NCBI GenBank assembly: GCA_964017155.1
Contig: OZ024865.1
Location: forward strand, 10,911,509 to 10,975,508
From: Oasisia sp. SBJ-2009
Taxonomy: Eukaryota; Annelida; Polychaeta; Sabellida; Siboglinidae
Length of the DNA: 64,000 nucleotides
Direction of reading: 5' to 3'
The notes beneath the pieces are model-generated. The model did no database searches, was not told where the DNA came from, and saw only the letters and a program-made list of their open reading frames with translations. Positions 1 to 64,000 of the stretch are shown in pieces. Each line of letters starts with the position of its first letter. The stretch's first letter is position 1. Made by a program: the position numbers and the translations under genes.

Positions 1-1828
1 TATTTAATTAGTATGTTACGTTTGACCACTGTTCCAATTTATCAATTACCGTATTGTGCGTATAAAATTGCACACATACTATACTATAAAACCGAAAATA
101 TGCGTTATGACATCCCTACTACTTTATAAATAATTACTCTATATTAAAAATTAATGTGTCATTGCATTCACCCAACACTTTTGGCTGTTCATATCTTAAT
201 TTTATTATGGACCAAGATTTGCCCAGGTAATGGTGCATAGTGACAGGAGGTCATGTTTACAAAATGCCAGTTTCTGTTCGGGTCCAAATCATATTATCTC
301 TTTACCTGTAGAACAAAACAAGTTATCAAAGATATTTAATAATGAATCGTTAGCGCCTATGCCTATTGTGCATAGATAGGAAGTGATACGCAGCAGGTAA
401 ATGAAATGTTACATACCTATAGCAGCATGCTATGTACTGTGAAATGTGTGCATACCTACGGTTTCATTTCTGATAAGCATGTCAATATTTAAATGTTTTA
501 ACTGAAGTTACCCAAATCCTTTTACTAGATCTTCAACATGACTTCGTTATGCGACATAAAATGTACCATTCTACGAACACTTCTAGTTTTGCTTCCCAAA
601 AGTCCCATTTGTCGACGTTTTGTGAGAAATGACCACAGCTATGAGAGAAATTGCCCTAAAAGCCGTAGTTAGCCGGGGCAAACAGCTAAATCAAACGTTT
701 GTCACCAATACGGATCGTTTTAAGTCATGAAGATCGATCGTATTGGTTTATACCCCCAAATCATTACATGACGGCAACATGTTTCCAATTAATAGTTTTG
801 AGTAATTATGTTAAAAACGATGATGTATTTACACCCTTTGCATCTATGGAAACTGGATAGCCAAAAAACTATTTCCGGAATGGTGTTTCAATCATGAAAA
901 TTGAAAGGGCGAGTCGGTGACATTAAAGCTTAATGTCAACCACTCCGAAGTGAGCGGAGAAAGGTGTTCCCACATGACAAGCCAAATAACTCCCAGGCGG
1001 CTGGATACACAGCGGCAGTTTACCACCAGAATCAGCGGTGTACGATGAGGCATTGATCTCTTTCTGCTCTCTCGCGACAAGGCAGATGTGAACAGCTTTA
1101 ACCTAAACGTAGCTCAACAGTAAATCAGGTGAGTAGAAACCTTTACTTACTGGTATAAGTTATCTGTCTTTTCGTGGCGACAACTCTCGCACGGTTGATT
1201 GATCAGCGTTTGTATTTTTGAAATGTAAGGTGCTAATGAATTTGTGCAAGTAAACATACTGTTAGTCACGGATTTATGTAGGTTTTTTTGACAACACCGA
1301 CAATGAGCATTTCCAAAAAGCCTTTTCTAAATGAGAAGGAAAGTTGCATTCATTTGGAGTCATTTTGGTTAAGAGTTCGCTCTGACGAGGCTATTGGCGT
1401 TCGAAGGACTGAACTGGAAGGGTTATATATGGAAAGTTACACGTCAGCATCAACAGCAAGGGGGTTTGATAGACGGTGATATAGGCAAACAGATCCAGGC
1501 GGATGTTTGGACTGTGTCTTCTTTCGTGCGATGCAATTTCAGTTGTCTTTGTCCATCACAATCAATAACTTTTATAGTGAAAGCTTCAGGTTAGCGTTTG
1601 GAAAATAAGAAAGTTTGGCAAGCCTTATGAGACTGGCAACATATGGCATTGTGGAAGCGACACATGTTTTGAAATGAGGTCACCATGAGCTATGGAATCA
1701 TTTCTCAATAAATAGACCAAGTGTCTGTTCGTTACAACTATTGACCCATATATACTGGCTTTAAAAATTACTAGTTATATTTTGTTATGCGTCTAAATTC
1801 GTTCACACTGCTGATGAAACTAATTGAT
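1..1828. other. AT-rich stretch with no recognised gene
   Basis: I read both strands and found only short open frames with no family resemblance, no RNA-gene signature and no repeat shared with the rest of the window. It could be intergenic or intronic DNA; splice-site searching by eye is not reliable here. Confidence 0.6.
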
Positions 1829-2014
1829 CGTTCGTTCGTTCGTTCGTTCGTTCGTTCGTTCGTTCGTTCGTTCGTTCGTTCGTTCGTTCGTTCGTTCGTT
1901 CGTTCGTTCGTTCGTTCGTTCGTTCGTTCGTTCGTTCGTTCGTTCGTTCGTTCGTTCGTTCGTTCGTTCGTTCGTTCGTTCGTTCGTTCGTTCGTTCGTT
2001 CGTTCGTTCGTTCG
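1829..2014. repeat. (TTCG)n tetranucleotide microsatellite
   Basis: About 46 uninterrupted copies of TTCG. The same motif, read on the other strand as GAAC, forms the much longer array at 27.77-28.24 kb. Translated tetrapeptide frames on both strands are artefacts of a 4-nt repeat. Confidence 0.97.
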
Positions 2015-2491
2015 AACATCAGCAAGGCAAGCTTCAACATCATGGTTCCTCAGTGTCGTGTGTGGTGGCGTTACGACCTAATATAGCCGGGAAAGAGAGA
2101 CCCACTCACATTTGTACCGTTATTCATATCCGAAGCAACACGGAGTGGTCTGTGAACGACGACAACTCACAGTCTGTGCGTTGCATGGCATTGTTTCCAA
2201 ATGTCGCTGTCCTCTATGTAGGCTATGTTTTAGTCGAAAATATCAGCGTTAACATCACTTGCTGTTTGGGGTCGTACACAGAGTATGTCACGTGGTACGG
2301 TGGAGTGGGGAGGCATGACGAGGCGACGCAGAGTGGTCACCGAGTATGTCATACCGTGGGAATAACACGATTGGTTTGACTGGGGAGCTGTCAATGTTAC
2401 TCAAATAGTATTAGTTCACCACACAGTTTTTGTCATAATTTTCAGATCATTCGAGTAGACAGCCTCTTGTCTAACCTATACATATTTTGCT

Positions 2492-2508
2492 ACATATATG
2501 TGTATTAC

Positions 2509-2539
<31 letters not shown>

Positions 2540-2543
2540 CATA

Positions 2544-2575
<32 letters not shown>

Positions 2576-2583
2576 CAAATATA

Positions 2584-2620
<37 letters not shown>
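2492..2620. repeat. Imperfect (TA)n tract
   Basis: Alternating TA interrupted by a few G and C bases. One of at least ten (TA)n tracts in the window. Confidence 0.9.
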
Positions 2621-2621
<1 letters not shown>

Positions 2622-2894
2622 AATCTACATTGGTAGATATGCAACTATTATTATAAGCATAGATATATGTGTTTTAGAGAATATTGGCCAGAATGAACAT
2701 AATATTGGTGAACATGTCAGGAATGTCAAGGTTGGCCACGGGTGTCATGAAGTCTCTGTTTTCCTTCGACCGTACAGCAGCTGTGTATACATAGAGGACT
2801 GGTTCGGTCGGGCCTATGTATGAACGGATACCCCCATTAATAGTAGCAGTAGTAGTAATAATACTAACTTGACTTAATCGTTTAGGCCGATCTC

Positions 2895-3022
2895 ACCTTT
2901 CTCTGTCCTCTTGGATGATACACCCGTTATTTTCAGCCGTCTAGAGCACACCGCTCTGATATCTCCTTTCTCTGTCTTCTTGGGTGATACACCCGCCATT
3001 TGCTGCCGTCTAGAGCCCACCG
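2895..3022. repeat. Two-copy tandem duplication, unit about 69 bp
   Basis: Both copies start CTTTCTCTGTC, contain GATACACCCG and end GTCTAGAGC, with a handful of substitutions between them. No coding potential recognised. Confidence 0.8.
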
Positions 3023-3207
3023 AGCTGCGGGAGTCCAGTGTCGTGCCTTGTTTGATTGTCCATTTGTTGTGGTCTTGCTCTTCGATAATGTTCGTTATGT
3101 GCTGTTTTAGTTAACATTTGCTTGGAATACGACAGACCAAGTAATAGTATACATACTAATATTTCTACACTGGAACATGTAGCTGTAATTTGTACTTATT
3201 CGTCATC

Positions 3208-3342
3208 CATCCATCCGTTGACGACTCACGCATTGCTTTCGATTATGAGATTGATTAATCCCCTGGTTTTGTCGCGCCACTGAGCTTGATTTTCGAGGAT
3301 ATTGGCGCAAAAGAAGTTACTATTATTATTATTATTATTATC
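3208..3342 (+). mobile_element. 3' tail of an L2-like LINE, severely 5'-truncated
   Basis: This 135-bp stretch matches, almost base for base, the 3' end of the longer LINE at 36.4-38.3 kb (opposite strand), including the terminal (ATT)n. LINEs integrate 3' end first and are often truncated, so this is a typical stub. It lies directly against the broken first transmembrane segment of the GPCR that follows, and the ATT tail supplies the apparent isoleucine run upstream of that frame. Confidence 0.85.
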
Positions 3343-4343
3343 AATTTGTCTTCATTGGAACGACCATTTACTTGCGAATTGATTGGCAACAACCTCGCTT
3401 TCGTCGTCTTCTGGAGGCACAACATTAAGACATCGGCGTGTTTTCTCTTCCAGAGTCTGGCGCTCGTCGACTCAACCATGCTGCTGCTTGAAATTCCGCT
3501 GTTCCCTTTATATTCCTTCGTTGTCTACACCGACTGGCTGAAGGGGTATTTAGATATATACGCATATGTACAAGTATCCATAATGCGACTGGGATTAATT
3601 GCTCGGACAGCCTCGATATGGGTTGTCGTATTGTTCGCCGTTAACAGATACATTGCCGTGTGTTTTCCATTGCCGTGTTTTTTTTTAAGTCTTTGCGATG
3701 GTGCACCATTTCGAAGGTGAAGAAACAGTTGGCTTTCGTGTTTATGTCCGCGGTCCTGTACAACATCCCGCAGTTTGCCGAGAGCCGCATCGAGTACGTG
3801 CCTTTCTACGACAAGACGTATAAACCATACGTAGTTCGTACGAAGCTCGGGTCGGAAACCTTATATTACATTATCTACGACAGTGCATTGTATTTCACGT
3901 TCATTGTGGCTCTGCCCATATTCACCTTGGCATATATGAACATACGCGTGATCCAAGTTTTGAAGGCGGGGCGACTGGAACGAAAGGAGATGGTAAATCA
4001 GCGCCAGCAGAATGACAACACTGTCACCGTCGTTCTCACCATTGTCGTCGTCGTCTTAATCATCTGCCAAGTTCCGGCTTTCGTTGGCAAGGCGTTGTTG
4101 ATCGTGGCGTCGAAAAATGCGCAGTCGTGTGGCGGCTACGATTTGTATCTGCGACCGGTCGCTAACACGCTCGTCGTACTAAACTCGTCGGTCAATTTCG
4201 TCATCTGCGTCCTCGTCAACAAACGTTTCCGACACCTGCTGACCCAGACCGTGGGCTGCTGCAGCGTGACGGAAGTAGCCGGACGGAGGCAGGCCAAAGT
4301 CGACGGGAAGACGTCCGCGTGTGAGGGTTATCTGTTACGTTGA
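3343..4343 (+). pseudogene. Peptide (FMRFamide-receptor-like) GPCR, broken
   Basis: This is a rhodopsin-type seven-transmembrane receptor, likely for a neuropeptide at the plasma membrane. The first frame (to about 3680) holds the end of TM1 (IGNN...FVVFWR), TM2 (SLALVDSTMLLL) and TM3 ending in NRYIAV, the equivalent of the DRY motif. The second frame (from about 3690 to the stop at 4343) holds the second cytoplasmic loop (ISKVKKQL), TM4-TM6 and a TM7 reading NSSVNFVICVLVNKRFR. The frames differ, and the break falls at a run of nine T next to a short local duplication (TTTTCCATTGCCGTG). The N-terminus and start of TM1 are missing, replaced by a LINE tail. The fold is clear; the FMRFamide-receptor assignment is family resemblance only. 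A sequencing or assembly error in the T run could mimic the frameshift, but it would not restore the N-terminus. Confidence 0.8.
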
Positions 4344-4724
4344 TGTTGATCAAGAGTATGACATTGACAGCAGCGTAGAAGTAACGCACCGTTTTGTATA
4401 TCGATTCGGGCGGATTACACGAACATAAGGAATTACGGAGACACAGCTGCACGACCCGTCCACAGAAGTGTCTCGTTGTTTAGTTCAGCGCCCGATTGTG
4501 AAATGCGGAGGCCCATTTAACAATTTGTGCAGTAACTAACTAAGTATTGTGTCACATTAGTGAACAAGTGAGTTGACGACGGTTATAGTGCCCACGTAAG
4601 TTCTATTTTATGATAACAGTAAAGCTTTAAATGTGTATGAAGGGTTTGTTATGTTGGATACAATAGAGTGTATGGAACAAACCAATTCGCAGAACAAGTG
4701 TTGCGTCAGACACTACATCTGTGT
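4344..4724. other. Downstream flank of the GPCR pseudogene, no gene seen
   Basis: Short non-coding spacer between the receptor stop codon and the minisatellite. Nothing else recognised. Confidence 0.5.
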
Positions 4725-5235
4725 CAGTAAGAAGCATGTTGTCACAGTAAGATACATGTTGTCATAGTAAGAGCTTGTTGTCATAGTAAGAAGCATATTG
4801 TCATAGTAAGACGTATGTTGTCAATTCAAGAGGCAAGTTGTCCTAGTAATTGAGGCTTGTTGTCATAGTAAGAGACATGTTGTCATAGTGACTGAGGCAT
4901 GTTGTCATGGTAAGAGGAATGTTGTTTTAACAAGAGGCTTGATGTTATAGTAAGTAGTATGTTGTCATAATAAGAGGCATGTTATCATAAAAAAGAGGTT
5001 TGCTGTCGTAGTAAAGGGCACGTTGTCACAGTAAGGGGCATGTTGTCATAATAAGAGGCGTTATATCATAGTAAGGGGCATGTTGTCATAGTAAGGGGCA
5101 TGTTGTCATAAAAAGAGGCGTTATATCATAGTAAGGGGCATGTTGTCATAGTAAGGGGCATGTTGTCATAGAAAGAGGCGTTATATCATAGTAAGGGGCA
5201 TGTTGTCATAGTAAGAAGCATGCTATCATGTGTAC
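4725..5235. repeat. Minisatellite, about 20-bp unit
   Basis: More than 20 degenerate copies of a unit close to ATGTTGTCATAGTAAGAGGC. A higher-order unit of about 60 bp (two standard units plus one reading GTTATATCATAG) repeats near 5040-5210. The inverted counterpart at 38.94-39.05 kb keeps only about five units, so the array changed length after the two arms were duplicated. The variable, spacer-less copies exclude a CRISPR array. Confidence 0.9.
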
Positions 5236-6309
5236 ATCTAGAAGAACACTTGCATCACACTGAGGTTTTCAAGTTATATTTGACATTTCGATACCAAGGA
5301 AATTACCCAGAAGACGTAGTAAGTATAACCCACAAAATGTATTGCTGAAACGACAACGCAGCTGATCTGTTGGCCCTGCTCTGAATTTGACACGTTAACC
5401 AATAAAGTACAATTTATGGAATGTTTCATTTGGCAAATGATACTAGTTTAACCGAAGGTCACCCCCCATTAACTACTAATGTTGGGTAAAAGTAATTATA
5501 AGATTGGATGTTTGAATGAAATAATTGACACATACTTATGTTTCTAATCTTTAAGATTGAGGTGAATTGAATATTCGAATATATTTTTTTAAGCGAAAGA
5601 TGAACGTAACAAGGAGGCACTCATTCAGGGATATACATTGTCACAAAAACAACAATTTAAATAATAATGGATTTCATAAAAATGAAATATTATTTACATT
5701 TAGTGCATGAACGAAATGTTTAGACAAACGGATTTGTGTTAATGTCATCCTATGAAACATGCGGTGGGCGTCGTTCATGAGACCACTGATGCGAATATTT
5801 GAGTTAGTAATACTAATTATACAATAACAGTATCACTAGCAAGCGCAACAACGACAATACTAATAATAATAATAATAATATTATTAAAACTGTGATTGAA
5901 TATTATTACAAACGAGTCTAAATCCTCGTTCATGGGTTCCTAGAAAAATTCCTTTAATATTTAAAACGGAAAACGTCAAATAAGATATATATTACAATAT
6001 AAAATATAAATCAAGTACATGTTCAAGTATAAAACATTGCATAGCATAATAGTCACTGAGGTTTCTTGTTTCACTAATGCTGTGTTTCATACTGCCTTGG
6101 TTACACCTGTGGAATGAACTTAATAGCTCGATTCAATATATCTCGCATACCAAAATCCATTCTTTTAAGCGGGCTAATTGATATACGTTACACTGCCTCC
6201 GTAAAAGCATATAATTGTATTGCGTATATATACATCAATTATTTGAAATGCCACAAACAGATAGAGTCTGACCAACACGTTCTAGTAAATATCGAAAACA
6301 TTTGGAATT

Positions 6310-6508
<199 letters not shown>

Positions 6509-6998
6509 CAAATTGTAAACATAAATATACTAAGAAACGTGTATATAAGATAACAGTGCACTAAGAGGAAATTACATTGGGTCCTAGAAACTAACTTTTA
6601 GAAATGTAGATGTCACATATATTTTATTTATTGACATGTACAATGCCTATATGTATACGAAGGCACCAGTTGTTCTGTTCTTTTGCGAACTATTGTCTAT
6701 TGATTAATTAGTTCATTAAACTAAATAAGAAAACTGCATAGATCAGACAGGAGCCACGAAAGCTGAAGCTTTGTAATTTATATAGTATAAAGATAACAGT
6801 AGACAGTATACAACATAATATAACAGCCGTTTTTTAGTTCCCTATAACAAGTGTCTACCCAGACTACTGAAAACTATGAACGTATCGACCCTACGTTTTG
6901 TGACATTTACGTTGGTCTGACTCTGGCATTTTATTTATTGATGAAATGATGTTCAATACAACAACATGCTTTTACGGCACTAGCGTAGCATTGAGTGA

Positions 6999-7079
6999 TC
7001 AATTAGTACGCCTAAACGTGACGACAGTTTCAATGACGAAATGGTACAAGTAGACGCTACGTTGGAGCGACGATACATT
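6999..7079 (-). pseudogene. GPCR N-terminus/TM1 scrap
   Basis: The minus strand reads SLQRSVYLYHFVIETVVTF before a stop, like the end of the extracellular N-terminus and start of TM1 in peptide GPCRs. The same residues occur at 35285-35352 in the inverted arm. It is cut on its 5' side exactly where transposon E1 begins and on its 3' side by the non-coding arm sequence. It is too short to be functional. Confidence 0.6.
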
Positions 7080-7535
7080 TAGTCCTGGCTCTGCCATATA
7101 GGCCCGTAAAAATGTTGAGGTAAACGCAGTTTTGCTTTGATGTGTCATCTACATACCATGTCTTTCAACAACCCAGGAGGTGCTTTTTGAAAATCCGTGA
7201 CATAAGGTCACTGGAGCGTGAAATCCAAAATGGCAGCCGCTGATCAGGTTTTCATCTATAATTTTGGATCTAGAAGGGCTAGATAGTCAAACTTGGTGTC
7301 GATTCCGCCTAATATTGACATTACCGATACGCCTAACCCATTTTACGATTTGACGCCATGGTTGATGATCATTCCAACATGGCCGCTCATCCACGACGAC
7401 TGTCGACTGCAGAAACACAATAAGCCGTAACTTCCGATCGAAATGAACTCGAATCTTGGTTTGATGTCCCTCTCGATAGCTACGAGGATCCCCAATTAAA
7501 TACATTTCCTTTCATGACCTTTCGAGTTGACTATA
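7080..7535 (+). repeat. E1 left arm, outer part
   Basis: Reverse complement of about 18180-18632 with scattered substitutions. It contains the terminal TIR, the GAAATCCAAAATGGC block and the first half of the arm subunit (CTGTCGACTGCAGAAACAC). It ends at GACTATA, the LINE target site. Confidence 0.85.
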
Positions 7536-7750
7536 ATAATAATAATTTTATTTAAACACCTCATTTCTTTACGTAGTACATTCAGGGGTGTGTACAAGTA
7601 AAATAGCTTAAAAATGTAATATATTACAACAGTTCAGCAAATTATAAGTACACATTTTGATAAAATAATGCACACAAAAAGTAAAAAACTAAATGTACGC
7701 TCATTTAAAATATAAAGTGTTCATTTTCTTTCTAAAATGTCTAGAATAAA

Positions 7751-9073
7751 TTACGAAGATGCCTGTTTAAAGAAAAACGTTTTTAGGTCTTTCTTAAAAT
7801 GTCCGGAATCTTGTTGTTTCCTGAGATAAAATGGAAGCGAGTTCCACAGTGCAGGTCCCGCACATGAAAAGGCTCGTCGCCCTAAACGTTTTAGGTTGAC
7901 CCTTGGAACGCAGACGAGAGCCTGGTCAGCCGAACGCAGACTGCGACGGGGAACGTACGGCGTGATTCGATCAGCCAGATAGCGCGGAATGTTAGCATGC
8001 ACGGCGCTGTGCATAAAAGTCAGCAGTTTGAAATAAATACGCTGTGTCACGGGTAGCCAGTGCAACTCTCGCAGAGCCTCCGTCATGCTGTGTTGGTCAC
8101 GGCGATGTAAACGTAGGATGACGCGCGCTGCTGAACGCTGGACCATTTCAAGTCTATACAACAGCGTTCCAGTAATGCCGTACAGGGCAGCATTACCAAA
8201 ATCAAGTCGCGATGTGACTAACGCATGAACAAGTGTCTTGCATGCTCGAAGAGTTAGCGCAGATCGTATTTGCGCTATACAACGAAGTTGGGCGTAGGCA
8301 GTCGGGCAGGTACGGCTTACGTGTGCGGTCATCGACAAAGTTGAATCGAGGTGCACGCCAAGGTCGCGAATGTTGGCCGAAGTGGTAACGTTGCGTCCAC
8401 ATATGTCGATGATAAGAGGACGTGGCTGCGGAGTGCGGTGATTCGGTGTGGTAAAAAGAATTGTCTCTGGTTTTGCTTCGTTCAAAAGTAGGTAGCGCGA
8501 CGCTAGCCAAGCTTTCACGTCGATGACACACCGGGATATCTGGTCGGCTGCAGACGCCGAATCGTTAGGTGGAAAGTCAACATAGAGTTGTGTGTCGTCA
8601 GCGTACACATGGTAACGAACACCATGCGTTTCGAAGATATATGACAGGCCAGCGCAGTAAACAGTGAAAAGTAGAGGGCCCAACACACTGCCCTGTGGAA
8701 CTCCGTGTCGCAGTCGGGTTCTGTGAGACGAGTGACCGTCGACACTGACGCATTGTGTGCGGTCGGTAAGATACGATGCGAGCCAGCAGAGTGCGTCGCC
8801 TCGTACCCCGATTCGAGGTAGATATATTAACAGTATGTCATGGTCGATAGTGTCAAACGCAGCGCTGAGGTCAAGCAGTACAGGTACTACGTGCTTATGC
8901 ATATCCAGAGATCGCAAAATGTCGTCCTAAATACACACAATTGCGGTTTCGACACTGTGTGCCCGGCGGTAGGCACTCTGAAATGGATCTTCGAGGTCGT
9001 TGCTTTGCAGATGTAGACGCAGTTTGGCGGAGACGTGACGTTCGAGTAATTTGGATGCATAAGGAAGGTTAGA
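7751..9073 (-). pseudogene. LINE reverse transcriptase, C-terminal part
   Basis: This part runs from the fingers region (DPFQSAYR) through the palm motifs AAFDTIDHDILL, HGVPQGSVLGPLLF and YADDTQLY, to the thumb and the C-terminal motif RAFSCAGPALWNSLP typical of L2/CR1-type LINEs. The catalytic YADD aspartates are present. One in-frame stop lies near 8925, just before DDILRSLDMHK, so this copy could not make the whole protein even before the gypsy insertion. The reading frame joins exactly to 14340-14672 once the gypsy element and one copy of its 4-bp target duplication are removed. Confidence 0.9.
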
Positions 9074-9197
9074 TGTAACCCTGGTGGATACTGATAGTCA
9101 CCAGAGGGCACTGTAGTATAAGGCCACGCCCAGCTGGTTGAACTGGACAACTGCTGAGGCGCAGTTTGCCCTGGGCCAGCGACTGGTCAACAACTAC
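9074..9197 (+). repeat. 5' LTR remnant of gypsy-1
   Basis: Matches the first 124 bp of the 3' LTR at 14006 with two or three substitutions. The break is followed by a few bases that repeat the local ACAACTAC motif, then gag resumes at about 9205. This looks like end-joining with templated filler. Confidence 0.9.
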
Positions 9198-9204
9198 TAA
9201 CAAC

Positions 9205-9923
9205 TACTTTTGTCTCCCTTTGGGAAAAACCGTAGTAATGCTCAACTAAAGAGGGAGTTGTATGATAGAAGACAGAGAAACAGGGAAAGTGTTAGGGAAT
9301 TATCTCGGGCCCTGTTAGAAATCTCTGAAGGTATAGCTGATACATTGCAGAGTAAGAACGAAATGGTAATTGAAGTGTTCTGCGAGAACCTGGTGGATGT
9401 CCACATAAAGAGAGAGATGAAACGATTGGTAAGAGGTCAATCGACGATTTCCTTTAGTGCCTTGAGAGCTGAAGCTATTCGTCTCGAGGAAGACGGAATG
9501 GGTAGTTCTTATGAGAATGCATGTTTCCGGGGAATTCAGGAGCCTCACCATACCCCAGGCGAACCTAGTCCACTGGACCGAATCGCAGCACAATTAGAAC
9601 TACTTGCTACAACTCAGTCGGAAATAGTTTCTTTGTTACGATCACAACAACAGGCGCCAGTGGGTGTGGTGAATCCTGATAGACCGGAGCCCAGTAGCGG
9701 CGGCGCGGTTTATTGTGAGTACTGTAGCCGAAGGGGTCACACCTTCGTGAGGTGCTGGAAGCGCGCTAGTGATAGGTGTCGTAATGGGGAACAATCAACC
9801 GGTCGCGAATACATGGGTCATTCGCATGATAGCACAGCGACTAATGCAATGCAGGGTAGCCAGGTAGTACATCCTAGGTCAGAACCAGCCTCCTTGACAT
9901 CCCGTGATTACTTGGGAAACTAA
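9205..9923 (+). pseudogene. gag: gypsy-1 gag, N-terminus deleted
   Basis: This is the structural polyprotein that would form the capsid and bind element RNA. It aligns throughout with residues from about 100 onward of the gag part of gypsy-2 (30334 onward). A retroviral-type zinc knuckle of the form C-x2-C-x4-H-x4-C is present near 9715-9757 (CEYCSRRGHTFVRC). The region before it (ELLATTQSEIVSLL) is probably helical. There is no genuine start codon because the front of the gene was removed together with most of the 5' LTR. It ends at the stop near 9921, and protease follows in the -1 frame. Confidence 0.85.
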
Positions 9924-9979
9924 GTAGCCCTGCTGCTGAGCGTCAGGCAGACAGGCGTAACAACTTAGACGGTGTACTA

Positions 9980-10648
9980 GTGGACGCAATTGTGGGGAAA
10001 ACACCAATACTTTCTTGTGATATAGCAAATCAACCAACTAACATGGTGCTAGACATGGGCTCAGAGGTGACAATTATACAGGAGTGGTGGTTTGACGAAT
10101 ATTTAAAGCCGTCAATTGGTTGCTTAAGCGATGCGTCTTCGTGGTTGCGGTTCGAAGCTGCCAACTCGTTAGGATTCCCATATGTGGGATACTTTATTGC
10201 GGATGTAAATGTATTAGGAACCATTGTGAAAGATAAGGGCATTTTAGTGCAGAAAGATCCACCAGGGCTTACTCACCACCACCCAACGTCTGGGATATTG
10301 GGAATGAATGTTTTAGGCGACATCCCCGACATAAGGGATCTACTTCTTACCATTAAGACCCATGATGCAAACCCAAAACATGATATAGAGGGTAGAAATG
10401 TGACACTTGTAGGTGACCGTAATGTAAACATTCCAGCGTGGTCTTCTTGTAATGTATTAGTGTCAGGTCCCCGGTGTACTGGTAATGCGATGGTAGAACC
10501 CCTAGACGGGACCCTAAAGGGAGGGTTGCTACTGCAAACTGGACTTGTGGGTTCCATAGAGGGACGTTTTGAAGTAACTATCATTAATCCAACTTCGGAT
10601 GAGATATGGCTACGTCCCCCTTCCCCGTTGGAAGGATATATGCCGTAG
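9980..10648 (+). pseudogene. pro: gypsy-1 aspartic protease region
   Basis: Retropepsin-like domain that would cut the polyprotein. The active-site loop reads VLDMGSEVTII where retropepsins have D-T/S-G, so the second residue is changed. The second hallmark, GILGMNVLG, fits the family's ILG motif. The frame is -1 relative to gag and remains open upstream of 9980, overlapping the gag end, so a gag-pro frameshift is possible. It ends at 10648, where the polymerase continues in yet another frame after a C-rich tract; that second shift may be mutational. Confidence 0.75.
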
Positions 10649-12567
10649 ACATCATTGACAGGAATCCGGAACACATAGTTGAGTTCCAAGAGTTAGATGA
10701 CGGTTTGCGAGTGACCATGGAACCTCGAAAGGTGACAGCTTTCACGAGACGGATAAGCAACCAGTACAATCAAGACACCCAGGCTACAGACCCTCAGGAA
10801 CAGGAATGGATGGAAAGGGTAAACATTGGTACTATTCCGTCCGCTTATCAGCATCAATTAGACGAGTTATTGAGGAGCCATCAACAAGTATTCGCTCAGG
10901 ATGATAATGACGTGGGGTTAACTCAGACGGTTAAACACCGCATTTACACCACAGACGACAGCCCTGCTAAGGCGGCTTACCGTTGTATTCCTCCGCCTCA
11001 ATTTGATAAAGTCAAAACACACATTACGGATCTCTTACACAAAGGGATAATCAAACCCAGTCAGTCTGAGTTCGCGAGTCCTATCGTTATTTGTCGGAAG
11101 AAGAACGGTAAGATTAGGATGTGTGTGGATTACCGTAGGTTGAATACCAAGACTAGGAAAGACGCGTTTCCCCTTCCCCGAGTAGATGAAATGTTTGATC
11201 ATCTAGCAGGAGCGAAGTATTTCTCGACGGTCGATTTGAAATCAGCGTATAATCAGGTGGAAATAGACGAGGTCGATCAACACAAGACCTCATTCACGAC
11301 ACCCATGGGGTTGTATGAGTACCGTAAAATGCCATACGGTCTCTGCAATTCACCTGCAACCTTCCAGAGGTTGATGCACATTGTGTTCAGAGAAGAGATG
11401 AATGAAAAGGTGTTGATTTTCTTGGATGATATCGTCATCTACTCTTCTACCATCGAAGAACATTTCGAACGTTTAGAGTTAGTGTTCCAGCGATTGGCAT
11501 CTCACGGTCTGAAGATTGAACCTAGTAAATGTTTTCTATTTCAGGAATCGGTTTCTTATTTAGGCCAAATAATATCTACCGATGGGATTTCTGCCGATCC
11601 GGAGAAAGTGGATGCAATTAATGAATGGCCGGTACCGGCGAATGCGAAAGAACTCAAAGTCTTCTTAGGAACCGCAGGATATCACCGACGTTACATTCAT
11701 CATTTGTCACAGTTGGCATCTCCTCTGTATGAATTGGTGAATCAGGATCCCAACAAAGGAAAGAAGAGAAAACCAGGAAGAAAGTGGAATTCAGCCACTC
11801 CAGTACCATTTGTATGGAACCGAGAACACCAAGAAGCGTTTGATGCATTGAAAAATGCTCTGACTACAGCACCCGTCTTGGGATTTGCCGACTTCACAAC
11901 ACCATTCATTTTGGAGACAGACGCTAGCCACCAAGGACTAGGAGCGCTACTACTACAGGAACAGGAAGGGCGAACACGAGTTATAGCTTATGCTAGCCGT
12001 AGTCTCAGGGGTCCCGAGAAGAGCCGCACGGCTTACAGTTCCATGAAATTAGAACTACTGGCAGTGAAATGGGCGGTTACGGAGAAATTCCGTGATTACT
12101 TGTTGGCCATTCCGTTTGTTGTATATACAGATAATAATCCGTTGTCGTATATTCAGACGTCGGCAAAGTTAACTGCGGCCGAACACCACTGGCAAGCCGA
12201 GCTAGCCAGATTCAATTTCAGCATTCGGTATCGTCCTGGGCGACTTAATGCATCGGCAGATGGCCTGAGCAGGAAACCACACCTGACTCCAACCATGGAG
12301 TTCACAGTCATCGGAGAAGAAGAGATAGCGGATATCCTGCAAGTAACGGTTTTGCCGTGCGACTTACGCCAGAAGTTACTCAAAGGAACGGTCCGGGCCA
12401 CCACCGCTCACATACGTGACATACTGGAAAGCGTAGAGTCACCGATTCTACCTAGTTTTAGGACGGACGAGATCCAGGAAGCACAACGGACTGATCCGGT
12501 GTTGGGCCGAATCTGGCATTACATCGATCGAGGTCGAGACGCGACACGTGGAGAAAGACAGAAATAA
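10606..12567 (+). pseudogene. pol: gypsy-1 reverse transcriptase and RNase H
   Basis: Copies element RNA to DNA and degrades the RNA strand. Reverse transcriptase motifs appear in order: MCVDYRRLN, FSTVDLKSAYNQ, MPYGLCNSPATFQRL and the catalytic FLDDIVIYS. RNase H follows with ETDASHQGLGALL, SRSL and YTDNNPL, then the linker RPGRLNASADGLSR. The frame ends at a TAA (12565-12567) where gypsy-2 has a sense codon (GAA), so it is a nonsense mutation. The catalytic residues look intact, but the polyprotein cannot extend into integrase. Confidence 0.9.
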
Positions 12568-13933
12568 CAGCCAGCAGTAGCGAAACTGCTATTACAACGG
12601 AACCGCCTACATATCTGTTCTGGCCGATTGTGCAGAACAATGACAGATCCCATGAGTGGAGAGAAAGTAAACCAGTTGTTGCTTCCAAGTTCCATGAGGA
12701 AGGAAGTATTAGAGGAATTACATGATCGGATCGGACATAGATAGGGTCGAGAAATTAGTGCGGGCAAGGTTCTATTGGCCGAATTTACGCTCAGATATCC
12801 ATAATTGGATTGCCAGGTGTGGACGTTGTAATCTAGCAAAGATGCCACATTTTAAAGTGCGGACTCCTATGCATAGCATTGTCGCCAAGGAACCGTTAGA
12901 AGTAGTAGCAATTGACTTCACGATACTGGAACCCGCTAGTAACGGAATTGAGAATGTACTGGTCATGACCGATGTGTACAGTAAATTCACAATAACAGTG
13001 CCGACTAGAAACCAAACAGCTCAGACAGTGGCCAAAGCACTAGTACGTGAATGGTTTCTGCGCTACGGAGTGCCCTTCCGGATACACTCAGACCAAGGAA
13101 GAAGTTTTGATGCTAAAATCGTCACGGAGTTATACAAGATCTACGCTTTCGACAAATCGCGCACAACGCCATATCATCCCATGGGAAACGGGCAATACGA
13201 AAGATATAACCGGACGATGCACGGATTGTTACGCACACTGACACCAGCTCAGAAGTCCAAGTGGCCAGACCACCTACCGGAACTTACCTATGCGTACAAT
13301 GTAACACCTCATGCTGCCACGGGATTTAGTCCTTTCTACTTGATGTTCGGTCGTGTTCCACGCTTGCCAATCGATATCAGATTGCACAACGACGAGACAC
13401 TCCAGTCTCAAACGGTTCGTGGGACCAACATGAACTGGGTAGATTACCATCAATCTAAGTTGAAAAGCGCTTATGCTAAAGCGACGGAACAACTGGAGTT
13501 AGACAGAGTAAATCGAAAGGCGACTTATGAGAAGCGTACGAGGGAAGATACACTACAAATTGGAGACCATGTACACTTACGCAATAGGGTGAAAGGACGT
13601 AACACAATTGGGGATGCCTGGGACCCGACAGTGTGTGTAGTGTCGGAACAGATGGAGGACACTTACGTTGTCGTACCCGAGAGGGGACATAAGAAACGCG
13701 TGATTAATCGTAAAGACTTACGGGTTTGTGTTCCTGAGACAGTGAACAGGCAAAGTAGATTAGGCCCCGAAAGTGAGGTAACAGTCCCATTGTACGAAGT
13801 GACAATTACGTCTCACCCGAACAATAGCGAGGCAGCTAACCCTCCAGCACCACCTCTACGTCGGTCAACGAGACGTAATGCGGGTTATCACAGTAACCCA
13901 CATAGAGAACCGAGATCGGTATTAGATAACTAA
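12568..13933 (+). pseudogene. int: gypsy-1 integrase
   Basis: The DDE integrase would join element DNA to the host. Compared with gypsy-2, 8 bp are missing near 12736, inside the HHCC zinc finger, so the reading frame is broken. The open part starts at 12722. The core keeps its acidic triad (IDFT, HSDQG, GQYERYN), followed by the GPY-like C-terminal region and a basic tail with SAP-rich RRSTRRN. The frame stops at 13933, 59 bp before the polypurine tract. Confidence 0.9.
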
Positions 13934-13992
13934 TTTCACCTATAAGGTTTCAATTTAAGTTCTATTCATTAGCCGCGGTCGGCTAAATGTTT

Positions 13993-14005
13993 AAGTTGGG
14001 GGACA
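13993..14005 (+). promoter_or_regulatory. Polypurine tract of gypsy-1
   Basis: AAGTTGGGGGACA lies immediately before the 3' LTR. This is where plus-strand DNA synthesis is primed in LTR elements. The same string, with adjoining sequence, is preserved in the gypsy 3' scrap at 46.6 kb. Confidence 0.8.
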
Positions 14006-14335
14006 TGTAACCCTGGTGGATACTGATAGTCGCCAGAGGGCACTGTAGTATAAGGCCACGCCCAGCTGGTTGAGCTGGACAACTGCTGAGGCGCAGTTTG
14101 CCCTGGGCCAGCGACTGGTCAACAACTACATCTAGCGACCGGTCAACAGTTGTACCCAGTAACCCAGTATATAACCAGCGGCCTGATAAGCGGGCTTGCC
14201 AGAAATAGGCGCCGGCTCCGCCAAGTGGTGCGAGAGCGAGTTATTAGAGTTACAGGAGCGTGCCGCCCTCTGGGAGCGTATTCTTTCTCAATAAACGTAT
14301 TGAATACCAAAAGACCGTCGTTCGACTAGCTTACA
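14006..14335 (+). repeat. 3' LTR of gypsy-1
   Basis: 330 bp, TGTAAC...TTACA. Contains a possible TATA box (AGTATATAACC) and AATAAA near its end (about 14290). It is nearly identical to the 5' LTR of gypsy-2 at 29925-30254, which has the same length. Confidence 0.95.
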
Positions 14336-14339
14336 TAGA

Positions 14340-14672
14340 GATAGGTCGGTAGCTGGAGTAGTCGTCGGCGGAAAGACCTGAGCGTTCTAGAAGAGGCGTG
14401 ATGACAGCGTGTTTCATACTTGCCGGAACAGTGGATGATTCGTAAGATAGGTTGATGATACTCCTGAGAATCGGCGCCAAAATGGAGGTATTAGCTTTCA
14501 GGATAGCGGAAGGCAGTGGATCGATATTGGACGTCTTTATCTTGCCATTTTGAATAAGTGACGTTACTTCTTCGAGCGAAGCCGGCTGAAACGCCAGCAG
14601 TGGCGACAAAATAACACGTGCATGCGCGTTATAGACGTTCGCTGATGGCATCGGGATTTGGCAGCGGATCGA
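14340..14672 (-). pseudogene. LINE reverse transcriptase, N-terminal part
   Basis: The minus strand encodes the start of the reverse transcriptase domain, with DPLPSAILK, a helical block, then AVITPLLE and DDYSSYRPIS. This is the first half of the protein whose remainder is at 7751-9073. It is cut by 5' truncation at 14672, where the E1 arm resumes. Confidence 0.88.
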
Positions 14673-14679
14673 GACTATA

Positions 14680-15450
14680 TATGTCAAAAGTCAAGTTAAT
14701 GGGTTAAAAGTCAACATTTAAAAATAATATCTGGTCACGAAATGGGATATGACTGGTATACACATGAGCTAGATGTCGTATCTCAGTTGCTATCATCATA
14801 GTTCTGCTGATATAAAGTCAAATTGATGAGATTATATTAACTTTTAAAGGTTGTAAGCGCCATGTCAAGGCCAAAAGGTCGCTCATCCATCCATGAAGCC
14901 CGCTACACTGCGCAATTGATTTATTTGATGATTTGTGTTGGTCTTAGATCCCTATGTGCCCCATGGTGGTTTACATCCATGTGATGGCATGTATCACCAT
15001 GGTATCAATTCCGCCTAAAATTGACATTCCCGACACGCCTGACCTATCGATTTTACGATTTGACGCCATATTTGATGATAAATCCAACATGGCCGTTCAT
15101 CCACGACGACTGTCGACTGCAGAAACACAATAAGCCGTAACTCTCGGTCGAAATGAACTAGAAACTGGATATTTATGTCCCTCTCGATTATTGTGATAAT
15201 CCCCAATCAAATGCATATTATTTCGTGACCTTTCACGTTGACCATATAGGTCATAGGTAAAGCTAATGGGATAAAATAAACATTTTAAACCATATCTTGT
15301 CACGAAACATGATATAACTGGCATATACGTGAACTAGAGGTCTTATCTCAGTTGATATCATCATAGTTCTGCTGAGATAAAGTCAAATAGAGGAGAGTGT
15401 TAACTTTTTGAAGATACAACTAAGTGCTATGCCAAGATCAAAGATCAAAT
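14680..15450 (+). repeat. E1 left arm, inner part
   Basis: 14680-14945 is the reverse complement of 17905-18180. 15000-15450 is a second tandem copy of the arm subunit (again with GACGACTGTCGACTGCAG and the TTATCTCAGTTGATATCATC block). A short (CCATGG-containing) spacer at 14945-15000 separates the copies. Confidence 0.85.
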
Positions 15451-15669
15451 GTGCTTAACTATATGCATAGATTTAACATAAAAAAACAAGAATGGAAGTG
15501 ATGGTCAATTCATGATATCTGACATCGGTCACACTGTTTATTTTAACATTATTATGACAAACAAAAACTATTGTAATCTTTCAAGTAATTTATAACAATA
15601 AGCACCTGTAATGTACTGTATATCTAGCTAGCGTGTACACGTACAACACACTTTCCATCCCACATTTAG

Positions 15670-17374
15670 CTAACAACGATTCTGACAGTCTTGAACTTGT
15701 GATTTGTGGCAATAAAAGACACACATCACCACACATTTTCAGCACGGGCACTGCACATTACCACATTTGCACATGGATAGCATATTAGTAGACAGGGAGC
15801 TATGACATATCAAAAGTTTGAGGGTGCTTCTGTCACGTTCCCACCCACTCTGACAAAACCCTAGGCGTCTTCATTCACTGGCTATAATCCCTTGAAAAAC
15901 AATATAATACTCTGGTGATGTGTCTACGTACAACACTCGATGCGACGGCATTTTGGTTGTGGCATTCGGAGCAGAGACACTGGTGTGGCCCTGGAGATGC
16001 AATTAGTCAAACGTCTTTCTTTGCCTATCGCTTAGATCTTTCACCAGCCCAACCCAGTAAGAGGTAATCTTAGCTCTGCTCTATCGTCACACTCAGTCAG
16101 ATAGAAAATGGTATTGCACTGCTTCGCTGCATGCTTATTGCCAATTCTGCTGGTGACATCGTTTCCAGTAAATGCTTGAACCTTCTCAAGAACAAGGCTG
16201 CGATGCTCGCCCACTCGCGATGTAGGGGAAGGTTGGGTTACTGCCAAACCTTTGGCATACATTCCAACAGGGTCCCAACAGGGTCACTGTTTTAACCATT
16301 CATGAAATAGGTCTCCAGTAGTTGTGTTGTGTATCGTCAGACACTACAGAACCACGTTATAATTATACTCTTTCCTTACACCAACATCATAGGTGAGATA
16401 TGCCTCCAGTTGAGCGACGTGTGACAGAGATAAAGTCGCCATCAAACAGGTGGCTGGTGAGGAGGTGGTAGTCATGCGAAAATACTTCAGCGAGAGTTAT
16501 TCCACGTACACGGGCGATCTCAATATCCCGCTCGGCAGATCCGAGCAGTTTAGGTATGGTGGTGTAGGATGCTCTATTATCATTGGTGTAAATTACCGAC
16601 AGTATCACACTTCGGTAGGCTACACCTGTGTGTTGTTACTGCAAGCTTCTTTGTCTTCAGAACCAGCTCTCTCGTATGTATCTTCTCTCCATTCTCGAAC
16701 ACATCCATTATTTCATCATTGATTAAATGATCGGTAGCGAATTTATGCAATCTGACGCCAGAGGCTTTGGTAATGAAGGAATTTGCTACAGCTCGCACGA
16801 AGTCAAGAAGACGGGAAACATTGGCATCAAACATAACGGCCTTGATGCTCCTGAGTTCATGGTACATGATGGTCTTATGAGGCTCCATCATCCGCTCATT
16901 TCTGAGCTTACGGCAGTTGTTCTGTTTAAGCAGGATCGCATGGGAGATTAGCTCAAACTCCACCACAACTGCGAACATTCGTATCTGGCCGACGATGCCT
17001 CCCTGGCTCTTTGATGCCCGCTGGATGGACTGCTCCAACTTTATATCTAATTCGACATAGTTGAAGTTGTCCCTCCAGTCTTGCACTACACATATAGCGT
17101 TCTGAGTCTTCCGCCTCTAACAACTGAGTTTTCCTAACGTAGAACGATCCCTACCAATTGACTCCATCGAACTCCTGAATAATTAGCGCAAAATATTTGC
17201 ATACAGGATACATGTAATGGCCACCACCATCTCTCCCGATCTGAGATGGTGTGGTTGGAATAGATTGTACATTTTCTTGATGTTTATCTTGAATGCAGCC
17301 ATATCAAATTTAACTTGATACTCAATTGGGAAAGTGTTGTACTTGATAAGCAAGGTCTGTGTGAGAGAAAACAA
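15670..17374 (-). pseudogene. E1 gene: XPG/FEN-like nuclease protein of a DNA transposon, decayed
   Basis: Pieces of one protein follow each other on the minus strand in several frames. 17374-17183 holds a block with LRSGEMVVAITC. 17086-16580 holds SIQRASKSQGGIVGQ followed by a helical block ending DHLINDEIMDVFENG. 16608-16387 holds LGSAERDIEIARVRG and LFDGD. 16262-16041 holds FTGNDVTSRIGNKHAAKQ, like the G-x-D helix-hairpin-helix region of XPG/FEN nucleases. 15783-15670 has a Cys-rich tail (CKCGNVQCPC, then CVFYC and DCQNRC). I know this arrangement (SGGI block, TGxD motif, CXC-like tail) from repeated uncharacterised proteins in invertebrate genomes. The copy has many stops and shifts. The nuclease role and Academ link are inference. 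Confidence 0.6.
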
Positions 17375-17904
17375 CTGTGGAACGTGCTACTTCGGCATTC
17401 TTCCCGCCCATATGCACCTGCAGGTATATTATAATAGATCATCATTGAGTAGACTGTCGTTGGCGAGGACAAGACCTCTCAACTGAAAATATCAGTCACC
17501 TTGAAAATCATCAGCATGATTTGCATTGATCTTTAGTGGTGATTTTTGGTGATAATTGAAATCAGGACTCGCATCACGAAGAGCTCTGCTTCAAATGGGA
17601 CATCGTCCAGGTCACTACCTCTGATGTAGCAGCCAAAGCATCGTGGTAGAATCTTCGCATAGTGAACCACTCCAAACATGCCACAGATGTCCACCACCAA
17701 TGTGTCTGATTCAGAATATCTGCAACCGTGTGAAACACGCCGTCATCTCAGAACACGGGCATCATCGTCTGAGACAGCGGACATTAGAAGGTTTCTCGCA
17801 ATGGTATACTTTTTCACAGGGTTTGGGAGAGCTGGCGGGAACCCCCACACACCAAAATAACATCTACAATGGTGATAAATGCCATCACATGGACGTTATA
17901 GGGC

Positions 17905-18632
17905 ACATACGGAAGAACAAACACAAATCACTAAGTAAATCAACTGCGCAGTGTAGCGGGCTTCGTGAAGGGATGAGCGACCTTTTGTCCTTGACATAGC
18001 GTTTACAACCTTTAAAAGTTAATATAATCTAATCAATTTGACTTTATCTTAGCAGAACTATGATGATAGCAACTGAGATACCACCTCTAGCTCATGTATA
18101 TACCAGTTATATCCCGTTTCCTGACCAGATATGATTTTTAAATGTTGATTTTTACCCATTAACTTGACCTTTGACATATATAGTCAACTCGAAAGGTCAG
18201 GAAAGGAAATGTATTTGATTGGGGATCCTTATAACCATCGAAAGGGACATCAAATCCAGTTTCTAGCTCATTTCGATCGAAAGTTACGGCTTATTGTGTT
18301 TCTGCAGTCGACAGTCGTCATGGATGAGCGGCTATGTTGGATTTATCATCAAATATGGCGTTAAATCGTAAAATGGATGAGTTAGGCGTGTGGGGAATGT
18401 CAATTTTAGGCGGGATCGATACCAAGTTTGGCTATCTAGTCCTTCTAGATCCAACGTTTTAGATGAACACCTGGTCAGCGGCGGCCATTTTGGATTTCAC
18501 GCTCCAGTGACCAGGGATTTTCAAAAAGCACCTCCTGGATTGTTGAAAGACATGGTATGTAGAATACAAATCAAAAGAAAAACTGCGTTTACCTCAACAT
18601 TTTTACGGGCCTATATGGCAGAGCCAGGACTA
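17905..18632 (-). repeat. E1 right arm
   Basis: Single copy of the arm subunit plus the terminal block, inverted relative to the left arm. It contains the uninterrupted sequence TGACATATATAGTCAACTCG, which is the empty form of the site the LINE used in the left arm. Confidence 0.85.
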
Positions 18633-18894
18633 GGAGTGCCACCAGCAGGAAGATTGAATCAACGATCGCCAGAATCTGGAAGAGAAGTAACGCCGATGTC
18701 TTAATGATGTCCTTCTAGAAGACGACGAAAGTGGGGTTGTTGCCAGTGATGCCGACAATAATGGTCACTCCCATGATGACGGTATAGATGATGATTAAAT
18801 AAACCTTGCAGCTACGTTGAAGCGACCATACAATGTCTCCATCCGACACATTCCACGAAATATTTGCTTTTCCTGCCAACTGCTTTGCTATCAT
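18633..18894 (-). pseudogene. GPCR N-terminus to TM2 fragment
   Basis: From an ATG at 18892-18894 the minus strand reads a short N-terminus with two N-glycosylation sequons (NIS, NVS). TM1 follows (YLIIIYTVIMGVTIIVG, ITGNN), with an in-frame stop in the first loop (FVVF*KDIIKTSA), then TM2 (LFQILAIVDSIFLLVAL). It resembles the TM1/TM2 part of the receptor at 3343-4343 and supplies the kind of N-terminus missing there. It is cut at the outer end of E1. TM3 onward is absent nearby. Confidence 0.75.
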
Positions 18895-19809
18895 GTGTCA
18901 CTCGCTGTCCACAGAACACACTTCGTTGGGAAAAAAGAGAATATAGCAAATGGTACACGAGCGCGAAGCGTCAATACCCGTTGATGTGCACACATACAAT
19001 ACGCGACAACGGCACTGGAGGCAGTACGGACGTTTGCTGTGTAAACTACGCGTTTATCGACTCTAGAGCGACATTTTCACGCACACTCATTTGCTAATGT
19101 GTCAGGTTTTGCGAAGAGTCATTTATTATTTAACGCTCGATTTAGGTTCATCCTTGTTTTTTCTAGTCCGCAATGTTGCGAGAAATTAAACAAGATTAAC
19201 GGAACCACTGTTCGCAATGTCATTCAGATGAGATAGTATGTGATAAAATGTGTCATTAAAACAACACATTTTATTTAAACAACACTCACTCCGTACGCAG
19301 CAATTGAACATAATCTATGATAGCCGAATCCATGGACTCGCGTTATCAGTCAAAACAAATCACCATCTTGTTTACGAGCTACACGTTCTCCATAACTCTA
19401 TACGGTGTCGCTACTGGCGACGCGAGACGCAGACGCGAGGCAGATACCTCCTTAGTGCATTAGCTAAGATAACGCTTCGGATTTTACGAATACGAACGAA
19501 TACATTTATTTCAGGTAAAAACCCATATACAATTGGTACTTACATTAGCACATCTAAGTATCCTATAAAAGATCAAATATGTTAAAAAATGAATGTATAA
19601 AAAATAAATAAGGTTATAAGTTAGGTAAATGTAAAATTGTAGAAAACCAGATAAAGTAATGAGCAATATACAGGATGTGATTGTATAATAAATATGCATT
19701 TAATTCATGTAAATAAACACCTATTGAAAAGCAAGATATATAAAAAACTTACTGAGTTAAAAAATATATATAATAAATAAATAATAATTAAGTTATATGC
19801 AAGTCATGG
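18895..19809. other. No gene recognised
   Basis: AT-rich DNA with short frames only. It probably includes the 3' untranslated end of the LINE that follows, from about 19700. Confidence 0.45.
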
Positions 19810-20325
19810 TGACTATCTTACAGATTCTTTGTGAACAATGAATTGGCCCAGCTAATCCACATTGGGCCATTTACTATTTCAAAGCAGTTTTACATAACCC
19901 TAATCAAGTCATTATTTGTGTTAAAAATGCGTTTTTTTAAACCATAAATGTTCTTACGCAATAGGGCGTCAAATGTATCAATAGCATTATATTATATATT
20001 ATATTAGCAAACATGCCACTCGCGCTGTCCCGTCGGCTATGTCCCAAAATCCGTCTATGCATATTGTTGTAGGCAACTTTAGGTTTTAATTAAGAGCCCT
20101 TATTAAAGTTAACCCATAATTGGCAACAATAAGGTGTACAACAATATGCGTGAAAAAGATGTAGTTTAACACTCACGGAACAGTGGTGACATTTTCTGAT
20201 AATGCTATTTGACCTAGCTTAAAAAATTACGTAGATGTCTCAAAATATATCCGTCATCTTTCAGGTCATTGCATATTATTACACCTAAATATTTTGCTTC
20301 TTTGACATATGCAAGCTTGTTTATG

Positions 20326-20414
<89 letters not shown>

Positions 20415-20982
20415 GGACATTTCAGGTTAAAACCACGTGGTTTGAAGACCATACATAACGACTTGATAGGGTTATATTCAATATCGTTTCAAAGCCAAAC
20501 TTTGCACATATGTTCAGCAAATCCTGAAGCCCACTAGGACTGGGAGCAATAACACATACGTCATCAGCATAGAACACATGGTTAGTGCAGCAGTTGTGTA
20601 TGTGACAACCTGTACCACCACTATTTAACATATTGCTCAGATCATCAATATATACGATAAATAAATATGGGAACAAAATCCCACCTTGTCGAACACCATT
20701 CGAAACATTAAAAAAGTATGAAGTTGTAGAACCCCATTTGATACAGAAAGTTTGGGTTCTGTACCAGTACAACAGAATACGTATAAGTATAACTGGCACA
20801 CCTCGATCAAGCAATTTTCTAAAAAGCGTCAAATGGTTGACTCTGTAAAATGCTTTTAACGCGTCTAAAAAGCATGAATACACCAGGCTATTGTTAATGA
20901 CGATCCCTTGTGGATGTCTTATGAATTTGTAATACCTAATTGCATTTATCAGTAACGTAATGATATTGAAAAAAATAAACAC
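19810..20982 (-). pseudogene. LINE reverse transcriptase fragment interrupted by (TA)n
   Basis: The minus strand from 20982 holds palm motifs (FLDALKAFYRVNH, NGVRQGGILFPYLF and YADDVCVIAPS). It is then broken by a pure TA tract at 20327-20412 and resumes with [18 protein letters not shown]. Downstream it continues with LHLFHAYCCTPYCCQLW, with stops. The domain order matches the LINE at 60.9-64 kb but the sequences differ clearly, so this is a related subfamily. The front of the element and its endonuclease are missing. Confidence 0.8.
20327..20412. repeat. (TA)n microsatellite inside a LINE
   Basis: Pure TA dinucleotides of about 85 bp separating two parts of one reverse transcriptase. Confidence 0.95.
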
Positions 20983-22859
20983 ATGTTAAAGACAAAAAAA
21001 ATATCTTGAAAAAATCATATACCGTAACTATAGGCTAAGTAAAGTCTCACATAAAACATAGTCGAGTTGTAGCTGTGTTTTATAGCTTGTTTATTCCAAA
21101 ATATATCCATTGCAATAAGTAAAACACCAAGTTGTCACGGGATTTGGCCATGCTGCAAGCGCAACAACCACAGCTACGATCCCCGGCTTCTGGTTCGACC
21201 TCCGGCTGTCGGCGCTAACATGTCGCCTGCAGCGTATGTCCTACGCACGGCATAGTCGCCTTCCACTTCTTTATCTGACTAAAATTATTCCACACGTTGC
21301 GGCAAATTGATAACATAACAGCGACAGGATCCACACCATTGTCGTAATTCCTCTAGCTAGGCCTTTAAGGCGCCATCGAATTATCCAGATCACCGCAGGT
21401 CACGCGTATAACGGAACTCTCCGAAGCTGACGTGTTACAAAGACGAAAGCCAAATAAGGACACAGTCGGTCGAATAGAGTTCGAATTTATTTGGATTTGC
21501 CGTACGTAGATGTCAAAAGCGGGGATGCGTCTACGCAAGCAGTTAGAGGACAGTTTCGTACCACACCATATGGCTAACAGTAAAAGTACGGTGGCGTCAC
21601 TAAGGTCTAAACATCGCATATATTGTTATGACACCGTAAGCGGCTTTGCTTGTTATGGGAGTATGGAAACTAAAACATATTGCAACAAGGGCCTACACAA
21701 ATTCCATTAACATATTTGAAAGTATAATAATTAAGTAAGAGCATATGCTAACAAACCGTTGGGTGCAAAATATGTAGGTTTATTTAGCATTGTAGACGAT
21801 ACCGTGATGTGTAAATCGGCGAACGACGAACTGGAAAGAGGAGATAGAGAAATAATGTATTTATTTCAGATTCATGTTGTATATAGTAATACAGTAGATA
21901 CAATATTGTAAGTAACTATAATGATTGATCTTTGGAGACCAGCATTCAGACCTAATATATCACTGTCATGCTGACCACCATGACAAAAACCTACATATAC
22001 GTATGCACATGTATTGCTGACGTTATGTAATGATAATAGCAAATCAAGATAATAACTAGTGATTATAAAATAACTATAATGGTTAGACAAACTTTAATGT
22101 AACTGGACAAATATGAGCCTACCCTGTATTAAAAATTACCTGCTGGATAAAAAACAAGTAACATTGTATAATAATAACTAACTAATGATAATTAAATTAA
22201 ATTAATTAATTACAAGAAGACTGGCATAAAAAGTAATATAATCAAATACATATATATTAATAAGGAAACTTATTATTTTATTTTAAGAAAAAGAAGCAAA
22301 TATTAATCGATTTCAATCGTAATCTACGAATTCAAGTTAAATCATGTCATTTCAAAACACAAAACATGAAGAAACAACTAGTTAAAAGTAAATAATAAGT
22401 CACGTGTTATGATATAGAATCATCCAGAAATATGTTGAAATGGAGTCGACCTGAAGTTATGTACTTATAAATGTCTACCCCTGTGAAATATTTGACAAAA
22501 TAAAATTAATGGCCATATTTAAGTATTAATTAACATCATACAGTTACACTAGGAATAAACACGTATACATAACAGCGATTCACGCAATCAATCGTACTCT
22601 AATAATATACTAACAGTATATAATAACAGTATGCATACACTGTGGGATATTATAAAGTGTAGAACGTAATGTTGTTGTTGCGCAATAACATTTAATTTTA
22701 TTTGATTTGACGGATGTTGTTGCTAGGCAACAGTTCAAGCGACGGACTAGTCAATACGAATATTGTCTGCAAAATAGAGGTGGAACATTCACGTAGTATG
22801 GTACGCACTTGGGCGAGTAGTTCGTCTTATGTCATTCAATTATACATATACCATAATAT
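20983..22859. other. No gene recognised
   Basis: AT-rich DNA downstream of the sulfotransferase stop codon. Small frames at 21365-21710 show no family resemblance. The 3' untranslated region of the sulfotransferase should lie at the right-hand end of this stretch. Confidence 0.5.
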
Positions 22860-24065
22860 TCAACAACCAGGCACACTACTGTCGGCAACACTTCTCGCTT
22901 TCCTGTGTGGAAATTTCTTTCCACACCATTGAGGGGTAATCGAAAATTCTACGTTCCACTTGGAGGAGCGAAACCAGTATACATCATTTTCTTTTGCGCC
23001 CTTGCAAAACCCAGTTACTTGGCTCAGCAATGCTTTGAATATATTCACTTCATCCCGGAAGTCGTCCGGCTCTTCAGCTATGCGCCGCCAAAGCGTCTTA
23101 TTAAAGTGATTGTAAAGTACATATTCCGCTTGGTTGTAACGCTTGAAATTGTTTACGTAGGTCGAGTCTAACTGCTTGTCTTTATATTTATATCTCATGA
23201 CATTACGTTTCATATAAAGGATATCTTCTATCTTCCAACACATGAGTCGTCGAAACAGCACCAACGACTCATCGTAATACTCCGCGATCATAACGAGGCT
23301 GAACCGTCGCTGCAGAGCGTCGATCCAGTGCCGGATGTAGGTGGCGTTGTTCGTTTGGTCGGTCGTGTTCACGTGGAAGCCAGTCGGCAATCCGAGTTCG
23401 AACGCCAGAGTATTGTGCGTGAAGCTAAAGCTGCCCATACACTTCTTGAAGTGGTTGTAATAGGGAGATGTATACAACGTCTCGTACTTAGGGATGTCTC
23501 GTAGATACTCCATCAGGGGATCGGCAAAGTTAGCTAGATTCGGTAACCGTTTTCGTATTGAATAGAAGTTAAACGCGGATTTCATCCGACTAAACGGATC
23601 CCGGATGCTTGTGATGTAAACAGTGTCGTGTGGCATGACACGTGATATGACGTCATCGTTGAAGACAAAATGGTGCAAAATAACGTTAAGCGGAGTCTTT
23701 TTCGGACTGAAACAGCGCGCCTCCAACGGGTAAGGGTAACAGAGGGTGTATCGACCGGGGCGAGGTTGAGAGATCGAGAGCTTATTGCTTCGACCAAACC
23801 TGTAGAGGATAGATTTAGTTGTTTCGGTAGCACACTTGTGGGTCTTCAAGTACACAACGTTCACTCGCTGTCTCTTGCAGACCGGCGGACGATGCACAAT
23901 GATGGGGACGGTGCCAACGCGGTCCATCAGTGGCAAATTGTCGGTGACGTCATATGACTTAAGCAGTCCCTGGTATTGGCTGCAGAAGATGATCGCTACA
24001 ATGACAGCTCCAATGACAGCGACGCACAGAAGCCGAATCTGTAACAGAAGTATGCTTGTCTGCAT
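22860..24065 (-). CDS. Galactose-3-O-sulfotransferase-like enzyme (intact)
   Basis: A 401-residue type II Golgi membrane enzyme of the Gal3ST/galactosylceramide sulfotransferase family. It would move sulfate from PAPS to the 3-OH of galactose on glycolipids or glycans. A cytoplasmic stub of a few residues precedes one membrane segment (residues about 11-28). The 5'-phosphosulfate loop is VYLKTHKCATETT (about 71-83), with CAT replacing the more usual TGS. The 3'-phosphate site is TSIRDPFSRMKSAFNFY (about 152-168). HHFVFND and several N-glycosylation sequons (NTT, NAT, NKT) fit the family. The ATG is directly followed by the signal anchor and the length is normal. No intron is apparent. Copies at 48-49 kb and 60.1 kb show recent duplication. 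The exact acceptor cannot be told from sequence. Confidence 0.9.
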   Translation of the reverse strand: MQTSILLLQIRLLCVAVIGAVIVAIIFCSQYQGLLKSYDVTDNLPLMDRVGTVPIIVHRPPVCKRQRVNVVYLKTHKCATETTKSILYRFGRSNKLSISQPRPGRYTLCYPYPLEARCFSPKKTPLNVILHHFVFNDDVISRVMPHDTVYITSIRDPFSRMKSAFNFYSIRKRLPNLANFADPLMEYLRDIPKYETLYTSPYYNHFKKCMGSFSFTHNTLAFELGLPTGFHVNTTDQTNNATYIRHWIDALQRRFSLVMIAEYYDESLVLFRRLMCWKIEDILYMKRNVMRYKYKDKQLDSTYVNNFKRYNQAEYVLYNHFNKTLWRRIAEEPDDFRDEVNIFKALLSQVTGFCKGAKENDVYWFRSSKWNVEFSITPQWCGKKFPHRKARSVADSSVPGC

Positions 24066-24199
24066 GCCTTATTTTTTAGTTGTATGCAGGTTAATTAATA
24101 GTCACACTGCTATTGTTTTAGATGTATTTATAACCGCGCCCCACGAATACACCAGCACACGATTACTTGTTGTCACAGCGGGGAGCAAAACTAGCCGTG

Positions 24200-24200
<1 letters not shown>
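24066..24200 (-). promoter_or_regulatory. Conserved 5' flank of the sulfotransferase
   Basis: The 130 bp before the ATG is shared with the flank of copy 2 (49057-49140) and, inverted, of the scrap (about 60000-60132). It includes TTTTTAGTTG, TTAATTAATAGTCACAC and CGCGCCCCACGAAT. Conservation among copies reflects duplication and may include the promoter and 5' UTR. No clear TATA box is assigned. Confidence 0.4.

Positions 24201-24202
<2 letters not shown>

Positions 24203-24250
<48 letters not shown>
24203..24250. repeat. (TA)n microsatellite
   Basis: A pure TA tract. The inverted copy near 59.99 kb has only ATTAGTAAATACATTC here, so the repeat expanded after duplication or collapsed there. 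Confidence 0.9.
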
Positions 24251-24254
<4 letters not shown>

Positions 24255-24790
24255 GTTTCAACTCGGAATTTAGCATTAATTTATTATGATATATTTAATT
24301 TGAGAGAACACAATTCTCAAATTATTCGAACATGTTGTTACCATATTCGTGATTTGCGGTATATTCGTCGGTATTTGGTTGTTTCTATTGTAAAAAAAAC
24401 TATTGCAACTGTGCTAGTCACTAGTATATTAGACTATTGTAATTTGTTTATATAATAGTGCCTTTAAGGATATCACAACACTCTGTTTATCCAGTCTACA
24501 TTGATTGTACCATGTGTGAGAGTAGTAGGGATCGAGTAAAAAGGAATAGAGTGAGATATAGCTTCAGATTTTGTAGTCACGAAAGTGCAGTGAAGATTAT
24601 GGATACTTTGAAAATGTCTTAAGTACACATTGCATGGGCAGAGCCAGGAATAATCGTAATGCGCACATTCCAAAGTGGATAATTTATGTTTATGTACATG
24701 TTAACTTCCATTGTATATTTTCTTGTATCGTACAGTGTAATATAATATTATTGTATACATAAGGCGGTATATAAATCAATACAAAATTAT
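24251..24790 (+). mobile_element. L2-like LINE 3' fragment
   Basis: The plus strand, with stops, reads YHIRDLRYIRRYL, then TIATVLVTSILDYCN, the thumb region of L2-type reverse transcriptases (compare HIRDLRRIRRFL and TIATALVSSRLDYCN in the LINE at 36.6-38.1 kb). It ends with a GGCGGTATATAAATC 3' end. An inverted copy lies at about 59450-59990. It is a decayed fragment upstream of the sulfotransferase. Confidence 0.75.
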
Positions 24791-25204
24791 ATTTATATTG
24801 TCTCTTTTGTTTGTCCTGGTAGTGTTGAGCGCGTGCGAGCGGACGTGGGTGCGTGCGAGCGTGCGTGCGTGCGTGCGTGCGTGCGTGGTTGAATGACTAC
24901 TGGTAGTAAGAACATTTATGCTGAATACATGCTGTGGATTAACAAAAGTGTTCCTGTTGATGAATGTCTGTCATCAGTCGTTACATTCAGTACACAATGG
25001 ACAGTGAGTACAACCATCATCACAAGCCAAGTCTCGAAACTACCCCTGACAGATCGTCTTTGTAAAGCTGGGGAGTGAGCGTATTCGAACTATGCAATTA
25101 TAACAACTGATTTCGCCAGTCGCTACAGCGCCAGCCGTGGGAGCAGCGCAATCATCCCGTGAGAATCCCAATGTAATGACCAATTAACCTCCTAAACATT
25201 AATG
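24791..25204. other. Duplicated spacer with a (GTGC)n patch
   Basis: Contains a short GTGCGTGCG array (about 24845-24887) and a block shared in inverted form with 59050-59400. No gene recognised. Confidence 0.6.
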
Positions 25205-25760
25205 ATAAAATAATAATAATACACTTCATTTACACACTAAAAATCCAAAGTACAAACTCTTTTCAGTAGTGTTGAAAACATTAAACAATCATAAGAAATA
25301 AATATAATAAAAGTACAAGTAAAACATATGAGTACGTATATCTAAATCAATGTTGTACGGAAACTAAACTAGAACAATTAAACATTAAACATATATGGCA
25401 GAATAAATAAATATATAATAATATACATGGTAGTTAATTAATACTAAATTACTACAGCAATGCAATATTTGTGTAAATTGTAATTAATAGTAAACAATAA
25501 CATATATGTTAACTTGTAAACTATTAAATAATAAATAATAAAAACGACATACTAGTTGAGCTTATTAAAATAAATAAATTAAAATATAAAAGCGGTGCAG
25601 GAGGCGGTCGGAGATGCCATACAGGACAGCGTTCCCGTAGTCTAGCCGTGATGTGACGAGGGAGTGGGCCAGAATTGTGCATGCTGCGGTTGTCAGACAT
25701 GTTCATATTTTGGCAATACGAAATACATTTGAGTACGCAGCGCGACAGATGTTCGATACT
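25205..25760 (-). mobile_element. CR1-like LINE-A 3' fragment
   Basis: Corresponds to the 3' UTR and last coding part of the LINE at 40.2-41.98 kb. It shares AATAATAATACACTT, TAAAATCCAAAGTACAAAC and CCGTAGTCTAGCCGTGATGTG. It keeps the stretch encoding the ILAHSLVTS-type residues that the 41.1-kb copy has lost. Much of the coding region between is deleted. Confidence 0.8.
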
Positions 25761-27699
25761 TGCGCCGACATGTCAAGACGACGTTGTATGTAACACGAGC
25801 AGCTTGTGGCTGAAATCACCCAAGATTGCATTACATGGTCGAAACCGACTGAACTGCTCGTGAGCGATTTGTTTGGCTCACGTTAAAAGAGGAGATTTTT
25901 CAAGGGGTACCTCAGGGATAGAGAAGGCTGGTACTAAAGAAACCAGCCGCAGCGCCACCCATCGCGCGAAGATGAGCACAATAAATCACGAGCAAACAAT
26001 CAACGGACAAACGACACATCTCGGCAAACACATCTGTACAAGAGCCGTCCACACGAACACAAGTAGCCAATCAGTGACGTGGACACAAGATACAGGTAAC
26101 ATACGCGTCCACTGGGTGCAGTCGTTCTTGTCCCGCTCCTTCCATTCATCAGCTGACCACAAATCACTCAACCGAGATAAGTAACCGATTAGTTCAGCCG
26201 CGCGTGAACATGACGCATATCATTAATTAATCAGTCTGCTAGCAATAAACCGCCCTGACACTCGATCAGGTTCGTGAACAAATAAAACTCAGACTTGTAT
26301 ATCTGCATTGTTTTAGCGTTATACAATAACCACATGTTCAAAGAATCACCATGCCTAGTAAACATGTGCAAGTATACAGACAATCGCCACCTAACAATGC
26401 AAACTCCCTGATCTACAAGTCAGACTACCTACTAACTATCTGCAGACAACTTACTAAATAACATCTACACAAGACATTTATAATAATCGAAATAAACATA
26501 GGTAACATTATACAACAATCGAACTACACACATAAGTAAAACAGTCAATAAGTGAGGGTGCGTGAGAGCTTAAAATAAACCGGGTAAAATAATACGAAAG
26601 GTGTCGATGAATATTGATTAACTGAGTAGAGCGGCTGCTGAAGCAAGTGAGGCCGATTTGCTGCCAAACACCAGGGTAAATACGACAGTGGGCCTATTGC
26701 GAAATACCAAACCAGGCCTTGTGAAACACACAACCAGATTGTAAAAACCAAAACATGAAACCACAGTGTAAACAGAGCCGTGCCTATAGACGTTGACTGA
26801 TGACCCTGGCCTTGCAAGTCTGGGCCGTAATTAAGATTCTGAGTAGCCTGGTGAATAACAAAGTACATAGTAATGCAACAAAACCCACGTTTCCATCACC
26901 AGTGATTAATACATAGTTAAACATATTTTAAGTCTAACATTATAGCAGTGTGACCTCCTAGTGGGTGTCGAGAAATAGTACGATTGGTGTGTTATTATTA
27001 TTCATTATCATCAGCTATAATTGAGCCTACTTTGAATGGTTTCACGTTCGCACGAACAGAGGCATAGAAATAAGATAAAACTATGTGACACTAATGTTAG
27101 ATTAGCAGGCCCAAGCAGGTTCGGGGATTAATTCGAACAATAATCTAGTCGTTTTATCAACAGAAGCCCTTTTGGATAATTCACAGCTTTTATTCCGCAG
27201 AAGATAGATGCGAACATAATGATTAATCACACAACAAAACATCATTATAAAAATCGTGTCATATTTGCAAACCATGTACTGGTTAATATAGTTTGGTGAA
27301 ATATTATAGATATTTGTATGTATATTGTATTAAACATAGCCTGCTGGTATGACTATACATATTCGTTACCCTGGGCGCCATGTCCCACTCTACTCTAGGC
27401 ATTCACTACGTTTCATAACCACCGTGAGCTCGGAGTCTCCGTTGAGCATGACCTCTGAGTCTGCGAACGGAGTTGGGCTTGAGCACCGAGTACGGTTTAT
27501 ATCCTAAATCAATTCATTCATTCAGTCCGTCCGAAGTCATGCAAATGTCATGCAAATTATAATATGTAGATATGTGATAATGTGTATATGTTCACACACT
27601 CACATACACACACAAACACACACATACACATTATTTTATTTTCATTTTATTTGATTTGATAATTTAACTAATTAACTAATTAATTAAATAATTAACTTA
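25761..27699. other. Composite repeat body, no cellular gene seen
   Basis: This stretch recurs in inverted form at 43.2-45.8 kb and, in part, at 57.2-58.3 kb. One recognisable block (26540-26900) has CCAAACACCAG and GCAAGTCTGGGCCGTAATTAAG. No protein family is recognised in it. Confidence 0.6.
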
Positions 27700-28326
27700 T
27701 GAATGAATGAATGAAAGAATGAATGAAAGAACGAACGAATGAATGAATGAATGTATGAATGAATGAACGAACGAACGAACGAACGAACGAACGAACGAAC
27801 GAACGAACGAACGAACGAACGAACGAACGAACGAACGAACGAACGAACGAACGAACGAACGAACGAACGAACGAACGAACGAACGAACGAACGAACGAAC
27901 GAACGAACGAACGAACGAACGAACGAACGAACGAACGAACGAACGAACGAACGAACGAACGAACGAACGAACGAACGAACGAACGAACGAACGAACGAAC
28001 GAACGAACGAACGAACGAACGAACGAACGAACGAACGAACGAACGAACGAACGAACGAACGAACGAACGAACGAACGAACGAACGAACGAACGAACGAAC
28101 GAACGAACGAACGAACGAACGAACGAACGAACGAACGAACGAACGAACGAACGAACGAACGAACGAACGAACGAACGAACGAACGAACGAACGAACGAAC
28201 GAACGAACGAACGAACGAACGAACGAACGAACGAACGAATTCATTCATTCATTCATTCATTCATTCAATCATTCATTCATTCATTCATTCATTCATTCAT
28301 TCATTCATTCATTCATACATTCATTC
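27700..28326. repeat. Two-part tetranucleotide array: (GAAT/GAAC)n then (ATTC)n
   Basis: A short GAAT part is followed by about 117 uninterrupted copies of GAAC (27768-28238), a GAATTC centre and about 22 copies of ATTC. The GAAT and ATTC parts are inverted complements around the centre. Related but shorter AATG arrays occupy the same place next to LINE-B at 43.0 and 57.1 kb. The long frames reading NERT or SFVR are repeat artefacts. Confidence 0.97.
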
Positions 28327-28890
28327 AGATACTTACGATTGTATAACGCTTCATCTCGGGCCCGCAACGTCGCCTTGCTCAACAATCAACAGCGCAGCTT
28401 CAACATATGTCCCGAGGCTATCAAAACGTTTGCTACCAAACGTTTGTCAGGCCAATCGTTGAGTATGCCTCGACGGTATGGGACTCGTCCACAGAAAAAA
28501 CATCAACACTGGAGAACATGCAGGGACAGGCTGTACGCTTCGTGAAGAGCAACTACCGTCGCCGACACAGCAGTGTGACTACCATGCTCGAAAGTTTGAA
28601 CTGGGTGTCCCTTGCGAGCAGTCGGGCGGAAGCCAGGCTCGTATTGTTGTATCGCATTACAAACAACGTAATGGACGTAACAACATCCGCACTCTCATCC
28701 GCTCCTACACGCACCAGATGCAACACACACCGCTACTTACAACCATTCACCCGCATCGAAGCCTACAAACACTCCTTCTTTCCGAGCACCATCAAATCAT
28801 GGAACAAATTCACACAACAATTAGTTAGCAAACAATCACTCAATTCATTTAGAAGGCTTTTGCAGTCATTGCCTACATAAATACAGATTT
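28327..28890 (+). mobile_element. LINE-B 3' fragment (reverse transcriptase C-terminus)
   Basis: The plus strand reads FVRPIVEYASTVWD, ENMQGQAVRFV, NYRRRHSSVTTMLESLNW and RYLQPFTRIEAYKHSFFPSTIKSWN, ending in LLQSLPT (stop near 28880). This is the C-terminal region of a LINE polymerase (compare EYACQVWH in other LINEs). The catalytic domain is absent. The first residues are in a different frame from the rest. The 5' junction with the microsatellite is identical in three copies, so the pair moved or was duplicated as a unit. Confidence 0.8.
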
Positions 28891-29292
28891 ATGGTTTATT
28901 ATCCCCCACCCCACGCAACACCACCCACTACTTGCGACCAACCGAGCTCGACAATAGTCTAGCCACTTATACACATTGCTACTACAGAGTGCTGAGCTAC
29001 AATACGAAGAAGAAGAATCGTACTGTTTCGCGACAGGCACAGTTAGCGTACGCTACCATGGGGGCAGTGGTTGTTGCTCTGCTCCTTTTAGACATCAGCT
29101 GACCAACTGAGTTAGACAAGTCACAGCCGGACGTTGGTATGACCCGTATATAATTCCATTGGTGCGTTGCGTCCGTGTTACTGATTGGCTACTTATGTTC
29201 GTATGGATGGCTATTGTCATAGACGTTGGTGTGTATGTTTTATTTTTCTATGGTTGGTTGTTCCTGGTTTTTTTCTTTCTCACTGACCGCTG

Positions 29293-29824
<532 letters not shown>

Positions 29825-29900
<76 letters not shown>
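29825..29900. repeat. (TA)n microsatellite
   Basis: TA tract followed by TTCTGTTTCATCGCG, a variant of the motif found after two other TA tracts at 32.77 and 32.95 kb. Confidence 0.95.
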
Positions 29901-29901
<1 letters not shown>

Positions 29902-29924
29902 TCTGTTTCATCGCGTTATATATA

Positions 29925-30254
29925 TGTAACCCTGGTGGATACTGATAGTCGCCAGAGGGCACTGTAGTATAAGGCCACGCCCAGCTGGTTGAGCTGGACA
30001 ACTGCTGAGGCGCAGTTTGCCCTGGGCCAGCGAATGGTCAACAACTACATCTAGCGACCGGTCAACACTTGTACCCAGTAACCCAGTATATAACCAGCGG
30101 CCTGATAAGCGGGCTTGCCAGAAATAGGCGCCGGCTCCGCCAAATGGTGCGAGAGCGAGTTATTAGAGTTACAGGACCGTGCCGCCCTCTGGGAGCGTAT
30201 TCTTTCTCAATAAACGCATTGAATACCAAAAGACCGTCGTTCGACTAGCTTACA
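29925..30254 (+). repeat. 5' LTR of gypsy-2
   Basis: 330 bp, TGTAAC...TTACA, same length as the gypsy-1 3' LTR and nearly identical to it. Contains AATAAA near 30210. Confidence 0.95.
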
Positions 30255-30256
30255 AC

Positions 30257-30274
30257 TGGTGTCAGAAGTGGGAT
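30257..30274 (+). promoter_or_regulatory. Primer-binding site, tRNA-Leu type
   Basis: TGGTGTCAGAAGTGGGAT starts two bases after the LTR. It is complementary to the usual 3' end of animal leucine tRNAs including CCA, which would prime minus-strand synthesis. Confidence 0.75.
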
Positions 30275-30333
30275 TCGGCGACGGAAGCTCCCAGGGGAGC
30301 CGATGAAGCATGGCGACAGCACGATAAGACCGG

Positions 30334-32699
30334 GTGATGGAGGAAGACAAACTGGCTCGTCTGGAAGAGATGGTGGAAACCCTGAAGCGCAACCAGCAGT
30401 CCATCAACGTCACGGTAGCTGCTCCTCCAACCCGAACTCTCCGGGCATTTTCGGGGCGTGCCTGTGAACTACACGACTGGATGGAAGACGCCCGCAATCG
30501 GTTGCGTTCCGTCCCAGCGGTCGAGAAGTTACCTTTCCTGATCGGAAGTCTAGAAGGACCTGCCCGTGCAGAAGTCAGGTATGCGCCCGAGGAAGAAAAG
30601 GACTCGGTACATAAGGTGTTCACATTACTTTTGTCTACCTTTGGGGAAAACCGTAGTAATGCACAACTAAAGAGAGAGTTGTACGAGAGAAGGCAGAGAA
30701 ACAGGGAAAGTGTTAGGGAATTCTCTCGGGCCCTGTTAGAAATCTGTGAAGGTATATGTGATAAATTGCAGAGTAAGAACGAAATGGTAATTGAAGTGTT
30801 CTGCGAGAAGCTGGTGGATATCCACGTAAAGAGAGATATGAAAACATTGGTAAGAGGTCAATCGACCATTTCCTTTAGTGCCTTGAGATCTGAAGCTATT
30901 CGTCTCGAGGAAGACGGAATGGGTAGTTCTCATGAGAATGCATGTGTCCGGGGAATTCAGGAGCCTCGCCATACCCCAGGCGAACCTAGTCCACTGGACC
31001 GAATCGCAGCACAATTAGAACTACTTGCAACAACTCAGTCGGAAATTGTTTCTTTGTTACGATTACAACAACAGGCGCCAGTGGGGGTGGTGAACCCTGA
31101 CAAACCGGAGTCATGCAGCGGAGGCGCGGTGTGTTGTGAGTGCTGTAGCCGAAGGGGTCACACCTTCGCGAGGTGCTGGAAGCGCTCTAGTGACAGGTCG
31201 CGTAATGGGGAACGATCAACAAATCGCGAATACAGAGGTCATTCGAAAGGTAGCACAGCGACTAATGCAATGCATTGTAGCCAGGTAGGACATCCTAGGT
31301 ATCGTCCCGGGCGACTTAATGCATCGGGTGATGGTCTGAGCGGGAAATCACACCCGACTGCAACGACGGAGGTCACAGTCATCGGAGAAGAAGAGACAGC
31401 GGATATCCAGCAAGTAACGGTTTTGCCGTGCGACTTACGCCAGAAGTTACTCAAAGGAACGGTCAGAGCCACCACTGCTCAAAGACGCGACATACTGGAA
31501 AATGTAGAGTCACCGGTCCTACCTAGTTTTAGGACGGGCGAGATCCAGGAAGCACAACGGACTGATCCGGTGTTGGGCCGAATCTGGCATTACATCGATC
31601 GAGGTCGAGACGCGACACGTGGAGAGAGACGGAAAGAACAACCAGCAGTAGCGAAACTGCTATTACAATGGAACCGCCTACATATCTGTTCTGGCCGCTT
31701 GTGCAGAACAATGACAGATCCCACGAGTGGAGACACAGTAAACCAGTTGTTGCTTCCAAGTTCCATGAGGAAGGAAGTATTAGAGGAATTACATGATCGG
31801 ATGGGACATCAAGGCATAGATAGGGTCGAGAAATTAGTGCGGGCAAGGTTCTTTTGGCCGAATTTACGCTCAGACATCCACAATTGGATTGCCAGGTGTG
31901 GACGTTGTAATCTAGCAAAGATGCCACATTTTAAAGTACGGACTCCTATGCATAGCATTGTCGCCAAGGAACCGTTAGAAGTATTAGCAATTGACTTCAC
32001 GATACTGGAACCCGCTAGTAACGGAATCGAGAATGTACTGGTCATGACCGATGTGTACAGTAAATTCACAATAACAGTGCCGACTAGAAACCAAACAGCT
32101 CAGACAGTGGCCAAAGCACTAGTACGTGAATGGTTTCTGCGCTACGGAGTGCCCTTCCGGATACACTCGGACCAAGGAAGATGTTTTGATGCTAAAATCG
32201 TCACGGAGTTATACAAGATCTACGCTGTCAACAAATCACGCACAACACCATATCATCCCATGGGAAACGGGCAGTGCGAAAGATATAATCGGACAATGCA
32301 CGGATTGTTACGCACTCTGACACCAGCTCAAAAGTCCAAGTGGCCAGACCACCTACCGGAACTTACCTATGCGTACAATGTAACACCTCATGCTGCCTCG
32401 GGATTTAGTCCTTTCTACTTGATGTTCGGTCGTGTTCCACGCTTGCCAATCGATATCAGATTGCACAACGACGAGACACTCCAGTCTCAAACGGTTCGTG
32501 GAACCAACATGAACTGGGTTGATTACCATCAATCTAAGTTGAAAAGCGCTTATGCTAAAGAGACGGAACAACTGGAGTTAGACAGAGGAAATCGAAAGGC
32601 GACTTATGACAAGCGTACGAGGGAAGATACACTGCAAATTGGAGACCATGTACACTTACGCAGTAGGGTGAATGGACGTAACAAAATTGGGGATGCCTG

Positions 32700-32703
<4 letters not shown>
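30334..32703 (+). pseudogene. gypsy-2 gag fused in frame to integrase
   Basis: One uninterrupted frame of about 790 codons plus an artefactual tail from the (TA)n tract (nominal stop at 32787). Gag starts MMEEDKLARLEEM, has a coiled-coil-like front and ends with the zinc knuckle CECCSRRGHTFARC (about residues 267-280). Right after, at about 31300, it jumps to the RNase H/integrase linker (YRPGRLNASGDGLSG). Integrase then follows with an intact HHCC finger (HDRMGH and CGRC) and the triad IDFT, HSDQG, GQCERYN. The junction has 3-bp microhomology (GGT) with the parent sequences seen in gypsy-1. The catalytic polymerase is missing, so it is non-autonomous, but the fused frame is strikingly free of stops. 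Confidence 0.85.
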
Positions 32704-32771
<68 letters not shown>

Positions 32772-32865
32772 TGTTTCCACGCGATAACTTTGTCAAGTGT
32801 AAATATGTGTGTGTGTATGTGGGTATTTGTGAATGTGTGCATGTGTGCATGTGTGTTTGTTTGTT

Positions 32866-32948
<83 letters not shown>
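32704..32948. repeat. Two (TA)n tracts separated by a GT-rich spacer
   Basis: TA at 32704-32769, then TTCTGTTTCCACGCGATAAC and a GTGTG-rich spacer, then TA at 32868-32948 followed by the same CTGTTTCCACGCGATAAC motif. Confidence 0.95.
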
Positions 32949-32950
<2 letters not shown>

Positions 32951-33541
32951 GTTTCCACGCGATAACTTTGTCAAGTGTTTACATTTTACAAAAGTCGTTG
33001 TTACAACTTTGTATCATTTCCCAACTTTGCAGCGTTTCACCGCGATGACTTTGTCAATTTAACGTATTTGTAGTGTTTACATGCCGTAAATTTGTCAAGT
33101 TTGTTTTTATTTTACTAAGTCGGTATGCTAACCTCGTTCCATTTCGTAACGTGTCACCGTTTCATTGCGTTAGACAAGTGGTGTTTTTACAAATTTAACT
33201 AAGTTCTTGTAACTTGTAGTAAAATGGAATATTTTTCTGTTTTCACGCGATAACCTTGTCAAGTCTTTACATTTTACCAAGTCGGGTTTCAACATTGTAT
33301 CATTTCCCCAGATTTCAGCGTATGACACACGTATTTATGGGGGTATTAGCTGAAGACATATCCGTCAGATGGCTCCACTTGTTCTTTCATCTAGTTTGTA
33401 GTTCGTCACCTATCCGCGAGTGGGCGCTACATGACCCCCTAACCCCATTTGACACAAATAAAACATTTGCCGCACGAATTTGAACTTTACTAGTTCGTGA
33501 CCTGTCAACAAGTCGGCACCACCAGTTAACGTTATGGTTTA
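32949..33541 (+). repeat. Dispersed repeat D, left copy
   Basis: Contains two related units, at about 32950 and 33235, both reading CACGCGATAAC, TTGTCAAGT and TGTATCATTTCCC. The whole block recurs inverted at 39560-40145. No coding potential recognised; probably a non-autonomous element. Confidence 0.8.
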
Positions 33542-33547
33542 TTATCC

Positions 33548-34493
33548 CAGAACTGCCAAGTTGAACTGAGTGTGATGAGTGAGATCTCCCTCCTACAGTA
33601 TGTCAAAAGAGGGAGAAACAGCTACAGGGGTCCGGAGGCATGCCCCCCGTAAAATGTTGTAATTGAGAATGCCAAGTACGCGATTTCCTGCCTTTTTCAC
33701 TAATATTATAGCACCAATAACTCTTCGAAAGTGAACTATATTCTAAATAACAATATTTTATATTTTAAACTTTCATGTGTGGATATATAATTAATATTAT
33801 AATATATTTTTATTGGGGTTTACAGAGACTTTCAAGATTCTTTCACTATTATAAAAATGGACATGGTTGTGGTATTGTAACATTTTATTTTAGCTATAAA
33901 CAGCAGCCACAAAATAAATAGTTCAAGCAGAACTGCATTTCTGTCCATTTCTATATGCGCTCTTCTAGCGTCTTCATTTCCATCATGTGTTCTTCAGCTC
34001 TTGCTTGCAAGGTCAGCATTCGCCTTGCTGACTGCCTTCCTGACAACTCCAGCAAACTCAGATGCCCATTCACTCTTGTACTTGGAATCATATTTCCTCT
34101 TTTTCAAACACTTTTCAGACTTTTCACTCATTGTACCTCCAGCACTTTCCTCGTCTGAAAAATGCCGCTAAACTTATTCCTACCCAATACGTAACAAACG
34201 TTTCCATTGGCCATTGGATATAGTCACTTCCTGTTAGCTGACCAATCAGAAAAGTTCTATTATGTGAGTCTTGTATAGTCTCCGCTCGGCTGCTCTCGGC
34301 ACTTTCCGTGTACCGCAGATGACTCACAGCTGGCAAAACAGTGGGCCGGCAAAAATAAAATCGAAAAATACGCGTAAAAAAACTTATTCTTTTGCGGGAT
34401 ATTGCAAATCAAAAGCGGGAGATCGGGAGATTGAGTTTATTTTGCTATATTTCCGGGAGATCTCCCGATAAATCGGGTGACTTGACAGCTCTG
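33548..34493 (-). mobile_element. hAT-like non-autonomous DNA element
   Basis: The ends read CAGAACTGCCAAGT on the left and, complemented, CAGAGCTGTCAAGT on the right. They are flanked by TTATCC (33542-33547 and 34494-34499). The uninterrupted target is seen at 28.9 kb, where GTTTATTATCCCCC is continuous. A CGGGAGATCTCCCG palindrome sits near the right end. The terminal CAGnnnTG form resembles hAT elements, but those usually make 8-bp duplications, so the assignment is tentative. Confidence 0.7.
33994..34131 (-). pseudogene. Short remnant frame inside the hAT-like element
   Basis: ATG at 34129-34131, 45 codons, reading MSEKSEKC, then KKRKYDSKYKSEW, then a helical tail ending LASKS. The basic start with KYDSKY-W resembles the front of hAT-derived proteins. 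It is far too short for a transposase. The downstream frame looks shifted, since coding-like sequence continues in another frame. Confidence 0.4.
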
Positions 34494-35010
34494 TTATCCC
34501 CCACCCCCACGCAACACCACCCACTACTTGCGGCCAACCGAGCTCGACAATACTCTAGCCACTTATACACGTTGCTACTACAGAGTGCTGAGCTACAATA
34601 CGAAGAAGAAGAATCGTACTGTTTCGCGACAGGCACAGTTAGCGTAAGCGACCATGGGGGCAGTGGTTGTTGCTCTGCTCCTTTTAGACATCAGCTGACC
34701 AACTGAGTTAGACAAGTCACAGCCGGACGTTGGTATGACCCGTATATAATTCCATTGGTGCGTTGCGTCCGTGTTACTGATTGGCTACTTATGTTCTTAT
34801 GGATGGCTATTTTCATAGACGTTGGTGTGTATGTTTTATTTTTCTTTGGTTGGTTGTTCCTGGTTTGTTTTTCTCACTGACCGCTGTACACTAAAAGCAA
34901 CATCTGAGTTTCGAAATAAAAACACTTCCACATTATCTTCTGAATTTCACACAGTGAACGACTTGAATGACACTATATCTAATATCATGTGTATTGCATG
35001 AGTCATCACA
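34494..35010 (+). repeat. Direct copy of the LINE-B downstream segment
   Basis: Matches 28897-29410 with few differences, including GACCAACTGAGTTAGACAAG and the ATTCCATTGGTGCGTTGC block. It ends within the sequence that forms the palindrome arm at 29.3 kb. Confidence 0.85.
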
Positions 35011-35242
35011 TAAGTGGTGGAACGATCCGTTGAGTTTGCGTGACAATGTAACTCTGGTGCCGATGTTGTTTTGGCTAAGCTGTCTACACGATAGGTTTAA
35101 ATGCTTCAAACTCCATTGTTAGACATTGTGTGTATGGTCTTCAATATGCATAAACGTTTCGCACTAGTCTTCCACTTAGCATATTATCTTCCAGGCAACG
35201 TTTGTCGTTGTGGACAGCCATTGAAACGTGATCGCAAAGACG

Positions 35243-35352
35243 ATGACAGAACAAGGAAACAGTTCGTGGAATATGTCGAATGGCGACAACATAGCGTCTA
35301 CTTGTATCGTTTCGTAATAGAAACTGTCGTAACGTTTAGGAGGACTAATTGA
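35243..35352 (+). pseudogene. GPCR N-terminus/TM1 scrap
   Basis: From ATG at 35243 one frame reads MTEQGNSSWNMSNGDN, parallel to the N-terminus at 18894 (NISWNVSDGD). Another frame then carries SVYLYRFVIETVVTF, the start of TM1. The two parts are out of frame, and the receptor stops after TM1 where the non-coding inverted arm begins. Confidence 0.6.
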
Positions 35353-35856
35353 TAACTCAATGCTACGCTAGTGCCGTGAAAGCATGTTGTTGTATTGAAC
35401 AATATTGTTGTATTATTTCAACAATAACTAAAATGTCAGAGTCAGACCAACGTAAATGTAACACAGCTTAGTGCCGATACGTCCGCAGTTTTCAGTAGTC
35501 TGGGTAGACACTTGTTATGGAGAACTGAAAAGCGGCGGTTATATTATGTTGTATACTGTCTACTGTTATCTTTATATTATATAAATTACAAAGCTTCCGC
35601 TTTCGTGGCTCCTGTCTGATCTATGCAGTTTTCTGGTTTAGTTTATTGAACTAATTAATCAATAGACAATATTTCGCAAAATAACGAACAACTGGTGCCT
35701 TCGTATACATATATACATTGTACATGTGAATAAATCAAATATATGTGCCATCTACATTTCGAAAAGTTAATTTCTAGGACACACTGAAACTTCACACTTA
35801 GCGCACTGTTACCTTATAGACACGTTTCTTAGTATATTTATGTTTATAATTTGTCA

Positions 35857-35871
35857 TATATATATATATAC

Positions 35872-35962
<91 letters not shown>
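35857..35962. repeat. (TA)n microsatellite
   Basis: The inverted-arm equivalent of the tract at 6310-6506, about half its length. Confidence 0.95.
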
Positions 35963-35969
<7 letters not shown>

Positions 35970-36444
35970 TATATATTTAATATATATATAATTCCAAATT
36001 GTTTTGAAATTTCCTAGAACGAGGGCATTTCCATTTGCAAACTGCAAGTGTGTCCAAACTACAACATTATGCATTAGTGTTGGTCAGACTCTGTCTGTCT
36101 GTAGCATTTCAAATTATTAATGTGTAGAAACGCAATACAATTATATGCTTTTACGGAGGCAGTGCAACATGTATCAATTAGCCCGCTTAAAAGAAGGGAT
36201 TTTGGTATGCGAGATATATTGAATCAAGCTATTAAGTTCATTCCACAGGTATAACCAACAAACACAGCGTTAGTGAAACAAGAAACCTCAATGACTATTA
36301 TGCTATGCAATGTTTTATGCTTGAATATTTACTTGATTTATATTTTATATTATAATATATATCTAATTTGACGTTTTCTGTTTTCAATATTTAAGGAATT
36401 TTGAGGAACACAAGAACGAGGTTTTAGGCTCGGTTTTAATAATA

Positions 36445-38275
36445 ATAATAATAGTAACTTCTTTTGCGCCAATATCCTCGAAAATCAAGCTCAGTGGCGC
36501 GACAAAACCAGGGGATTAATCAATCTCATAATCGAAAGCAATGCGTGAGTCGTCAACGGATGGATGGAAAAGCTAGGAGGCTAAGGAGGATAGGCAGCAT
36601 TAAAGAGATAGGTTTTTAGATGTCGGCGGAATGAAACTATATTACCTTGTGATTTCCTGGCAGGAAGCGAATTCCACACCGTTGGTGCGGCAACCGAGAA
36701 AGCTCGGGTCCCGGCTTTCGTTTTCACCCGAGGGATGTGAAGAGGGTTACTACTGGTTGAGCGTAGCTGTCTGGAATTTCTTGTTGGAGTTAGCATTGAA
36801 TTTAGATATGCTGGTTGTGTAGATGAGAGTGCTTGATAGGCTATTGTACACATTTTGAAAATGATGCGATAGTGCACAGGTAGCCAATGCAGTGATTTTA
36901 GAAGCGGCACTGAGCGAGAAAAACGTGGAGAACGCGTGACTACCCTTGCTAAACAATTTTGGACACGCTGAAGTTTGGCTATGTCCTTGTTTGCGGTATT
37001 GTAAAGGAGGGAATTGCAGTAGTCGAGTCTGCTGCTTACTAGAGCTGTGGCGATGGTTTTAGCAACGGAAAGTGATAAAAACCGGCGGATACGGCGAAGA
37101 TCACGGATATGGTAAAAACAGCAACGGCATGTTTTCGAGATATGTTTTTTGAAATTGAAGTTTTCATCAAACGTTACTCCGAGATTTAAAACTGAGGTGG
37201 CTGGTGTGATACTCTGACTCAGAATATGTGTCGGGAAAAAGCCATTGAGTTTTGCCCGCTGCGTTGAGGTACCAATGATGAGAAATTCAGTCTTATCTGC
37301 ATTTAGTTTTAATTTACTATTTTTCATCCAGAGGGAGACATCTTGGAGACAATCCCTGAGCTGGTATAGGGAGCGACAAGTATCTGGTGTGGTCAGAGAA
37401 ACATAGATGATTTGTGTGTCATCTGCATAAAGGTGATGATCCAGGTTATGACTCTGGATAGCTGAGCTTAATGGTGTTGTGTACAGAGTGAAAAGCAACG
37501 GACCCAAAACAGAACCCTGGGGGACACCACAAGAGGTGGGCAGCATGTATGAGAAGCAGTTACCTATTTTAATGGCTTGCCGTCTGTCAGTAAGGTATGA
37601 AGTAAACCAGCTCAAGGCTATGCCAGATATCCCGTACCACGTTGATAAGCGTGTAATGAGAATGTCGTGGTCAATGGTGTCGAAAGCGGCGGATAGGTCA
37701 AGCAGGGTCAGTGCAGTAACTTTGCCATTATCAATGTTAAGGTTTATGTCATTGTGTACTTTTAAAAGAGCAGTTTCTGTTGAGTGAAATTGTTTGTACG
37801 CAGACTGTGATGCATTGGTTAAACCATTTATGTTGATGTGAGAAGTAAGTCGATTTGCAACAACCTTTTCGAGTATTTTGGAAATGAAGCTAAGGTTAGA
37901 AATAGGCCTGTAGCTGTTTAGATCTTCTTTTGACAGAGTTGTCTTCTTAAGAATTGGATTTACATGTGCACGTTTAAAGTCTTCAGGGAATAAGCCGGAG
38001 CAGAGTGATGCATTTATTATATCTGTTATTGGTTTAATTAAAACGTCAAGGCATGCTTTCAGTAGTATGGTCGGAAGTGGGTCAAGATCACAAGATTTAT
38101 TTGGGGATGACATGATTATTTTTTTTCACTTCAGTAGTTGTGGCTGGTTCAAACGATGTAAGTTTAGAATTTAGTTGTGGAGAGTCGGCATTTATAGTGT
38201 CTGAGGTGTGATCTGTGAAGGCTGAATGTATCAGGCTGATTTTGTCTTTAAAATGACTTGAGAAAGAGTTACATG
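36445..38275 (-). mobile_element. L2-like LINE, 5'-truncated
   Basis: Minus-strand element with a (TTA)n 3' tail at 36445. It lies in an AAT-rich site that is uninterrupted at about 5865-5900 in the other inverted arm, so it landed after the arms were duplicated. The endonuclease is missing; the coding part begins in the linker before the polymerase. Confidence 0.9.
36581..38270 (-). pseudogene. L2-like LINE reverse transcriptase
   Basis: Nearly complete polymerase, open from 38113 to 36581 (510 codons). The order is: DLDPLPTILLK, NSYRPISNLSFISKILEKVV, SAYKQFHSTETALL, LLDLSAAFDTIDHDIL, GVPQGSVLGPLLFTLY, then the catalytic YADDTQIIY, the thumb (HIRDLRRIRRFL, SSRLDYCN), and the C-terminal RAFSVAAPTVWNSLP. 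Upstream, 38270-38115 continues the protein (FKDKISLIHSAF...) but in another frame; the shift falls at a run of eight A/T near 38116. All catalytic residues appear present. This is the best preserved LINE polymerase in the window. Confidence 0.9.
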
Positions 38276-39055
38276 ATGTTCAATTACAGTTTTAATAATA
38301 ATATTATTATTGTTGTTGTCGTTGTTGCGGTTGCTAGTGTTACTGTTGTTGTATAATTAGTATTACTAACTCAAATATTCGCATCAGTTTTCTCATGCAC
38401 GACGCCCACCGCATGTTTCATAGGATGATATAAAAAAATCCTTTGTCTTAAAATTTCGTTCATTCACTAAATGTAAATAATATTTCATTTTTATTAAATC
38501 CATTATTATTTAAAGTGTTGTTTTGTGACAATGTATATCCCTGAGTGAGTGCCTCCTTGTTGCGTTCATCTTTCGATTTCTTAAATATATTCGAATATTC
38601 AATTCACCTTAATCTTAAAGATTAGAAACATAATTATGCATCATTTATTTTATTAAAACATCCAATCTTGTAGTCACTTTTACCCAACATTAGAAGTTAA
38701 TGAGGGGTGACCTTCGGTTAAACTAATATCATTTGCCAAAAGAAACCTTCCATTAATTGTACTTTATTGGTTAACGTGTCAAATTCAGGGCAGGGCAAAC
38801 AGATCAGCTGCGTAGACGTCTCAGCAATACATTTTATTAGGTGTACTCACTTCGCCTTCTGGGTAATTTCCTTGGTATTGAAATGTCAAATATAACTTGA
38901 ACGTTTCAGTGTTATGCAAGTGTTTTTCTAGATGAACACACGATAACAAGCCTGTTACTATGATAACGTGCCCTTTACTATGATAACAAACGTCTTTTTA
39001 TGACAACATGCCTCTTACTATGACAACATGCTACTTACTATAACAACAAGCCTCG

Positions 39056-39240
39056 TGTACGCCTGCCAAGTGTGGCACAAGTCTGACAATAAGACAAACA
39101 AACATGCTCGAAAGCATTCAGAAAAGGGCCATGCGCATTATATGTTCTGCGCGTACGGTGTTCCTCGCTGTAAGACCAATCGCTTCAAGAACTCATTTGT
39201 ACCGTATGGTGGTCTGTATTGATCTATTTTACTATTTTAA
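39056..39240 (+). mobile_element. LINE C-terminal fragment
   Basis: Reads VYACQVWHKS in one frame and NMLESIQKRAMRIICSA in the next, then KTNRFKNSFVPYG, the typical end of a LINE polymerase (compare KTNRFRNSFYPSAV at 50.3 kb). It joins the end of the inverted arm directly. About 100 residues between the two motifs are lost. Confidence 0.7.
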
Positions 39241-39559
39241 CGAGTTGTATTTTTTTTGTAATGTTGTATGTTCCATTTACAATAATATATTTTGCTAAAT
39301 ATTTGTTTATGCTTTAACTGTTTATATTCTTATTAGAGAACTTTTACAGTTTTAATATCAGACATTTGTATCGGTTTAATTTTACTAGACATTCTAATTA
39401 GTAACACCTTCATGTTTTGTTATGCTTTCATAATAGTTTTACTAATATACATTAATGAATTTGTTATGAACTATATGAATGTTCTTATTGTACTATTCAG
39501 CCGCTTTGGCTGCCAGAGAAGTGACTAAACGTATTACTTATTATTCAAACGGCGCCCCT
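39241..39559. other. AT-rich spacer, probably LINE 3' UTR
   Basis: No frame or repeat recognised. It follows the polymerase end immediately and is likely the 3' UTR of that element. Confidence 0.45.
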
Positions 39560-40144
39560 GACGGATAGGTTGTTAACTGGTGGTGTCGATTTGTAGTACT
39601 GTTCAAATTCGTGCGTCTTATTTTTTATTTGTGTCAAATGGGGTAGGGGTCATGTAGCGCCCACTCGCGGATAGGTGACGAACTACAAACTTGATGAAAG
39701 AACAAGTGGAGCCATCGGACGGATATGTCTTCAGCTAATACCCCCATCAATACGTGTGTCATCGCGGTCATACGCTGAAAACTGGGGAAATGATACAATG
39801 TTGAAACCCGACTTGGTAAAATGTAAAGACTTGTCAAGGTTATCGCGTGAAAACAGAAACATATTCCATTTTACTACAAGAACTTAACTAAATTGGTAAA
39901 TACACCACCTGGCTAACGCAATGAAACGGTGAAACGTTACGAAATGGCACGAGGTTAGCATACAGACTTAGTAAAATAAAAACAAACTTGAAAAATTTAC
40001 GGCATGTAAACACTACAAATACGTTAAATTGACAAAGTCATCGCGGTGAAACGCTGAAAAGTTGGGAAATGATACAAAGTTGTAACAACGACTTGGTAAA
40101 ATGTAAACACTTGACAAAGTTATCGCGTGGAAACAGAATATATG

Positions 40145-40145
<1 letters not shown>
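39560..40145 (-). repeat. Dispersed repeat D, right copy (inverted)
   Basis: Reverse complement of about 32949-33541, again ending in CGCGTGGAAACAGAATAT next to a (TA)n tract. Confidence 0.8.

Positions 40146-40148
<3 letters not shown>

Positions 40149-40222
<74 letters not shown>
40149..40222. repeat. (TA)n microsatellite
   Basis: Pure TA tract between repeat D and the 3' end of LINE-A. Confidence 0.95.
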
Positions 40223-42258
<2,036 letters not shown>

Positions 42259-42589
42259 ATATTTGTGCATGTGTGCATATGTGCATGTGTGCATATGTGC
42301 ATATTACATACGGGTCATTCCAACGTCCGGCTGTGACTTGTCTTACTCAGTTGGTCAGCGCAGCTGATGTCTAAAAGGAGCGGAGCAACAACCACTGCCC
42401 CATGGTCGCGTACGCTAACTGTGCCTGTCGCGAAACAGTACGATTCTTCTTCTTCTTCGTATTGTAGCTCAGCATTCTGTAGTAGCCACGTGTATAAGTG
42501 GCTAGAGTATTGTCGAGCTTGGTCGGTCGCAAGTAGTGGGTGGTGTTGCGCGGGGTTGGGGGATAATAAACCATAAATGTGAACTTATG

Positions 42590-43020
42590 TAGGCAATGAC
42601 TGCAAAAGCCTTATAAATGAATTGAGTGATTGCTTGCTAGTGCGGATGTTGAGAGTGCGGATGTTGTTACGTCCATTACGTTGTTTGTAATGCGATACAA
42701 CAATACGAGCCTGGCTTCCGCCCGCCTGCTCGCAATGGACACCCAGTTCAAACTGTCAAGCGTGGTAGTCACACTGCTGCGTCGACGGCGGTAGTTGCTC
42801 TTCACGAAGCGTACAGCCTGTCCCTGCATGTTCTCCACAGTGTTGATGTTTTTTCTGTGGACGGATCCCATACCGTCGAGGCATACTCCACGATTGGCCT
42901 GACACACGTTTTGTAGCATAGCGTTTTGATAGCCTCGGGACATCTGTTGAAGCTGCGCTGTTGATTGTTGAGCAAGGCGACGTTGCGGGCCCGAGATGAA
43001 GCGTTATACAATCGTAAGTA
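42590..43020 (-). mobile_element. LINE-B 3' fragment, second copy
   Basis: Same protein end as at 28.4 kb (VRPIVEYASTVWDPSTEK, ENMQGQAVRFV, NYRRRRSSVTT). It shares the same junction with the tetranucleotide array at 43020. It lacks part of the RYLQPFTRIE end. Confidence 0.8.
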
Positions 43021-43142
43021 TCTGAATGAATGAATGAATGAATGAATGAATGAATGAATGAATGAATGAATGAATGAATGAATGAATGAATGAATGAATG
43101 AATGAATGAATGAATGAATGAATGAATGAATGAATGAATGAA
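43021..43142. repeat. (AATG)n microsatellite
   Basis: About 30 copies next to LINE-B, followed by a GAATTCGTTC centre. Confidence 0.95.
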
Positions 43143-45834
43143 TTCGTTCTTTCGTTCATTCACTCATAAGTTAATTATTTAATTAATTAGTTAATTATTT
43201 AAATTATCAAATCAAATCAAATGAAAATAACATAATGTGTATGTGTGTGTTTGTGTGTGTATGTGAGTGTGTGTGTACGTATACACATTATCACATATAT
43301 ACATATTATAATTTGCATGAGATTTGCATGACATCGGACGGACTGAATGAATGAATTGATTTAGGTTATACACCGTACTCGGTTCTCAAGCCCAACTCCG
43401 TTCGCAGATTCAGAGCTCATGCTCACCGGAGACTCCGAGCTCACGGTGGTTATAAAACGTATTGAATACCTAGAGTAGAGTGGGACATGGCGCCCAGGGT
43501 AACGCATATAGTTCATACCAGCAGGCTATGTTTAATGCAATATGCATACAAATATCTATATGTCACCAAACTATATTAACCATTACATGGTTTGCAAATA
43601 TGACACGATATTTATAATTACGTTTTGTTGTGTGATTAATCATATGTTCGCATTTATCTTCTGCGGAATAAAAGCTGTGAATTGTCCAAATGCGTTCCTG
43701 CTGATAAAACGACTAGATTATCGTTCATACGAATAAATCCCCGAATCTGCTTGGGTCTGCCCGTCTAACATTATTGTCACATAGTTTTATGTGATAATTA
43801 AACTATTTTTAATTATGTATTAATCACTGGTGATGGAAACGTGGTTTCTTTTGCATTACTATGTACTTTGTATTCACCAGGCTACTCAGAATCTTAATTA
43901 CGGCCCATACTTGCAAAGCCAGGGTCATCAGTCAATGTCTATAGGCACCGCTCTGTTTACACTGTGGTTTCCTGTTTTGGTGTTTCACAATCTGGTTTGG
44001 TGTTTCACAAGGCCTGGTTTGGTGCTTCGCAATAGGCCCACTGTCCTATTTAAACTGGTGTTTGGCAGCAAATCGGCCTCACTTGCTTCAGCAGCCGCTC
44101 TACTCAGTTAATCAATATTCATCGACACCGTTCGTATTATTTTACCCGGTTAAATTTAAGCTCCCACGCACCCTCACTTATTGACTGTTTTACTTATGTG
44201 TGTAGTTCGATTGTTGTATAATGTTACCTATGTTTATTTCGATTGTTATAAATATATTGTGTGGATGTTAGTTAGTAAGTAGTCTGCAGATAGTTAGTAG
44301 GTAGTCTGACTTGTAGATCAGAGAGTTTGCATTGTCAGGTGGCGACTGTCTGTATACTTGCACATGTTTACTATGTATGGTGATTATTTGAACATGTGGT
44401 TATTGTATGGTACTAAAACAATGCAGATCTACAAGTTCACCCACAACCCTGTCTTACATTTATTTGTTCACCAACCTGACCGAGTGTCAGGGCGGTTTAT
44501 TGCTAACAGACTGATTAATGTGAGAATTAAAATATTTTTAATTATGTATTAATCACTGGTGATGGAAACGTGGTTTCTTTTGCATTATTATGTACTTTGT
44601 ATTCACCAGGCTACTCAGAATCTAAATTATGGCCCAGACTTGCAAAGCCAGGGTCATCAGTCAATGTATATAGGCACGGCTCTGTTTACACTGTGGTTTC
44701 CTGTTTTGGTGTTTCACAATCTGGTTTGGTGTTTCACAAGGCCTGGATTGGTGTTTCGCAATAGGCCCACGGTCCTTTTTAAACTGGTGTTTAGCGGCTT
44801 ATTCATAATTATCGGCCTCACTTGTTTCAGCAGCCGCTCTACTCAGTTAACAATATTCATCGACACAGTTCGTATTATTTTACCCGGTTAATTAAAAGCT
44901 CCCACAAACCCTCCCTTATTGACTGTTTTACTTATGTATGTAGTTCCATTATTGTATAATTGTACCTATGTTTATTTCGATTATTTTAAATGTATTGTGT
45001 AGATGTTAGTTAGTAAGTAGTCTGCAGATAGTTAGTAGGTAGTCTCACTTGTAGATAAAGGAGTTTGCATTGTCAGGTGGCGATTGTCTGTATACTTGCA
45101 CATGTTTACTATATATGGTTATTATTTGATCATGTGGTTATTGTATAACATTAACACAATGCAGATCTACAAGTTCACCCACAATCCTGTCTTACTCATA
45201 TTTGTTCACGAACCTGATCGAGTGCCAGTTTATTGCTAACAGACTGATTAATCGTATTTGTTATGCCTCTGTTCGTGCGAACGTGACACCATTCAATGTA
45301 GGATCAATTATAGCTAATAGTAATGAGTAATAATAACACACCAATCGTACTATTTCACGACACCCACTTGGAGGTCACACTGCAATAGTGATATGCGTCA
45401 TGTTCACGCGCGGCTGAACTAAACGGTTACTTATTTCGGTTGACTGATGAATGGAAGGAGCGGGGCCAGAACGACTGCACCCAGTGGACGTGTACCTTCG
45501 CTGTATATTGTGTCCACGTCACTGATTGGCTACTGGTGTTCGTTTGGACGGCTCTTGTATAGACGTGTTTGCCGAGATGTGTCGTTTGTCCGTTGATTGT
45601 ATGCTCGTGATTTATTGTGCTCATCTTCGCGCGATAGGGGGCGCTGCAGCTGGTTACATTTGTACCAGCCTTCTCTACCCCTGACATATTCCTTGCAAAA
45701 TCTCCTCCTTTAACGTGAGCCAATGGAATCGCTAACGAGCAGTTCGGTCGGCTTCCACCATGTAATGCAATCTTGGGTGATTTCAGCCACAAGCTGCTCG
45801 TGTTACATACAACGTCGTCTTGACTTGTATGCGC

Positions 45835-46232
45835 AAGTATCGAACATCTGTCGCGCTGCGTACTCCAATCTATTTCGTATTGCCAAAATGTGAACAATTC
45901 TGGCCCACTCCCTCGTCACACCACGGCTAGGCTACGGGAACGCTGTCCTGTATGGCTACTCCGACCGCCTTCCGCACCGCCTTGAGATGGTGCAGCGCTC
46001 GGCGGCCACAGTTGTGCTGTGGGTCAGGCGCGGTGACCAACGAAGCATGACGGCCGCATTGCAACAACTCAACTGGTTGCCTATGAAGTACCGCACTGAA
46101 TACAAACTACTCGTCTTTGTGTTTCGCGCTCTACACAATCGAACACGGGCGTACATCGCCTCGCTAATCACGCCGTTCTGAGGGCTTGTTTTCCACAGAG
46201 TGCATGAACACATTTAAAATACTTCTTAAGAC
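45835..46232 (+). mobile_element. LINE-A fragment
   Basis: Plus strand reads CRAAYSNLFRIAKM, a stop, ILAHSLVTPRLGYGNAVLYG, HRLEMVQRSAATVV and LQQLNWLPMKYRTEYK, then stops after SLITPF. It has the residues that were deleted in the 41.1-kb copy. Confidence 0.75.
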
Positions 46233-46236
46233 TTTA

Positions 46237-46320
46237 GATCTTCTTTTGACAGAGTTGTGTTTTTAAGAATTGGGTTTATATGTGCGGAATTGGGTTTATA
46301 TGTGCAGAATTGGGTTTATA
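46237..46320 (-). repeat. L2-LINE scrap with a short tandem triplication
   Basis: Matches about 37918-37970 of the L2-like LINE (GATCTTCTTTTGACAGAGTT). Its last bases, AATTGGGTTTATATGTGC, are then repeated three times in tandem (about 20-23 bp unit). Confidence 0.75.
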
Positions 46321-46626
46321 TGTGATTAATCGTAAAGACTTGCGGGTTTGTGTTCCTGAGAGAATGAACAGGCAGAGTAGATTAGGCCACGAGAGTGAGG
46401 TAACAGTCCAATTGTACGAAGTGACAATTACGTCTCACCCGAACAATAGCGAGGCAGTTAACCCTTCAGCACCACCTCTACGTCGGTCAACGAGACGTAA
46501 TGCCGGTCATCACAGTAACCCACATAGAGAAACGAGATCGGTATTAGATCTGTAATTTCACCTATAAGGTTTCAAAAAGTTCTATTCATTAGCCGCGGTC
46601 GGCTAAATTGTTTAAGTTGGGGGACA
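46321..46626 (+). mobile_element. gypsy 3' scrap: integrase tail and polypurine tract
   Basis: Encodes the last 75 or so integrase residues (VINRKDLRVCVPE to RRSTRRNAG) and continues through the non-coding tail to the GTTGGGGGACA polypurine tract. The LTR does not follow; GGTAACTCATG replaces TGTAACC. It corresponds to the part missing from gypsy-2. Confidence 0.85.
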
Positions 46627-46826
46627 GGTAACTCATGTTGATTGATACAAAGTGTATGTTGTGTGCATTTATCTTATGATTGTGTAAGTTGTGCAGATAG
46701 TCACCCTGTTTGTAACCTTGGATTTACATTGTTTACTCTGTAGTACCAATTACCTGCTTGCACTTATTATGAGGCAAGATCGGTAACAAAGATATACCCC
46801 TAATACACAATTTATTGAATGTGTTG
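46627..46826. other. Spacer, no gene seen
   Basis: Unassigned sequence between the gypsy scrap and the TIR element. Confidence 0.4.
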
Positions 46827-48003
46827 CATGTTGCTAAGAAGGCCCACATATGGCCTTAAACTAATCGTGTTAAATGAGCAACGAAGCGTGATAATGTCGC
46901 AATGAGTTTAACTACAGGTGGGGTGATGAACCAGTGAAATACACTGGGGATAAATGGTTTGAGTCAAATATGACTTACTAACAATACATTGACTTCATCA
47001 ATTTAGATCAACTATTTAAATCATTAGAACATTTTTATAATTGGTATCATATCGTTAAGAAACATGTTTGTCTGCACGTAGTCTAAGGTACCTATCCTGA
47101 ATATGTTACATCATCCATTATTATTAATTGGTATTTGACAGTCACAGTGTATTCATCGTCCTGTAAGCAGTAGTCTCTCCTAAGAATGAGTTTCTGACAA
47201 CGCCCTCTTCCGAGTAAAATGACAACTTCACCTGCACCATGTCAGATAAGTCTACAAAATCACTAGAACTCAAATTTACATATAAATGAATAGATGCAAA
47301 CAAATGTTATATGTTCTTATGTATTTGTCAGTATTGTCATTTCATTGTTTCAATTTGTACACATGTCTTATAGATAGATTTACACATAACATAGAGACAA
47401 ACATCGTATTGAATGAATACAAATATAATAATGTATAATAATCCGAGTGGCTCCTGTGATAGCGACTTTTGAGTCTTAGCAGGAGTCACTGACCCCAATT
47501 TCATATGTATTCTTAATTACTTATGGTGACATTTGTTCATGTGCGTATTATTGCTATTATTTAATGTAATTGTTTTGGGGTCAGAAATAAACATCTTGTT
47601 CTTGTTCTTGTTCTTGTTCCAACTTGATCACGTGGGCCGCCAGTTCAGTCTACACATATAAACCCTATATATCACGCAGCGGTCACGCACTGTTAACATT
47701 TAGGCCTAGGCCCCACAGGTGGGTTAACAAGCCGACCCATTTATTGTCCTGTAACTAGTTCACAAAGATACCCAGCAACACATGGGCATTGTCGTTTATA
47801 GGAGTACATTGTATTGTGCCATTTTCATATACCAACATACATATAGAAAGTTTGCTACAACGAAACAGTAATGTGAACATACTTTGGTTTCAAACATTTA
47901 ACTATCTTAAGTGCCCACTAACTGTGGTGACAGCTTTGTCACGCTTCGTTGCTCATTTAACACTATTAGTCTAAGGCTATATTTGGGCCTTCGAAGAAAC
48001 ATG
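46827..48003. mobile_element. TIR element adjoining sulfotransferase copy 2
   Basis: Inverted ends of about 60 bp: CATGTTGCTAAGAAGGCCC on the left and, complemented, CATGTTTCTTCGAAGGCCC on the right. Both continue into TGTTAAATGAGCAACGAAGC. The 1.18-kb body has no recognisable transposase, so it is probably non-autonomous. The right end runs into the sulfotransferase coding region. No target duplication can be defined because the other half of that gene is absent. Confidence 0.75.
47440..47625 (+). mobile_element. Retroelement 3' end with (CTTGTT)n tail
   Basis: GTTTTGGGGTCAGAAATAAA is followed by CATCTTGTTCTTGTTCTTG. A polyadenylation-like signal plus short hexamer tail is typical of a LINE or SINE 3' end. 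It lies inside the TIR element. No protein part is present. Confidence 0.5.
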
Positions 48004-49056
48004 AAACCAGTATACATCATTTTCTTTTTTTGCGCCTTTGCAAAACCCAGTTGCTTGGCTCAGCAATGCTTTGAATTTATTTAGTTCATCCCGGAAGTCG
48101 TCCGGCTCTTCAGCTATGCGCCGCCAAAGCGTCTTATTAAAGTGACTGTAAAGTACATATTCTGGATGGTTGTAACGCTTGAAATTGTTTACATAGGTCG
48201 AGTCGATCTGTTTGTCTTGATGGTTATAACTATGGAGATTACGTTTCATATAAAGGATTTCTTCTATCTTCCAACACACGAGTCGTCGAAACAGCACCAA
48301 CGACTCATCGTAATACTCCGCGATGATAACGGGGCTGAACCGACGCTGCAGAGCGTCGATCCAGTGCCGGATGTAGGTGGCGTTGTTCGTTTGGTCGGTC
48401 GTGTTCACATGGAAGCCAGTCGGTATTCCGAGTTCGAACGCCAGAGTATTGTGTGTGAAGCTAAATCTGCCCATACAGTAGTGCTTGTAATAGGGAGATG
48501 TATACATCGTCTCGTACATAGGGATTTCTCGTAGATACTCCATCAGGGGATCGGCAAAGTTAGCTAGATTCGGGAACCGGTTTCGTATTGAATAGTAGTT
48601 AAACGCGGATTTCATCCGACTGAATGGATCCCGGATGCTCGTGATGTAAACAGTGTCGTGTGGCATGACACGTGCTATGAAGTCTTCGTTGAAGACAAAA
48701 TGGTGCAAAATAACGTTAAGCGGAGTCGTGTTCGGGTTGAAACAGCGCGCCTCCAACGGGTAAGGGTAACAGAGGGTGTATCGACCGGGGCGAGGGTGAT
48801 GGATCGAGAGCTTATTGCGTCGAGCAAACCTGTAGAGGATAATTACAGTTGTTGAGGTAGCACATTTGTGGGTCTTCACGTACACAACGTTCACTCGCTG
48901 TCTCTTGCAGACCGGCGGACGATGCACCATAATGGGGACGGTGCCAACAGGGAGCAGTCCCTGGTATTGGCTGCAGAAGATGATCGCTCCAACGACAGCT
49001 CCAACGACAGCGACGCACAGAAGCCGAATCTGTAACAGAAGCATGCTTGTCTTCAT
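47977..49056 (-). CDS. Galactose-3-O-sulfotransferase-like enzyme, copy 2 (altered C-terminus)
   Basis: 359-residue frame closely similar to the enzyme at 22860-24065. The signal anchor (LLLQIRLLCVAVVGAVVGAI), the PAPS loop VYVKTHKCATSTT and the 3'-phosphate site TSIRDPFSRMKSAFNYY are kept. Differences: 14 stem residues after QYQGLL are deleted, and one residue pair is lost before CMGRF. The last residues after NDVYWF come from the TIR element (HVSSKAQI, stop), replacing about 30 residues of copy 1. The catalytic domain is otherwise open, so it could be made. Whether it folds without the C-terminal Cys-containing tail is unknown. Confidence 0.75.
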   Translation of the reverse strand: MKTSMLLLQIRLLCVAVVGAVVGAIIFCSQYQGLLPVGTVPIMVHRPPVCKRQRVNVVYVKTHKCATSTTVIILYRFARRNKLSIHHPRPGRYTLCYPYPLEARCFNPNTTPLNVILHHFVFNEDFIARVMPHDTVYITSIRDPFSRMKSAFNYYSIRNRFPNLANFADPLMEYLREIPMYETMYTSPYYKHYCMGRFSFTHNTLAFELGIPTGFHVNTTDQTNNATYIRHWIDALQRRFSPVIIAEYYDESLVLFRRLVCWKIEEILYMKRNLHSYNHQDKQIDSTYVNNFKRYNHPEYVLYSHFNKTLWRRIAEEPDDFRDELNKFKALLSQATGFCKGAKKENDVYWFHVSSKAQI

Positions 49057-49239
49057 GCCTTATTTTTTAGTTGTATGCAGGTTAATTAATAGTCACACTA
49101 TAATGGTGTTTAGATGTATTTATTGCCGCGCCCCACGAATGAGTCTCCTCTGAGTCAGCGCAGAGAGTTAGGCATGAGAACCGAGTACGGTTTATAACCT
49201 AAATAAATTAATCCATTTAATTGATTTAGTGTATACGTA

Positions 49240-49334
49240 CACACACAAACACACACACACGCACACGCACACGCACACGCACACGCACACGCACACGCAC
49301 ACGCACACGCACACGCACACGCACACGCACACGC

Positions 49335-49406
<72 letters not shown>
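49240..49406. repeat. (ACACGC)n then (AC)n microsatellite
   Basis: About 14 hexamer copies of ACACGC followed by about 33 AC dinucleotides. The sharp change from hexamer to dinucleotide is clean. Confidence 0.95.
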
Positions 49407-49407
<1 letters not shown>

Positions 49408-49628
49408 ATTACAGTACGATTCTTCTTCTTCTTCATCTTATTGTAGCTAAGCACTCTGTAGTAGCCACGTGCATACGTGGCTACAGTATTGTCGAGCTTG
49501 GTCGGTCGCAAGTAGTGGGTGGTGTTGCGCGGGGGTGGGGGATAATAAACCATAAATGTGTACTTATGTAGGCATTGAGTTCAAAAGCCTTTTCAATGAG
49601 TTGACTGATTGTTTGCTAACTTATTGTT

Positions 49629-52399
49629 AATAATAATAATAATAATAATAAAGCTTTATTGCCATATTCAACGTGTAAACATTACATGATAAATTGGAAT
49701 GTAGTCTGGCGTTGACTTACATAGTGCCTAAATATACAGTAAAATAGAATACGACAAACAAATATAAAATATAGATGTAAAATATACATTGTACATGATA
49801 TGTTCTTTAAAATAAAATAAAAATATTTTAATATAGTAAATAACTAAAGACAACATTAAAATAATAGATTATCTATTTAACAATAATTATGGTGTAAATG
49901 AGTTAATAAAAAAAAAAAAATAATAAAAAAATTCCCTTTAAAAATAGACATACACTATAAGAGGACTAAAATATCATTTAAAATTATATTTACAATTACA
50001 ATTGAATTACAATTGAATTACAATTGAATGCGTCCAATTTTGTTTAAACATATATATTTATACAATTATTAAGTTCAGCTAAAATTTCAGGAGAAGATAA
50101 GATTGTTGTTCAGCACCACCGATCCGCCACTGAGAATAGGTGGTACACCCACACCCCACACGCGTACAGCTCAGCCACACCAACCAGCACCAGAAAAATT
50201 ACAATTCCGCCAGAGAGGCGAAAACAGCCAAGTTTCCAGGGTCTTTACAGCTACGTTCTATATTTCATTCCTGATAAGGCTGCTACGGCACTCGGGTAAA
50301 AACTGTTTCTAAAGCGATTTGTTTTCGTACGGATGCATCTATGGCGTTTCCCTGACGGTAATAATTCGAACAGATGATGGGCGGGGTGAGTTTGGTCTGA
50401 GATAATTTTGCCTGCTCTTTTTTTGGATCTGTCTTTATATATGGCTGTTAGAGAGGTTAGTTCACTACCGACAATTTTGGAAGCTGTTTTCACCACTCTG
50501 TCAAGCCGAACCATACACATATTGAGAATGTAAGAATACTCTCAATAGCAGAACGATAGAACTGAACAAGAATTTCTCTCCTCAGCCCGAACTTCTTTAG
50601 TTGGCGCAGGAAGAACAGTCTTTGTTGGGCCTTTTTGACGACAGCATCTGTTTTGTTTTCCCAAGCTAAGTCATTTGATATTATCGTGCCTAGAAATTTA
50701 AAACAATCAACCCTTTCGATAGAGTCGCCGTTAACAATAATGGGAGCAAGTGGGTTTTTTCTCTTCCTAAAATATACGATCATCTGTCTAGTTTTGGACG
50801 CATTCAGTTGTAGGTTGTTAGTGTAACACCACGACACCAGGCTGCTAACTTCATGGCGGTATTCAGACTCATTTGAGTCCGACACCAGCCCTATTAATGT
50901 GGTGTCATCTGCAAATTTTAACAATGGTACAGAAGAGTGATGTGAAACACAGTCATTTGTTAACAGAGAATATAGCAGTGGGGAGAGGACACATCCCTGA
51001 GGAGTCCCCGTGTTCATGATAATAGTGCTGGAAACTATACTGGTCATCGTAACAACCTGTGATCGCTGTAGTAAAAAGTCCAGAAGCCAGTAACACATTG
51101 ATGGGTCAATTGACAGCAAATGAAGTTTGTCGTACAGCTGCTGAGGGATGACCGTATTGAAAGCAGAACTGTAGTCAACGAAGAGGATGCGCGCATAAGT
51201 GTTCGGATAATCCAAGTGCTGCATCACAAAATGCAGGGCCAATGCAACAGTATCATCGGTGCATCTGTTCTCCATGTACGCGAACTGCAGTGAATCCATG
51301 CTGGAGTTGGTGACCGACTTCAGATATCTCAGTACCAATCGCTCAAACACCTTCATCACCACTGACATCAGAGCCACGGGGCGGAAGTCATTCAGCGCTG
51401 TCGCTTTCGGCTTCTTCGGTACCGGAATTATGCTTGCTGCCTTAAAACAGACTGGAACAGTGTGTAGATTGAGAGAGGCGTTAAATAAGTCTGTAAATAC
51501 AGTTGCTAATTCATTAGCGCAGAATTTAAACGTTGTCCGGACCAGCTGCTTTCCTCCTGCTCTGTTGCCTGAGTAGCTTCCTCACCTGGTGCTGTTGAAC
51601 AGTGAAGGGTGGAAGGAGTGGCACAGCAGGGTCTGGGAGGCTGACCGATGTAGTCGTCAAATTCTGGCGGTCGAAGCGGGCGAAAAAGTTGTTAAAGTTG
51701 TCAGGTGTTGCTGATTCAAAGCCAGGGATTGAATGTTTTTGCTTGTAGCCAGTAATGCACTGGAGTCCTTGCCAGACAGAGCGGGTATCGTTCGAAAGGA
51801 ACTGGCCTTCGAGTTTGCGCCTGTAGTCAGTTTTCGCTCCCCGTATCGCCTTTTCAACACCGTACTTTGCTTGTTTGTACAGTGCACGGTCGCCACTCTT
51901 GAAGGCTTCTTCCTTCTGTTTCAATTTAATGTTCAGATATTTGGTGAACCACGGCTTATCGTTGCCGAACACTTTCACACTCTTTTCGGGAATACACAGA
52001 TCCTGGCAGAAGCTTATGTATGATGTCACAGTATCTGCGTATTCATGGATGTCGTTAGATGCGTTTCTAAAAGAGTCCCAGTCCGTGCATGCCATACATC
52101 CTTGGAGACGCAGGATGGACTCGTCGTCCCAGCGCTTGATGTTTCTAACGAAAGGTTTCACTTGTTTAAGTTTCTGTCGATAGGAGGGCAGGAGGTAAAT
52201 CATGGCGTGGTCGGAGAAACCAAGGGGCGCGCGTGGAACCGCGTGGTATGCCTCTCTGATGGTGTTATAACATAGGTCCAATGTTTTCCCCTCTCTCGTG
52301 GCACACGTTACCTGCTGCTTGTACTTTGGAAGATCTTTAGAGAGTGTAGTATGGTTGAAATCACCAAGAATCAGCATAAGTGAGTCCGGGTTTGAATTT
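49629..52399 (-). mobile_element. Rex1/Babar-like LINE
   Basis: Flanked by TTGTT on both sides (49624-49628 and 52400-52404), with the (TTA)n tail at 49629. The two flanks join into LINE-B sequence matching the undivided copy. It is 5'-truncated: only the end of the endonuclease domain is present. Confidence 0.85.
50251..52377 (-). pseudogene. Rex1-like LINE polyprotein: endonuclease end and reverse transcriptase
   Basis: 52377-51526 begins inside the endonuclease (ILGDFNHT...GFSDHAMIY) and runs through a linker to the polymerase front (QSRRKAAGPDNV). There the frame shifts. 51377-50490 holds ALMSVVMKVFERLV, FAYMENRCTDDTVALAL, VDYSSAFNTVIPQQL, the motif GTPQGCVLSPLLYSL and the catalytic FADDTTLIG. 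A second shift near 50500 leads to the end (KTASKIVG, KTNRFRNSFYPSAV). The FAYRENR/DDAV-type block and NTVIPQQL fit the Rex1/Babar branch. The roughly 150-bp gap between frames (51377-51526) still encodes family-like residues. Confidence 0.88.
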
Positions 52400-53314
52400 T
52401 TGTTGTGTGCATTTGTTCCATGATTGGATGGCGCTCGGAAAGAAGGAGTGTTTGTAGGGTTCGATGCGGGTGAATGGTTGTAAGTAGCGGTGTGTGTTGC
52501 TTCTGGGGCGTGTAGGAGCGGCTGTTAGTGCGGATGTTGTTACGTCCACCAGTTGTTTGTAATGCGATACAACATTATAGTAGGGTCTAGAATTGCACTT
52601 TCGTGACCATTCTCTGGCTACTAAGGTTTGACGATTGATTTGACTTCTATGGACCATTTAAAAAAGATTTAGCTTCCCGGTCCCTCTAAAAAAATGCTGG
52701 CATTTCCCGCCAGAGGGCCAAATCCAAAATGGCCGCTGGCACTATTTCGAAAAAATTACAATTGAACCAAAGCGCCAAAAATCATGAATGAAGACACGTT
52801 TTCGGGTAAGTCTTCCACGAGGATTCCGATTCTGGCATTAGTTTGACGCTGTGACATCTTGTTGACCCATAAATCCAAGATGGACGCCACCTGGTAGAAC
52901 GAAAACGTAACTTTTAAACCAGAACACCAAGAAGCATGTATGAAGACACCTTTTCGGGTACGTCGACCACGAGTATTCCGATTCTGACATCAGTTTGACG
53001 TAATGACATCATTATGACCCAGACATCCAAGATGGCCGCCATAGCTGGTAGAACGAAATCGTAACTTTTAAACCAGAACATCTAGAAGCATGTATGAAGA
53101 GACTTTTTCTGGTACAACGACCTCGAAAATTCAGATTCTGACATCAGTTTGAAGTTATGACATCATTTTGACCCAGAAATCCAAGATGGATGTCATCCGG
53201 TCAAAGATGGCCGCCATCCCGTAGAGCGAAAACTTAACTTTTAAACGAGAAGGTAAGATGTGGGTTTTTGGAGTTTGCATTTATACTTGTAAACTATGTT
53301 CAGTGAAAAATATT

Positions 53315-53830
53315 TAACGCGCTTCAGGGACGGTGGCACATTATATACGCCAAGTAGTTGACGCGGAGGCAGTGTTGGCGCAGGCTTTCTGTATCTGGAG
53401 GGAGGCAGATGAATGATTTGTTCTTCATTCTCTTCCACTTCGCGACATGGTCCTCAGCTGTGGTGCTACTCTTGTTGTCGCCGTAAATGACATGTCCTGT
53501 GAACTCGAATAGCTGCTCTACCACCTGCTCCTCAATGTCAAGGCTCTCTCCGCACCACGACAGCTGCCGTCGCGCCACATGGTTCTTCGCTACTTGGTCA
53601 AACACCATATTCTTACCCTTACCATAGAAGCCTGAGTTGGCATCACAGTGCAGCTGCACAATACAGCCTGCCATCTTGTCAGCTATCAGGCCTCGGCAGA
53701 AGATCGTTTCCTGCTTTCTCTTGATACAAATCATATCTGCCAACTGCTGCCAGAGGATTGCTGCCGTGACATAGGCATCAATGACAACAGGGCAACCTGA
53801 CTCGCGCAAAACTGCGTAAGCGGAAAAGGG
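53315..53830 (-). pseudogene. Inverted second copy of the E2 gene 3' end
   Basis: Minus strand encodes the same C-terminal region as 55130-55640: CPVVIDAYVTAAILWQQ, ETIFCRGLIADKMAGC, NSGFYGKGKNMVFDQVAKNH, WCGESLDIEE and KWKRMKNKSFI. It lacks four residues over the TG-C of the nuclease motif and reads DA-Y where the other arm has the acidic DTDAY. It has no front part. It lies in the left arm, facing the main gene, and is part of the element's inverted repeat. Confidence 0.75.
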
Positions 53831-54079
53831 GAAAGTGATGGGCTATGCTGGCAGCTCTCCCTGTTGATCAAGTCGCCTATCTTCGAACTGACTTCACTCG
53901 ATCCATCCAGGCAACCCCTACTCCAAAATGGCCTGGGACATGTAGAGTGATTGTACCATGAACAAGGTCAGTACAATGAAGCCTGACTGGCTCACCATCC
54001 TCCAGAATGAGAATTAGCTGCTGGTGCACTCCAGAAATGTAATGTGAACAATGTGGCCCGGATCAGAACGGCTCACAAC

Positions 54080-55660
54080 GACCTGGTCAATCGAAAAGAT
54101 GCAAAGAGGAAGCACATAGAATGCGGCCCAAAACGGATGCGATAAGATGAATAGTGCGTGCAGGACCTGGTCACTTGCATGCAAGAATTCGACTACCTCC
54201 CGTTCGACCCGGCCTCACCAACCCTCCGCACCCTACAGTCAGCAATGTCTGCATCTGGTAAGCTCGTTGCGGACTTCACCTCAGCGGCTGCTGCGGGGGT
54301 AGAAACATTGACCGGTTTCTTGCGAGAACGGGTGTTCAGTAAGAATACCTCCCTCAATGCATTCGTTCCTCTGAGCAAACGGTTGACGTTTGCCAAGGAA
54401 TCAAGCGCGAAGAAGCCAGGGGAGGAACTCACGGCGACAGAGATGGCGCAGACTGCTCTTAAGGCAGTGATCAACCTGGTTGAGATCAGTCAATGTGTGG
54501 ACCTGCCCCAGTTGCTGGAACATCGCGTTGTCGAGGAGTGTATGACCTTGTTCAACTCCAACGACACATACAGGAAAACGCAAAAGAGCAAGCTCATCCA
54601 GAAGCTCTTTCTGCAATGTGTAGACCTACAGGAATCCTACGTCGCTGTTGTCGACATGGACATGATCTGGTGTATGGCAACTCCAACAGCAGAAGATCGG
54701 CAGACGGAAGATGGCACCCCATATAACTGGTCAGACTACGTGGACAAGGTGTCATCTATTATCCTTGCCCGCCATGGCGATGCTGACCGTATCATATGTG
54801 TGACCGACCCGTACGACGCAGCACACTCGAGTATAGACGACGAGCGATATCTGCGGGTGCAGTGTAAGGCACATGTCCCCAGCACCTATATAAACTTGGC
54901 AGACCCTTCCCCTGTGCCAGAGTGTTCAAAACGCTGTGGAGTCAGCAACAAGGGGCAGCTATAAAATTGGTATTCAACTACCTGACCGACCTAGCACAGA
55001 GTGTTGATGCTAAGACTATCTACTCAGTTGGCCACCACAGCACCAACGTGTCAATACAGCAACCAATGCAGAACCGCAGCCTTGACCAGTCTCAGGCTGA
55101 CACTGTCCCCTTTTCCGTTTTCGCAGTTCTGTGCAAGTCAGGCTGCACTGGTCCTGTTGTCATTGATGTCGTTGATACAGATGCCTATGTCGTGGCAGCA
55201 GTCCTCTGACATCAGCTGGCAGGTATGATCCGTATCAAGATAAAGCAGGAGACGATCTTCTGCCGAGGCCTGATAGCTGACGAGATGGCAGGCTGTATTG
55301 TGCAGCTGCATTGTATGACTGGCCGTGATGTCAACTCAGGCTTCTACAGTAAGGGTAAGAAGTTGGTGTTTGACCAAGTGGCGAAGAACCATGTGGCGCG
55401 ACGGCGGATGTCGTGGTGCGGAGAGAGCCTTGACCTTGAGGAGTAGGTGGTAGAGCAGTTCACACGACATGTCATCTACGGCGACAACACCATAGCTGAG
55501 GCCCGTACCGCGAAGTGGAAGAGAATGAATAACAAATCATTCATCCATCCAGATGCAGATAGCCAGCACCAACACTGCCTCCGCAACTACTTGGCGTATC
55601 GAATGTGCCACTATGGCTGGCACCTGGTGGGTGATCGCTGTCGCCCTGTAAATATCAATG
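54080..55660 (+). pseudogene. E2 gene: XPG/FEN-like nuclease protein, broken
   Basis: Coding-like from about 54095 (KDAKRKHIECGPKRMR) in changing frames. 54158-54964 is open for 268 codons: a helical block (FDPASPTLRTLQSAM, NTSLNAFVPLSKRLTF), LVEISQCVDLPQLLEHRVV, then WSDYVDKVSSIILARHGDADRI. After a frameshift near 54920 come LTDLAQSVDAKTIYSVG and VVIDVVDTDAYVVAAVL. After a stop comes ETIFCRGLIADEMAGC and the nuclease motif MTGRDVNSGFYSKGKK, where R stands at the family's usual C. A TAG at 55444 replaces the CAG seen in the other arm. DTD plus TG-D...G-GK fits an XPG/FEN-like fold. The front (zinc finger or transposase region) is missing. Confidence 0.65.
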
Positions 55661-56504
55661 TAATTTGGGTTTCGACGTTAACCTTTTTTTCACTGAACAT
55701 AGTTTACTAGTATTGTTTCTCTACTTATTTACATACTATATAAATGCAAACTCCAAAAACCCACATCTTCCCTTCTCGTTCAAAAGTTATGTTTTCGCTC
55801 TACGGGATGGCGGCCATCTTTGACCGGATGGCAACCATCTTGGATTTCTGGGTCAAAATGATGTCATAACTTCAAACTGATGTTAGAATCGGAATCATCG
55901 AGGTAGTTGTACCCGGAAAAGTCTCTTCATACATGCTTCTTGGTGTTATGGTTTAAAAGTTACGTTTTCGTTTACCAGCTATGGCAGTGATCTTGTATTT
56001 CTGGGTCATAATGATGTCATTGTGTCAAATTGATGTCAGATTCGGAATTCTCGTGGAAGACTTACCCGAAAAAATTTCTTCGTACGTGATTTTTGGCGCT
56101 TTGGTTCAATTGTAAATTTTTCAAAATGGTGCCAGCGGCCATTTTGGATTTGGCTCTCTGGCGGAAAATGCCAGCATTTTTGAGAGGGACCGGGGGGCTA
56201 AATATTTTTAAATGGTCCATTGAAGTCAAATCAATCGTCAAACCTTAGTAGCCAGAGAATGGTCACGAAAGTGCAATTCTAGACCCTACCAAGGGACATC
56301 CAGTTCAAGCTTTCGAGCATGGTGGTCACACTGCTGCGTCGACGACGGTAGTTGCTCTTCACGAAGTGTGCAGCCTGTCGCTGCACGTTCTCCACCGATT
56401 TGACGTTTTTTCTCTGTGGGCGGGTCCCATACCGTCGAGGCATACTCCACGATCGGCCTGACAAACGTTTGGTAGCATAGCGTTTTGATAGCCTCGGGAC
56501 ATCT

Positions 56505-57030
56505 TGTAAAAACTCACCTTTTGATATTTTATAATATTTGCAATGTACAGTGATAGTCTAGAGTTGTTATTGAGGAAAGGTAAATACAGTGCAGACAAAC
56601 AAGCCGTCGGGTTCAAAAGGTGGACGCCGTGTTTACCAGGACGACTGACAACACCCGCAAGTACAATGGAAGAGGCTTCGCTGTTAATTGCCAGTAATTA
56701 TGCGAGCCGGATACGCGCTGGACAATATTGTTTTGATCAGAATCCTAGCTTAAAAATTACTGATTTACTGTATAGTGACTAAATTCTATTTTCGACCGTG
56801 GAATTTATATAGATTTAGCAGGTGTTTCTAATGTACGTGGTCTACGTAAAGTAGCGTCCTTGGGCCAGTCTCGGACAGTAACTGGACATCTACACATGCG
56901 TTTGTATCTTTAATTTGAACCGAGGTTTACTTCGGCTCTGGCGAGCGCTTATGACATATACACACACACACATCACCCTGTGAGATTCACAACCCGTGCG
57001 CACGCGATCCCAAGGGGGTGAACTCTTACA
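56505..57030 (-). mobile_element. Solo LTR (probable) in LINE-B
   Basis: 526 bp with ends TGTAA...TTACA and the 4-bp duplication ATCT on both sides (56501-56504 and 57031-57034). The undivided target is seen at 42.94 kb (GGACATCTGTTGAAGC). On the minus strand there is a TATATAA box and, later, CTCAATAA, as expected of an LTR. The ends are also imperfect inverted repeats (TGTAAAAACTCACC and TGTAAGAGTTCACC), so a small TIR element is the alternative. It is not the LTR of gypsy-1/2. Confidence 0.65.
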
Positions 57031-57112
57031 ATCTGTTGAAGCTGCGCTGTTGATAGTTGAACAAGGCGACGTTGCGGGCCCGAGATGAAGCGTTGTACAA
57101 TCGTAAGTATCT

Positions 57113-57217
57113 GAATGAATGAATGAATGAATGAATGAATGAATGAATGAATGAATGAATGAATGAATGAATGAATGAGTGAATGAATGAATGAATGAAT
57201 GAATGAATGAATGAATG
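57113..57217. repeat. (AATG)n microsatellite
   Basis: About 26 copies with two AGTG interruptions, next to LINE-B at the same junction as in the other two copies. Confidence 0.95.
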
Positions 57218-58330
57218 AGTTAAATTATCAAATCAAATAAAATGAAAATAAAATTGTGCGTGTGTGTTTGTGTGTGTGTTTGTGTGTGTACGTATACACA
57301 TTATCACATATTTACATCTTATAATTTGCGTGATATTTGCGTCACATCGGTCTGATTGAATGAATGAATTGATTTAGGTTATAAACCGCACTCGGTTCTC
57401 ATGCCTAACTCCGTTCGCAGACTCAGAGCTCATGCTCACCGGAGAATCCGAGCTCACGGTGGTTATAAAATGTATTGAATGTCTAGAGTAGAGTGGGACA
57501 TGCTGCCCATGTTAACGCATACCATAGTCATACCAATAGGCTATGTTTAATGCAATATGCATACAATATATATATAATATGTCACCAAACTATATTAACC
57601 AGTACATGGTTTGCAAATATGACACGATTTTTATGTGTGAATAAAATTATTGTTAATTATGTATTAATCACTGGTGATGGAAACGTGGTTTCTTCTGTAT
57701 TACTATGTACTTGTTATTCACCAGACTACTCAGAATCTTAATTACGGCCCAGACTTGCAAAGCCAAGGTCATCAGTCAATGTATATAGGCACGGCTCTGT
57801 TTACACAGTGGTTTCCTGTTTGGTGTTTCACAATCTGGTTATGTGTTTCACAAGACCTGGTTTGTTGTTTCGCAATAGGCCCACGGTCCTATTTAAACTG
57901 GTGTTTGGCGGCAACTCGGCCTCACTTGCTTCAGCAGCCGCTCTACTCAGTTAACCAATATTCAACGATACCGTTGGTATTACTTTACCCGGTTAATTTT
58001 AAGCTCCCACACACCATCCCTTATTGTCTGTTTTACTTATGTGTGTAGTTCGATTATTGTATAATTTTATCTATGTTTATTTCGATTATTATACATGTAT
58101 TGTGTATATGTTAGTTAGTAAGTAGTCTGCAGATAGTTAGTAGGTAGTCTGAATTGTAGATCAGTTTGCATTGTTAGGTGGCGATTGTCTGTATACTTGC
58201 ACATGTTTATTGTGTATGGTGATTATTTGAACATGGGGTTATTGTGTAACATTAAAACAATACAAATCTAAATGTTCACCCACAACCCTGTTTTACTCTA
58301 ATTTGTTCACGAACCTGATCGAATGTCAAG
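57218..58330 (-). repeat. Composite repeat body, third copy
   Basis: Inverted relative to 26.2-27.69 kb, and in the same orientation as 43.2-45.2 kb. The block CTCGGTTCTCATGC and the GTGATGGAAACGTGG segment are shared. No cellular gene recognised. Confidence 0.75.
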
Positions 58331-59045
58331 GCGGTTTATTCCGCCTCCTGCACCGCCTTGAGATGATGCAGCCTGGGCGGCCAGAGTTGTGCTGCGGGTC
58401 AGGCGCGGTGACCGGCGAAGCATGACGGCCGCATTGCAACAACTCAACTGGTTGCCTATGAAGTACCGCACTCAATACAAGCTACTCGTCGTTGTGTTTC
58501 GCGCTCTACACAATCGAACGCAGGCGTACATCGCCTCGTTAATCACGCCGTTCTGAGGGTTTGCTTCCCACAGAGTGCATGAACAAATTAAAAACATTTC
58601 GTAGGACTTATAATTTCAATATTGCATTTAATGTCTACTTTCTTTTCTACACTTTCACCCTTTTATTCTTTAATTAATTTATGCGCTCAACTAACATGTC
58701 ATTTTTATTATTCATTAAATAATAGTTTACAAGTTAACTTATATTTTATTGTTTACTATTAATTACAACTTTCACAAATATTGTATTGCTGTAGACATAT
58801 ATTATTAATTAACTACCATGTATATTATTATATATTTATTTATTCTGCCATCTGTGGTTAATTTTAACTTTTCTAATTTAGCTTCCGTACAACATTTATT
58901 TAGGCATACGTACTCGTATGTTTTAATAGTACTTTTATTATAGTATATTTATTTCTTATATTTGTTTAATGTTGTCAACACTACTGATTATAGTTTATAC
59001 TTTTGATTTGTAATGTATAACTGAAGTGTATTATTATTATTGTAT
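58331..59045 (+). mobile_element. LINE-A fragment with 3' UTR
   Basis: Opens with PPPAPP-like sequence then HRLEMMQ, a frame break, and RVVLRVRRGDRRSMTAALQQL to SLITPF. The LINE-A 3' UTR follows, ending in ATTATTATTGTATC. It is inverted relative to 25205-25760. Confidence 0.75.
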
Positions 59046-59446
59046 CATTAATGTTTAGGACGTTAATGCGTCATTATATTGGGATTCTCACCGGATGTTT
59101 GCGCTGCTCCCACGGCTGGCGCAGTAGCGACTGGCGAAGTCAATTGCTATCATTGTATAGTTTGATTCCGCACACTCCCCAGCTTTACGAAGACGATCTG
59201 TCAGGGGTAGTTTCGAGACCTGGCTTGTGATGATGGTTATACTCACTGCCCATCGTGTATTCAATTTAAAGACTGATGTCAGACACTCATCAACAGGAAC
59301 ACTTTTGTTAATCAACAGCTTTTATTCAGCATAACAGTTTTTACTACCAGTAGTTATTCAACCACGCACACTCGCATTCTCGCACACACCCACGTCCGCT
59401 CGCATGCGCTCACGCACTACCAGGACAAACAAAGGAGACACTGTAA
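59046..59446. repeat. Inverted copy of the 24.8-25.2 kb spacer
   Basis: Shares CCACGGCTGGCGC, CCCCAGCTTTACGAAGACG and GTCAGGGGTAGTTTCGAGAC with the other copy. The (GTGC)n patch of that copy is replaced by a few GCACACTCGC-like bases. No gene recognised. Confidence 0.75.
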
Positions 59447-59995
59447 ATGTAAATGTTTATTGAGTTATATACCGCATTATTTATACAATAATCTTATATG
59501 ATAATGTACGATACAAGAACTTATACAATGGAAGTTAACATGTACATGAACGTAAATTATCCACTTTTGATTGTGCGCTTTACGATTAGTCCTGGCTCTG
59601 CCCATGCAATGTGCACTTAAGTCATTTTGAAATAATATAATCTTCACTGCACTTTCATGACTACAAAATCTGAATGAATATATCACTCTTTTCCTTTCTA
59701 CTCAATTCATACTACTCTCACATATGGTACAATCAATGTAGACCGGATAAAGAGATTGCTGTCATATCCTTAAAGGCACTATTATGTAAACAAATTACAA
59801 TATTCTAATATATTAGTGACTAGCACAGTTGCAATATTTTATTGCAATTGAAACAAGCAAATGCCGACGAATATACCGCAAATCACGAATATGGTAACAA
59901 CATGTTCGAATAAGTTGCTAATTGTATTCTCTCAAATTAAATAAATCATCAGAAATTACTCCTAAATTCCGAGTTGAAACTTGAATGTATTTACT
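59447..59995 (-). mobile_element. L2-like LINE 3' fragment, inverted copy
   Basis: Reverse complement of 24251-24790 with scattered substitutions. Same thumb-region remnant, without the adjoining (TA)n tract. Confidence 0.75.
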
Positions 59996-60132
59996 AATCA
60001 CGGCTCGTTTTGCTCCCCGCTGTGAGTAGAAGTAATCGTGTGCTGGTGCATTTGTGGGGCGCGGCAATTAATACATCTAAAAACAATTATAGTGTAACTA
60101 TTAACTAACCTCTACGCAACTAAAAATAAGGC

Positions 60133-60306
60133 ATGAAGACAAGCAAACTTCTGTTACAGACTTGGCTTCTGTGCGTCGCTGTCGTTGGAGCGTTCTACTT
60201 ATGCAGCCAATACCAGGGACTGTTCCAGTCATATGACGTCACCGACACATTGCCACTGGTGGACCGCGTTGGCACCGTTGTAGAGCTTACGTTTTTCCGG
60301 CGTTAA
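60133..60306 (+). pseudogene. Sulfotransferase N-terminal scrap (copy 3)
   Basis: 57 codons from ATG at 60133: MKTSKLLLQTWLLCVAVVGA, then FYLCSQYQGLFQSYDVTD and LPLVDRVGTV, then unrelated VELTFFRR and a stop. It matches the first 53 residues of the enzyme at 22860-24065, with four membrane-segment residues lost, and includes the stem residues deleted from copy 2. The catalytic domain is gone; a non-coding repeat begins at about 60285. It faces away from its inverted-duplicate partner. Confidence 0.85.
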
Positions 60307-60307
60307 A

Positions 60308-60452
60308 TCCTTTCCGATTGACGTTTCTGCGCATGCGCGAGTCAGATACGACCTTGGTTGCTATGCGGGATGTTTACTTTTCCCACCCCGCGGCACCCAC
60401 CGTTAAAACCGTTCCGATTGACGTTTCTGCGCATGCGCGTGTCAACTATTTT
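60308..60452. repeat. Pair of about 40-bp direct repeats
   Basis: TTCCGATTGACGTTTCTGCG followed by CATGCGCG occurs twice, about 103 bp apart, each preceded by GTTAAA. It lies just after the truncated sulfotransferase and may be part of a small element or a promoter-like repeat. Confidence 0.8.
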
Positions 60453-60889
60453 GTTAACCGGCGAAAGTTTGTAGTTTCTGAGATGTTTTACAGTTATCTG
60501 AGACATTATATGAGCAGTGGCGTGCACCACCCGGCAGTAGCCAAGCATGACAATGTCCAGTGAAGGGTACGCTCAGCAGCGCTGAAGCATACTTTAAAAG
60601 GTGTGTTCAAAAAGGCTAAAAGCCTAAATTCGAGTCGACCCAGTCAGTGGCAGTGCTGACTCAGCCTCTCAGGAGCAGAGTCCAGTTATCAGTAATAAGA
60701 TTATCGACAGCGTCAAACGTTCATCACAAATAATAATAATAATTATTATATTAAGTAACGTTGTCATTGGCATCGGAATATAAGTATAGGGTTGCATTAA
60801 TTAAGTCGTTTATATAGAGTAGAAATGATACAGTAACGATAGGAGTGAGCCCTGCATCAGTGCATGATCGTGTGTGTTTTCAATATCTT
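60453..60889. other. Spacer, no gene seen
   Basis: Unassigned DNA before the LINE 3' end. Confidence 0.4.
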
Positions 60890-62541
60890 TAACTTTATTT
60901 CAGATTGTCATAGACATAGTACATACAGATGTCCACAGTCATAAACATTAAAAAAATACAAGTGACTAGAAAAATATAAAAGTATTGCACATGGTAAATA
61001 GAGAAGAAAAAACATTGCACAATGGTACATTCAAACAAAAACTATTATGTATATACAACATTTTGATCCAATGTCGTCTTATCCTGGATTGCCATTTTAT
61101 TTATATCACTGTTGATAATTGCAGTTACCAACTTATTATTACTTATCAAGTCTCCGCATGAATTTATATACAAGGTTTCTAATTACAGCTTTACTATCTG
61201 GTACATGGTATTCTACAAACATGGTGGAGGCACTGCAATATTTAGGCTGATTTAGCAATAAGCGAAACACATTATTGTAAGCCACATGAAGATTATGTAT
61301 ACTTGCTACTGTGTAATTCCACCACAGCTGAGCAGTATATATGGGAGAGCAGAAAGTTCTAAGCAAAGTCAGCTTCACTTCAGTGGAACACATGTAAAAT
61401 TTCCGCAATAGCATATTACCCCTAGCATATAGTTGTCGGCATTGCCGCATTGGCGTAAGATATCTTTGTCATCACGTAATGTATTAGAAATGAAGTGACC
61501 CAAATATTTCACATTATCCACTTCCTGGATTGTTTTACCATTAATCTTAAATGATGGAACTTCAATATTTTTCTTATATTTACTTTTAAAATATTAACAC
61601 AGCATTGTTCTTGGAGTTGTACTTGATATCATGATTTAACCCATAGAGTCCATATACCTGCATCAGTTCAGACAGTTTTGATACAGATGGGGACAGAATT
61701 ACCAAGTCATCAGCATACATAAGATGGTTGATAGTTGTACTACATATTACACACCTTGTGTTACATTTGTTTAAAGCTATGGTTAAATCATCCATATATA
61801 TATATTAAAAAGGTGTGGTGAGAGTATACCACCTTGCCTGACACCATTTGCAACATAAAAATGTTCCAACAATTTGCCTGACCATCTTATACACATAGTC
61901 TGATTCGAATACCAATATATAAGCAGTCTAACAATATATCCAGACACTCCCCTGTCAATTAACTTTTGAAATAAGATAGAATGTTTCACTCTGTCAAAGG
62001 ATTTAGAAGCATCTAAAAACATGTAAACATAGACCCATCTAGACTCCTATACCTGTCAATAACTTCCTTTAAGACATAAATACACAAGTCTGTCCCGTGT
62101 TTTTTCTTAAATCCAAACTGATTGGACATTGTTGACCGCGTAACTGACATTCTGTCTAACAATATGTTTTCAATTATTTTTGACACAATACTAGCTAATG
62201 CAATAGGTCTATAATTGTCTTTGCTGTTAATCTTGCTACATTTATCTTTGATAATAGGAACCAGCACAACAGATAACAAAGAACTAGGTAAAAATCCATG
62301 TACAAAAAACCCAGTTATACACATAGCAAGTAAAGGCACAATGCGCTTATCACAATATTTAAGGTGTTCAGCATATACACAAACCATACCATAAGTCTTA
62401 TTTATATCTAGGCATTTAATAGCATTTTCAACTTCGCTAATTTCCACAACTATGTCATTTGTATATTTGGAATCACATTTGATCTGTTGAATGTCTATAT
62501 CCCTAATACAATTAAAAAGCTGTTTAAAATGAGACCGCCAT
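60890..62541 (-). mobile_element. LINE, left arm of a head-to-head pair
   Basis: Minus strand. Reverse transcriptase in several frames: EVENAIKCLDINK, DNYRPIALASIVSKIIENIL, NQFGFKKKHGTD (62447-62013), then LDASKSFDRVKHSIL, NGVRQGGILSPHLFNIY, the catalytic MYADDLVILSPSVS, and a C-terminal part at 61450-61139 (LLRTFCSPIYTAQLWW). The 3' UTR ends near 60890. Catalytic residues are kept; frameshifts near 62020 and 61800 break it. The clade is not settled from these motifs. Confidence 0.85.
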
Positions 62542-62604
62542 TTACCTGTAAACCTTTACCTAATAGTGTTGAGGATGTTAGTGGTATTTTTGAAATAACT
62601 GAAT

Positions 62605-64000
62605 TATGGCGGCCTCATTTTAAACAGCTTTTTAATTGTATTAGGGATATAGACATTCAACATATCAAATGTGATTCCAAATATACAAATGACATACCCC
62701 GGTAGTTGTGGAAATTAGCAAAGTTGAAAATGCCATTAAATGCCTAGATATAAATAAGACTGATGGTATGGATGGTGTATATGCTGAACACCTTAAACAT
62801 TGTGATAAGCGCATTGTGCCTTTACTTGCTATGTGTATAACTGGGTTTTTTGTACATGGATTTTTACCTAGTTCTTTGTTATCTGTTGTATCTGTTGTGC
62901 TGGTTCCTATTATCAAAGATAAATATAGCAAGATTAACAGCAAAGACAATTATAGACCTATTGCATTAGCTAGTATTGTGTCAAAAAAAATTGAAAACAT
63001 ATTGTTAGACAGAATGTCAGTTACGCGGTCTACAATGTCCAATCAGTTTGGATTTGAGAAAAAAACACAGGACAGACTTGTGTATTTATGTCTTAAGGGA
63101 AGTTATTGACAGGCATAGGAGTCTCTATGTTTACATGTTTTTAGATGTGTCTAAAGCCTTTGACAGAGTGAAACATTCTATCTTATTTCATAAGTTGATT
63201 GACAGGGGAGTGCCTGGATATATTGTTAGACTGCTTATATATTGGTATTCGAATCAGACTATGTGTATGAGATGGTCAGGCAAATTGTCGGAACATTTTG
63301 GTGTTACAAATGGTGTCAGGCAAGGTGGTATACTCTCACCACACCTTTTTAATATATATATATATATATATGGATGATTTAACCATAGCTTTAAACAAAT
63401 GTAACACAAGGTGTGTAATATGTAGTACAACTATCAACCATCTTATGTATGCTGATGACTTGGTAATTCTGTCCCCATCTGTATCAAGACTGTCTGAACT
63501 GATGCAGGTATGTGGACTCTATGGGTTAAATCATGATATCAAGTACAACTCCAAGAAAAGTGCTGTGTTAATATTTAAAAGTAACTAATAAAATTATATG
63601 AACAATGTTGATGTTCCATCATTTAAGATTAATGGTGAAACAATCCAGGAAGTGGATAATGGGAAATATTTGGGTCACTTTATTTCTAAGACATTACATG
63701 ATGACAAAGATATCTTACGCCAATGCCGACAACTATATGCTAGGGGTAATATACAATTGCGGAAATTTTACATGTGTTCCACTGAAGTGAAGCTGACTTT
63801 GCTTAGAACTTTCTGCTCTCCCATGTATACTGCTCAGCTGTGGTGGAATTACACAGAAGCAAGTATACATAATCTTCATGTGGCTTACAATAATGTGTTT
63901 CGCTTATTGCTGAATCAGCCTAAATATTGCAGTGCCTCCACCATGTTTGTAGAATACCATGTACCAGATAGTAAAGCTGTAATTAGAAACCTTGTATATA
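62605..64000 (+). mobile_element. LINE, right arm of a head-to-head pair, cut by window end
   Basis: Plus strand counterpart of 61146-62541 with a few percent substitutions and small indels. ELWRPHFKQLFNCIRDIDIQ, KVENAIKCLDINKTDGMDGV, DNYRPIALASIV, then after a shift near 63070, FLDVSKAFDRVKHSIL, NGVRQGGILSPHLFNIY and MYADDLVILSPSVS. It keeps the expected DGMDGVYAEH residues where the left copy has changes. It extends past the window, so its 3' end is not seen. Confidence 0.85.

Follow-up and report, generated by a model that had tools for sequence, protein, structure and literature searches.

Two elements in a 64,000-nucleotide stretch of Oasisia sp. SBJ-2009 DNA (the window), E1 and E2, are very probably broken copies of two families in one superfamily of DNA transposons with terminal inverted repeats (TIRs) that fits AcademX. 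They would be new families of a known group; the new parts are a fold-back line to which E2 belongs, and a link between the superfamily and the Pfam family DUF6589. Both elements described by the earlier note are real, and the ends it gave for E1 stand, although the E1 span also includes a nested LINE that itself holds a Gypsy element. The left end of E2 lies at 52578, two bases further out than had been proposed. The parts are as follows.

7080..18632, E1, whole element
7080..7535 (+), E1 left arm, outer part; TIR start TAGTCCTGGC; inverted match to 18632-18179, 89% over 461 columns
7221..7237 (+), E1 subterminal 17-base site, AAATCCAAAATGGCAGC; GGCCGC in most copies
7536..14672 (-), LINE nested in E1, foreign to the transposon; RVT_1 match; 7-bp target-site duplication (TSD) GACTATA at 7529-7535 and 14673-14679
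9074..14335 (+), Gypsy-type element within the LINE, foreign to the transposon; TSD TAGA; from sequence and open reading frames
14673..15442 (+), E1 left arm, inner part; inverted right-end copy to ~15000, then the family's own left arm again, overlapping
15676..17844 (-), decayed E1 gene; N-terminal half, XPG-like remains (FTGNDVTSRIG), Cys-rich tail; by tblastn with P0105, P0061, P0062, P0077 and P0068
16214..16232, E1 deletion point, ~600 bp of nuclease core gone; by comparison with 14 family loci
17865..18632 (-), E1 right arm and TIR; inverted-repeat match
52578..56289, E2, whole element
52578..53285 (+), E2 left arm; tandem subunits of 152-154 bp; TIR start TAGTAGGGTC
52720..52736 (+), E2 subterminal 17-base site, AAATCCAAAATGGCCGC
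53324..53842 (-), 3' part of the E2 gene in inverted copy; holds a 172-aa open frame
53832..53850, E2 fold-back junction between inverted piece and gene; same junction in 15/21 other E2 loci
53843..55650 (+), E2 gene minus its N-terminal half; the end of that half, then the XPG-like half, interrupted by stops and a frame break
55739..56289 (-), E2 right arm and TIR; terminal two bases missing

Elsewhere in the window, an 819-aa open frame at 30328-32787 (+) resembles the polyprotein of the Gypsy element in E1, is shorter and ends in a (TA)n repeat. A long frame at 22863-24065 (-) matches Gal-3-O-sulfotransferase (PF06990, E 7e-58), with a similar frame, by eye a paralog, at 47977-49059 (-). 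Overlapping frames at 3259-4343 (+) look by eye like a seven-helix receptor. The 539-bp GAAC array of 4-bp units at 27701-28239 gives long, meaningless open reading frames in all six frames, and two seemingly alike arrays of 20-bp units lie on opposite strands at 4726-5222 and 38945-39054 (AGTAAGAGGCATGTTGTCAT; AACAAGCCTCTTACTATGAC).

That the elements are mobile units is seen from their copies in the window's own 764-Mb assembly (33 contigs). The end of E2 has at least 41 matches in this genome and that of E1 at least 40, both lower bounds, with 40 of 294 (E2) and 40 of 505 (E1) candidates scored. We retrieved 20 loci per family, plus one extra for E2, and located both ends in 14 of the 20 E1 loci and 18 of the 21 E2 loci. 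Identical 3-bp flanks border 13 of 15 E1 end pairs (a second right end at one locus adds a pair), and TSDs border 12 of 17 distinct E2 flank pairs (10 of 3 bp and 2 of 4 bp; the latter two, L010 and L011, seem to be a single site duplicated in inverted orientation). By comparison, 3-bp identity occurred in 8 of 210 (E1) and 6 of 272 (E2) mismatched flank pairs. The longest identical flank across 32 end pairs is 4 bp, short of the 9 or 10 bp of AcademH. A 3-4 bp TSD is absent at L048, the inner pair of L053, L009, L019, L020, L025 and L060, as well as at the C14 copy and both window copies. We had also considered E2 termini of GTAGGG with a 2-bp TA duplication, and rejected this placement, as putting the TA inside the TIR gives 3-4 bp duplications. 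The earlier note had anticipated TSDs of 3-4 bp and had counted copies without TIR-bounded ends against its reading; the genome copies have TIR-bounded ends, with TSDs of the anticipated length.

Two pairs of E2 copies, L010/L011 on C11 (~1.08 Mb apart) and L014/L015 on C7 (237 kb apart), have the same flanks, and the host DNA around each pair therefore seems to be duplicated, inverted in the case of L010/L011. At L009 (G000:C2:50320890-50325196), the 198-bp flanks of an E2 copy are mutually inverted, with 197 of 198 bases identical; insertion in a palindrome, a fold-back capturing host DNA and an assembly error are alternative explanations.

The ends of the two families have a common architecture. 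Arms of tandem subunits rich in ATGG-type blocks, as first described, are borne out: repeated subunits are present, and 10 of the window's 12 CCAAvATGG blocks lie in arms, against 0.61 expected if they were evenly spread, with arm limits fixed beforehand from the repeats. The TIRs had been called short; they are long, with E1 arms forming inverted repeats 87-89% identical over blocks of 461 and 332 bp, and E2 repeats lengthened to ~1.26 kb by the inverted 3' half of the gene. They had also been called different, which holds for their sequences, but TIRs of both families begin TAGT and share a 17-base site that lies equally far from the end. The majority termini of both have AAATCCAAAATGGCCGC, at base 143 in E1 and base 142 in E2, and a TCCAAvATGG core lies at 120-160 in 33/38 E1 and 35/41 E2 termini. 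This equal distance in two families suggests a retained candidate binding site.

Each element was said to carry one gene. A gene is recognisable in both, with the motifs quoted earlier all present (including the DTD of E2 and the Cys-rich tail of E1), but both genes are interrupted by stops and frameshifts, that of E1 has lost ~600 bp of its nuclease core and that of E2 its N-terminal half. The E1 gene is 79% identical to P0105 over 160 columns, and its fragments match P0061, P0062 and P0077 in order (tblastn). All 14 E1-family loci that have both flanks of the deletion point hold ~560 bp or more between them. A relative, P0123, was considered as sharing the deletion and was rejected, since these 14 loci have that DNA and the P0123 match shows no junction. 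E1 measures 4409 bp once its nested 7137-bp insert and one copy of the TSD are removed. In a fuller relative, at C14:13244183-13249938, the arms are 78-80% identical to those of E1 and the nuclease part is whole, with a few frame breaks.

Intact relatives encode one protein of ~970 aa, comprising an N-terminal half, an XPG/FEN-type nuclease and a Cys-rich tail, and the proteins of the E1 and E2 families have common ancestry. The predicted fold of the C-terminal half and its conserved acidic motifs support its assignment as an XPG/FEN-type nuclease, as the earlier note had read it. The best Foldseek E-values are borderline (1e-3 for P0036 and 1e-2 for P0065), and none of the proteins scanned matched Pfam XPG, so that predicted folds and the order of motifs carry the assignment; searches of PDB sequences gave no match either. 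The elements' C-terminal half resembles FEN1, Exo1, XPG and XRN in predicted fold and order of acidic motifs, and differs from them in sequence (identity 9-18%, VIA rows) and in its fusion partners, a Cys-rich tail and the N-terminal half of the transposon protein. No relatives with DNA context were found in the viral contigs, prokaryote genome contigs or plasmids scanned. Distant superfamily members lie in the host genome, for example at C6:36643585-36645792, C7:18239557-18242424 and C5:38771860-38774046 (G000), at 26%, 24% and 27% identity to P0065; these have long open frames and stop-free matches, suggesting that younger families may exist.

The N-terminal half is probably the transposase. 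Its connection with DUF6589 (PF20231, curated cut-off 27 bits) comes through a third family. In the E2 family, P0036, one of 39 members, scores 16.2 bits, below the cut-off, and no match was found in the six E1-family proteins scanned. DUF6589 does appear above the cut-off at three places in the host genome, one of which, on C14, coincides with a P0065 match. This locus, L062, contains one gene in two frames split by a single stop: the first frame matches DUF6589 at 34.3 bits, and the second holds the XPG-like part and the terminus TGCDSVSQFSGHGKKK. With X at the stop, the L062 protein aligns with both the E1 profile (99.9, 7e-31) and the E2 profile (98.6, 1e-15), indicating that DUF6589 is probably the N-terminal domain of the superfamily, matched above cut-off in the third family, below it in P0036 and not in E1 proteins. 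Models of the N-terminal half are of low confidence; D63, D314 and E318 (P0065 numbering) are conserved, on 5-13 sequences, and the half may be a DDE enzyme.

In both window copies, the right end has been copied back to front onto the left, over 777 bp in E1 and ~1.26 kb in E2. In E2, the inverted right-end copy makes up the left ~1.26 kb and takes in the 3' half of the gene; the window copy lacks, at its right end, the final two bases of other genome copies. The recurrence of its fold-back junction in 15 of the 21 other E2 loci examined argues for a single founder rearrangement whose product transposed repeatedly; 11 of these 15 have 3- or 4-bp TSDs, at nine distinct sites. Judged from these sequences, E2 belongs to a non-autonomous line that was founded by one inverted end duplication and then spread, presumably in trans, as the N-terminal half is absent. 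The commonness of the layout might instead mean that autonomous E2 elements normally look like this. We consider this very unlikely, because the layout drops the N-terminal half that the relatives P0036 and P0004 have, and because L060 combines E2 ends with 463-466 bp arms and a retained N-terminal half, without the inverted piece. As for E1 in the window, its left 777 bp match the right end of its family, and a 117-bp segment within them is present once per locus in 15 of 20 other loci, with no match in the remaining five. By its layout, E1 appears as a smaller version of the inverted end duplication of E2.

FEN/XPG enzymes are, to our knowledge, host genes across all eukaryotes, and the gene could accordingly be a host nuclease family merely lying inside repeats, as the earlier note had warned. 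This is extremely unlikely and already contradicted by the many sites at which the gene recurs flanked by the same TIRs and by TSDs: the gene moves with its TIRs. The nuclease of AcademX is of the XPG type. AcademX is described with 3 or 4 bp TSDs and AcademH with 9 or 10, a difference tied there to nuclease versus helicase (PMC10045372). Our elements agree with AcademX in XPG-type nuclease and in 3 or 4 bp TSDs, and differ in that the E2 line derives from a fold-back. AcademH, as presented in the same text, is the other published branch of the superfamily, with a helicase rather than a nuclease and the longer TSDs (PMC10045372). The Academ origin suggested earlier is hence supported by nuclease type and TSD length. 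Since these two features, taken from the description of AcademX, carry the resemblance, filing the families there is provisional. They could form a sister superfamily of Academ in which a comparable XPG nuclease is joined to an unrelated transposase, a reading that draws on the N-terminal half showing kinship only to DUF6589 and on Academ having been compared by description; the agreement of both TSD length and nuclease with AcademX makes it quite unlikely. Galileo and other foldback-like transposons, as outlined in PMC3573991, likewise have long, internally repeated TIRs; Galileo, however, belongs to the P superfamily, whereas the long arms of E2 include part of the element's nuclease gene in inverted orientation. 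A limited literature search, from which we claim no absence, recognised no work linking Academ to XPG, fold-back or DUF6589.

In a possible mechanism, the N-terminal half would bind the ends, cut and join, with the 17-base site ~142 bp in as a candidate contact, while the XPG part would trim flaps or the second strand and help to set the 3-4 bp spacing. The inverted end duplication that founded the E2 line probably arose when repair of a break or excision gap failed. A bolder proposal strikes us as unlikely, if conceivable: that XPG-carrying transposons have DUF6589 as their transposase domain, and that their transposition habitually yields inverted end duplications, caused by the action of the flap-type nuclease they encode on intermediates with hairpins or flaps.

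XPG-carrying transposon families are now backed by TSDs and by a predicted structure of the nuclease part, and an unnamed Pfam family, DUF6589, is tied to a transposon gene. The E2 line offers a clear case in which an inverted duplication of half of the coding region gave rise to a line that spread. Together, these families make it testable why the nuclease and helicase branches differ in TSD length.
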